From Astropecten irregularis (lineage: Eukaryota > Echinodermata > Asteroidea > Paxillosida > Astropectinidae), in NCBI GenBank assembly GCA_963971285.1, contig OZ020248.1:25719764-25783763 (forward strand): a DNA stretch of 64,000 nucleotides. Direction: 5' to 3'. Numbering within the stretch: the first letter of the stretch is position 1; the number at the start of each line of letters is the position of its first letter. The notes beneath the pieces are model-generated. The model made no database searches. It had not been told where the DNA came from and saw nothing but the letters and a program-made list of their open reading frames with translations. This document shows positions 1 to 64,000 of this stretch, in pieces. Made by a program: the position numbers and the translations under genes.

Positions 1-5712
<5,712 letters not shown>

Positions 5713-6010
5713 AGAGGGCGCTCGCACTACAGTACACGCATTCTGATAAAGGAAGAACCAACACTCAATATCAAAATTATCATTATCCACTTTTTATGTA
5801 AGAGATTTGCAGTTTCTAAAGAAACTTTCCTCAGAAACTTCAGCTCCTTTGCCAAAATATTAACAAATTTCCAAATATGAAAGAAATTCGCGTTCTTAAG
5901 TTGAATGGAAGTGAATCAGTTCCTGTTATCAGTAAAATTGCGTGTATTTGAATGACACCACTTGCTGAGAACCAGCTAAGCAACAGTGGAATAAACCAAA
6001 ATAAAAAAGA
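5713..6010 (+). other. RPL3 3'UTR and candidate polyadenylation signal
   Basis: Sequence after the RPL3 stop. A possible poly(A) signal AATAAA is at 5990-5995, followed by further A-rich AATAAAA. The exact transcript end cannot be read from DNA alone. Confidence 0.45.
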
Positions 6011-7420
6011 GAACTACAAAAGGTGTCTGTATTTAGTTTACTTCATGTTTATCTGCCTGTCTGTTGTAAGATTTAGTCCTTTGCTTGAACATAATCCCGT
6101 ACCCTGAATTCTTTCACTGTTCATAAACATCAAAACCTGAATTTCCCAGACTAAAGACATTGTTGCTATATATCACATGATTCGGGCAAGCTTTTGCTAG
6201 GTTATATAACAGACGTCTTGCACCAATGCATTGTTCATAATGGATAAGAATGACACAAGGGAACCAGTCCACTCCAGAGATGGGTATCACTATGCAAAAG
6301 CTTGCCCCGAGTCATTAGTCTGGGAAATTCAAATTGGTGTGTTTATGTGCAATGAAAGAAGTCTGTGTACCAGATACTATTCAGATTTAACTCGCAAATG
6401 GCTTATTGCTCTGTATTTTGGCTCAAAACCCCTGACTCGAACAAAATCATGTCCCTCGCAACAAAATGTTGTAGCCCAAACGGGAATTAATATACGCGAA
6501 TTAACTAATTAATTTAGGCGAAGTAAAAACTGTTTTGCTTTTCTTATCATGAATAGATAAGAAATTGATTGACCCCAACCATTCTAAAATCAGCCTTCGC
6601 TAAAAGTTCCTGTAGGATTGAAACGTAAGGCCCTCTTGGCTCCAAGCTTTTTATATGGTCATTATTTTGGGGTTGATGAGCAGTTTGCAGCAGTTTATAA
6701 CATGTAGTGTTTATATTCATTATAAAATCAATGAGAAAGTTGCTCAACATTGAAGGACACAGGACCGTAGAGCCCAGTTTATGCCAAGGGATGTTTAACA
6801 TGTGGCAGTTTTTCATAAAATTACCTCTACCCTTTGCCTAAACACGGACAAGTTCAATTTTTATTGTCAGATATCATCTTAACTGTGGTACAAATTCCAT
6901 ATCTCTTACTTCGCTCGAAGGAATGGTGTTAATTGAGCAATTCAGATTTTTTGAACAGGCGTCCAAATTCTGACCTTTGATGCTTATTGCAAATTCAGAG
7001 ACAAGTACTAAAATTTGTAAAATGCCACTCCAATAGTTCACCAATCACCATCACAAAAGCCTCTTCATCTCCCCCTAGCAACAGTAAACAACCGTCACAG
7101 CACCATGACAACCCAAACGTGCAACAGATTCGTGTGGGAAATTGCGCGCCCACCAAAGTAGGACGGAAATTAACACTTTTTGTCAGACAATACCGCCATC
7201 ACCGGTTGACACAGGAAATTGCAGCGCGTTACGTACATCGTCTGCTGGTACTCGAAGCAGATGGTTTACACGGCGTTGCTATGGTGATGACATCAATGGC
7301 GGGAAGAAAGTGTTGGTTAGGCTGTTTCCTCGTCTGGTTTTTAAGTGTGGAGTGATTGGAGAATGTGCTACCGTTTATGACACTTTTAATAGCAAACTTG
7401 TTGTTTGCACTAGTTATGGT
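6011..7420 (+). other. Intergenic, no gene seen
   Basis: Short open frames at 6231-6512 and 6987-7423 lack family resemblance and splice context. About 6595-6725 is a copy of the 'TGATGAGCAGTTTGCAGCA' repeat module. About 6750-6800 holds GAAGGACACAGGACCGTAGAGCCCA, a single fragment of the 114-bp satellite seen at 17846 and 50205. Confidence 0.5.
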
Positions 7421-7706
7421 TAAAGGTAGTATCAAACTATCATACTTTGGTTTTTGTTAAAGAAATACAGATTCATGGGAAAAAATATCAAGGAAGATCC
7501 AGTAAAAGTAATATGTGAAAACTTCAGTCCCATACGGTGCCAACTTTTTGAGAAAACAGTGAAAAACGGCCACAGTATTTAAGTCTTCTCTCTTTTATTT
7601 TTGGTCTCTTACCAAAGTATGACTTTTACTATATCTTCCTTGATATTTTTGCCCATGAATCTGTATTTCTTTGTCAAAAACCAAAGTATGAAACTATACC
7701 TCTAAT
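7421..7706 (+). repeat. TTAA MITE (AGGTAGTATCATACTTTGG family), foldback copy
   Basis: A reverse-oriented end (GGTAGTATC...AAAGAAATACAGATTCATGGG) is followed at 7605-7706 by the same end in forward orientation (CCCATGAATCTGTATTTCTTTG...CAAAGTATGAAACTATACC). The copy is thus a head-to-head palindrome that has lost its other terminus. Confidence 0.7.
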
Positions 7707-8064
7707 AGCAAAATGTGAAATTTATAGCACACCAGACTGCAGCTGCAATGTAGCCATGCACCAGAAGTGATTCTTCATTTTTTGCCTGACAGACAATCAA
7801 TCCCAAGACTTTACATCCGATTCTTGCCATAAAAATCGATATAATTATGTGCTCTTTAAAAAGGATAGCTAAAGTCACTATAATATGTTACTTAGAAGTC
7901 ATCAGACGGTCTTCGAAAGATCCATCATTTTAACCATTATTTCTCACGTGTTGTTGGCACTAGTAGGAAAGCTGATTTCGTGAAAGGAGTGTTCAATTGA
8001 AAAAAAAATAATATCGTCTGCATTTTGGCGGGAATTTGGTGTTGTGCGTTTCGTTGCTCGTTGA

Positions 8065-8275
8065 AAAATGGGCACAATTTTTTCCGAAAAAAAATTCACC
8101 GTTATTTTTCATCTTTCTAAGGTCAAAATTGGTTTTGGTCATTCGTTTTACTCTTTTCTGGATCAGCATTTCAGGCAGAAACATTTTAACGGTATGTTTC
8201 TATCATTATACCATCTTTATATCCTAAGTTATAGGTTAATCTGTAAGGTTTTGTATGCTACCACCAGCTAACATG
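8065..8275 (+). repeat. Diverged fragment of the TTAA MITE family
   Basis: Contains GGATCAGCATTTCAGGCAGAAACATTTTAACGGTATGTTTCTA-like sequence and ATACCATCTTTAT, as in the reverse-oriented half of the family. The termini are degraded. Confidence 0.55.
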
Positions 8276-8984
8276 CCGGTTTTGTTTGGTCAAATCATGA
8301 GGCATTTGAACATTAAATAAAGCAATAATGCCCATTAGAACTTCACATACAAACATAGTGTGCACGAGTAAACTTAAGTCGTGCCGAGTAAATTAATAAT
8401 AAGGCCTATTGTGCATGAGTTTATTTTGTTGACGTTCATTGCTATCCTGGCCCGTCCTCTAAAATCAATCAATTTGAGGGTGATTCGGTTTCAAGAATCG
8501 TTTTGTCCGATCACGAATCCTGCTGTATGCACGCTGCTGGAGGCGTTATTGAGGCTTGCGGAGAATGAAGTGTTGCCCGGTTACGGCAGCACCTATGTTT
8601 GTACGCCATTTTTCTCGTCAATCTCTTTTGCAATGAGAATGTGTAAATTATTAACGATCTAATTGTTGATTGATGCACAAAAAAAAAAGATGTCTGATTT
8701 CCGATAACCGATTCTTGAAAAGGGTTTCGACGACAATAGACAAACCACATCATGACTTCTTAATATAATAAAAGGTGGTGATGTCACATGCGTACGCCTA
8801 CGTGTGAAAGAACACGTTCATTTCTGAGCTATAATGAAATGTTGATAAGATTATAATTTTTTACAAGTTTTTATTTTGCGCGAGACGTTCTCCAAAGCGA
8901 ATTATAATTTGCCAGGATTTTCGTGGGGGGTATAGTGGAAAAGTAGCCCCATTCAATTTGTAATCTTCAAATTGGACATTTAAG
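8276..8984 (+). other. Intergenic, nothing recognised
   Basis: AT-rich sequence without convincing coding frames, splice sites or family repeats. The open frame at 8381-8662 resembles no protein I know. Confidence 0.4.
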
Positions 8985-9375
8985 GTAACGGTATACTATA
9001 ATACTTTGGTAGCATACCGAAACAGAACTCTTCACAGATTTACCTTTAACTTACAGGGTATAAAGATGGTGATTGTAGAATCATAATATCGTTAAAATAT
9101 TGTTCTGTCTGAATTGTTGTATTTATCCAGAAAAGAGTCAAACCAATGACCAAAAACAATTTTTATATTTTAAAGGTAGTATCATACTTTGGTTTTTATC
9201 AAAGAAATACAGATTCATGGGCAAAAATATTAAGGAAGATACAGTAATAGTCATCTGTGAAAATTTCAGTCCCATACATTACCCACTTTTTGAGAAAACA
9301 ATGAAAAACGGCCACAGTATTTCTTAAGTCTTTTCTCTTAAATTTTTGATCTTTTAAAAGAGCCCCCCCCCCCCC
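8985..9375 (+). repeat. Two abutting TTAA MITE halves
   Basis: 8985-9165 is a forward left half (ACTTTGGTAGCATACCGAAACAG, then AAGATGGTGATTG). 9172-9375 is a reversed right half beginning TTTAAAGGTAGTATCATAC and ending in a run of C (9362-9376). The two halves meet head to tail, implying rearrangement or nested insertion. Confidence 0.65.
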
Positions 9376-9655
9376 CAGAACCACGCCTGTTCTGTTGAGC
9401 AGCCATCATTTTAATGTACGCAAGACAAATGCAAGGGAATTCTCCTGTTGCTGAAAAAAGTGCAATACACACTGGAATAAGAACAGCTTAAAACGACGTC
9501 ACATTCATTAGCCAATCAGTAGGGAAAGTGCGAAAATACTGGAACCAAACACTCATAAAGGCCAATCACGTTTATTCCAATTTCCTGGCTCTTCCAACGC
9601 CAGCAGGTTTGTAATGTTTCTGGATTAATCAGGTTAAACTTTCTGTTATGTTTCC

Positions 9656-10045
9656 TCTTAAAGGTAAAATCATACTTTGCCGGTTTTTAAAATCTTCTAA
9701 AAGACCAACAAGATTTTCGGTCGTTGTTTTACAAATTTCTGGATAAATGCACAATTTCAGGCGGAAAGATTTTAACAGTAGGTTTCTACTAGCATCATCT
9801 TCATACCCTGAAAGTTATAGGTAAATCTCTGAACATTTCTGTTTTGGTCTCTTACCAAAGTATGATACTATACCTTTAAAGATAAAAAAAATAACAGTGA
9901 AAATATATATTATTTTAAATACTGTGGGCGTTTTTCACTGTTTTCTCAAAAAGTTGGCACCGTATGGGACTGGGGATTTCACAGATGACTGTTACTGTAT
10001 CCTCCTCGATATTTTTGCCCAATGAATCTGCATTTCTTTGGCAGT
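9656..10045 (+). repeat. TTAA MITE family, rearranged copy
   Basis: TTAAAGGTAAAATCATACTTTG at the left; CAAAGTATGATACTATACC at about 9858-9876 closes a reversed half; a forward right half then follows to about 10045 (TTTCTCAAAAAGTTGGCACC, ATCTGCATTTCTTTG). Confidence 0.65.
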
Positions 10046-10791
10046 AATAAATAAACTTGTCGTGTATCATGCATGCATTAAGCCTTAGCTTTTCGAGAAT
10101 ATCACATTACAAAATCAAAATAATGGTCACCAAACAATGTTTTATCCATTTGATTTAATTAATTTCGAAGTAAAAATCAATGAGCACATAATTTTTCTTC
10201 TCTATTCACAAATAGATTCTATGTATACGGTCGCAAGTACTGATTCGTATTAAAATGTACCTTAACTTGAGTTGTTACCAAATTTTAATTTGTATTTTGC
10301 CTAGTCGTTTGTAAGGAAAAACGGAAGTTGCCCTCGGCAGAATTTCTCCTCGGTATCTGTTTTCCTCAGAAGATAAATAACCGTGAATTTCGAATAAAAG
10401 TTTTCAAGGATTTTTGATATCGCTGTGTAGGCCTATTACGATGTTTACCTTTATGTCACACGGAGCGGCAACGTCAAACAGAATGTTTGATTTCAAAATT
10501 TCGTCGGCACCAAGGCCATTTTCTCAACAATTTTAGCTTCTGGAAACTGTAAGCTTGTGCCTTTTCCTTGATGATAAGAAACATAGGAGGTATTTTCTAA
10601 AAAGCGAAAAGATAATTATGCTAGTTTTCAAAATATTTCAGTCATGTGGAGCCGAGTTTTGGGAAGGGCGGCCTGGGATGGGAACAATTCTTTTCAAGTT
10701 TTTACAAACATTCTACACTTCTTCTCAACTTGTGTACCCGCACTTTGAATAATTATTACGCAATTAAAGACAAAAATAAGTTATTTCAAAG
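10046..10791 (+). other. Intergenic, downstream of the ankyrin gene
   Basis: AT-rich. No conserved frame and no clear poly(A) signal for the minus-strand gene was found close to its stop. Confidence 0.4.
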
Positions 10792-12339
10792 CTAGACGGA
10801 CGGAATGGTGACTCTTATGTTTGGTAAGGAGTCTCTAGGATTCAGTCTCTGTGACATGGGCTGTTGGCTTTGCCCTTGGTCGTCCTCGGGTACCCTGCTA
10901 AGCCTTGAAGGCTGTAAGGTCTTAGGCTTCCTTCTCGACTTACACCGAGTGTCCGGGTCTTCTTCTCCTGGTGGATGATGAGTCAGACTTGGTTCGTCAC
11001 TCTCCGAAGACTCGTCCTGGTATTTCCTCCCGTCTGGGGTGACTTTGGTCGAGGACTGAGACTTGTCACAGGAGTCGGTTGAGGTGGCACTGCCTCTCCT
11101 GGACGTGCCTCTCAACTTGAGCTGTTTGCGATTCACGGCCGGTTTGCTGCTGCTGTCTCGCTTGGAGCTTCGCCGGGCCTTGGGTTTTGGACCGTGGCCC
11201 ATGATGTAAGCAAGCGTGGAAGGCTTCTTCTCCAGAATCGGTGGCTGCTCGGCGATGGACTCTGGAGGAGGTTTGGCAGGCTTCCTGAAGTTGCTGCTGA
11301 ACTGGCTGGCGTACACGCCCATCAAGGAGTTGATGGACGACGCCTCCATGTTAACATACTCGCCGGCTTTGGACCTGTCGAACTCACTGGAGACAAAGTT
11401 TGTGGCGAAGCTCTGCAGTCCGCTCGTCTTGGAGGCAAGGTCCAGCATCGTCATTGCCGTGTCCACGGACTTGTTCATGACCGAGGAGTTGGATGGTGCG
11501 TCTTCCTTGCTCATTTCCAGCGATGTTTGAACGACCCAGCTATTTGAATTCCGTTCGGCAATCCTCTTCGAGTCGCTGTTCCAGTTTTTGCCGCCGATGA
11601 TGTCCGGGATGGCGTTGATGGCACCCTGATGCCACTTGGGCCTGATGTCAGGGAGGGAAGGGCTCCTCTTGGCGTTGAGCGATGGCAAGACTGGCTGGAG
11701 CTTCTGGTTCGTGCGGTTGCGACTGTATATCATCCGGTGTTCCCTGGCGCGCTGTCTGACTAACGCCTGGGCTCTCAGCCTCCTCCTAGCCGCTTCATCG
11801 GCCCACTCCACGGCGTTCATGTGCCGCTCACCGTCGCAGATCCTCGGGTTGGCATGTCCCTCTTCCTGGAGTACGGTGGCAACATCAACAAACCCCAATT
11901 TGTGGGCCTGTATCAGGGGCGTGGTGCCCGAGTTATCAGAAGCGTCCACGTCCAGAGATTTCCCCTTCATGAGTCTGACGATGAACCTGACGAGGCTGAC
12001 GTTACCGCTCGTCACGGCGTCGAACAGAGGAGAGCGACCGCTGCGATCCTTCCCGGCGAGATCGGCACCAGCTACCCCGGTCTCCCTGACGATCTTACGG
12101 GCGATACGCTCCCTGCCCTGACGGCAGGCGTGCTGGAACACGCTAGTCCTCTGCTGGTCCGTCTCTAGGATATCGGCTCCTTTCTTCAGGAGGAATTTGA
12201 ACATGCGATAGCCCTTGTCTTCGTCAGGGATGTAGCAAGCCACCATGGCCGGTGTCTGACCGAGTCTGTTCTTGGTGTTGACGGGGACGCCCTGGCGGAG
12301 CAGAGCGTCCAACTGCTGGTACCGCAGCGACAGAACCAT
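10792..12339 (-). CDS. Intronless ankyrin-repeat protein, ANKRD34/ANKRD63-like
   Basis: One uninterrupted frame of 515 codons. An in-frame TAA sits 12 nt upstream of the ATG with no AG acceptor in between, so the start is well fixed. Ankyrin repeats fill about residues 7-170: LGQTPAMVACY (about 27), RTSVFQHACRQGRERIARKIV (about 65), SGRSPLFDAVTSGNVSLVRFIV (about 101) and SGTTPLIQAHKLGFVDVATVL (about 138). The insertion after the first repeat (PDEDKGYRMFKFLLKKGADI) resembles the ANKRD34 and ANKRD63 arrangement, and those vertebrate genes are also intronless (recalled). The rest, about 190-515, is low-complexity and Ser/Arg/Lys-rich, with SPSLPDIRPKW near 229 and a short hydrophobic end LPNIRVTIPSV. 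No enzymatic domain is seen, so a scaffold or adaptor role is an inference. The exact orthologue is uncertain. Confidence 0.85.
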   Translation of the reverse strand: MVLSLRYQQLDALLRQGVPVNTKNRLGQTPAMVACYIPDEDKGYRMFKFLLKKGADILETDQQRTSVFQHACRQGRERIARKIVRETGVAGADLAGKDRSGRSPLFDAVTSGNVSLVRFIVRLMKGKSLDVDASDNSGTTPLIQAHKLGFVDVATVLQEEGHANPRICDGERHMNAVEWADEAARRRLRAQALVRQRAREHRMIYSRNRTNQKLQPVLPSLNAKRSPSLPDIRPKWHQGAINAIPDIIGGKNWNSDSKRIAERNSNSWVVQTSLEMSKEDAPSNSSVMNKSVDTAMTMLDLASKTSGLQSFATNFVSSEFDRSKAGEYVNMEASSINSLMGVYASQFSSNFRKPAKPPPESIAEQPPILEKKPSTLAYIMGHGPKPKARRSSKRDSSSKPAVNRKQLKLRGTSRRGSATSTDSCDKSQSSTKVTPDGRKYQDESSESDEPSLTHHPPGEEDPDTRCKSRRKPKTLQPSRLSRVPEDDQGQSQQPMSQRLNPRDSLPNIRVTIPSV

Positions 12340-14335
12340 ATCGATTTGTTAGGGAAACCTAAGCAACACGCACCCGCTACAGCTCCGAAGTCCTCAAAAA
12401 CAGTCAAAAAACGCGCAAATTTTGGCTTTGTAACACCATAACTTTTGAACGGCTCATGATATAAAAAAGGTTCCTTCAGCATGAAGAAGGTACATTATTC
12501 CTTTTTCGAATGATATCTTAAAATAATCTTTTGAAGACTTTATAGACCTGTCATTTTTGAGCTATAAATGGTCGGTTTCCCCACTTTTACTGTGCAAACT
12601 CGTCTTTTTGGGCCGAAATAATGCACCATTGCAGCACAGTTTTGCTTACAACTTAGGACGCCCTCAACCGATTTCTTAGGTTCCTCCGGGATAACCAAGA
12701 GCAGATGTTTCTCTACAACCTTTGTTAAAATGAAGCTGATTGGCCAAAATAAAGACCTGTCATTTTCAGCCCAAAGATTTTGAGCCAATCAAAACCACTG
12801 TTACATACTGCATTGGAACGTGCATGACCAGCTGAATAATAAACGAAATTCTTCAGTTAGTGGGCTGTTTCTCTACGATAAGTTCTCCCCTTAGAATTCT
12901 TCTCAGACTCTAAAAAGTATACGAGAATAAAGCTGATAATATGGGGATTCCCGTCATCTAAACAAATTTGCAGTATCTTGTCGGAATATTATATAATTGT
13001 GCTGTAAATGTTGCCTTCGAACACGAAGAAAATCAGCTTGTTGATACACCATGCTTTGCTTGAGCAGGGGACGCTGAGATTTCCGGACAAGTCCATTTTT
13101 GTGTAGGTGTGGAAACACTTCTTGTAGTGGTAAAACTCATCTCATTATGGAAAAGATGCCTCACAAATCCAATTGGATATGGATGGAAACATTCAGAATG
13201 TACTATATATTTTTTTAAATAAGTCAAGAGTTGTTAATGGGTCAAGTCATGACTTCCTCTGTCTTTGTATATACCACCCCACCCCACCTTGAAAGTTGAG
13301 TATTCCAAAGCCTTGACAATCCCTCTTCACGGTTGAGCGAACACCCACACACTGTTCGTGAGATAAGATCACACACAGAACCAATGTGGATGCACAGCAT
13401 TTATTTCACATTCTTAAGTAGTCAAACTGGCCCAAACAAATCGATATGCGGCATCCATAAACCGCTCCGTCATTTTGAAGTGATCATCGGTGTCTCTCAC
13501 TGCCTACAGCAACGATGCAACACCATCAGTTCACATCTGTCCTTGCTCAATGATCACTACACACGTATTGCACATAATACATGTACAAATACTGCTCAAA
13601 CTCGACGAGGATCATCATACTAAAGAAGCTTACCAATACACCTGTACACGGTCCTCTTAAGAGTGCTTATAACGTACGTCAGTTTAACACCATCCACCGT
13701 TTCACGAATGCACTCCACGAATATTACAGTTCACCATAATCTCAAGTCCCTGAGCCGGTGTTCCAAATTAAATCGGATTTACCCACAAGATCATCCTAAT
13801 TGAATGTCGTCGCGATGCTTGGTGTCCCACTTAGCAACAAGCCTCGATCTGAAATAATCTCATCCAACCAAATAAAACAGGTAGGAATTGAGAATGCCGA
13901 AAAAAAGATCACGTGAAAAAAAAAGAACAAGAAAAAGGTAGGACTTGTCCATGTTATGGGTGTCTAGCCAATGCCGCTAGCCTGTTTCTATGTACACCAT
14001 ACACAAAAAAATATCGAAAATCAATGTTTGTATTGCGAGGGACCATAGTCCAATAGGTTTTACACTGAAAGGGTCTTTTGGAGTGTCCTTTTGTTGGACG
14101 AGTGATGGGTGCGTTGAACACATCACCAGTGGGTTGAAGTAGCGTGTTTTTATTTGAGTTTTCGTATTTCGTTCGGGAAGGGTTTTATTTTTTGGCCAAA
14201 TTCGTTGTTCATTGTGTAAATAATCAGAAGGGATCGCTGGGCTTTGCAAATAGTTGATGAAATTTGAGAGTTTGATAATAAAACGATCCTGTGACATCAT
14301 TGTTAATAAAGGGCCACAGCCCACTAGTTCATGTC
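12340..14335 (+). other. Intergenic, no gene seen
   Basis: Presumably holds the promoter of the minus-strand ankyrin gene at its left end. Open frames at 12540-12788, 13333-13623 and 13977-14354 show no family resemblance. Confidence 0.4.
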
Positions 14336-14673
14336 TATCATATTTTGGCAGCATACCGAAACAGAAATTTACCTATAGGGTAATGGTAGACAGATACCGT
14401 TAAAATGTTTCTACCTGACATGCTGTATATTTATCAAGAAAAAAAGTCAAACTAATGACCAAAAACAATTTGGATCTTTAAAAGATAAAAAATAACGGTG
14501 AAAAGATTTTTAAAAAAAATACTGTGGTCGTTTTTCATTGTTTTCTCAAAAAGTGGGCACCTTATGGGACTGAAAATTTCACGGATGACTGTTACTGTAT
14601 CTTCCTAGATATTTTTGCCCACGAATCTGTATTTCTTTGACAAGGCAAAAGCCAACGCATGATATTACCTTTA
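14336..14673 (+). repeat. TTAA MITE family, forward copy
   Basis: Left end ATATTTTGGCAGCATACCGAAACAG; right half TTTCTCAAAAAGTGGGCACC, TGACTGTTACTGTATCTTCC, AATCTGTATTTCTTTGACAA; closes at TGATATTACCTTTAA. Confidence 0.7.
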
Positions 14674-14806
14674 ACAATAACTTCATATTTGTAATTTTGG
14701 GAATACCATACAGTAATTGGAAAAAAAGTGGAAATTTTCAGAATGTGGTGGTTGAACTTGTGACAACTTTATGTAATCGTGCAAAATGTTTTCCTCTAAA
14801 AAAGTA

Positions 14807-14943
14807 ATTATATTCGTGAAATAACCACAAGGGAAACTGACTGAGTGGTTCGAATCCCGCTCCAGTCAATTTTTCTTTGTTCACTTTTCAATGACTTATA
14901 ACAACTCAGTCAGTTTCCCTTGTGGTTATTTCACGAATATAAT
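14807..14943. repeat. 39-bp perfect inverted repeat around a SINE tail
   Basis: Arms 14807-14845 and 14905-14943 are perfect reverse complements (ATTATATTCGTGAAATAACC...). The 59-bp centre holds the tRNA-like B-box region and tail (GGTTCGAATCCCGCTCCAGT then CAATTTTTCTTTGTTCACTT) that also ends the SINE at 15118. Confidence 0.85.
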
Positions 14944-15117
14944 AATTAAAAAGCCGTATCCTCTTTGAGTGATCCCCCATGTACCGTTCCCAGGTTGCAG
15001 CATTGTTGCGTGTATCATTGAAACGATCCCTGGGGTGTGGCGGTGTGTGCGTGGTTTCATGGCTTCTGACTGCCAAACGAACAAAGATAGTTGACTATTG
15101 GGGTCACCACCAACATA

Positions 15118-15216
15118 GGGCTGGATGGCTCAGTTGGTAGAGCGCCTGTACGGTATTCAGGAGGTTGCCGGTTCGAATCCCGCTCCAGTCAATTTTTCTT
15201 TGTTCACTTTTCAATG
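15118..15216 (+). repeat. tRNA-derived SINE (or tRNA pseudogene)
   Basis: Pol III A box TGGCTCAGTTGG and B box GGTTCGAATCC are both present. The first 73 nt fold as a tRNA: a 7-bp acceptor stem GGCTGGA/TCCAGTC with one G-U pair, and D stem GCTC/GAGC. The anticodon stem and T stem each carry a mismatch, and the nucleotide at the position-33 equivalent is C rather than U, so a working tRNA is unlikely. The tail CAATTTTTCTTTGTTCAC matches that at 14868-14890. Related heads lie at 35495 and 40352. Confidence 0.75.
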
Positions 15217-15418
15217 AAAAAAGTAATTACATAGGCCTAATGAGTCAACTTGGCCCGACGCTTCCATTCGAGCAGAATCTTATTCAAAGGCTTAATTGTT
15301 TCATCTTTTGAGACAAATTTTGCTAGAATCGGAACCTCGGGTTCTCTTAAATCCCCTTATTAATTTCAATTTGGGGTTAATAAAAATTAGCAGTTTTTTA
15401 AATTGTTTTTACAAAAGT

Positions 15419-15654
15419 TAAAGGTACTGTACAGGATTGGTAACACACCCAAACAGATATGTTCACAGATTTACGTATAACTCCTATGAATAGGTTTGAA
15501 AATACTGTGAGCGTTTTTCACCGTTTGCTACAGTTTCCGGTGATGAAATGAGCTGAACATTTCACAGGTTTGATTTTATTCCATGACAAATAAAATTATG
15601 AACAGTCTGCAGCTGTTCTGTCACCTCTACCAATCATGTACTATGCCTTTAAAG
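15419..15654 (+). repeat. TTAA MITE, subfamily b (GGTACTGTACAGGATTGG), internally deleted
   Basis: TTAAAGGTACTGTACAGGAT at the left and ACCAATCATGTACTATGCC then TTTAA at the right. The interior is shorter than in the copy at 27593. Confidence 0.65.
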
Positions 15655-16120
15655 GCCTATTTCATTATTATTAGTTAGGCCTAATATTACAATATATTTT
15701 TTTCAAAATCGTTGGTCATGTTTGATCAGAACAATAAGGATGCACACAGGCTCTTTAATCAATTATGGTAATTAAAGTAAATCAGAATGTTTTTGTGGTG
15801 GAATTAATTCACAATCACAAAGGATTCATTGAACACAAAGAAATAGTATTGTTGAGACGTCAACAGAGGGCGTCCTTGCGCGTTCCAAAATAGATTATTT
15901 TCATAGTCGGGTACCCTTCCTAAATCGTGGGCACACATCAACGCAGATATTCGTAGAGTGCACATTGTAGAAGTCTGGGAGCAAGACATCCTTTCGCGTG
16001 GTGCCGCCATTTCACCATCAACGTCCGATTTTTACCTCACACTTTGTCGCCAAAATACGTGCATTTTCCACCGTTTTTATTCAGTTTTGTGGGACGCCAA
16101 CCAGTCCTTAACCAGTCAAG
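15655..16120 (+). promoter_or_regulatory. Upstream region of ALYREF
   Basis: The stretch before the ALYREF ATG. A GCCGCCATTTC motif, similar to a YY1 site, is at 16003-16013 and could lie near the transcription start. No TATA box is evident. The assignment rests on position only. Confidence 0.35.
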
Positions 16121-19100
16121 ATGACGGAGAAAATCGACATGAGTCTTGAGGACATCATTAAGCAGAATAAGACGAGTAAAAGAGGCGGCGGTGGCGGTAG
16201 AGGACGGGGCGGTAGGGGACGTGGTGCTTCACAGACGCGTGGTGGTGCACGGACGTCCAGAGGCGGTGGTGGAGCTGGAGGTGCCGGGGGTGGCGGTGCG
16301 ATTAGACGGCAGGGCAGAGGCGGCGGTGCACGCTCCACACCTTACTCACGGGTATAAATGACATGTTTTTTTTTCAATATGGGAAAAAAGCAAAGAATTT
16401 CGCACATGTATCAAATTCAAGGTTTTAAACATGTGCAAAGGCAAAAGTCAATGATTAATGAATGAGCTGTGCCGTGCAATGACAAAAGTCCGTTTTCAAA
16501 ATTCTTGTTAAAACTAAAATGTATCACAACTATGTAAAATGACGCTTAAATAACAGCACCTTAGTGTACGGTACGAGTGTTAACCACAAAAAGTGAAATT
16601 CTTATGAAGAATCATGATTTTGAAGCGTATATTTTGCCGGCACTGTCATGCATTCTTCTTGTTGGCCATGCCGACTTCTTTCTCTGAAGGTTATTTTGCT
16701 GGAGGTACGCTGACTACGCTCAATAGTACTGCAAATTAGCCAATGGAAACTTCAAATAATCGTTTGTAGGAAGATTAGTGGTCCTTAAAAATTGTTTGGC
16801 CTAAGTTGTTGTACTGGTGCCCCGGAGAATTGTATGTGTTCCATGAATTTAACATTTCCCGCACAATCATGTGGCATTTGTAAGGAAAATGTCCTCAGAT
16901 AACACAAAGAATTGGATTGAAAATCACCTCTTCACTTTACAGAATGCATCAAGCATGAAACAAAGATCTCTCATCGTGTGATGAAGGACCCAGACCCAAG
17001 CATGAGATCTTCTCGAGATCTTTGAATTACCTCCTGAAAGCTCCCCTGGTTACACCAGAATATTCCCCAAATCATTTTGCCTCTGTGAAGTGCTTTCTGG
17101 ATTCTTCAATCTTTGCATCCAGATCCCGCAGTCATGGGCCCTTTTCTAAACCTCAGCTGCGGCTCTGGCTCTGTCATCCATATGCTAAGAATATAGGTTT
17201 TGAAGCTAAAGCTCTGTTTTCCTTTTCAAAGACGAGAATCTACATGTGTACTTCCAAACCACAGCCAAAAGCCTTTAATTTGATACCCGTTATTTTAGAA
17301 TGAATTCACGAAATGGAGCTTGAGCCAGAGCCAAGGGCCTTTTCCAAACAGAGGCCCCATTTTGTGAATCCATTCTTAAATAACGGGTATCGAAATAGAG
17401 GCTTTTGGCTGCGGTTCGGAAGTAGAGTTAGTAGATTCTCTGGTTTGAAAAGGAAAACAGAGCTATGAAAATCCACAACCTATATTTTCCGCATATGTTT
17501 ACGGAGCCTGAGCCTAAGCCTCCGTTTTCCAAAGGCCCTTAGATAACACCCATCAATTCAAACTATTAACAGGTACCTAACCTCCTCTTTGTGTTGTCTG
17601 CTCAACCAGCCCAAACAGGTACCAGACCAGTGGCAGCATGACATGTACGAGGGCGGAGCCAGCTCAGGGAGGATGCAGTACAGAGTGGGAGGCGGGACGG
17701 CAAGTACAGCTAATCAACAAGGGAAGCTCTTGGTGTCCAATCTAGATTATGGAGTCTCGGACGCAGATATTCAGGTAGGGATGAATCCTAACCACACCTT
17801 CGCCAAACTAAATCCATCTCCAGTATGTTGCAGGATTTTGAATTACACAGGACTGTAGAGCCCAGGCACTGTAACTTTATATGGGGGCTTGATGGCCCAA
17901 CTTGGCCCAAGTCCAAAGAATGTGCCATAGGGATACTGCACAGTGTGGTATTTTGAAGGACACAGGACTGTAGAGCCCAGGCACTGTAACTTTATATGGG
18001 GCTTGATGGCCCATTTTGGTCCAAGTCCATAGAATGTGCCATAGGGATACTGCACAGTGTGGTATTATGAAGGATACAGGACTGTAGAGCCCAGGCACTA
18101 AATTTATAAGGGGCTTGAAGGACCAACTTGGCCCAAGTCCAAAGAATGTGCCGTAGGTTTGCTACGCAGTATAATATTTGCATTCTATGTGTATCGAGTG
18201 TGATGCTTTTACATTGATCCACTCATTAAGGGATGAATGCTACAGAAAATAACAGGTCACTAACACAGAGGGTGAAGCCATATCATGCTTTACCACATAT
18301 TGTAACCTGTGTACATTGTCATATGGCTAAGTGACACACTTGCCAACCTTACTGTTTAAAATCAACCAAAATCAACACCTAGAGCAGCGTGTCGACTCAG
18401 TTTATTTTGATCTTGAAACTTCTCTGTGTTCATATTACAGGAATTGTTTGCCGACTTTGGCGTCCTCCAACACGCCGCCGTTCACTACGAGCGCTCGGGC
18501 AGGAGTATGGGGACAGCGGACGTTGTCTTTCAACGGAGGGCGGATGCCATCAAAGCAATGAAACAGTACAACAATGTACCTCTCGACGGTAATGAAATAC
18601 AGCTCTGTAAACCTAATAACAACATCTATAGCTGCTTAGAAGACCGGAAGAGTACCTCTTGAAGGTAGATGCGGCAACACGCTGCTGCAGCGCATGCTCC
18701 CACAGATTGATTGATCTGTCTAGATTTATTTTGCGTTTTTTGCCCAGACACCAGTAGCTGTATATGGTGTCTTGATGGCCCAACTTAACCATAGGGCCTT
18801 TAGTACGAAGTGAGGCTTGAGGCAAGGCTTCGGATGTATTTTGCTACCGCCATTTTGTGTCTTTAATGAATTGAGATACATGTCGAGGCTGGGACCTTTC
18901 TCCGTCTTCGTCATGTGGCCCAATCCCTTCGTTTTGTGGGTTTTAAATGGCGTAAGCGAAGTAAGTCGCAAGGCTAGCCTCAAGCCTGGTTTCGTCAAGG
19001 CCCAAAGTATGCACCACAGTGTGTAATGCACAAAATACACTCTTTGTATGGCTCTGGTATGGTTCCCAGCCCACAATACAAAGGTTAGAAGAAGATCTCA

Positions 19101-21803
19101 ACCACGTAGGTTGCTTGATGTACTTCTGTCACAAACACATGTTTAGTTTGGTATGAAACAACATTGATAAAACTAGTTGGAAGTGCTCATCTGGGCCCAG
19201 TTTCATGGAATCCATTTTTGTTCTTACGGGCACAGCTAAGCATGATATCTATTTCATGGAATCCATAAGCACGACTTTCAGTTATGGAAGAATTTTTAGG
19301 GTAACCGTGATTATTTTCTGCTAACAACCTGTCATATGCATTCTGCAGAAAGTCCTTGCTTACCGGTGGAATTTTTGTTTACAGTAATGTATTCCATGAA
19401 ACTGGGTCCTGTTGGGCTTAACCAAACAAAGCAACTATACAATAAAGGACTTGCCATACAGAATTAAAGCTCTAACTTATATTTCATCTTTTGAATGTCG
19501 CCCTCTATAGGTAGCCCAATGAACATCCAGCTGGTGTCCTTGCCAGGCGAGTACGAGTCACCAATGCGGCAGCAGAGCTCACGAGGGGGCAACCAGGGAG
19601 CCAGGACACAACGTGGCCGAGGTGCAGGGTAAGAAACACCTGCTTTATTTAGGGGAAAGGGTAGATCGAGAAGAAGGGGTTAGCTCGGGAGGGAGGCTGG
19701 AAGCATGTGCTGGCTGCGGTGATGGCACTGATGTCGTCATCCAATACCTGATAGTTCACAGGACTGAGGACAATCCAAAAGGAGTTTGAATACTGAAATG
19801 TTGCTGAATGGACTCTTGAGCTGACTACAAGCTCAGGCCCTAAATTTGGTTCATCAAGTGCCAAGACAACATTTCCATTGTAAAGGGCACCTCAACTTGC
19901 ACATATCAGACTGTCTTGAACGTTTGAAAGGGGACACCAAGGTGAATGGCTTCTGTGGCCCCAGGAAGATTCCAAGCCCGAGAGCTAAATCTGACAAACA
20001 TGGTTACTGCATGATGTCTGATGAAGTGGTTGTTGCTACGAAAGCTCATGCTCTTTTTAAACTCTAGTTAGTCAATATACATGTAGTGCTACTTGTATTT
20101 TTGTATTTTATATGTTATCTGACTGACACGGCTACCCACCATTATATGCATGATGTCTGTAACAAACTATTCTATTGGGTCATTTGCGAAATTAAAAAAG
20201 AACATAGACGATGAAAGATTCATTTTCTTATGCATTTTGTCATCCAGTTCAAGGTAAATCTAATCTGTATCAGCTAGCATAGCCACTAGGCTTAATCTTG
20301 ACTACGCCAATTCATGAATCTTGAATCTAGTAGGACTTTGCATTCTATGTGTATCGAGTGTGATGCTTTTTCATTGATCCACTCATTAAGGGATGAATGC
20401 TACAGAAAATAACAGGTCACTAACACAGAGGGTGAAGCCATATCATGCTTTACCACATGTTGTAACCTGTGTACATTATTGTACCGACTAAGAACCTCTA
20501 CTTGCTCATCAGACTGTCTGAAAAATCTGTAAGAGGACACCAAGTCTAAAGGCAAATGTCTTCTGTGGCCCCAGTAAAATTTCAAGCCCGAGAGCTAAAT
20601 CTGACAAACAAGGGGCCTTTCTCAAAGCTCGGCTCCTGCTCCATTTCGAGAATCCATTTCAAAATTACAGGTATCAAAATAGAGACTTTTGGCTGCAGTT
20701 AGGAAGTAGATTCTCTGATTTGAAAAAGGAAATAGAGCTTCAGCTTCAATGAAAAACCACAACTTATATTTTGAGCATATGGATGACAGAGACGAAGCCG
20801 GAGCCTGAGCCGAGCTTTGAGAAAGGCACAAGGTTACTGGATGATGTCTGTAACAAGTTTCTTAGTTTCTTGATGACAAATTATTTTTTTATATGCGAGT
20901 TTATTTATTTCTTTTGTATGCAGCCGGACCCAGTTCCAGAGCAACAGAGGCAATCGTACCCAAGGGCGCGGTGGCTCCAGGGGGCGAGGTGGCCGCGGGC
21001 GTGGCCGAGGTGGAGCTAAAGGGCCAACGCCCACTGCAGAGGAGCTAGACGCACAGTTAGATGCATACAATGCACAGGTGGGTATTTAATTGTGTTTTGT
21101 TTTCCAATTGGCTGCCAATAAGGTTTTCCCATTACTACAGGTGTAGTCAATTTTTTTTTCTCAGAATCGCACGTGAAGTTTCGTCATTTTCACCGGTAAA
21201 TTTCCCCCATTGCCACACATGAAATATTGCGGTTAAAGCATTCAAGCATTCAACCACTGGTACTCACCACCTCAGGTGAGTTTCACCATTTCAACACAAG
21301 TACAAAATGATTCACTGCAGTCCCTGCCATAAGAACAACAACAATTTGCCAGTGAACCCAATGGACCCTTCCGGCCTGTCAATCCGGCCTGTTCGCATTG
21401 ACCAATTGGAGGACGCGAAAGCTTAACAACAGTTGCTAACAGTCATTGTCGTCCATTACCTCGGTCAAACTCGGTCACAAGCTGTTAAAAATGTGTCCTT
21501 GTTAAGGTGGGCTGGGCTTAAAAAGCAAAGCCGGAACGGTCCGTTGTGGTCTTGGCAGCAGTCTAGCAAGCATATGGTCTTGGGTTCGAACCCTTCCTGA
21601 GCAACCCTTTCTCTATTTCTAACAGATGCTCGACAGTAATAAGCATTCAGTGTTTGTTGTTTTTCGGTAATTTTTTACTATCGGCCAAGCTTTGCAGATA
21701 ATGTAGCAACTTACCGGTATTGACATTACATTTGATCAGTAGCAGAAATCATTTTTGACATCTGTGTTTTTTTCCCAACATCTCTTTTCAGATGGATAGT
21801 TAA
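16121..21803 (+). CDS. ALYREF: mRNA export adaptor ALY/REF (THO complex subunit 4), six coding exons
   Basis: Nuclear TREX-complex adaptor that binds RNA and the helicase UAP56/DDX39B and hands mRNA to the NXF1 exporter. Exons: 16121-16351, 17610-17774, 18441-18588, 19511-19628, 20924-21077, 21792-21803; the frame closes to 275 residues plus TAA. Start: [17 protein letters not shown] is the N-terminal UAP56-binding motif. Residues about 20-75 are an RGG-rich arm. The RRM spans about 115-195 (RNP2 LLVSNL; RNP1-like [18 protein letters not shown] as in vertebrates). The second RG-rich region is about 205-255, and the C-terminal UAP56-binding motif [15 protein letters not shown] ends the protein. 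The last exon codes only MDS plus stop. Introns carry a satellite, MITEs and a 145-bp duplication. Confidence 0.96.
17136..17540. repeat. Two inverted copies of a GC-skewed MITE in ALYREF intron 1
   Basis: A forward copy (about 17136-17345: CCTCAGCTGCGGCTCTGGCT ... GAGCCAGAGCCAAGGGCC) abuts a reversed copy (about 17332-17540). Both contain the modules CAGCCAAAAGCC, AACGGGTATC or its complement, and GAGAATCTAC. The same family is at 20612, 35750 and 37005. Confidence 0.7.
17846..18165 (-). repeat. 114-bp satellite, three tandem units, in ALYREF intron 2
   Basis: GACTGTAGAGCCCAGGCACT recurs at 17851, 17966 and 18080 (period 114-115 bp). The units hold GGCCCAAGTCCA, AGAATGTGCCATAGGGATAC and CACAGTGTGGTATT. 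The reverse complement forms the larger array at 50205-51045. Confidence 0.9.
18179..18325 (+). repeat. Copy 1 of a near-identical intronic duplication
   Basis: About 145 bp beginning TTGCATTCTATGTGTATCGA is repeated almost exactly at 20339-20485 in a later ALYREF intron, with only a few substitutions (ACATTG/TCATTG, ACATATTG/ACATGTTG). Confidence 0.9.
19193..19410 (+). repeat. MITE, GGGCCCAGTTTCATGGAATCC family
   Basis: Terminal inverted repeats GGGCCCAGTTTCATGGAATC and TTCCATGAAACTGGGTCC lie in ALYREF intron 3. Sister copy at 33395-33700. Confidence 0.75.
19855..20010 (+). repeat. Dispersed repeat, 'GGGGACACCAAGG...AGCCCGAGAGCTAAATC' copy 1
   Basis: AGACTGTCTTGAACGTTTGA, GGGGACACCAAGG, GCTTCTGTGGCCCCAG and AAGCCCGAGAGCTAAATCTG recur at 20505-20612 in ALYREF intron 4. 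A third, more distant relative is at 41006-41165. Confidence 0.7.
20339..20612 (+). repeat. Copy 2 of the intronic duplication plus adjoining dispersed repeat
   Basis: 20339-20485 repeats 18179-18325. 20505-20612 repeats 19905-20010 and ends at CTGACAAACA, directly before the MITE at 20612. Confidence 0.8.
20612..20829 (-). repeat. GC-skewed MITE copy in ALYREF intron 4
   Basis: Terminal inverted repeats GGCCTTTCTCAAAGCTCGGC and GCCGAGCTTTGAGAAAGGC. The interior has ATTTCAAAATTACAGGTATC and TTTTGGCTGCAGTTAGGAAG, as in sister copies. Confidence 0.75.
21120..21560 (+). repeat. Repeat-derived region in ALYREF intron 5
   Basis: About 21360-21500 is the reverse-oriented relative of 5340-5520. 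About 21490-21600 continues with a GCCGGAACGG stretch and a B-box-like GGGTTCGAACCC at 21584-21595. Confidence 0.5.
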
Positions 21804-24352
21804 AGATGTCCTGGCACTGCAGTGAGACATGCTAGTTTGATCGGGGAAGAGATTTTTCCAAAGTTACACTTCGGAAGCTCTGCAAAGTACCAAATCAAGA
21901 AAATGGATCGAATTTCTGCCGTTAAATAGATAATAATGTTGTTCAATTTTAACAAAACAAGTGCAAAGACTGAATGATGGGGTATTTTGGCTTCCTGGGG
22001 TAAGAAAGGGGTTTGAATATATGAGAGGCCAGTGTAACAGAGGGGTCACCATTTATTTTCTGGGTACCAGCTAAAATATTGGCCGGCTTTGCACCTAACT
22101 GGTTTCAGGTTCACCATGCTTAGCTAAAAATTACTGCTAAGCTGATTCCCATGCTAAGCAATGGGAATGCTACATGTCAAATGCTACATGGCGTTTGGTT
22201 GGTAACTGCTGAAAATCATTGCTTAGCAGATTACAAAGCTAAGCAGTGATTAGCTGAGTACCAGTCGCAGGCAACATACACCACATAGTGTTTTGGCCGG
22301 TGACCGATGTTTCCTAAGCAAACTTTGTTCTCGCTTAGCAGAACTTTTGAAATGCTGAACCAATTATACCAAAGCTGATTTTGTTTTGAACGTATGCAAT
22401 ACTGCATTGGCATTTCATGATATATACTTTGGAAATCATTTGCCCATTGGAAATCTTTCCCGTGTTTCACTTTGCTGAATTTATTTCTTTTGACCAAGAG
22501 TGAAATTTCCACAGGTTCAATGTATCTTTGAAGTTTGTCCATATCAAGGCTACAGGCTGTGGTTGTATTGTACACGTAGTGTCTTGTTTTTGTTCTTTTG
22601 CAAAGAGTTACTCTAACATGTCGCATTTCTTCCCCTTATTTTTGAAAGAAAATGTTGGATAGGTTTAAAAAACCTATTGTGAACTACCATAAACAATTAT
22701 TTAATTACATGAATTCAGTTGGTATTTGGTGTTTACATGACATAGTTTTGAAGGGTAAATTATGTTGAAAAGAAACGTTGCGCATAGATGTACATAACTT
22801 AAACACATTGTACGATTTCCCTGATCATGTTATTCCTTGCAGCTTTCTTTTTCCTTCAAAACTTTGTCTTATAAACCAACTGACTAAACCAACTTTATTC
22901 ATAAATGAGAATATTTTGTGTAGTTTAAAACAGGTTTTCTCACTAATATCATTCAATTTTGATTGGTAGAAACAAAGAAATGGGACAATAGAACAGTGTA
23001 AGAGTAAATCTTGATTTTCCGGAAAAAATATCAAACTTTTTTGTGTTATTCATCCCGAAGTTTCAGTATCTGTCATCTGTGGAATTGTGGATTAAGAAAA
23101 TCTGGTCCCTTTTTATGCACTTGTATTAATTTTCGAGCTAAAACAAACATGACAGTAAGGATGACACCTTATTTATTTTGAAAAGGGAACAAAAATTATA
23201 ACTGCTCACAGTGGTTCTGTTGCTCATTTTTTGTTTTCAAAACTGATTGGTAGATGTCGTTTTTCAGTTATCACGTTTTATAAAATGTCAAACTGTGTCG
23301 GGCCAGCATGTTTGTATACATGTAATTAAATTTGTTACCTCTTAAAAAAACCTGATCTATCATTTACTCAAAATTTCAGAAAATGAAAGACAAGTTCAAT
23401 AGATTTGTACTACGTTTGCAGCATTGTATTTGTGAGGACCATGCTTTGTAAATAGTTCCTCTTTTGTAAACAGAACGGTGGACATTTTGGAAGTTTAAAA
23501 ATGTGGGTTTTTTTTTTTCTTTTTTCTTTCGGTTTTTTTTTTGTGTGGTTGGAATTCAGAACTGTAGCTCAGAATTCAATCTCGCCCAAAATATAAATTG
23601 CTTACTGCGAAAAAGTGTTCGCTTTGGAAAGCACGGCCAAATATACAAATTCCTCATTATATTTCTAATCATAATTGAAGAATTTATTGAGGGGCAGTGT
23701 TTAGTCATGCCCATGTGGGTCTCGTTAATCATTTTCATGAAATATTCTTGTTATCGGGTCAACAAATCTGTATCACGATCACGTATCACTTGTGTGGCAA
23801 TTAATGCTACGTAGAAGAAATTTAAGCAGCCAAAAGGGTCAGTGGAGTTTTATGGTTACCAGCCAAAGTTTCACAGTGAATATATATCCGTTTTAATTGG
23901 TATCCCTCTTTGATAACGGTGTATTTAGACTCACAACAATTTACCTGGCTTTGTACTCTATTACACTGATATATGTCCCCTAAGCTCTCCGTGTATGATA
24001 TTGTTTTTAAACTTTTTAGTATTTTAGTTTCATAAGATTTTAAAGCTGTTCTCCCGTACAATATTTTAGTACTTTTTTGTTTGTATTAATACCTGTGAAT
24101 TTCTGAATGTGTGTGTAAAAGAGGGTTCAAATAAAAACACAGGTTTAAATTTACATGGAGGAAGTTTAAAAAAAGCATTTATTTTGTTCGAGTTATTTGT
24201 TTCTTTTGAAATGTTTATCGAAAACACTGAAAATTGGTTCCTTTAGTTGCCAAATTTAATAGGTTTTAGATATATTGTTTGGAATGTCTTCAAGAGATTT
24301 TCTTATTTGCAAATCTTGAAATCTTAACGTATAGAAAAATGTTCAAAAAGGT
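21804..24352 (+). other. ALYREF downstream region, possible 3'UTR
   Basis: No other gene is seen. Candidate poly(A) signals include AATAAA at 24130-24135. Whether the ALYREF transcript runs this far cannot be told. About 22080-22300 holds CTTAGCA-rich sequence with GTACCAGTCGCAGGCAAC, a module repeated near 54074. Confidence 0.4.
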
Positions 24353-24745
24353 TTAAGGTAGTACATGTACATGTTCAATGTATCATACTTTGGTAACATG
24401 CCGAAACAGAATTCTTCACAGATTTGCCTATAACTTTAATACAGGGTATAAAGATGGTGATGGGAGAAACATACCGTTCAAATTTGCCTGCCTGAAATGC
24501 TTTATTCATCCAGAAAAGAGTAAAACAATTGGCCAAAAATAATTTTGATCTATTAAAGATAAAAAAAAATAACAGTGAAAAGATTTTTGAAATAGTGTGG
24601 ATGTTTTTCACTGTTTTCTCAAAAAGTGGGCACCGTATGGGACTGAAACTTTCACAGATGACTGTTGCTGTATCTTTCTTGATATTTTTGCACATGAATC
24701 TGCATTTCTTTGACAAAAACCAAAGTATGATACTACCTTTATTAA
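24353..24745 (+). repeat. TTAA MITE family, near full-length copy
   Basis: Left end TTAAGGTAGTA with an insertion before ATCATACTTTGG. The interior has AAGATGGTGATGGGAG and TTTCTCAAAAAGTGGGCACC. Right end ACCAAAGTATGATACTACC. Confidence 0.8.
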
Positions 24746-25525
24746 CAACAAAGCAAGTTATGAAATGGCTTCCCTGGTTTCCTTTTTTATCATGTCATGA
24801 AAGTTCGAAGGGTACCAGCTTATATTGTGGCTATAGATAACACGCGAGTATTAATGGGAAGCGGCTACATGTAAGACACTTGTATGAATCAGTGTTTCAA
24901 GTCGTAGCCAATTAATTTTGACACTGTACGGCTTTGGGTCGTGTCCGAAGCACCTGGCTACGGCTTGACATCACACACTACCCTATGAGAAGTGGCTGCA
25001 GCCGCTGTCATAGACACTGTGTGTATTTAAGCCGTAGCCCCAACAAATTAGCACACGGCTGTCCTTGCAAACACGGAAATTGGCTCAATCACAAGAATAG
25101 CCCACTGTATCTCTTGCAGGCGTGGTTCGAGTAAGGCGTATTTAGTTTCCGTTTCTGGCCTTTCGATCGTCAATTTACCTCGTAAAGTATTTATTTCCTA
25201 CCTTTGTGTATAGTCGGTGAGTATATTTCATGTACTTTTGTAAATGGTCAGTTTTGATTGTTGTGAATTGTGTTGGAAACATGGAAATTACACGTTCTAG
25301 AGCGAGGCACCTGTGAATTTAATAAATAAAGTGAATGGCTGAATGCACTGTTGCCCACTACATTACATAGACGGGGTAGGCCTAACTTAAAGGGCATTTC
25401 CTTTTGTTCCACTCGAATCCAAAAAATATATTGCTAAAACTTGGCAACAGGCTTAATTATGTCCCTAGGCAATGTCAGGGGATTAAAAAGCACAGACAAT
25501 TTCACAATTGTACTGTCGAATTTAT
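24746..25525 (+). other. Intergenic, no gene seen
   Basis: About 24930-25050 holds a Harbinger-like fragment (GTGTCCGAAGCACCTGGCTA ... GCCGTAGCC). AATAAATAAAG at 25321-25331 and a good donor-like GTGAGT at 25217 are present, but nothing ties them to a gene. Confidence 0.4.
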
Positions 25526-25653
25526 GGTAAAAAGTAGACCCAGTAAATGGGGCGCTGAACTCCCTTTTTGACTTTTGGGGTTGACGGTCGGTCGTCAACC
25601 CCAAAAGTCAAAAAGGGAGTTCAGCGCCCCAGTTACTGGGTCTAGGTAAAAAG
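25526..25653. mobile_element. 110-bp foldback element with 9-bp target-site duplication
   Basis: Two 52-bp arms, 25535-25586 and 25593-25644, are reverse complements with a single mismatch, separated by the 6-nt loop GTCGGT. The hairpin is flanked exactly by the direct repeat GGTAAAAAG (25526-25534 and 25645-25653). A 9-bp duplication is typical of Mutator-like (MULE) insertions; that family assignment is an inference. There is no coding capacity. Confidence 0.9.
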
Positions 25654-25747
25654 CATTACTCCATTAGTATTAGGCCCTACCTGGTACAGTATTTTCCTTC
25701 CTCCATGGATAAAGGAAATAAAAACATTTGTTTTGCAAAATTGTTTG

Positions 25748-26216
25748 GAAAGAATTCACACTGACGACCATTACGGAAACAGGGTTATTTCCTCCAAGAG
25801 ATAACTTATTGGATGCAAGTCATAATGAACTTCGGAAAGAATTCCATTGACGGCCATCACTTGTGCAAACCTACGGGACCAACAGAGGGCGTTTTGATAA
25901 AAATGGCTACTGCTGCATTGGAAGTGTATAATTGTAGGTCAAAAACCCCTGAAAATCTCACTTTTTAGATAAGCTACACCAGTTTTCACTCCTGAGATTG
26001 AAGTTGATTATGACTTGCATCAAATAAGTTTTAAAACTCTTGGAGGAAAGAACCCTGTTTCCCGTCATGGCCGTCGTTGGAATTCTTTCCTCAGGGTTTT
26101 TTGACCTACAATGATACACTTCGAATGCAGCGGTAGCCATGTTTCTCATAACGCCCTCTCTGTCAGTCCCATAGGTTTGTGCACAAGTGATGGCCGTCAG
26201 TGGAATTCTTTCAAAA
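25748..26216. repeat. Complex inverted-repeat element
   Basis: Block A (about 25748-25800: AGAATTCACACTGACGACCA, CAGGGTTATTTCCTCCAAG) recurs inverted at about 26039-26092. Block B (about 25834-25952: AATTCCATTGACGGCCATCA ... GTAGGTCAAAAACCC) recurs inverted at about 26093-26216. The order is A-B-A'-B' rather than a simple palindrome. Confidence 0.8.
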
Positions 26217-27592
26217 AGAGGGCAGGGCTTTGATTTTTGAGGGAAATTATGGGGTAAAAATGGTAATGAAGATGCAATATTTTTCGGCTGCGCGAACAAA
26301 ATAACGTCATTCTATCAGACAGGTTGTTTTGAAGTTCGTAACAAGCGCGTACAAAAATTGTTTTTTTACACTAAAATGTTACACAAATTTTTTCAATCTA
26401 GGGTTTTAATGACTAAGAAATATTTGCAAAAAGTCAAAAATATCATTTTGAAACTGCAGTTTTTAAGCTAATATTAAGTAGTTTCCTTAAAACAACTGGC
26501 GGGTGCCTTCAAGTTACTCTTACCGAATTAATAATTACCGGTAAGATGAATGTAAAGTCAGTCACCATAAATGGACATGCTGGAGCAACTATGTTATATG
26601 TAAATTAGTTATTACTCATCGTGAGTAATGATCTCAAGTTACATTCTTCCGTCAATTGTCTTTGTTCACCTTTCGCTGACTCAAAGTTACTCAGTCTTTC
26701 CCCTGTGGCTGTGCCCCAAGTTGTGGTTCACTGAATCGATAATTTCAAATAAGGTCCAGGGTATATCGCAAAGCATTGTTGGATACATCTTGGTTGATCT
26801 GCGTATTCACGTGACACAGTGCACAAAGAGAACTGGCCACTAGTAAGCAGGTAGTGGCGCCCTTTCGACCCTTGTGCATATTTGATAAAAAGCCGCAGGA
26901 AAGATTAAGGGTTATCCTTCGCATCTCGAGTTACGATCGATCGATCTGCTTAAGCTGCAAATTAGCAGAATTCAGCGCAAGATTCACATCCAATGCTCAC
27001 TGGGTTTTAGCGTCAAATTTCTACTCGAGCTGAGTATTGGTAAGCAAGAAATACATAGTTTTGCAAACTACACACACACACAACTGAAAAATCCTTGCTA
27101 ATCCATAAAATAGGTTCTCGTAAGCACAATAAGCACATCTATTCCTGCTTTCATAAGCGCTGATTCTACGCTTACGGTAAGCAAAGCCATGAAATTGGGC
27201 CCTTTTTAACAAACCCGGTGGGCTCCTTCTGAACAAATATGAATTAAGCATGAGCCATGTTATTAATGCACACCATTGGCCTCCAGGGGTATTTTATTCT
27301 GTATATTTATAAAGCATTGCCTATTATGCAAACTCAATCATGCGTGACCTTGGAATGCTTCCTTTGAAAGATCTGTATTCTTACCGCATGATGTGTGACA
27401 TTTTTGCTATGGGCCTCGCACAATGCATGTTCCCCCGGGTCAAACCAGGAAGTGTCAAGATATTATATTGTCCGTGCTTGGAGTGAACAAAAAAATTCAC
27501 TCCCTTTTGGTAAAATACTTCTCTAGAAGTTTCATGAAAGCCTCTACTTTATCCTGTACTTTCAGGACGAAAACAGCATTATAAAAGGCTTT
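26217..27592 (+). other. Intergenic upstream of RhoGDI-1
   Basis: 26764-26880 is related to the first 150 bases of the window. About 27090-27202 is a truncated right end of the GGGCCAATTTCATGG MITE (CCATGAAATTGGGCCC). A non-coding first exon of RhoGDI-1 should lie somewhere upstream of 27985 but cannot be identified. Confidence 0.45.
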
Positions 27593-27953
27593 TAAAGGTA
27601 CAGTACAGGATTGGTAACATACCCAAACAGAAATGTTCACAGATTTACGTACAACTTTCATAGTATGAAGATGGTGCTGGTAGAAACATGCCGTTAAACT
27701 ATTTCCGCCTAAAATGCTGTATTTATCTAGAAATTAGCAAAACAACGACCGAAAACAGTTTTGATCTCAGGGTAAGATCAAGACCGTTCTGTATGTTTTA
27801 TAAGGAAATTTGAGTCGTTTTTTTGCTATTTTCTTGTGACTCTGATGTCCGATTGAGCTCAAACTTTCACAGGTTTATTATTGCATGCACATGCTGCGTC
27901 AGCCAAAGTGTGAGTGCAGTTATGTGACCTTTACCAATATTATACCTTTAAAG
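27593..27953 (+). repeat. TTAA MITE, subfamily b, full-length
   Basis: TTTTAAAGGTACAGTACAGG at the left and ACCAATATTATACCTTTAA at the right. The interior has AAGATGGTGCTGGTAGAAAC and GTCCGATTGAGCTCAAACTT. It sits just upstream of the first coding exon of RhoGDI-1. Confidence 0.8.
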
Positions 27954-27984
27954 TAAATCTTCTGTATTTGATTTTGCATCAGAC

Positions 27985-30900
27985 ATGGCAGACGAACCAG
28001 AAGTTACCCCACAACCCCTGGCCGAGGGCGAGGATGAAGAAGACGTCACTACCCCTGGCTACAAGCCTCCTGCTCAGAAGACCGTGGAGGAGATCAAACA
28101 GTTGGACGCTGACGACGAAAGCCTGGTGAAATACAAGAAGGCTCTACTGGCAGGCTCAGAGGATGTCAAAGGTGCATAGATGTCATTTATTGAACCTTCT
28201 CAAAGCTTTGGCTTTGGCTGTGGCTAAGGCTTTGGCTTCCTTCATTATATCCAGTAATTGCTGCTATCCAAACACATGTGTTTGTCTGAGCCGTAACCTT
28301 TAAAGATTGGCTGCAATGGGTGTTTTTGCTTATATATTGATGGATGTTAAAATCATTTTATTCATTTTATTAACTGGGAGGGGGAACGCCCCGCCCACAT
28401 TTAGCCATCCCGTCGTGACGTCATCTCGGGAACCCGGTAGCTGGTTCACAAGTCATCGAGCAATGCTAAACTGGTTCCCGCGTCACTGACGGCAATCAAA
28501 ATCCCGTACCAGATGCGGGAGAAAACAAAAAACAAACTTTAATCAAATTTAATATATTTAAAAAAAGTAAATTAAATTATTTTGGTGGATTTTTTAAATA
28601 TCATTGCACCCACCCTTTAAGTACCGTAGATGCTTTGCTTCAGAAGATATTATGTATCTCCACAAGCTATGCCCTGTATTTACAGTACAGACTACAGAGT
28701 CAACGTTTGATGTGATGCTTTCTATTTTGCTTGGAGTGTCCCCACTTGCCTTTTGTCTGTCAACAAAAGAATTTAAGTTCGCCGCACTCAATACTGCCGG
28801 GTGTACGTCCCCTAATCTTGGGACGTACACCCTGCAATTATAGAGTTCGGCGGAGAGTTAATGTCTTTGTTGCCTCACAAAAGGCAGGCGGGGACACTGC
28901 AGTAATGGCGGACAGTATATCGTGCTGTTGGATTTGTGTATAGGAAAACATTGCTAGACACAGGATAGGAAGGAAGGAAGGATTATAATTATTCATGAGA
29001 CAGGAAATGTTGGGTGACCGGAGTTTTGGTGTCATCGTTATCAAACGTCGTATCCTACAGAGTATTAACTGCTTCTTCTTTTTGTTTCTTTCATGATTTT
29101 GTCTGGATTTTTAGATGAAGGGGGCCCTAATGTCATCGTGAAAGCGTTTGTGGTGGCTCCTGAAGGCCGTCCTCCGATCGACCTGGATTTGACAGGTAGC
29201 TAAGTTGTTGTAAGACGTTCACATGGTGCACATCTCCCTTTTTTACTAGTTCTGACTGCCATTGTTCCCTTATGACCTCTCCCCAATAGCGCTCCACACT
29301 AATGACGTCACAAAATCCCCGGATGTCAGACAAACATTGACTCACACACGTAGTGTAATGTACAGGCACGCGCACACACTTGTGTGGTTGCAATGTTTGT
29401 CTGAGATCCGGTACTATTTTTAGCGCAAGTGCGGAGCGCTATTTTGCCGTACAACATCCCTACTTCAAAATCCTCCCCGGCTACCCCTTGAAGTTGTTTG
29501 GAATATCTGCAAACAGTTTTGGAGGAAAGTATAATAGGCTGCGGTAAAAATGGATAAGACTTGCGGAGACACCATGTATAACTGTTCACACTCTTCTTGG
29601 AAGGTGTGTGGTCCTGAGAAGGACCGATGAGAGTATTCAAGTTCTTGACATTTCGACCAGTGTGCTCTGGTCGTCCTCAGAAGAGAGGGCATGGTAAAAC
29701 GTAGCATGTGTCATTTAAGGGTGAAGAATTGAAGAACAATTTTAACCTCTGGGTTTAACACCTATGTTTCAAAAGAAGCAGACCCCAATGGGAGACTTTT
29801 GAGAACCGGTCTTCAAGTCAACAGCGCACGCGCAAGCAATTATGAGCATCCGCGCGTTGTTTTGCGCCTGGGCTGTTGTGTGTGCTCGTGCGCTGTTGAC
29901 TTGACGACCGGTTCTCAAAAGTCTCCCATTTAATGACTCTGCTTACTGAAGAATTCGGCGCTTATGATCCTCATTCTTCGCTTAGATGGTTAGCGCTGAA
30001 TTTCCACGCTAGCAGAGTGCGCGAGAAATCATTAGTTATGCATGGCACACATTGGCACTACTGAAAATTCTTCTCTAATCCATGAAATAGTAATAAGCAC
30101 AATATGTTCTGCTTACTGTAAGCGCCGATTCTATGCTTACTGTAAGCAGAGCTACAAAATTATGCCCAATTGTCTTTAGAAGTCGGAAATTTCTGTATTA
30201 ATTAATAATCAAGACGTAGTTTATGACATTCTCTTAATTTGCAAAACCACAAGTCTGGGACTTTTGCTTGTTATTCAGTTTTCTCTTTTCTTATGTTTTC
30301 AATTCACAGGTGATTTGACTGCCTTGAAAGACAAACGTAATGTGGTGAAGGAAGGAACCCAGTACAGAGTAGAAATCAGATTTAGGGTGAGTCTCCGACA
30401 CCAGGCTTTCCAAATTGATCTTTAACTTGCTGATTTATTTCCCTGACGATTTCCTCTGGTTTGCACACCTTCTACATTTGTCAGCTTGTTTGTCTGTTCT
30501 GTCAGGTGGTTGCTCACCTCAGTGAGACATGGCATTGCCACCACCTTCTACATTTGTCTGCTTGTTTGTCTGTTCTGTCAGGTGGTTGCTTACCTCAGTC
30601 AGACATGACATTGCCACCACCTTCTACATCTGTCTGCTTGTTTGTCTGTTCTGTCAAGTGGTTGCTCACCTCAGTGAGGCATATTTTCCTGGAACCATTA
30701 ACTATTAGTAACTGAGTAACTGCTAATTTTTAAACTTGGTAGCAATGTTGACGGTGTTGTTAGCTTAATATTCTTTTTCAGACAGTAAAAATCTGTTGCT
30801 GCTACATAGCAGCGAATATAACAGCATTTCCACAAACCCTACTACCAGTGCATGTTTTTGTCAACCGTAAAGACTTGATGAAAACTGTTGGTACGTCTTC

Positions 30901-32096
30901 TGCGTGTGTTTAAAGCTCAAAATCAAAACTGTAAATCAAAGCCGCTGAAGACGAAACCAAAAGAAGAACGCTTTTGCCCAGATGACAAAGAATTCTCAGG
31001 ATGAGGTTTTCTGTTCTTTTTCATTGTTTATTTTGGTATAGGTTCAACGGGAAATTGTTGCCGGGTTGAGATACCATCAAGTCACATACAGGAAGGGCAT
31101 CAAAGGTAATCACGGGAATCGTGTCTTAAGTGTTTGATTTGTTGCCCCATTCCTTTGTTCCCCTCCTATCCCATAATATTTCCTAGTCAGTGTTGCAGTC
31201 CGGACCATACAGGGTGATGAGTCAAAAAGAACTTGACTGGGATTGGTGATTTTTGCAAAGGAAACAAATGACACTCAAAAGTTCAGTAAAGCGTATATTT
31301 AACAAGCATTCTCTCCTGCTTATTAGAAAAAAAAGAATGAAAGAAATTGATCATTCTAACAAGGACTTGCAGGTATATCTATTTTAATAAAGGTACTCAT
31401 TTTGCAAGCTGTGCCAAACAGAAATGCTCCCAAATTACGTGTATAACTTTCAGGATTTGAAGATAGTGATGAAAGAAACATACCATTAAAATATTTCTGT
31501 CTGAAATGGTGTATTTATCCAGAAATTATTAAACAAAGACCTACAGTTTTGATCTCTGGGTAAGATCAAAACCATTCTCTATGTTTTTTAAGAAAAATGA
31601 GTAAGTTTTTCGTTATTTTCCCGTGACATAGATGTGCGATTGAGCTCAAATTTTCACAGGTTTATTATTTAATGTACAATGCTGGATCACACAATGTGTG
31701 AGTGCTATTCTGTGATTTTTACCAATCATTTATTATATGTTTAAATTGTACATTACCTGCCTGAAACGTCCTGACTTATTAATTCATTACCATAAAAACC
31801 TTAAAAAAATATCACAAATATGACTTCACCCCCCCCCCCTAAACAAAACCCCTCACTCACTACACCCCTACTTGCAAAAAAATCTCCATTTTACAGTGGA
31901 TAAAAGCGACTTGATGGTGGGTAGCTACGGACCTAAGAACGAGGAACACGTTTTCAAGACGCCGCTAGACAAAGCGCCCTCGGGCATGATGATGCGCGGC
32001 CACTACAAGGTCAAGAGCAAATTCGTTGATGACGACAAGAACATCATTCTCGAATGGGAGTGGAGCTTAGACATAACAAAGGATTGGGAGAATTAA
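27985..32096 (+). CDS. ARHGDIA: Rho GDP-dissociation inhibitor, tandem copy 1, five coding exons
   Basis: Cytosolic chaperone that extracts prenylated Rho/Rac/Cdc42 from membranes and blocks GDP release. Exons: 27985-28171, 29115-29195, 30310-30386, 31042-31105, 31897-32096 (TAA); introns in phases 1, 1, 0, 1; 202 residues (human ARHGDIA has 204, recalled). The acidic N-terminal arm, about 1-60, contains YKPPAQKTVEEIKQLDADDESLVKYKKALL, the helices that hold the GTPase switch regions; Asp44 corresponds to human Asp45. The immunoglobulin-like prenyl-binding domain follows: DLDLTG, KEGTQYRVEIRFRVQREIVAGLRY, DLMVGSYGPKNEEHVF, DDDKNIILEWEWSLDITKDWEN. The ATG sits 2 nt after an acceptor (TTTTGCATCAG|AC), so a non-coding first exon must exist upstream. 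It is followed by a long 3'UTR. Confidence 0.96.
28735..28909. repeat. Palindromic MITE with GTACGTCCC hairpin, RhoGDI-1 intron 1
   Basis: Ends AGTGTCCCCACTTGCCTTTTGT / ACAAAAGGCAGGCGGGGACACT. The centre holds a perfect 13-bp hairpin GGGTGTACGTCCC/GGGACGTACACCC (28799-28832). Sister copy at 40885-41250. Confidence 0.8.
29285..29443. repeat. MITE with AATAGCGCTCC termini, RhoGDI-1 intron 2
   Basis: Terminal inverted repeats AATAGCGCTCCACACT and AGTGCGGAGCGCTATT, with internal GACAAACATTG/CAATGTTTGTC. Sister copies at 38953 and 56547. Confidence 0.85.
29787..29930. repeat. Foldback element with 44-bp arms, RhoGDI-1 intron 2
   Basis: Arms 29787-29830 and 29887-29930 are reverse complements with one mismatch (AATGGGAGACTTTTGAGAAC...). 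The 56-nt centre is CG-rich (CGCGCGTTG). No clear target duplication was found. Confidence 0.85.
30468..30690 (+). repeat. 76-bp tandem repeat, about three units, RhoGDI-1 intron 3
   Basis: CCTTCTACATTTGTC recurs at 30468, 30544 and 30620; units include TTGTCTGTTCTGTCAGGTGG and CACCTCAGTGAGACATG. Confidence 0.9.
31391..31746 (+). repeat. TTAA MITE, subfamily b, RhoGDI-1 intron 4
   Basis: AAAGGTACTCATTTTGCAAG at the left; interior AAGATAGTGATGAAAGAAAC, GTGCGATTGAGCTCAAATTT; right end ACCAATCATTTATTATATG. Confidence 0.7.
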
Positions 32097-34120
32097 GGAA
32101 GTAAGTAGGCCCCTCGTTGCTTTCCAATTTTTGTCCGTGGCTGATTGTGGGGTGGGGTCATTGGGGTGGGGGCGCTAACAACTGACAATCCATGTCAAAA
32201 TGCAGTCTTAGGCCCATGTCACAGGAGGCAATTTACAGGCAACCAGTTCCAGGCAATCTCCAAGAAGAAATTACGTTCATCTTGCAGATCTTTGCAAAGA
32301 GTTTTGTAGGGAGTAGCAAAAAACTGCCAGAAAAATGGCTCCCATGCTACCGAAACTTTCCTTGTGTATGTGATGTAGTTGGTTGCCTTCAAGTTGCCTG
32401 TCAAAATTACCTCGTGTGTCATCGACTTAAAGTTGAGGTTCCATATAGAATGAGTATACTGATACCGCTGGTAATAAAATCAATCACGATAGCAAATTGA
32501 ATGACTAGTAATCAAGACTATTGTGATTACAAAAACGAGTACAGCTGCATTTAGCTACTAAGCAGAAACTAGCTGTCGACAAATTTTGAATGATTTTGGA
32601 CCTAAAAATCGGCCATGAACTTTGCAGTCACAACCCTGTAAAATTTTCTGGTGATAAGTTCTGTCATGTAAAACATTGTTTTTTCCTGCATTGTGAAAAC
32701 TTTATGCCAGATTGACTCAAATAAGAAATGCACAAATTCAAGATTAATGGACACCAGGCAGAATGTGCAAGGGATGTTTGGTGCAGTCGGCTGGTACTCT
32801 GCTCAGCAGTTTCATGCTTGTCCTCCCCGTTTTCAGCATCTTAATAATGAACTTCATCAATATTTTGTATCATTTTCACTTTTTCTAAGCACAGTCCCTG
32901 GAAATAATGGATATTTACAATGCCACAAATTCAGTTCGCAAATGAGTCATTACAAAGCTCCAAAAAACACTAAGCATTAAATACATGCTTAGCAGTCAGA
33001 GACAGGTTACCAGCTAAAATTCCATGTGTCTCTTGCTCATAACTGGTACTCCGCTTTTTATGCTTAACAATTTTGATGAGTAATTATTTTCAATTCTGCC
33101 AAGCCTTGCTTTGAAATTTGGCCAAGCTCAAATAAGTATCCATCATTTTTTTTTTTTTTTAAAAGAAGCAAATCAAAATGTGGCCTTTTTGGAAACTTGT
33201 TTATTTCTTGGTATAATGTTTTGTTTTTCATTTCGTCATTATAAATCAATTTTTTATACTCATGATTACCTCTTAACTTGCCCTGAGTACTAGTACATTG
33301 TTTTTCCATTCAAAAATCATAATGAATATTCTTTGAAACATATGAGATAATTTACGCATGACTGGTTTACCTTAATGTGGAAATATTGCAATCAGGGCCC
33401 AATTTAATGGAATCCGTTACCGTAAGCAAAAACTCTTCGCTTACGATAGCAGACTACTTATGCTTACTAGCTTATTTCACAGTAGAGTTGTCTTTCTTGC
33501 TTTGCTATAAAGCAAGGACTTTCTGCAAGAATGCATGTGACAGCATGTTAGCAGAAAACAATCAAGGTTAGCCTAGAAATTCTTCGCTAACTGATTAAGC
33601 GCCGAAAGTCTTGCTCACTGATTCCATGAAATAGATTTCGCGCTTAGCTGTGCCCGTAAGCACAATAATAGGCCGTAACAGATTCCATGAAATTGGGCCC
33701 AGATTGTTTTGGAAGTTCATATTTTAAGTTAGCTTATCATCATGAGAAATAATTGCAGGAGTTTTGTGGAAGTTTTTGCAAGTTTTCTGCTCTTTTGATA
33801 CAAGAAATTCCCAGACATCATGTTCCTTAGATTTTGTGCAAAAAGCCTTTTAATCATTCTATGTTTCTATGAACAGTGCCTTTTTTGTAAAATTTGACAA
33901 GTTGAGTTATTTTGTACTACTGGTAAATCCTTCCGAAAATAGTTTCAGTGGTTATATTTGAGAATGTCTGTCAATAAGGTTATTATGTTTGTTACTTTGT
34001 ATACTGCTTTTGACCTTCATGCATGAATGATTTGTGTAGTAGCGATCGGAATGCATTTTGTTATGAATTGGAATAAATGTTTTTGTAGTCTCAGTTTTAG
34101 GATAAAAATAAACATGGCAG
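32097..34120 (+). other. Probable 3'UTR of RhoGDI-1
   Basis: Follows the RhoGDI-1 stop. AATAAA at 34072-34077 (and again near 34107) is the best poly(A) signal. Much of the tract (32500-32560, 33760-34145) is related to 37930-38945 in the decayed third copy, which supports it belonging to the gene. Confidence 0.55.
33395..33700 (+). repeat. MITE, GGGCCCAATTTCATGGAATC family, in RhoGDI-1 3' region
   Basis: Terminal inverted repeats GGGCCCAATTTAATGGAATC and GATTCCATGAAATTGGGCCC. No counterpart is found in the related tract at 37930-38945. Confidence 0.8.
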
Positions 34121-34145
34121 AATTCATATTTGGATATATAATGTC

Positions 34146-34276
34146 TAAGGCTGTGTCCGAAACAGGTTTCCAGAGCTATGGCTAGGTCTATAGTCAGTGT
34201 GTTCCAATGCTTTGGCAATGGGACCAGACCTAGACCTAGCCCTAGCTCTAGGCAACTGGTTTCGGATGCAGCCTAA
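34146..34276. mobile_element. Harbinger-like MITE with TAA target duplication
   Basis: Element 34149-34273 with TIRs GGCTGTGTCCGAA / TTCGGATGCAGCC, flanked on both sides by TAA. A 3-bp TWA duplication fits PIF/Harbinger. The related third-copy tract shows the empty site (TGTCTAAAGTT near 38932). Confidence 0.85.
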
Positions 34277-34405
34277 GTTTCTACACTCATATACAAAATG
34301 AACTGGCGCCTGTTATGCAGTGACCCACTCCATGGTGATTATCATTGTGTGTACAAGGTACTAAACAAATATGGCCGCTCTCCACAAATGGCCTTCACTC
34401 AAGAG

Positions 34406-34546
34406 TTAGGTCGTGAAACAAATCTCTGGCTGCGACCGTAAATAACACACAAGTCTATGGAAGCGGCTGCAGTCACTGGCTAGTGGCTGCAATATGTGCG
34501 TGTGTGTCATTTGCAGCCGCAGCCAGAGATTTGGGACACGGCTTTA
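34406..34546. mobile_element. Harbinger-like MITE with TTA target duplication
   Basis: Element 34409-34543, flanked by TTA at 34406-34408 and 34544-34546. Near-terminal arms CAAATCTCTGGCTGCG / CGCAGCCAGAGATTTG. Relative in RPL3 intron 8 at 5008-5146. Confidence 0.8.
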
Positions 34547-35494
34547 TATCCTGCTGAATTCGTTCGAATATGAATTTTACGATGGAATTTTGATGGCCAA
34601 TTGGTGCCTGTTTGTTTAACGCACGGGATCCCAGATCTGCGGATCCACGTCCCATGCAGGATACGCTTAAATGGGATCCAGATCAGCAGGATTTATGATC
34701 TTGTGCGTGAAGCAAACAGGCCCTATATCTACTTCCAAAAGATAGTACCAAAGAGATAATACACAGTTTTGGATTTGGATAGATTCGGAAAAGTTTGAAC
34801 TTTCATGTTTTGTTGCAGTATCTAGATTATTGCTATCATTCCATTTTTGATAAGATATTTTCTATTTATTCAGATAAATAGGTGAAGAAAGTGTGTTGTT
34901 TGCAAAAAAATCGAAAAAAAAGTACTGCATCTAGCTCCGCTTTGGTATAACGGTTTTCAGGTAGAACTATTTTAATGCTACATTTATCATTCGACCAATC
35001 ATTGTACTTATGCAAATCATGAGCTATACAAAATGTAAGTAATTGTTGGTGTTGATCTTTACTTAGCCTGATTTTGGAGAATTTTTTATATATATAATTT
35101 GGAAGAAAATGGTGATAATTATTGATGTAGCAGTATTGGTTTCAATTTGAGGTTTATTGAAGCAAACATTTAAAAAAACTATTGTTCAAGCTTCCTCATC
35201 CATAGGCTATGGTAAACTGTTTTGTCTGCCTCATTTAGAAAATATTGTTAATATGCAACGCTCATTTCTCTTTCATTAAAATGCATATACCCCGAAAGGA
35301 AATCTAACTGATGTTTTACAACAGTAAATCTTCTTTTGACTGTTATTATTATCATTTTGCAGATTTTTCACTCGTAACAGAATAATATGCCAACAAAAGG
35401 CTGCCATATTTTGATCCACCATCTTTGGAAAATAAAGAAGGATAAAGTACCCATGTCCTCCTTTTTCAAAATGTAGCCAAAGTTTTTAATTGGC
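34547..35494 (+). other. Intergenic, nothing recognised
   Basis: AT-rich sequence. A short palindromic GGATCC-rich stretch at 34626-34700 (GGGATCCCAGATC, GGATCCACGT) is the only structure noticed. Confidence 0.4.
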
Positions 35495-35580
35495 CCAACA
35501 TAGGGCTGGATAGTTGGTAGAGCACATGCACTGCATTCTGGTGGTCGCATGTTCGAATCCCACTCCATCCCGCAAGTGTT
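35495..35580 (+). repeat. tRNA-derived SINE head, degraded
   Basis: AACATAGGGCTGGATAGTTGGTAGAGC and GTTCGAATCCCACTCC keep the A and B boxes in part. The D arm is shortened compared with the copy at 15118. Confidence 0.65.
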
Positions 35581-35749
35581 TGTGGTTTTCTGGGTCAGTG
35601 GAATGGCACTTGTGGAGCACCGTAGGTTATCAACCAAAACTAATGCACTGTTCACTGTATGCAACTTTTCAGCTCACGTTTGCTGAGCGTGTACTCTGCT
35701 AAACGACTGTTTCATGTTGGGACCAGGTTTACATTTGTCAGAGACACCT

Positions 35750-35988
35750 GGGGCTCTTTTCCAAACCTCAGCTCTGGCTCAGGCTCCGACTTCATCTCTG
35801 TCATCCGTATGCTGAAAATATAGGTTGTGGTTTTTCATTGAAGCTGATCGCTCTGTTTTCCTTCTCAAACCAGAGAATCTACTTCCGAACCGCAGCCAAA
35901 AGCCTCTATTTTGATATCTGTTATTTTAGAATGGATTCAAGAAATGGAGCCAGAGCATGAGCCGGAGCTGAGGTTTGGAAAAGGACCC
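35750..35988 (+). repeat. GC-skewed MITE, intact copy
   Basis: Termini GGGCTCTTTTCCAAACCTCAG and CTGAGGTTTGGAAAAGGACCC; interior GTATGCTGAAAATATAGG, CCGCAGCCAAAAGCCTCTAT. Same family as 17136, 20612 and 37005. Confidence 0.8.
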
Positions 35989-36241
35989 TATCTTTCCATA
36001 TGCTCCCCTCTGCTATTGTTTATACTACGCAGTGCATTGTGTTTACCCAGATATTTATCTCCAATTCAACACATTTTGAGTTCAAAATTGTTTGTGCCTT
36101 TTTAAGCTTTGACTTTATGTTGCATTAATTTTGGGTGAGTGCCAACTTTGCAGGAAGAACAAAAATCCATCCGAGATTAAAGTAAATAAACAAACAAATA
36201 TACAAATCTCAGTCTCTTAATTTGTGCTTTTATAATGTGTA

Positions 36242-36606
36242 TTAAAGGTAGTATCATACTTTGGTAAGAGACCAAAACAGAAATGTTCACAGATTTACGT
36301 ATAGCTTTCAGGTTATGAAGATGGTGGTGGTAGAAACATACTGTTAAAACTTTTCTGCCTGAAATGGTGTATGTATCCAGAAATTAGTAAAACAACGACC
36401 GAAAATCTTTTTGATCTTTTAAAAGATCAAAAATAAAAGAGAAAACACTTAAGAAATACTGTGGCCGTTTTTCACTGTTTTCTCAAAAAGTGGGCAACGT
36501 ATGGGACTGAAATTTTCACAGATTACTTTTACTGTATCTTCCTTGTTACTTCTGCCCATGAATCTGTATTTCTTTGACAAAACCCAAAGTATGATACTAC
36601 CTTTAA
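36242..36606 (+). mobile_element. TTAA MITE, best intact copy
   Basis: TTAA at 36242-36245 and 36603-36606 flank TIRs AGGTAGTATCATACTTTGG / CCAAAGTATGATACTACCT, with a few changes inside. The interior has AAGATGGTGGTGGTAGAAAC, a GATCTTTTAAAAGATC palindrome and TTTCTCAAAAAGTGGGCAAC. This copy best defines the family (about 357 bp, non-coding). Confidence 0.88.
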
Positions 36607-37004
36607 GGACATATATAACTTTCCTCTCTTTCGGCATTCAATTTTAGGGTGCAATTGGATTTTGATAGTTTAATGATGGTTAGTTTTGATGAGACAATAA
36701 CCATTATACCTACCTGCCCACTGAAATGACCTAAACATTATTTTGACTCGGGATCCTAAAACTAGGCCGACCTTTAGATTTGTCCGTCTTAGTTATATGC
36801 ATCAAAGTGAAGTATATTGTAATGGGATATAATCTGTGTATATTTTGCATGTGCTAAACTTAGTGCCCCTTTAAGTTTCCCCCTTTAAGACAAGTAGAGT
36901 ACATGGCACAATCTGATTTGTCGGCGAAGTTGTCAGGCGCGCGCGTGTGGTGTAGAGAGACTGAAGACTATACTTTTCCATGCATGCAAGTTCATAGGGA
37001 ATTT
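36607..37004 (+). other. Intergenic, nothing recognised
   Basis: No coding or structural feature is seen apart from a short GCGCGCG run at 36937-36943. Confidence 0.35.
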
Positions 37005-37218
37005 TCGAAACAGGTTCAGGCTCAGGCTCCAGCTCTGACATCCATAATGCTGGAAGGAATTTTCATTGAAGCTAGTAGCTCTGTTTTCTTTTCCAAACCC
37101 GACAATCTATTTCCGAACCGGAGCCAAAAGCCTCTATTTTCATACCCGTTATTTTAGAATGGATTCACGAAATGAGCCTGAGCCAGAGCCTGAGCCTCCA
37201 TTTCGAAAAAGCCCATAG
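37005..37218 (+). repeat. GC-skewed MITE, further copy
   Basis: ATTTTCGAAACAGGTTCAGG at the left, GAGCCTGAGCCTCCATTTCG at the right, interior GAACCGGAGCCAAAAGCC and ACCCGTTATTTTAGAATGG as in sister copies. Confidence 0.75.
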
Positions 37219-37254
37219 TATTGCCATGTACATTGTATAATGTACATTGACAGC

Positions 37255-37860
37255 CGACATATCGCCACCGATTTCACGAGGAGACAAAGTGGCCACGGCG
37301 CGTTGAAACTATAGTTTTCAGAAAATCAACTTTAAAGTTTTACCCTTTTTAAATTGAAGATTTTCCCTACTTTTAGAGGGCATGTTTATCATAGATATAT
37401 AAAAAATATATCTATGATGTTTATAATATTTTTATACCAATTTGAAGCTCGAAACTTACACTAACACGAGGTGCTGATTAAAAGTTAATCAACCCCTTAA
37501 TTACGGAGTAATTAACGTCCATAGATATTTGTCTCTTCGTGAAAACGCAAAATCTCCCCATACAAACACGCACGTGCACAAAATGCCACTTCTTAAAAAG
37601 AAAAAAAATCGCGCGCGCCTTGATTGGCCAGCACGCGCGCGCGCTCCCCTTTGTCTCTTCGTGAAAACCATTGATCTCCATAATGTATTATGGAGATCAA
37701 TGGTGAAAACGATAAATGGCGTACGCGCTATATCTTGTCCCCATGCATAGTCCATAGAACAACGTGCATTTTTGCCACTTTGTCTCTTCGTGAAAACGTT
37801 AAATGCCATTTGGGTGCAAAGTGCCCTTCATTGATTTCCATGATCTCTATGATTTGATTT
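37255..37860. repeat. Composite CG-rich repeat with iterated TTTGTCTCTTCGTGAAAAC
   Basis: TTTGTCTCTTCGTGAAAAC occurs at about 37529, 37650 and 37780, and in reverse form (TTTCACGAGGAGACAAA) near 37273. A perfect 16-bp-arm palindrome CCATTGATCTCCATAA/TTATGGAGATCAATGG spans 37668-37703, and CATAGATATAT/ATATATCTATG folds at 37390-37417. It lies just before the broken RhoGDI copy. Confidence 0.75.
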
Positions 37861-38045
37861 GATTTTAACAAAAAGAACGTCATTCTCCAATGGGAGTTGG
37901 GCTTAGACGTAAAGAATGACTGGGAGTAAGGGAAGTTACAGTAAGTCCCTCGAGACTACTGTGATTTCAAAAAAATTGACGCAGCTGTAATGAGCTGCAC
38001 GTGCTCGGCAGTTAAAGGCGTCTTCATCAATTTTGAAGATTGTGA

Positions 38046-38407
38046 ACTTAAAAGTATAATAAATGATTGGTAAAGGTCACAAAACAGCACTCATACTTTG
38101 TCTAATCCAGCATGTAAATGAAATAATAAACCTGTGACAAATTTGAGCTCAATCGGACATTATTTTGAGTCACGAGAAAATAGCGAAAACCGACTCAATT
38201 TTTCTTAAAAAACATAAAGACGGCTTTTGATCTTACCCCGAGATCAAAACTGTTTTCGGTCTATGTTTTACAAAAAAAATACATTTCGTGCAGAAAAATA
38301 TTAACGTTATGTTTCTACCAGCACCATCTTCATACCCTGAAAGTTATATTAGTCTGTGAAAAATTCTGTTTCGGTGTGTTACCAATCTTGTACAATGTAC
38401 TTTTAAC
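38046..38407 (-). repeat. TTAA MITE, subfamily b, inserted in the RhoGDI fragment
   Basis: TTAAAAGTATAATAAATGATTGG at the left and TACCAATCTTGTACAATGTAC then TTTTAA at the right; reverse orientation relative to 27593. Confidence 0.8.
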
Positions 38408-38952
38408 TTGCTTCACTATTACTTTTATGTAATCATAATGAATAATTATTATTCTATAAAACGCGTGAGAATTTAACTTTGTGGAAATGTAGTATAGTAA
38501 TATGTTGTTTGGAAGGACAAAGTCAGCTCATTGTTAGAAATCACTGCTAGAGTTTTGTGACATTTTTTGAATTGTTTTCTGCTCGTTTGATATATAGGCC
38601 TACGTCTTCTTTTTATATAAATACCCAGATATCATGTTCTTTAGATTTTGTGCAAAAAGCTCAATCATTCCATTTTGTTTATCAACAGTACCTTTTGGGT
38701 AAAATTTTACATGTTGTTTTGTATTACATCCTTCAGAAAATAGTTTTTGGGGTATTCAAGAATTTCCATTATTATATGTTTGTTCCTATAGGCCTATATA
38801 TTGCTTTTCAGCTTCATGCATGGTTGTCTAGTAATGAATAGTGAATAGTGAAATTGGAATAAATGTTTCAAGTTGTAGTCTCAGTTTTAGAAAAACATGC
38901 AGAATTGAGTTTTGGATATAAATAATTATTGTCTAAAGTTGTCTCACTTATG

Positions 38953-39117
38953 AATAGCGCTCCGCACTAATGACGTCACAAAATCCCCGGATGTCAGACA
39001 AACATTGATCACACACGTAGTGTACAATGCACGCGCACACCCTCCCAAGCAAGTGTGCTTGGTTGCAATGTTTGTCTGAGGTCCGGTGCTATTTTTAGCG
39101 CAAGTGCGGAGCGCTAT
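38953..39117. repeat. AATAGCGCTCC MITE inserted in the RhoGDI fragment
   Basis: TIRs AATAGCGCTCCGCACT / AGTGCGGAGCGCTATT. It separates sequence matching the end of the RhoGDI-1 3' region (about 34144) from sequence matching 34300 onward. Confidence 0.88.
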
Positions 39118-39200
39118 TGAACTGGCGCCTGTTAAGCAGTGATTCCCACTCCATGGTGATTTCCATTGTGTGTAACCATTTTGTTTAGTACCTTGTATAC

Positions 39201-40351
39201 ATGGTTTGGCTGAAAGGGGCGTACGCCCCACGCCCCCTGGATTCACCCCTGGACATGGCCTAAAATAATTTCAAATCCATTTCTAACCCAACAATTTGAA
39301 GGGACAAAGTCACAGTCATTAATCCAAAACTGTTGTTTTTTCACATTAAAAAAGAATTATGTGGTTTTGTTTTCATCTTTTGTGACATTTTTGGTCGTTT
39401 GCTTTTTCATTTCCTCCTTGTTTTTTTTTTAACGAAACTGAAAACTGAAAGTTTGTAATCTCAAATTCAAGTTGATTTGGGAAAAAAAGTGTTGCTTTCA
39501 TAAAACGGTCGTCGGTCACTATTACTTGACATGAAATGGTACCCAGACGTCTCCCCACAGGAAACGAACTTTCAAGGTTAAAGAGTCAGTCGACCCAGAC
39601 AATTCGCACACGAGCCCTCTGAAATTACTAGAAAAGGCGTTGGTTTTCCCCGTCGTTTAACAGGTAAGAAGACAAAGAAAACACACATTTATTGTTTTAG
39701 AAAATGCAGTTAGTTGGTCATGATGGTATAATCTCTGCTTCTGTTTTTGGTTTGGGGAATGTGGTAGTTAGATTTAGCGAGAAATGAGGGTTACTTTGAT
39801 CATTGGCCTTGTCATAATTATTTCCGTACTACTATAGGCTTACTGCCTCCCTAGGCCAAAATGTTGCATTGTTTATTTGTTCAGTTAAAAAGTATTTGAA
39901 TGACTGCCTATTGAAATTGTATGGGACATCTTTGTATTTTAGCATTGAGGTAGAAAAACATGAAGATTTTCTCGCCAATTATTGTAAGGCCTAATTATTG
40001 ATTGTGTGGGGATTGTACAGTTTGGGACCTCTCTCACTGACGTCCGTCATGTCTGTGCATGTTTTTACACGTATGTGTGTACACAAGCCTAGGCGGATCG
40101 ACTGTGAATATGTTCCGTTTTGCATGTTGTGCATGAAATGAAAACATAGACGGGTCTTGAAAAACCTGCATACCAGTACCACAATTTACTAGTGTGGTAA
40201 GTTTGGTATATCTTTGATTGAGTACACCACAGTGTATTTTTCTTGATAATTACAATATGTGATTTAAGCTAACATTTATAACCTTGAATAATGAACAACA
40301 AAAAATTGACTTGAGCAGGATTAGAACTAGTGACCATGATTAGGGATACCA
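39201..40351 (+). other. Intergenic, no gene seen
   Basis: A good donor site CAG|GTAAGAAG at 39663/39664 follows 100 bases without ATG-initiated frames. It could end a non-coding first exon of RhoGDI-2, but nothing in the sequence proves it. Confidence 0.35.
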
Positions 40352-40432
40352 CCAACATATAGCTCAGTTGGTACTCACTAAGCGCCGGAACGGTATTTCG
40401 AAGGTTGCTGGTTCGAATCCCAATCTAGTAAA
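40352..40432 (+). repeat. tRNA-derived SINE head
   Basis: AACATATAGCTCAGTTGGTA (A box) and GGTTGCTGGTTCGAATCCC (B box) as in the copy at 15118, with a different tail (AATCTAGTAAATTGTTCATG). Confidence 0.7.
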
Positions 40433-40474
40433 TTGTTCATGTTTTTTCCTGGTAAGTATCCTGAATACCACAAT

Positions 40475-40585
40475 ACACCACTGTGGTTTGTGTGGTAATA
40501 CGTGGTTTATGATTTAGTTCCCCTGTGGAGACTGTAGTAATGTGTGGTAAGCAGCTTGTCTTATCTTGTGTGCAGAGGGTTAGGG
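40475..40585 (+). repeat. Dispersed repeat, 'GTGTGGTAA...AAGCAGCT' family
   Basis: GTGTGGTAATACGTGGTTTA, CCCCTGTGGAGAC and TGTGTGGTAAGCAGCTTGTC match 853-975 and 51290-51412. Confidence 0.7.
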
Positions 40586-40884
40586 TTAATCTTTGAAAAT
40601 CTAATTTGGATCTACTTGCTTTTAAATGATATGACAACGTTGAACTCGAATTCAGCTTCGCTTTCCCTCTAAACCAGACGTCTTTGTTGAATCAACATGC
40701 CATGGACTTTTGACACCAAGATCCAAAAATAATATTGACACTGCTCAGACAATTCATTTTTAATCATGCGTATACTATCGCTGTGCACAGCTTTGTTTCC
40801 TTGTGACAAGACATTTGATTAAAAAAAAGGAAAATATTCATCACTTTTATCAGTGAAATTGCATAATCCCAGAATGATCACTGT

Positions 40885-41250
40885 CCGCCATTACTGCAGT
40901 GTCCCCGCCTGCCTTTTATCCGGCAACACAAGTATTTACGTCCTCCAGTCCGCCACTCTCTTTATAGGGTGTACGTCACATGATTAGGGACGTACACCCT
41001 GCAGTATCAGGCCTGGAATTAAGCTCTGAAAGGGGCAAGATCGCTTTTCCATTGCAAGGGGCACTTGGAAAATCATAATGTCTATGGAAATATTTGAAGG
41101 GGCACCAAGGCCAAGAACCAGGGCAACGAAGGTCATGGCCTCAGTGGCCTCCGTTTAATTCCGTGCAGTAGGCCCCTATAGGGTGCGGCAGACGTAAATT
41201 CTTTTGTTGCCGGACAAAAGGCGGGCGGGGACACTGCAGTAATGGCAGGT
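40885..41250. repeat. GTACGTCCC-hairpin MITE, split by a nested repeat
   Basis: Ends CCATTACTGCAGTGTCCCCG and CGGGGACACTGCAGTAATGG; the hairpin GGGTGTACGTC/GACGTACACCC is at about 40969-41002. A 160-bp unrelated repeat (41006-41165, GGAATTAAGCTCTG ... GTTTAATTCCGTGC) sits between the centre and the right arm, so it was inserted later. Confidence 0.8.
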
Positions 41251-41774
41251 GTTCCCTACCTCCATGGTCGCGTTGTCGGATCGGTGTATTTAGCATGATA
41301 AGCTAAGAGAATAACACACTCACATGAATTGTTAGTTTTGATATCCATTTTGATGTCAGCAAGCTTAGGGTTTTGGAAAGTTGGCAGGGTTTTGAGTTTT
41401 AAGGGAAATTGTGGAGAGAGTCTGCCACATGAAGAATGACACTCAACACGCACACAGCGTTCGGAAAGTTAAACGGTTTTAAAATGTTACTTTTAAGATA
41501 TTGTGAGCGGCACTGAGAGTAGTTTTGTATGAATGGAATTAATATTTAAACTGGCTGTCATCATATTGTGCAAATTCTTAACTAATGTTTGACACATGAG
41601 GGCGCTTTTCAAATACCTGGGGAAAAAAACCTTGTTGTCCCCTGTCTGATGAATGATGAAAAACATCATAAAATGCAGATTGTGATATTTATTGGGACAA
41701 TTTTATTTTATACTGAAGCACAATCTGTGAAACATATGTCCGAATGAAATGCCTTTTTTGAGTCAGTTGGAATA

Positions 41775-42375
41775 TGACCAAGGGCACTATGGCATTGATT
41801 GGTCTGGGCAACAAAGCAATGATCAGGGACACCAAGGCAATGACCAGGGGCACCAAGGCAATGACCAGGGGCACCAAGGCAATAATCAGGGACACCAAGG
41901 AAATGACAAGGGGCACCAATGCAAAGACTAGGGGCACCAAGGCAATGATCAGGGACACCAAGGCAATGATCAGGGGCACCAAGGCAATGACCAAGGGCAC
42001 CAAGGCAATGACCAGGGGCACCAAGGCAATGACCAGGGGCACCAATGCAATGACTAGGGGCACCAAGGCAATGACCAGGGACACCAAGGCAATGATCAGG
42101 GGCACCAAGGCAATGACCAAGGGCACCAAGGCAATGACCAGGGGCACCAAGGCAATGACCAGGGGCACCAATGCAATGACTAGGGGCACCAAGGCAATGA
42201 CCAGAGGCAACAAGGCAATGACCAGGGGCACCAAGGCAATTGACACAGGGCATCAAGGCAATGACCAGTTGCATTAGGGCAATGACCAGGGGCACCAAGG
42301 CAATGACCAGGAGCACCAAGGCAATGACCAGGGACATCAAGACAATGACCAGGGGCAACAAGGCAGGGTACCAAC
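41775..42375 (+). repeat. 21-bp minisatellite, about 28 units
   Basis: Unit GGGGCACCAAGGCAATGACCA with variants (GATCA, GACTA, CACCAATGC). Variants recur with a 126-bp (6-unit) higher-order period, e.g. CACCAATGCAATGACTAGGGG near 42038 and 42164. Because 21 is a multiple of 3, several frames on both strands stay open (e.g. 41689-42246 reading LVIALVP repeats); these are not genes. Confidence 0.95.
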
Positions 42376-43002
42376 CACCAAGGCAATCCAAAATGGGAAC
42401 TTAAACTATGCTTTTAAAAAGTACTAAATTACTAAACGTCTTCTTGAAGTCAAAGTCAGACCTTCTTTGTTTTCCCCTAAAAAATAAAAACATTATATTT
42501 ATACCCTTGTCACACTCATCTTGTTTCCAGTGAGTAATGAAATTCATTTACATTTGAAATGACATGCACAGTGCATTGTACATGAAAGATGATACAGTAC
42601 CTACTGTATCTCGTGTGTGGTTTGGCATGCAATCCCCTACAAGCATCCCAAGTCACTAGTGTGATGATAGATGACTCATACAGGCCTGTGTCACTTCTAT
42701 CAAGACTCCGCCTTGGAATAATTATCAGACTTTTTTGGCCGTTCACTCACAAAGTTGAAGTGTTAACTTCTCACACAGTCCTTTACTCCTCAGTATAATA
42801 ACGCACAGTCCATCATTTTTGTAATAATAAACGGAATGGAATTTTGTCTTGGACTTGAAATTATGGGAAGGCATTCCTTTTCATTATTTATAATGCGGCC
42901 TTCTGTTAGCTGACAGGGAGTGACATATGCGCTGTTTACACTGTTTATATCAGGTCCCTGCTAAAGTGTAAAACATCGTGCTGCTGGTCAGCCAAGGACC
43001 AG
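42376..43002 (+). other. Intergenic, nothing recognised
   Basis: No coding features, repeats or structures were identified. Confidence 0.4.
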
Positions 43003-43215
43003 GGGCCAATTTCTTGGAGCTGTTAATTAAGCATAAAAAAATTGCTTAGCAAAAAAATGTCTTGCTCAAACAATCCATGGAGCTAGGAAGAGACAAACCA
43101 TTGTCATTAAAAATTCCATTTGATATTCACGGTCAGCGATGAGCGAACAGCAGCCTAAGAACAATCACAATTGATTTGTATTGTGACATCACACTTTGGT
43201 TTTATATCAATTAAA
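43003..43215 (+). repeat. MITE, GGGCCAATTTCATGG family, left-end copy
   Basis: GGGGCCAATTTCTTGGAGCTG, then CTTAGCA and AACAGCAGCCTAAGAACAATC. The right terminus is missing. Confidence 0.65.
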
Positions 43216-43341
43216 ATTGATTCACGAGTTGAGATTAGTCTTAGTGCTTCGTGAAATTCACTGCAGAGTGCAGACATGTTAGCTGTTCGGCCATGGTGGC
43301 TACATGTATGTCATGGCTCTGTGTACTCGAGGCTGAATCCT

Positions 43342-43560
43342 GGGGCCAATTAAGCTGTTAGCACAAAAAATTGCTTAGCCCAACATGTGCTCGATAAAAC
43401 AAACCACCATTAAAAATTCCATGGTGAGCGAACAACTGCCAAAGAACAATCACAAGCGATACACAACACATGAAAATTTGGTTGTTAATCCTGTTATTAT
43501 TAAGACAGGAATTTCATGGTTAGCAAATTTTTGTGCTAAGCAGGGCCGTGAAATTGGGCC
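43342..43560 (+). repeat. MITE, GGGCCAATTTCATGG family
   Basis: GGGGCCAATTAAGCTGTTAG on the left and GCAGGGCCGTGAAATTGGGCC on the right; the interior matches 3819-4060 (AAATTTGGTTGTTAATCCTG). Confidence 0.75.
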
Positions 43561-44302
43561 CTGTTCTTATCAGATCCCAAGGTTGAGATTCAAAAGGTCA
43601 AAGTTCAAATCTTATATCCATGCCGTTAACTTCTGTAGGTAAAAACCCTGTCAAGTTTGTGTTTTGTTTCTTTCTATTTTGTGAGAATAAATATGGTGTG
43701 TATATTTTGGATGGGTCCCATGTTCAGCATGCTGTAGGCCTATATTTGCCTATGCAGGAAATACATCTGGCACCTTATGTGAAAGCCATTTTGCATTACG
43801 AACAGGAAGCTATCGGGGCTGTAGGTCATCTACAACCCACCCTCAGTTACTTTTACTATAGCGCGCGAGTCCCACTACATCCTGTTGAGATTCTCTGGAC
43901 TGTGTTGTGTTTTTTCTTCAACTTCTTTCCCGCGTCATGACTTGCTTTGTTCAAAGGAAACAAACTTCAGTGTGGGAATAAAATTGCCGTGTACGTTTTG
44001 CAAATTTGTGGAGGATCTTTGCAGCTAGTTAGACTTGTGAATTGGGCTTCAGCGTTGTGTGCTGCTGTTGTTCGTGGCTATAGTGTGTGACCATTAGGAT
44101 TGGTTTCATGTAAGTTGAAACTATAAAAATTGTCGTGGTTGTCCGTGAGGGTTCGTCCTTGGTGCAATGATAGATAACGTCAGATGTCTGTTACTAGTGA
44201 TGGACGGTTAATTTTCATTGCAACAGCTGCAAGTTGATGTCTGCACAAAATATAAGATTTTATTTTCTTTTCAGTTTTACATTAAATTTGGAAGGTGAAC
44301 CT
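43561..44302 (+). other. Intergenic, no gene identified
   Basis: An open frame of 106 codons (43620-43940, + strand) has no family resemblance and no splice context; it is not annotated as a gene. Confidence 0.35.
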
Positions 44303-44456
44303 GGGGCTGATTTCACTTTACGCTTTGCGATCATCGTAAAGCCCAAATCCATCGCTAAATGGAGAATCGATCGCTGCTTTGTGTAGCAATTTTCCGTTTA
44401 GCAATGGATTTGGGCTTTACGATGTTCGCATCTGAAGCGTTAGTGAAATCGGCCCC
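44303..44456. repeat. Palindromic MITE, GGGGCTGATTTCACT termini
   Basis: Ends GGGGCTGATTTCACT and AGTGAAATCGGCCCC; inner arms CATCGTAAAGCCCAAATCCA / TGGATTTGGGCTTTACGATG pair perfectly. Total 154 bp, no coding. Confidence 0.85.
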
Positions 44457-45401
44457 TGTTTTTTTTTGTTTTATCCTTGAGAAAATTTATTAAGCTCTAA
44501 ACCATGTGTAATATATTGATAGCTTTTTGACACATGTACACGTGTATTAATCATGGTTTTTTCTTCTTTTCTCTAGCTCTTTATAATGTACATTATATTC
44601 TGACAGCCTTTTATAATTTATTGTAAAGCGCTTTTGATCATTATATAGACTAGAGTGCAATATAAATGTTGAATAATTATTGAGGAATATCTCTGAATCT
44701 GCCCATACCCAAAGAGCACAGGACCCACATCAGTACATGACACTATGGCATTTTCTAGGATAAGTTCTAGGACTTTGGACTTGTAAACTTGAGTTGTATG
44801 AAGTTTCACATCAGAGATAGATTACAAGTGCAGTATGATGATGTTGTCTGGGCCTACAGCCATGACAGCTAAGAAGGCTGACATAGGCCTACACTGTACC
44901 TCCATGTAATGTATTGTACATACTGGTACATGTATGTAGGCCTACGGTGTATGGTTGTACTGTACCATTTGTGTACTAGCTGCTACATGGAAATGAGGAA
45001 TAATCTGGCCCAGATGTAGGGTAGAGAGCCTGGGCAGAGTAACATTTCCTATCAAGGGTTTTATCTAGTTCATATCACTTATCAGGATCTCATAGACTTC
45101 CTGCATCTCAGTAACTGCAATACCAATACGTGCATACTGTACATGTACAGCATGCTTGGGCATTACGTTTGTGCATGGCTAATTACATGTATAAGGGCCT
45201 AGAATTTGTCGTTGTAAAATTTTTCTGTCATTGCATAATTTGTATACACTGTATGTGGCGTGCCATGCATTTACACTTACAGTAGTGTTGATGACTGTTT
45301 CTTGTATGGCCACTTGCAACAATTAAGTTGTAAATCAGTAAAAGATTAAATTTTACTTTCAAAATGGTCTGCAATTCTGAGAAAGTTTAGTTTGGGAATA
45401 T
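44457..45401 (+). other. Intergenic, nothing recognised
   Basis: Rich in TACATGTA and TAGGCCTA words. 44610-44680 contains AAGCGCTTTTGATCATTATAT, which resembles a SINE tail. Confidence 0.4.
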
Positions 45402-46356
45402 GAATATCAGAGCTCGACAAATCCCGGGCCCGGACGCCCGGGACAACCACGGGAGGCCGCCGGGCAACCAGAGTTTCTGGTGCAAGAGCCCGCCGGACTA
45501 CCATTTTTTCCGCAAACACGTACTAATTATAGTTACTGAACTTACCGAAAGGACGATCGCTCGAAAGAATACGTAAACATATCGCGTACAATGCATCATG
45601 CACACACCACTTGCACACCACGTGGCCGTGTGGCCCGGTCCATGCAGCAGCAGAATTGCATCCAGAACATTCCATGATGTCTATCTGCGCCGCACCATTC
45701 AAAGCATACGTTGTGCACCAGTACACAGTCGCCAATTCGCAATCAGGCCGGAAGTGCAAGCCTACATCGTACGTTCATTGGTGTATTTGGTGCATGCAGT
45801 CAAGTCGCGTTCGGTACCGGGATTTCGGCCGGCTTCAATGCAGATTGTTCGGTAAGAAATGTGACATGTCGCGCTGAGCAAGTTATGAACGATTCTGACT
45901 GAACATTCTGTAAGGTTGCCGGCACCAAATCATCGCAAGATTCCTAAAGTTACACGCACGTAGATCGAGACCAGAAACTTAATGTATACATCGCCGCAAC
46001 GATCGTTTTAGCATGTTTTACACACTCCTACATACAGCGCTATGCATCCATTGATCGTGCACATTATCAACAGGTGCGCAATAAAGCGCTATCATTCATT
46101 TTTATAAATCGGAGCTCGGGCAACCGCTAATTTTTGAAACTTTTTTTTTGTGTGGTAGGCCTAGTGCCCCATCTGACAAGAAGAAAAAATGTCATGATAA
46201 GGAATATAATCAAACTAAGAATTTGTTTGACGTATTTTTGTTTTAAATGGTTGGATGGTAGGACTACCAGTTTAAAGCATTGGGCTACCAGATTTCAAGG
46301 TGTGGTAGTCCGGTGGGCTACCAGTTATTTTATAAATTTGTCGAGCTCTGGAATAT
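45402..46356. mobile_element. 943-bp GC-richer element with CAGAGCTCGACAAAT termini
   Basis: Element 45408-46350: CAGAGCTCGACAAAT at the left and ATTTGTCGAGCTCTG at the right, 15 bp perfect, flanked by GAATAT (45402-45407 and 46351-46356). Subterminal GCCGGACTACCA / GGTAGTCCGGTGGGC adds further inverted symmetry. The interior has several overlapping frames of up to 88 codons without a recognisable transposase. CAG...CTG ends hint at a hAT-type non-autonomous element, but the 6-bp flank is shorter than the 8 bp usual for hAT. Confidence 0.75.
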
Positions 46357-46991
46357 GCTAGGCTTTAAGCGATAACACATCAAGTGGTAATAAAAAAATG
46401 GATAACAAACCATGGAAAAAAAAAAACAATTATCTTTACAGAATTATTTCTATGAAAAAATTATTGGCAATTGGACAAAAAAACTCCCTTTAGAAACTTC
46501 CCCCTGGACATGCTGGAAAAAAGTAAAACTTAAAAAAAGTTTCAGTGAACTTATCGAAAGTGTAGGCCTACATGAAAAAATTTACATTTGTTTACTGTTT
46601 TTAAAACATGCTCAAGAATCAGATGGCTAATTACATGTACATCACTCTACTCAAATATGTTGAGCTTTTTTATGTAGTTTCATGCACCGGTACGTTATTG
46701 CATAAGCCAATTTGTGAGTGCTGTTCTGGAACTTATACACGTGTACTAACGCTAGTACCAATCAAATCCTTTTAACATTTAAGAGCCACTATTTGAAACA
46801 AAATTGCACGGGATAAACAAATTTTCTACTGGTACTACAAAGCGTATAAATCATGCACTGTATGCAGACTGTGTGGCACAGCATGTTGTACAAAGAGATT
46901 TATAGGTGTATATTTCAGGACTGTGCCCTCCCCACCCACTGCTTTTACCATTGAACTAATAACATTCCACCTCAGGTGGGCACTAAAACCT
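46357..46991 (+). other. Intergenic, nothing recognised
   Basis: AT-rich. A 72-codon Lys-rich frame at 46412-46630 has no family resemblance. Confidence 0.35.
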
Positions 46992-47249
46992 GGGGCCAAT
47001 TTCATAGAACTGCTTAAGCACCAAAATTATTTGCTTATTAGCACCAAAAACCTTGGTAAATAAAATCAGTATGCCAGCAAAAAATTCCTTTTGAATGCTA
47101 CGCTCAGCAAACAATGGCAGAATTCAAGTCAAAAGCAGTTTATTAAACATCACATGAAAATTTGGTTGGTAATCCTGGTTGATCGAGGAAGAGTTTTCAT
47201 GCTTAAGCATATTTTGTGCTTTTAAATGCAGCTCTATGAAATTGGTCCC
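46992..47249 (+). repeat. MITE, GGGCCAATTTCATAG family, intact
   Basis: GGGGCCAATTTCATAGAACTG on the left and CAGCTCTATGAAATTGGTCCC on the right; interior close to 639-852 (ATGCCAGC, TTCCTTTTGA, CTCAGCAAACAATGGC). Confidence 0.8.
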
Positions 47250-47884
47250 TGTAGGCCTACTTGTAAACTAACTGGTTAAATATTTTGGCAGGGATTGCAG
47301 GTAGGCTGCGGTCGTGTGTGGTTTAAGCTGACATTGGTATAATTACAGGCAAATTAAAATGTTAATTGAAATTGCAAACCCAGCCTAGGTTGTCTGCAAA
47401 TTACCTTTTTTTTTTACTAATATAAGGGTAGGAATTGAACACATACTGTTCATACAAGTGTACGTGCACCTTTTTAGTATTAATTTCAGTACATTGTTAG
47501 CACTCTTTTTGCAGAAATTACTCATAAATTGGGAGATTAGTAAATTTGCCAGGAAAATAGCTTGTTGATTCGAGAAACAAATTATCAGATAAATGGAGGG
47601 TTAACAAGAATCAAGATACATGTAATTGCTTGACACGAAAGAGAAATATCAGTTTACTTATTTAAATACATTACATGGGAAGTTTACCAGAGAAAAGGAC
47701 AGTTTATAACCATTTAAAAAACCTCTGAAAAAGATCCTGTTGGGATTGAAACATCAGACCCTCCTAACTCTGACTAGAGTCTCTAAGAATGATATATTTT
47801 AGCAGTTTGCAGTTAGTTTATTACTTGTTTCTTAGCAAAAGAAGTAAGTGTATACTTTTTACTTAGTCAATACTCCTGAGTCAA
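47250..47884 (+). other. Intergenic, mostly unassigned
   Basis: 47730-47850 matches the 'GGATTGAAACAT...CCCTC...AGCAGTTTGCAG' repeat at 6595-6725. Nothing else is recognised. Confidence 0.4.
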
Positions 47885-48196
47885 GATATTGTGACTTTAC
47901 CAGAAGATGGTGTCATGGTAGAAACATACCGTTAAAATGTTTCCGTCTGAAATGGTGTATTTATCCAGAAATTAGTAAAACAACGACCGGAAATCTTTTT
48001 GATCTTTTAAAAGATCAAAAATAAAAGAGAACAGATTTAAGAAATACTGTGGCCGTTTTTCACAATTTTCTCAAAAAGTGGGCACCGTATGGGACTGAAC
48101 TTTTCAAAGACGACTGTTAATGTATCTGTCTTGATTTTTTTCCCATGAATCTGTATTTCTTTGATAAAAACCAAAGTATGATATTACCTTTAAACC
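47885..48196 (+). repeat. TTAA MITE, left-truncated
   Basis: Starts at the GAAGATGGTGTCATGGTAGA module; interior GATCTTTTAAAAGATC; right end ACCAAAGTATGATATTACCT then TTAA. Just upstream of the first coding exon of RhoGDI-2. Confidence 0.75.
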
Positions 48197-48461
48197 AGAG
48201 AACAAACCAATATGCCAGAGCAGAGAGGTAACCAGTGTATAAATAACATGTTTGATGATTTTGATCCTACTGGAATCTTTCCCAATCTTGAGGAAAGTTT
48301 CTCAGCCTGGTATGCTCAGGATGGACAAATCATTGCCCTACTTAACCTTCTGTGTATTTTTAGTCACTTGTGTTGGTAAACAACTTGTAGCAATGTGAAT
48401 GAGTATTTCTCACAAATATACTCATCTTTTTACATAATTGAAATTGCAGAACCCTTGAAAC

Positions 48462-51400
48462 ATGGCTGAAACTGAAGAGAAAGCCGCGCCCTCTTGTCAC
48501 CACGGTGAAGACGCACCCGATGGCCTCGCCTACAAGGCCCCCGCCCCCAAAACCCTGAAAGAAATTCAAGAGATGGACAAGGACGACGAGAGTCTGGCCA
48601 AATACAAGAAGTCACTACTCGGAGAGGATGCAGAAGCAGGAGGTTAGTTCAATGTGGAGTCTGGGTACCAGACTTGGCATAAGGCTCCATTTTTTAGAAG
48701 TCTTGACGCACTGGAAATTTAACCCCTTCAGCCCGGGATTTTCTCTTGCTTTGTCTTTCCGGCCTCATTATCAGCCAGCGGTCAAATAGAGGTCATCTCG
48801 CCGCGTCATGTGTGCAGGGAGCTTGGTGTAAACAATGAAGGCACACAATGGTTGAATACCACAGGACAATAGCCCAAATTCCAGATGGTCATAATCGGTG
48901 TAACAGCAGCTGTGTTTGGGGCTCACAGATTACCGTCTTCTTGAAAATGCTGATCTATTCAAATGCAAATCAATGTGGTAAATGTACTGCAATGAGTAAA
49001 TGTTTTTGGACAATAAAGGGTTATTGAACCTCTTGTTCCAAACAGTACCCCCTTTCAATGTATTTCAATGGAAATAGCAAATCAATATGCCTAATTCATG
49101 GTGTATCCATCCTGCATTCGAAGCAGTGCAATCAAACCGAGGCTTGGATTCAAAATAGTCTGGTACCCATTTTCTTTTTAGAATTGGTGTTATCTTTTCT
49201 AACGGGTACACAAGGAAAGTGACAAAATGGATGTGCCATGAATAATTAAAGGCTATTATGAATGTTGTCACGCCATGAGGCGAACTGCTAAAGATGCTTC
49301 CTGTCCGGACGGGGGTTAAAACTCTGGGAAAGTTGAATGATTTGTCCTCCGCCTTTTTCACAGAAACTGGAGAAGGACCAAAGGTTACCTTGAAAGAATT
49401 GGCTCTAGTGGTTGAAGACCATGATGCTATTGTCTTGGATTTAACAGGTACGGTACACATTTCAAATGTCATGTTATTATAATTTCTTTCAAAATTTGTT
49501 TGATTTTCCAAAATTTAACTTTCAAGCTTAAAGGTATAATACATGATTGGTAAAGGTCACAGAACAGCACTCGCTTTGTCTAATCCAACATGTACATGAA
49601 ATGATAAACCTGTGAAAATTTGAGCTCAATCAAACATCCGAGTCACGAGAAAATAGCAAAAAAAAAATTCTTATAAAACATAAAGAATGGATTTGATCTT
49701 ACACATACACAAGATCAATACTGTTTTGGGTCATTGTTTGACTGATTTCTGGATAAATTCACCATTTCAGGCGGAGACATTTTAACGGTATGTTTCTACC
49801 AGCACCATCTTCATACCCTGAAAGTTATACATAAGTCTGTGAACATTTCTGTTTGGGAAGGTTACCAACCCTGTACTGTACCTTTAGTATTCTTGCTTAG
49901 ACTATGACTATGTTTTCCCAGTGGACATTCATTTATTTGTGAAATCAGTTTTTTGCGGGTTAATTTTTCAGTGTCTCATTTAACTACATTTGTAATGAAC
50001 GAGATGCATTTATTGTCTGAGCAGTTTTAGCAAAAGTAGAGTATTGGGCAAATGTTCGGAGTTACGTAATATTATTTCAATTTGTTCACAATGGAATATT
50101 TTTTCAGGTGATCTGGCCAAGCTGAAGGAGAAAATCTACGTGATAAAAGAAGGAGTGGTCTACAAGGCTAGGCTTACATTTTTGGTACGTATACCTTCAT
50201 ATTATGTTACAGTGTTTGGGCTCTACAGTCCTGTGTTCTTCAAAATACCACACTGTGCAGTATCCCTATGGCACATTCTTTGGACTTCGACCAAGTTGGG
50301 CTATCAAGCCCCATTGTAAAGTTACAGTGCCTGGCCGGGCTCTACAGTCATGTGTCCTTCAAAATACTACACGGTGCAGTATCCCTATGGTATATTCTTT
50401 GGACTTGGACCAAGTTGGACCATCAAGCTCCATATAAAGTTACAGTGCCTGGGTTCTACAGTCCTGTGTCCTTCAAAATACCACACTGTGCAGTATCCCT
50501 ATGGCACATTCTTTGGACTTGGACCAAGTTGGGCCATCAAGCCCCATATAAAGTTACAGTGTCCAGGCTCTACAGTCCTGTGTCCTTCAAAATACCACAC
50601 TGTGCAGTATCCCTATGGCACATTCTTTTGACTTGGACCAAGTTGGGCCATCAAGCCCTATATAAAGTTACAGTGCCTGGGCTCTACAGTCCTTTGTCAT
50701 TCAAAATACCACACTGTGCAGTATCCCTATGGCACATTCTTTGGACTTGGACCAAGTTGGGCCATCAAGCCTCATATAAAGTTACAGTGCCTGGGCTCTA
50801 CAGTCCTTTGTCCTTCAAAATGCCACACTGTGCAGTATCCCTATGGCACATTCTTTGGACTTGGACCAAGTTGGGCCATCAAGCCCCCATATAAAGTTAC
50901 AGTGCCTGGGCTCTACAGTCCTGTATCCTTCAAAATACCACACTGTGCAGTATCCCTGTGGTACATTCTTTGGACTTGTACCAAGTTGGGCCATCAAGCC
51001 CTATATAAAGTTACAGTGCCTGGGCTCTACAGTCCTTTGCCACATCCATTGGGCTTTGGGTGAATTAGGCCATCAAGCTTAAGGATAAACCAGGGTGCCT
51101 AAGCCTTCTGCTCTAAGCCAATCAAAATCCAGTACCACCATGACTGCGTTTTGTGAATATTTGTTGGAAAGAATCAAAACAAACTTTGTGTTGTGCCCAA
51201 AGTATTTTGAAACCCCTATTAAACCCACCTCCATATCACAGTTTACCACACATGGTTTTCCCTGTGGTATTGAAGTGTGGTATCCCAAATACCTCAATAC
51301 ACAACAGTGTGGGTTTGTGTGGTTATGTGTGGTTTATGATCCAGTTCCCCTGTGGAGATTGTGGTAGTGTGTGGTATTAAGCAGCTCTTGTCTTGTGTGG

Positions 51401-52934
51401 CATGTGCAGTAATATTCTTGCATTATTATGCTTGTCGTATTTTACAGGTGGAAAATGACATAGTCTCTGGATTGAAGTACGTGCAGACATCGTACAAGTC
51501 ACTCATCAAATGTAAGAACCGTTTGAAAACGATTTGTACAAAATTAAAAAAATTGCTAGATAAGCCAAATCATAAAAAAGACACATCAGGCAAAACTAGC
51601 CTTAAAAAAAACCGTAATATCATACTTTGGTAGCATACCAAAACAGAAATCTTCACAGATTTACCTATAACTTAGAGGGTATAAAGATAGTGATGGTAGA
51701 AACATACAGTTAAAAACATATTTTGCCTAAAATGCTGTATTTCTCCAGAAAAGAGTCAAACCATTTGACCAAATACGAATTTGATCTTCGGAAGATCCAA
51801 AATCCTGTGAAAAGATTATTTAAAAAATACCGTGGGCATTTTTCACTGTTTTCTCAACAAAAAAACATTGCAAATGATTCTGCATTTCTTTGACAAAAAC
51901 CAAATTATGAAATTACCTTTAAAAACTGTTGGAGAAATATCTTCAGATTTTGTTTGAAAATGTGTGAGTTTGATTTACAAGGAAATCTGCCTATATGAAT
52001 TTCATTAGTTTTTTTAAAGCCCAACTCAAAAGGTCGGAATGGTATTTTGAGTTTTTGTTTTTTTCAGGCAGGATATGGACTCAGGAATACACAAAAGTTC
52101 TTTTTTGACTCTAAGTATTCCACTGGATACACTCTTTAGAGGAGTTTTCATTCTCCCCTCAATTTGCCCAAAATCCGAAAAGCGCGAGGAGTGAGTTTGT
52201 AAACATGATGACGTCATTCTGGGACTTCCAACATTCACACTGATATGGTGTTCCATTTGTGCCGTCAACGCGTCACATTTTTTTGCCGTCACATTTGTTT
52301 TTTGGCGTCGCATTTTTTTTGGGCGATGAGCAGTTTCCAGCAGTTTATTACTTGTATCAATTTGTATTGTATTACATGTATTGTAAATGCGACTCCAAAA
52401 ACCCCCCCCAAAAAACAAACAAACAAATGCGACACGTTGACTGCACAAATGGAACACCATATCAGTGTGAATGTAGCAAGTCCCAGAATGACGTCATCTT
52501 GTTTACAAACTCACTCCTCGCGCTTTTCGGATTTCGGGCAAAGTGGGGGGAGAATGAAAACTCCTCTAAAGAGTGTATCCAGTAGAATACTTGTCAAAAA
52601 AAGAACTTCTGTGTATTCCTGAGTCCATATCCTACCAGACAATACAACAACTCAAAATACCATTCCGACCTTTTGAGTTGGGCTTTAAATGAAAATAATT
52701 GAAAAGATTTGAATGTTTGTTTTTTGTTTGGTTGAAGGTGATACATCCTCCTACATGTTGGGAAGCTACGGCCCGAAGAAGGAACTGCAGGTCTTCACGG
52801 CCCCCGTGGAAGAGTTCTCCAAGGGCATGCTGGCCCGCGGTCACTACACCGTCCACAGCAAGTTCATGGACGACGATGGCCGAGACTTCCTGAGCTGGGA
52901 ATGGGCGTTTGACCTCAAGAAAGACTGGGAGTAG
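48462..52934 (+). CDS. Rho GDP-dissociation inhibitor, tandem copy 2, five coding exons
   Basis: Same role as its neighbour at 27985: a cytosolic inhibitor of GDP release and a membrane extractor for Rho-family GTPases. Exons: 48462-48642, 49364-49447, 50108-50184, 51448-51511, 52738-52934 (TAG); intron phases 1, 1, 0, 1 and positions match copy 1, so the two arose by gene duplication. 200 residues. N-terminal arm KAPAPKTLKEIQEMDKDDESLAKYKKSLL (Asp42 corresponds to human Asp45); core VLDLTG, KEGVVYKARLTFLVENDIVSGLKY, SSYMLGSYGPKKELQVF, LSWEWAFDLKKDWE. Compared with copy 1 the PPAQK motif is APAPK and the strand before VENDIV has Leu where copy 1 has Arg. The ATG follows an acceptor (AAATTGCAG|AACCC at 48449/48450), so a non-coding upstream exon exists. 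Intron 3 holds the satellite; intron 4 holds a 677-bp inverted repeat. Confidence 0.95.
49531..49886 (-). repeat. TTAA MITE, subfamily b, RhoGDI-2 intron 2
   Basis: CTTAAAGGTATAATACATGATTGG on the left and TACCAACCCTGTACTGTACC then TTTA on the right; reverse orientation, like 38046. Confidence 0.8.
50205..51045 (+). repeat. 114-bp satellite, more than seven tandem units, RhoGDI-2 intron 3
   Basis: GGCTCTACAGTCCT recurs at about 50218, 50338, 50452, 50566, 50679, 50793, 50908 and 51022, a period close to 114 bp. Units contain CAAAATACCACACTGTGCAG, TATCCCTATGGCACATTCTT and TTGGGCCATCAAGCCC. It reads open for 208 codons because 114 is a multiple of 3. The reverse complement forms the array at 17846. 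Confidence 0.95.
51290..51412 (+). repeat. Dispersed repeat, 'GTGTGGTTATG...AAGCAGCT' family
   Basis: GTGTGGTTATGTGTGGTTTA, CCCCTGTGGAGATTGTGG and GTGTGGTATTAAGCAGCTC match 853-975 and 40475-40585. Confidence 0.7.
51606..51925 (+). repeat. TTAA MITE, internally deleted, RhoGDI-2 intron 4
   Basis: ATCATACTTTGGTAGCATACC at the left, interior AAGATAGTGATGGTAGAAAC, a deletion after TTTCTCAACAAAAAA, right end ACCAAATTATGAAATTACC. Confidence 0.7.
52013..52689. mobile_element. 677-bp inverted-repeat element with about 255-bp arms
   Basis: The outer 41 bp are perfect reverse complements (TTTAAAGCCCAACTCAAAAG at the left, CTTTTGAGTTGGGCTTTAAA at the right). Similarity continues inwards to about 52273 and 52430 with scattered changes (GGAATACACA, AGCGCGAGGAGTGAGTTTGT, ATGACGTCAT, ATGGTGTTCCATTTGTGC). 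The TTTAAA ends are themselves palindromic, so the target duplication is ambiguous. It ends 48 bp before the last RhoGDI-2 exon. Confidence 0.9.
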
Positions 52935-52989
52935 GATTTGTTAGCTGGTCATCAGTCTCGTCGTTATTTGCTTTGCCAGAGGGGTACCG

Positions 52990-53880
52990 GTGCATTCTGT
53001 ATAGTCGGGGGGGGCCAGCGTGTCTTATTATTCTCCATCTGTTCTGTGAATTCTGTAGCCAGTTGGGATTTGAAATGTATGTGCTACATTACGTCCGTGG
53101 CTACAGAATGGACATGATTGCCATTGCCATAGTGCATTCATTGCATTGTGCGATCATTCTGCTGCATTCTATAGCCATTGTGTCATGTTCATGCAAAAGG
53201 CTCTGTGCATTCTGTAGCCTGTTTGAGTTGGATTTGAAATGTACAAGTGCTGTGTCCAATGGCTATAGAATGTACACGATTGCTAACCATAGTGCATCCA
53301 TTGCTATGTGCTGAAACATTGTGTGATCATTCTGTTGCATTCTATAGCCACTGTATCAGATGCAGGCAAAGGCTCTGTGCATTCTGTAGCCAGTTGGGAT
53401 TTGAATTGTATTTGTGCTACGTCCATGGCTACAGAATGGACATGATTACTATAACCATAGTGCATTCTGTGGCTATGTACTGAAACATTCTGGTGTACAT
53501 GTAATCATTCTGTGCTGAAAAATTTCTGGAGTTACCTTTCTGGTGCATTCTGTCAGACTTGTGTCATGCATGCAAAAGGCTCTGTACATTCTGTAGCCAG
53601 GGCAATTTTAAAATGTACATGTAGTAATTTTTTCCTGGCTTACATCCATGTGTGTCATGTATCCAAACCGCATTCCATAGCCACAGGCTGAAATGTTCTG
53701 TAACCATTGGTTTTTGCATTCTATAGCCGGCCAGTGATTGTCTGTCTTAAGGCAATGTTCATTCTGTAGCCAAGGAATTTGATTGCATTGTGCCTGTCAT
53801 TTGCATAAAATTTGTTGCCCGCAATTTACCACATATACATCCACACTCTGAAACATTCTGTAATCAGTCACTGGTGTAAT
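52990..53880 (+). repeat. Degenerate tandem repeat, about 160-210 bp units, after RhoGDI-2
   Basis: CATTCTGTAGCCAGTTGGGA or variants recur at about 53048, 53208, 53383 and 53592, with TGGCTACAGAATGGACATGA, CATTCTATAGCC and GCAAAGGCTCTGTGCATTC in each unit. It begins within 60 bp of the stop codon and may form part of the 3'UTR. Confidence 0.8.
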
Positions 53881-55757
53881 CTCACCACAGAATGTGTGAT
53901 GCACTAGGAGCAATCAAACGACCAATCAGCATGGAGTATCGTTGCTTCCCTTCCAGGGGGTAGAATAAGGCATAGAGTGATGCACATGCGGGTAAGAGGT
54001 TGTGACATCAGTTGCATTACATCCAGTAGCCACAACTTAGCCAATTTCAAAACTTTAGCAAATAATCTCCAGGGTACCAGTCGCAAGCGGTACAAATTGC
54101 AAATTTGGCTGGCGACCTTGTGTTTGCTAAGCAATTCTTGCCTGTGTTTATCAAATATCTTGCCTCAAGATTTGAAATTAGGGTCTCAATACCTGGCCCT
54201 GCTTACTCAAGGAAAATTAGAAGGAAAAACCGAAGAAGCTTTTTATTTGTCCCCAAGCATATTTCAAGGTTTCATTAAAGGAATTTCAGTTTATTTACTG
54301 TAACTAGGGATCGGTTTTTACAGGTTTAGTGTAGAATTTCCTGACGAGAGCCTATGGAATTTGCCCTAAGTAACTATGTAAGGCCGCAGATATATGTGTC
54401 ATTATTTTTGACTACAATAAATATTATATGCAAGTTAATGTGCTGACGAAATTAACCATCGGTCCTTCTTCCCAGAATGCATTGCTAGCTGGCCTAGTGA
54501 CAAGCGAACGAGTCTAGCTCAAGACCAATTTGAATAATGCCTAGTACTGCTTTTCAATATCTCAAGGTGTAGATTTATAGTCTGGTGCCTTCCTGTCATC
54601 CACACCCATTGTGAACTGTGTGTAGAAGTCCGGCATCTGTTGTGTATTATGCAAGACCTTGTCCCAAATCACACGACACAGTAAAGATGTCAGTATAGTC
54701 GGGGGACTTTTAAAGGCTGAATACTATTGGGACCATGTGAAGTCAATGTACTAGACATTATTCAAGTTCAACTACCGAGAACCTTATTGATGAGTGTGAA
54801 TAAAGCATGCTAAATTTTGATATATTGTTTGAAAGTTTTAAAGAAAAGCCGTCGAAAGGAAAACGTTTCACAAAGTTGATCAAAGAGCGTCAATCTCCAG
54901 CCATCTTAGTCTGGCTCCCATGTGTCTAAGCAGAAATTACCGTAGGAATTCTGTCACTACACCAAGGGTATCAGACTATTTTGTTTCGATACTCAGCGCG
55001 CACACTAGTAATCAAAGCATGCACATCCTGTGGTTGAATTTTTTTTTCAACGATGCTTTGTCGTTTACTTGTGAATTAAAAAAAAGTGAGATTAATCAAT
55101 TAAGGATCATATAATGAACTCATCATGGACAATAATCACCTATTGTTATTTTGATATGATCATTGTAGATTCTATGATATTATTGTTTTAATGATTGGAA
55201 CATTTTATATTAATTTCGTCCCTGATGAAATCGTGCACAAGCCTCAATTGTAGTGGCTCAAATTTTAATTGACGCCCTATATATAGGATATTTACACTGA
55301 TATTTTTGAAATAATTAATGTAGAATTTGTGCGACATTCAGATGTACTTATTATATAAACATACATTTTATGTTTAACTGTAAACAAAATCAAGCTGAGA
55401 CCAGTTCGATTACAATTGCCAAAAATATTGCTGGAAAATTATCAGTTTTTAGTCAGTATTTATCTCTGAAATTGCGGCCAGTTTCTTCTGATTGAGGCAA
55501 CAAGTAAACAAGTCATTTACATGTAATTACAAATTTGTTTAGGTTTATTGTAAACATCCATTTTTTATTGACCAAAATAGTATTAAATGAGTTTTCGTTT
55601 CCTTATCTTGCCATGTAGAAAAAACAACAACAACATAGGTTTATTTTTATTAATTTATATAGTCATAATTTAAAGGAAAAATTGTTTCTGTTTACCGTAC
55701 AAGGAGATTATTTAGGGATGTAAACGTGCACTTTTGTTAATGAGTATGGATATCATG
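53881..55757 (+). other. Downstream of RhoGDI-2, no gene seen
   Basis: Candidate poly(A) signals for RhoGDI-2: AATAAA near 54416 and at 54799-54804. A repeat module GGTACCAGTCGCAAGCGG at about 54073 relates to 22256. Confidence 0.4.
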
Positions 55758-56110
55758 TATTTTAAAGGTAATTTCATACTTTGGTTTTTGTCAAAGAAAT
55801 GCAGATTCATGGGCACAAATGTCAAAAAAAGATACAGCAACAGTCATTCTGTGAAATTCCCAGTCCAATACGGTGCCCACTATTTGAGAAAACAGCGGAA
55901 AAAAATGCTCACAGTATTTTCAAATCTATTTACAGGAGATTTGATCATCCTGAGGTCAAAACTGTTTTTGGTTATATCCGGAAAAGAGTTTACTCTTTCT
56001 AGATAAATACAGCATTTCTGGCAGAACAATTTTAATAGTATGTTTGGACCATCACCATCTTCATACCTTGTAAGATTTTGGTATGCTACCAAAGTATGAT
56101 AGTACCTATA
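55758..56110 (-). repeat. TTAA MITE, reverse orientation
   Basis: TTTTAAAGGTAATTTCATACTTTGG at the left; interior AGATTCATGGGCACAAATG and GATTTGATCATCCTGAGGTC; right TATGCTACCAAAGTATGATA. Confidence 0.75.
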
Positions 56111-56546
56111 AGTGTTTTAGGATTGTCTCGCCCTGTCATTCAAAATGAAGTACAGCTGTCTCCATTTGAAACCCCTAATAGAGGGTACCACATTGTGGTT
56201 TTGCTAACAATGAGCTTGAGCATAACTTCTGTGCTTGACCATAGGGCAGTTAGATTTATGTCTCAGACGCCACTAATGACATCTTCAAAACTTGTTCAGA
56301 GGAGGGCGGGTTGGGACAGTCGAATGAAGTGTGGAAATATTTTGATAGCCGTGTTACAACTCAGTTATATTTCTTGCCATGGTGTCTAGTTTTACCTTCC
56401 AAACCAGAGACCAATATTAATCGGTTTACTTCCACATTTTACATTCTTCCTCTGTTTATTTGTGCTTTTTTTACTAGAATATAAAAACATAGATGTTTCT
56501 TACAGCTTACAAAAGTGGGTCATTTTCAAAGCATCGCCCAACTGGC
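56111..56546 (+). other. Intergenic, nothing recognised
   Basis: No coding features. An open frame of 103 codons beginning at 56078 overlaps the MITE end and has no family resemblance. Confidence 0.35.
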
Positions 56547-56685
56547 AATAGCGTTCCACACTAATGACGTCACACCATATGCATGCATGCACACACATAC
56601 CCCCATTCACCACACGTTTGCATGGCCGGTTGCAATGTTTGTCTGAGGTTCGGTGCTATTTTTAGCGCATGTGCACAGCGCTATT
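56547..56685. repeat. AATAGCGCTCC MITE, third copy
   Basis: TIRs AATAGCGTTCCACACT and ATGTGCACAGCGCTATT with TAATGACGTCACA and GGTTGCAATGTTTGTCTGAG inside, as at 29285 and 38953. Confidence 0.8.
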
Positions 56686-59600
56686 ATGAACTTACTGTGT
56701 GATTTATATTTTGCAGAACTTCGTGTCCAAAAGTACTGAAAAAAGCATGCTAACTTTCAGGCAATGGATCGATGCAAAATTGTGCATCATTGGTATTAAA
56801 AAGTGCAAGCATACAGCTAGAATTTCATGCTCACTTGTGAAATACGTCCCTATCCTTCTGCAATTTTCTTGTTTTGCCGTAATTGGCTCAGAATATATTT
56901 TATATGAGCAATGCTTTGAAAAACTGTAAGCCCCTGAATTGGCTGTAATTTATATGCAAAAGATGCAGTATTATTACAAGTGTTCTGTTTAAAAGTGAGG
57001 GTACCTGGTACGGATGTATACATGCTGTTACAGTCATGTAGAGTAAATACGGGAAAAATATACATGAAGTTAATTGAAACTGTGAGTGGGTAATCATCAA
57101 TGATTGTATGTTCGTGTATATAAAAGCCACGTGGCCAAATACCGGTACAGATCATGAATTGAATTGGAAAAGAAAAAAGGATTGTAATATAAACGTGCAT
57201 AGTGTAAGTCTGTTGCTCTGGAAATATGAGAGTGGAAACAAAATACAGTGGAACCTTGTTAATTAGAGTTTCTTTGAACTTTACTGGAACTTTGCTGGAA
57301 CCTTGTTATAATAGGAACCTTGTATTCTCAGGAATGAGAACAATGGAGAACAAAGGATTGGGACCAACAATTGTTCTTGTTTTAGTAGAATGTTGTAGTA
57401 ACAATGCTCTTATTAACGAGGTTTCGATGTATACATTATAAAAAGTGTATATGGCAGATAAGAGCAGCTTAAAGAATGTAATGCGAACATGCATAGTTCA
57501 GTCTCGTTCCCATGGAAACATATATATAAAAGGCAGAAATGATGCATTTTACAAGTGGGAGTTAATGAGTTTTTGGCGCCATTTGTTCGGTGAGATTATT
57601 TCGGATTATGAATTATGGATAGGGGGGGCCTACTTTGAGTGTATTATTTACAAGCCGATTTATTGTTATTCCTCAAGCTATACTTCGCTGATACATTTCC
57701 AAACGACACAGTAATGTAGCCATTTTGTTTAGATAAAAGCATATAGCTAGTTTGATGTATGTTACTGTCTTTATATTATACAGGAGTTAGTTATATGAAG
57801 TCACTTCAACTACACACAGCATATGGGACACAAAGCTTTTTAATTAAATAGCATGCATTCTAATTATATAAATATCTGTTTGGGTGCATTGATGTGTAGC
57901 CAGCCAGTCCAGGACCTGCCAGAAAATTTAATTATGGACTTTTCAAATGAATAGGAGGGGAAAAAAAACAATTTGTTACAGAATTTATAGTCTTGCCAAA
58001 ATATAACCTGAGTATTATGTATGGGCCTTTGCTGTTGTAATTGGTGTGTTGTTGTTATTTTTGGTTTCATTTTTGTGTTTTGTGGCGTTATTTTTGGTCT
58101 GGTTTTTTTTTTGGGGGGTGGGTTCAGGTTTTTTTTTTGTTTTTTTTTGGTTTTTTATTTTTGTGCTTTGGGTTTTTTTGTTATGTCTGTTTTGTTTTTT
58201 CAGGTTGTTGTTGTTTTTTTTTTTTTTGGGGGGGGGGGGGGGGGTGGGTGTTTGTTTGTATTTTTTAAACACATCTCTGTTACAAATAGTTGAATATGCA
58301 CAATATTTTCCTGGGTGCTAGTGCAGAAATATTTTGAAAAGATGTAGTAGTTTGTTCTGTTCAATGTGTTGTATGTTGTTTGATATGCACTGCTTCTTTG
58401 AAAACTCTGTGGATATTGCGCTATAAAGTCACCATTATCATCAGCAACCTTTTCATTGTTTTTTTTTCACTGAAAAAGCTTGTTTCCCAAAGCTTTGGGC
58501 ATTTTATATTAATATTGGTGTGAAAATTTCATGATTGAGCCTGGGTAATGTTAACAAAGAGCTTAAAAGAAGGATGAGTTTTGTATGCTAATAGAATTCC
58601 CTAAAGTGCCATGTTTATATTTAAAATTGTGTCATGCATCATGTATGTGAAATCTTGACTCGCCTTTTTCTGTTTTTAGTCATTTTTGTACGTTAAAATG
58701 GAATCAACAAATGCATTTTACTCAATTCTTAAGAACCATAAATTATTAACAGTTTTATCTGATTAGCTAAAAACAAATGAGCAGTTTTTCTTGGTGATAG
58801 CATTTTGTTCGTGAATTCCCATTTTCTAAAAATATCAAAACTTTTATCAGAATCAAGATTTAATTATTTAAAAAATGCCCAGAATATGTTTTGTTAAAAA
58901 AGCCATATGTTTTAGTACGTTAATTAATTTTTTTGTACAACTGTGAAAAACATATGTTTTATTCTTTTAAAACATATTGTTTTTTTTTTAATTATCTCTT
59001 TGCAGACAAAGAAAAGGTGTAGGAATTGAAACAGTATTAAATACAAAGCTCTGCTCTTGCCAGAACCATTTAAAAAGAAATTATCGTAATGAAATTTGAA
59101 AGCGTAAATTTGGTGCCGTGCGAAAAACAATGATCAAAATTGTTGTACGTGAATTGTGAAGCAACCCATACGATCCTCTGATTTCATTGCTTATATAATT
59201 GTCCATTGTGATCAAGAATCATTCTATTGGGCAATAAATAAAGTGCTTTTTATTATTGAAAAAAGTGTCTTCCTTTTAAAAAGTTCTCATGCACATTATT
59301 TGTAATGGTGGAAATTGACAAACAGTAAGTATGAATAAATGCAGTAAAAACATGAATATGCTAATGAACAGAAATTGTGTTTCATTTTATTGTCTCATAA
59401 AAATTGCCATTTATTACTTTTTGTTACCTATACTGAATTTGACCTTAAATCAGCAGTATTTAATTTATTACAGGTTTTTTTTTTATTAAACTCAGGGATT
59501 TGGCCTTCATTTGGTTATTCATATTGAATTTATTGCTGTAAATTATTATTTATTAATTTTTTTTACTAGGAATTCGACCTAATTTTGGCAATATTAAATT

Positions 59601-59880
59601 TGTTGCTGCATGTTTTTTTGTTTTTGAACCTTTTTTCCCCAAATACAAGTATTTTTTATCCTATTTTTAGTATTTTTCAGTTCTAGTTTCTTTTCCTTGT
59701 CTTTTCAATATTATAGATTATAATAAATGATACATTAATTTTAAGTTGAATGCGAAATGTCACCAAAAAACAAACGCGGGTAGCCAGCATTTCTTCCCAA
59801 AAAATAAATTAATTTGTTGATCAGAACAGTATTTTGTGGATTTTTACTGCTGGTATGCCAGACCAGTGAAAAATTGACAC
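56686..59880 (+). other. Intergenic upstream of PDI, AT-rich; no gene seen
   Basis: 58030-58260 is a T/G low-complexity tract ending in a G run (58228-58242) able to form a G-quadruplex; open frames over it are artefacts. 58411-58432 (GATATTGCGCTATAAAGTCA) resembles a SINE tail. AATAAATAAAG at 59235-59245 looks like a polyadenylation signal, but no gene is attached to it. Confidence 0.45.
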
Positions 59881-59916
59881 GACCCTAGTATAAATGAGGT
59901 CATAGGTCACCGTGGA

Positions 59917-59935
59917 CCAATCAGCGAGCCCCACG
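59917..59935 (+). promoter_or_regulatory. ER stress response element (ERSE, CCAAT-N9-CCACG)
   Basis: CCAAT (59917-59921), nine bases CAGCGAGCC, then CCACG (59931-59935): a perfect match to the ERSE consensus bound by NF-Y plus ATF6/XBP1 in vertebrates. It lies 122 bp upstream of the PDI start codon, a sensible promoter distance. A reversed CCACG (CGTGG) also sits at 59911-59915. Confidence 0.85.
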
Positions 59936-60056
59936 GAACTCTGCAGGTTGTATATTACGCATGCTCAAATTACTATGGGTTCTCTTTGCCACGTTTGACG
60001 ATCGTCTGCGTTTGGGTGACTTCTCCTCAGTGTCCTCAAATTTTGTTCCCCTAAAA

Positions 60057-60201
60057 ATGAAGATTTCTCTGGTAATTTTCGCCGTCTTGGCCGTCGCTGC
60101 CTATGCAGCGGAGGTCACGGAGGAAGACAATGTATTCGTCTTGACTGATGATAATTTGCAGCCGTTTATTGATGACAATGAACACGTACTCGTCGAGTTT
60201 T
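60057..60201 (+). CDS. P4HB: Protein disulfide isomerase (PDIA1/P4HB-like), first coding exon only
   Basis: ER-lumen oxidoreductase; only residues 1-48 plus one base are in the window. MKISLVIFAVLAVAAYA is a clear signal peptide, with cleavage probably after YA. Then AEVTEEDNVFVLTDDNLQPFIDDNEHVLVEF opens the first thioredoxin domain, aligning with the family pattern VLxLxxxNF...LVEFYAPWCGHC (recalled). The exon ends TTT T|GTAAGT in phase 1, exactly before the Tyr of YAPWCGHC. The active-site exon was not found in 60202-64000, so intron 1 exceeds 3.8 kb. The start has A at -3. Another in-frame ATG at 59961 would add 32 residues ahead of the signal peptide and is unlikely. The ERSE upstream supports ER-stress control. 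PDIA1 versus another PDI subtype is not proven by this exon alone. Confidence 0.88.
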
Positions 60202-63200
60202 GTAAGTTGAATTCTTGTAAAAAAAAATATTGTGTGTTGTCATTTTGTGTGTGTTGTCAATGTTGAATGTGGGTAAATCATTATGGTTGGATGAAACGAT
60301 CAATATTATCTTAGAAGGGATGGGCTAATTCAAGTAATTCAGGTAATGTGGAAGGTTGGAGTGGAGGGGCGTGGGGGAAAAGGGGCGGGGTGGAATGGAG
60401 AATATACCTTCGACTTGGTGAAAATTAAATTAAGGTGAATCAGGTTTTACTTGGCTTGGCCAACTTCACAGTGACAGACTGGTGCTGATCACTCACAGTC
60501 ACAGTTAACTTACACAGCAACACTCAAGCTCAAGCTGAACAGATTTTGTGCTCGGACAGTTTGAAATAATGGAATAATTAGCCTCTAAAAACTAAAAGGC
60601 CCTAGGCCTAATTCTGTAAAGTAACATAAGCCTAGAACTGACTGATTAGGCCTAAGTGTGAATTTGTGCCAAAAATGTAAACATGTGCGATGTATCCACC
60701 GATTGTAAAGTTCGGGACCACCTGCATTTTTATCACACACTGCAATGACCTTAAATATGTTGAGCGCATTTCTCAAACCCACGCAAGTTTCACACTGGGC
60801 CGCGCGCAGTTTTGAATTGCAAAATATATCTGCCCGTTGTGCGCTGTAGCTGAAGCCAGGATGTCTGCTTCACGAACCCCCTTCACTGACATGAACAACA
60901 CGGTACAAATAATTTTTCTGAACCAATCGCTTGAGTAGCTTGCACTAGCGCATGCCGCAGCTAATAAACAAATGCATGTATTGAATCACAGAATTCATTG
61001 CTTCTCTCGACTTGAGTCTGAAAAACATGTCCCAAACCGCATTCACGTCTTTAAAACTGTAACCGAAGTACCAGAACCAGGTTTTCTTTAACAATGTAAC
61101 TCCAGACAAACCTTAAGATCCATTGCTACATTATTCAATATAAAGGTAAATATTTGTAGTTGTACCGTATATGCTACAGGCTGGACTGGAAACAGGAAAA
61201 AAGGGGGCCATGCGACATCGAATTGCACACAGTTGAAAAATTGTGCTGGAATGGGAATGGTATTGTGCAATTCTAAAATTTCACAGGCGAATCAAAATTA
61301 AATGATCAAAATTGTATGGTTTGTGCAAGTTTCAAACTTGTGCAAGGGTAAAAAAATTGCGCTCAACAAATGTGCATGTTGTGTATTTATGATAAAAACA
61401 TAGGGGGTCCCGAACATACAATCACCATATCCTTCCCTCCCCCTGGATTTTCTTGAAATTCATACAAATGGTGGTCGTTGTGCGTGACAACCACTGTACT
61501 GTACATGTAGTTGACATTGAACATTTTAGCTGATATAGTGTGCAAACAGGTAGAGTGGAAATCTACAGTTGCCCTTGGGAAGCAAATGATAGATGTATTT
61601 ATACAAGAAGAATATCTTATGGATAGTTGACAGTACGCATACTGACATACCCTATTCCTCATGCATTGTTTTGTGTATGTCGTTTTAAGGCAAACATTGA
61701 TATTTGTCAGAGAAATCTTTCATTGACAATATGCTGATCTATCCGCCCACACCAACCGAACCAGGCAGACCAAACCAGGGCTGTGTCATCGACTTATTGA
61801 TCAATTATGTTTGAAATCGAAAGAAAAATTGCCATAAAACCAGAAATGAGAAATAAAGTTAATGAATAACAAATGAATGTAATTAAAATAAGGTCAGTTT
61901 GCGGGGACACCATGCAATCGCTTCTGTAAGAGTGTGTAGTTCTGAGAAGAACCAATCAATGGTTTAATTAAAACACTCTTGAATGTAAATCAGTTATTTT
62001 CTTATTACTTGATATTTCAACTGTTATTAGCATTTATGTCATTTATTATTGGACACCCTTAGCCTCTGCTTGAAGGCAAAATAATGTAGCTCATTAGCAT
62101 AATACATGTACATGGGTTTTGTGCACATTGCGGAATGTTTTTCTCAAACCAAAGTAAACGTCGGCCTAAGAAAGCCAGATTCACTGTTCATGCTTACATG
62201 CATAAATTTCCTGTGTGGACCCAATGTAACAATTGACAAATCGAGTGAGCACCTTACGACATCTCATGCATGGGTAACATGGAAAGGATGTAGTACCTTG
62301 AGGAAAGTTTTTAATTTGTGTGATATTATTAGTCACAGCGCAAGAGGAAGAGTCGATTTCCTCCTTGTTCAATTCGTGGTTGACCTAATGATGATATGAA
62401 TATTCATCAGGGAATGCCACGAACGACATAACAGAGTTGGCACTTGAGTTTCAATTTGAGTTAAAAGAAATATAATGAATCCTTTTATTCCAGCAGTATT
62501 TTGCATGCTTGCGAGTTTATGCATATTTTGCTCATTATTTTTGGTTCAGCTGATTTTTTCTTTATTTTTGTGACGTGAAATTTATATAAAGTACAGTAAA
62601 CCCGACCCTATTTGCATAATAATTAACATACTTCCCAGTGTCAGCATCTGGAAGCACAACATGCATGGTATGATCTTTTGTGATAGACAATCAATAATGA
62701 TATTAAAAGAGCAATTTGCCTCTGTGAACAAGGTACCAGTACATTTTGTAGAGGCAGCATAGCATGTTCCATATGGTAGTTTTTCCGGTTGAGATCCCAT
62801 CCAAAGACACGTCGACTATTGTTTCTAATTGATGTAAGGTCGTGAAAACGTGATATCATGTAGGGGGGAGGGGTGAATAAAGGAAATATTAGATCATTTC
62901 ATTGGCATTATGACGTGTACTACGTGTATGTGGACTTGAGCCAGACATTTCTTGATGTGCATAGATAATGCTATGTGGGTGAGAGCCGTGTCAGCTTTAC
63001 ACGTGTCAATTGGCTTTTGTCTGCATCGATATATTTTAACTGCGTGATCATGTTGAAAGCGGGCCATTCATAATAAACTGCCCATGAGAGTGTATGCCTT
63101 ACAATGTCTTATCTATCATATAATGAAATGCTTATCTAGTCTGTGATGATAGGTCTGCTACATATGCTGTATTTCTCACACAGTCTTATTTGTATCCATT

Positions 63201-64000
63201 ATTACCTTGCTGTTTTCTCCATACATGCCATACAGTTTCAATATTAATTTTACACTATTTAACAAATGCTCCCTATATTCATACAAGCCTCCTTCATAAA
63301 AAAAATGACCTGTTTTGTTTGTCACTTTTGATAATAACTCAATTTAATTTCAGTTTTGATGTTATAAGTTTTTGGCCATATTCCTCATGAGAAATGCAGT
63401 TTTCTTTTCAATGTTGCATTGATGTTTGGTTTCCACCCAAAAGATCTAGATTTCCTAAACTGAGTTTGTTTAGATGACGCAAAAAGCATCCGATTACAGA
63501 TTGATTGTTTTTATATTTATGAAACATGTCGTGGAAAGGCCAGTCTCTTAACAAATATCCCTTTCGTTTGTCTAGCTTGCTGTAGTTTTCAGTTTTGTTT
63601 CTCTTTCAATTACAACCTTTGGAATGATATTGAGCATGGCCTATTAGCTTACTCGCTAGGCATGAAATGTCCTCTTAAAAGCTGGACCTAGGAAATCCTA
63701 TTGTTTTGAGCATTGATATAGCAATTGTTTCTAATACAAACTATTCCAATGGTTCAGTGTTTATTTGTTTGTTTGTTTTCTCAATCAATGGTTATCAATA
63801 GTATTACAAATGCTAAAATGAATTATTATTTCTAGAGGCATCACATTTTCAATGTCCTTCCATGTTTTGTTTTCAAATTTTCGTCGTCGATGTCATGAAA
63901 TGCTTTTCGGTGGGTCATACTCATAGGAAGACTTGTGGAGTTAATTTGATCTTAATTAGGCATTGTTTTAAATTAAAAAGAAAAAGGAAATGAGTGCCCT
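60202..64000 (+). other. Intron 1 of the PDI gene (to window end)
   Basis: Begins with donor GTAAGT after 60201. I searched for a CGHC-coding exon and found none. The tract is AT-rich with no recognised repeat family member and no convincing frames. Confidence 0.6.

What the first reader, a model, noticed from the sequence alone, without database searches (positions are those of the whole stretch)
16121..60201. ALYREF - RhoGDI - PDI gene block in the same order and orientation as human 17q25.3
All genes are on + in the order ALYREF, RhoGDI, RhoGDI, PDI. On the human map I recall ALYREF, ARHGDIA and P4HB as neighbours, co-oriented in the same transcriptional order. Retention of a three-gene cluster of unrelated functions over bilaterian or deuterostome time would be unusual and may reflect shared regulation or slow rearrangement.
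Basis: partly seen in the sequence, partly recalled or inferred. Interest (0 to 1): 0.75.

Follow-up and report, generated by a model that had tools for sequence, protein, structure and literature searches.

The report
Ancient ALYREF–RhoGDI–P4HB gene block
[quoted passage not shown] part of this neighbourhood was already known to be very old, and here its RhoGDI gene has been duplicated.

Summary
Complete, spliceable genes for ALYREF (275 aa), two RhoGDIs (202 and 200 aa) and a PDI lie in that order on the + strand. The window's own genome supplied exons 2–10 just past the window: 503 aa, two CGHC motifs, C-terminal KDEL, 53% identical to recalled human P4HB, and far closer to P4HB than to PDIA3 or PDIA4. 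An exact ER-stress element, the only one in the window, lies upstream of its ATG. Held papers give the human order P4HB–ARHGDIA–THOC4(ALYREF)–ANAPC11 and let ALYREF's strand be deduced; order and orientation match.

Most of this is published: Moretti et al. 2017 (PMC5722932) report same-direction RhoGDI–PDI pairing in most tetrapods, echinoderms, a nematode, a cnidarian and a placozoan. Not found in my searches: ALYREF as a third member, and a RhoGDI duplication inside the block. ANAPC11's best match is on another contig; RPL3 lies upstream instead. Why the genes stay together is undecided. Other animal assemblies could not be compared here.

The parts
16121..21803 (+). ALYREF (THOC4) gene, 6 coding exons, 275 aa: 16121-16351, 17610-17774, 18441-18588, 19511-19628, 20924-21077, 21792-21803
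   Evidence: Spliced model, all introns GT-AG, no internal stop; best PDB match THO complex subunit 4, E 1.4e-68 over residues 1-275
27985..32096 (+). RhoGDI-A, 5 coding exons, 202 aa: 27985-28171, 29115-29195, 30310-30386, 31042-31105, 31897-32096
   Evidence: Spliced model, phases 1,1,0,1; RhoGDI 1 (1cc0_E) E 9.3e-66; Pfam PF02115 in first and last exons
37873..37926 (+). 54-bp relic of the 3' end of RhoGDI exon 5 (45 of 54 bases identical to RhoGDI-A)
   Evidence: Local alignment score 63 against a maximum of 27 in 300 shuffles; 45/54
48462..52934 (+). RhoGDI-B, 5 coding exons, 200 aa: 48462-48642, 49364-49447, 50108-50184, 51448-51511, 52738-52934
   Evidence: Spliced model with the same intron phases as RhoGDI-A; RhoGDI 1 E 3e-55; 47.7% identical to RhoGDI-A
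59911..59935 (+). Candidate compound ER-stress element upstream of PDI: CCAAT-N9-CCACG (59917-59935, +) overlapped by ATTGG-N-CCACG (59911-59921, other strand)
   Evidence: Each is the only exact match in 64 kb (expected 0.16 and 0.08; at least one in 15 and 8 of 100 shuffles); ends 122 bp before the PDI ATG. Consensus and its meaning recalled.
60057..60201 (+). P4HB (PDIA1) exon 1: N-terminal hydrophobic stretch and start of the a domain, phase 1, donor GTAAGT. Exons 2-10 continue outside the window at window coordinates 64320-71147 (L005)
   Evidence: full protein 503 aa, two CGHC, KDEL; PDB P4HB E 4.2e-170

Best explanation
This is an inherited gene neighbourhood (conserved microsynteny). 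The ancestor shared by this animal and vertebrates already had ALYREF, a RhoGDI and a P4HB-type PDI head to tail in that order. Its vertebrate descendants are the 17q25.3 block and, after duplication, the ARHGDIG-PDIA2 and ARHGDIB-ERP27 pairs. In this lineage the RhoGDI duplicated in place into two intact genes plus a third remnant. The products do separate jobs (from known families): mRNA export adaptor, Rho GTPase inhibitor, ER disulfide isomerase. PDI has its own candidate ER-stress promoter, which speaks against a single transcription unit. Shown here: gene models, order, orientation, PDI identity, promoter motif. Shown in papers: the human order and the antiquity of the RhoGDI-PDI pair. 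Inferred: common descent of the triple and in-place duplication. The most likely reason for retention is the published RhoGDI-PDI co-regulation, with ALYREF carried along by low local rearrangement; this last step is only inferred.
For: Complete models on one strand. P4HB identity is clear with the full gene: E 4.2e-170, against 1.1e-71 for PDIA3 and 1.4e-62 for the PDIA4 fragment. Human order and orientation from three held papers; a chicken table lists P4HB, ARHGDIA, ALYREF consecutively. RhoGDI-PDI pair reported in P. miniata, S. purpuratus, C. elegans, N. vectensis and T. adhaerens. In the whole genome, the 4 Rho_GDI exon matches among 7 scored candidates all fall in these two genes. The two copies share intron phases and lie together, opposite human alpha/beta/gamma, with support 98/97 in a five-sequence unrooted tree.
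Against: Conservation stops at ALYREF: the ANAPC11 matches are on contigs C21 and C27, not C11, and tblastn gave no credible ANAPC11, PCYT2, MCRIP1 or PPP1R27 match within 80 kb on either side (PPP1R27 hit only ankyrin repeats). No shared promoter motif was found: the only exact ERSE is PDI's, and a look at 600 bp before each ATG found nothing informative in common (true transcription starts unknown). An exact ERSE somewhere in 64 kb is not itself rare (15 of 100 shuffles); its weight rests on its position. Gaps between coding regions are 6.2, 16.4 and 7.1 kb.
Confidence: 0.88

Rival explanations
1. Only the RhoGDI-PDI pair is ancestral; ALYREF became a neighbour independently in this lineage and in vertebrates.
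For: Moretti 2017 describes only the pair in invertebrates, and ALYREF and THOC4 occur 0 times in its main text. Other 17q25.3 neighbours tested are not nearby.
Against: It needs the same gene to land on the same side of RhoGDI in the same orientation twice, among some 20,000 genes (inference).
Confidence: 0.08
2. The block is a selected regulatory unit of three genes, held together by shared enhancers or chromatin, not simply inherited. (Compatible with the best explanation; it concerns the cause.)
For: PMC5722932 reports shared enhancer blocks, co-induction after CRISPR activation and physical interaction for P4HB/RhoGDI-alpha (abstract, Results section 5, Discussion).
Against: In the window only PDI has an exact ERSE and no shared promoter motif was seen. 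The cited paper itself names low rearrangement as an alternative, and says nothing of ALYREF in its main text.
Confidence: 0.3
3. The PDI is another subtype (PDIA4, PDIA3), so the human match is accidental.
For: Exon 1 alone matched only PDIA4 in the PDB (E 0.029), and scored higher against recalled human PDIA4 (72) than human P4HB (51).
Against: The full gene has P4HB-like length, two CGHC, an acidic tail and KDEL, and its match to P4HB is some 98 orders of magnitude stronger than to PDIA3.
Confidence: 0.01

Closest known systems
Conserved PDI/RhoGDI microsynteny (Moretti et al. 2017, PMC5722932)
   Same: RhoGDI directly upstream of a PDIA1-family gene, same transcription direction
   Different: Here the RhoGDI is a tandem pair plus a remnant, and ALYREF precedes it; ALYREF is not mentioned in that paper's main text, though figures and supplements were not visible to me
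Human 17q25.3 block (P4HB-ARHGDIA-ALYREF-ANAPC11)
   Same: Same three genes, same order and relative orientation
   Different: One RhoGDI in human; ANAPC11 beside ALYREF in human but best match on contig C21 here; RPL3 and an ankyrin ORF precede ALYREF here
Human 16p13.3 ARHGDIG-PDIA2 and 12p12.3 ARHGDIB-ERP27 pairs
   Same: Same RhoGDI-PDI adjacency and direction (PMC5722932 Table 1)
   Different: No ALYREF partner named there; products of duplication in the vertebrate ancestor according to that paper

Membership tests
PDIA1 (P4HB) | PDI with two CGHC sites aligned full length to P4HB | tested here: met
   CGHC at residues 53 and 393 of 503; residues 7-503 aligned to P4HB
PDIA1 (P4HB) | acidic tail and C-terminal KDEL | tested here: met
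   sequence; KDEL
PDIA1 (P4HB) | closer to P4HB than to PDIA3 and PDIA4 | tested here: met
   4.2e-170 against 1.1e-71 (PDIA3) and 1.4e-62 (241-residue PDIA4 fragment)
RhoGDI | Rho_GDI domain (PF02115) and full-length similarity | tested here: met
   first and last exons of both genes exceed the Pfam cut-off; near full-length match to RhoGDI 1
ALYREF/REF | central RRM | tested here: met
   RRM_1 above cut-off in exon 3
ALYREF/REF | similarity through both ends, where the conserved short motifs lie (role recalled) | tested here: met
   match to THO complex subunit 4 over residues 1-275
Conserved PDI/RhoGDI microsynteny | neighbours in the same transcription direction | tested here: met
   no gene seen between them in the ORFs scanned
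Conserved PDI/RhoGDI microsynteny | shared cis-regulatory element | not testable with these tools
   no chromatin or expression data; a motif look at promoters found nothing shared
Human 17q25.3 block extended by ALYREF | ALYREF directly before RhoGDI, co-oriented | tested here: met
Human 17q25.3 block extended by ALYREF | ANAPC11 beyond ALYREF | tested here: not met
   ANAPC11 matches on contigs C21 and C27; window on C11
Human 17q25.3 block extended by ALYREF | triple present in other invertebrate lineages | not testable with these tools
   no other animal assemblies held

The most novel reading that the evidence does not exclude
ALYREF-RhoGDI-P4HB is one ancient three-gene block, of which the published RhoGDI-PDI pair is only a part, kept together by selection. 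A bolder extension: RPL3, about 10.4 kb upstream here and on human 22q13 (recalled), also belonged to the ancestral segment and was sorted to a sister copy after vertebrate genome duplication.
Probability: 0.25. Interest if true: 0.55.

Novelty: new member of a known kind. Interest (0 to 1): 0.35.

Why it matters
It adds a third gene to a neighbourhood already put forward as gene order maintained for over 800 million years. It also offers a natural test: when the RhoGDI member duplicates inside the block, does each copy keep the supposed co-regulation with PDI? If ALYREF proves part of the block in other phyla, explanations based only on a PDI-RhoGDI partnership would be incomplete.

Tried and rejected
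PDI subtype from exon 1 alone: undecided. Its only PDB matches were PDIA4. Against recalled N-termini it scored worm pdi-2 84, fly Pdi 79, PDIA4 a0 72, P4HB 51, PDIA4 a 51, PDIA2 45, PDIA3 45, PDIA6 30. The full gene settled it.

ANAPC11, PCYT2, PPP1R27 in the window, and these plus MCRIP1 in 224 kb: nothing credible. The PPP1R27 query hit only ankyrin repeats of the 518-aa ORF.

Shared promoter motifs: nothing informative. The kilobases upstream of ALYREF and RhoGDI-A share 22 11-mers, not examined further; possibly an interspersed repeat. No exact TGACGTGG in the window.

Third RhoGDI as a real gene: rejected; only 54 bp were recognised. Other matches between the RhoGDI loci and the spacer look like interspersed repeats.

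Identifying the species: not achieved. Linkage of Axin (PF08833), MCRIP1 (PF14799) and PYCR (PF14748), and a GFP-family check (PF01353): never answered by the machine.

Full report
Observation. With recalled human proteins as queries, tblastn found RPL3, ALYREF, two RhoGDI genes and a weak match to a first exon of a PDI (E 0.17), all on the + strand. I set exon boundaries by hand and checked them. ALYREF has 6 coding exons (16121-21803, 275 aa). RhoGDI-A has 5 (27985-32096, 202 aa). RhoGDI-B has 5 (48462-52934, 200 aa). All introns in these models are GT-AG, there are no internal stops, and both RhoGDI genes have the phase pattern 1,1,0,1.

Identities. ALYREF matches THO complex subunit 4 over its full length (E 1.4e-68). 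RhoGDI-A and -B match RhoGDI 1 (E 9.3e-66 and 3e-55). PDI exon 1 by itself was ambiguous: 2 of 177,635 distinct PDB sequences matched at E up to 10, both PDIA4, and the exon scored no Pfam family at E up to 1.

The PDI resolved. The window's genome became searchable: 475.7 Mb in 168 contigs, with the window at C11:25719764-25783763. I fetched 80 kb on each side. P4HB matches continue at window coordinates 64322-71144 on +. The spliced gene has 10 coding exons (the last ends at 71147) and 503 aa, and is 53.2% identical to recalled human P4HB over 453 residues. It has CGHC at residues 53 and 393 and ends in KDEL. The best PDB match is P4HB, E 4.2e-170; PDIA3 follows at 1.1e-71 and a PDIA4 fragment at 1.4e-62.

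An independent sign is the promoter. CCAAT-N9-CCACG, the ER stress element (recalled consensus), occurs once in 64 kb at 59917-59935, with 0.16 expected and at least one in 15 of 100 shuffles; with one mismatch allowed there are 2, below the 3.15 expected. ATTGG-N-CCACG (ERSE-II, recalled) occurs once and overlaps it, with 0.08 expected and at least one in 8 of 100 shuffles. What counts is the position: both lie within 150 bp upstream of the PDI ATG. No exact TGACGTGG was found.

Human comparison. PMC5607249 (passage read) lists '...FAM195B, P4HB, ARHGDIA, THOC4, NANPC11, NPB, PCYT2...' in a 17q25.3 duplication. PMC5722932 Table 1 gives P4HB at 81,843,159-81,860,694 and ARHGDIA at 81,867,721-81,871,406, both reverse, 7.1 kb apart. 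PMC3815023 (passage read) names ALYREF-APC11 as a divergent pair. With APC11 beyond ALYREF, ALYREF must be transcribed in reverse too. Read in the direction of transcription, human is ALYREF, ARHGDIA, P4HB, as in the window. A chicken table lists the same three consecutively (PMC11507135, passage).

What is already known. Moretti et al. 2017 (PMC5722932; abstract, Results section 5, Discussion and found passages read) report that all three human RhoGDI genes flank a PDIA1-family gene in the same direction. The pairs are kept in almost all tetrapods and largely disrupted in teleosts. The pair is found in P. miniata, S. purpuratus, C. elegans, N. vectensis and T. adhaerens, not in a sponge or a ctenophore, and appears disrupted in the arthropods and lophotrochozoans examined. 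They credit an earlier genome-wide survey (their reference 54, Irimia 2012; not held). ALYREF and THOC4 have 0 occurrences in the main text; figures and supplements were not visible. Searches for the triple in a synteny context gave nothing: ALYREF+ARHGDIA+P4HB, 9 papers, none with synteny in the title or the shown start of the abstract (2 of the 9 opened); THOC4+ARHGDIA+P4HB, 1 paper, a copy-number study; ALYREF+microsynteny, 1 paper, on divergent pairs; ARHGDIA+ALYREF+synteny, 0; RhoGDI+disulfide isomerase+synteny+echinoderm, only Moretti. The library holds open-licence papers only.

RhoGDI duplication. The copies are 47.7% identical to each other and 43-54% to the three human paralogs (human sequences recalled). 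In an unrooted five-sequence tree they lie together opposite the human three at 98/97. Genome-wide, the 4 exon-level matches among 7 scored candidates all fall in these two genes; a diverged copy could be missed exon by exon. A 54-bp relic of exon 5 lies between them at 37873-37926 (45 of 54 bases identical to RhoGDI-A, score 63 against a maximum of 27 in 300 shuffles). The simplest reading is duplication in place inside the block, independent of the vertebrate paralogs, and old, given the divergence.

Limits of the block. Of the window's 301 ORFs of 60 aa or more, 225 were scanned against Pfam (recount), and no further gene was seen in the block; short or divergent exons would be missed. Upstream of ALYREF are an ankyrin ORF on - (10795-12348) and RPL3 on +. 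The ANAPC11 model matches contigs C21 (best, E 7.7e-15) and C27, not C11, so the human neighbour beyond ALYREF is not linked. The 80-kb flanks contain a tektin (PF03148), a Cullin-binding gene (PF03556), a NACHT gene (PF05729) and a rhodopsin-family GPCR (PF00001); six further coding-looking pieces downstream of P4HB matched no Pfam family. None of these is one of the 17q25.3 genes I searched for.

Mechanism. Shared descent of the order is close to certain for RhoGDI-P4HB and very likely for ALYREF. Why it persists is not shown. Published co-regulation and interaction support selection on RhoGDI-P4HB; the window adds only that P4HB has a candidate ER-stress promoter of its own and that no exact copy of it stands before the others (true transcription starts are unknown). 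Slow rearrangement remains a sufficient explanation for ALYREF.

Species. Not identified. One locus holding the only RhoGDI genes found, with the pair retained, suggests a non-vertebrate deuterostome such as an echinoderm, since the paper found the pair broken in the arthropods, molluscs and annelids it examined; nematodes, cnidarians and placozoans also keep it and are not excluded by that argument. This is inference.

Noticed in passing
432-5706 (+): RPL3 coding exons (by tblastn, not fully spliced) lie upstream of the block; two SNORD83-like (RF00593) snoRNAs, just above the gathering score, sit between its exons at 2411-2506 and 3084-3179. PMC3412847 (passage) places human SNORD83A/B in RPL3 introns 5 and 7, so this host-gene link also looks conserved.
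   Followed up: partly
10795-12348 (-): 518-aa open frame with ankyrin repeats in its first third; identity beyond that unknown.
   Followed up: partly
17835-18157 and 50198-51036: A 114-bp tandem repeat of what looks like the same family in ALYREF intron 2 and RhoGDI-B intron 3, in opposite orientation (compared by eye).
   Followed up: no
41806-42365; also window coordinates 70557-70784 and 116038-116349 outside the window: 21-bp tandem array (26.6 copies) open in more than one frame as a 7-residue repeat; similar arrays lie in P4HB's intron 9 and further downstream.
   Followed up: no
15119-15191 (+): tRNA-Thr (GGT) about 0.9 kb upstream of the ALYREF ATG.
   Followed up: no
L018:4633-7455 (-): Large NACHT gene about 53 kb upstream of the window, next to a death-domain-like stretch by eye.
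   Followed up: partly
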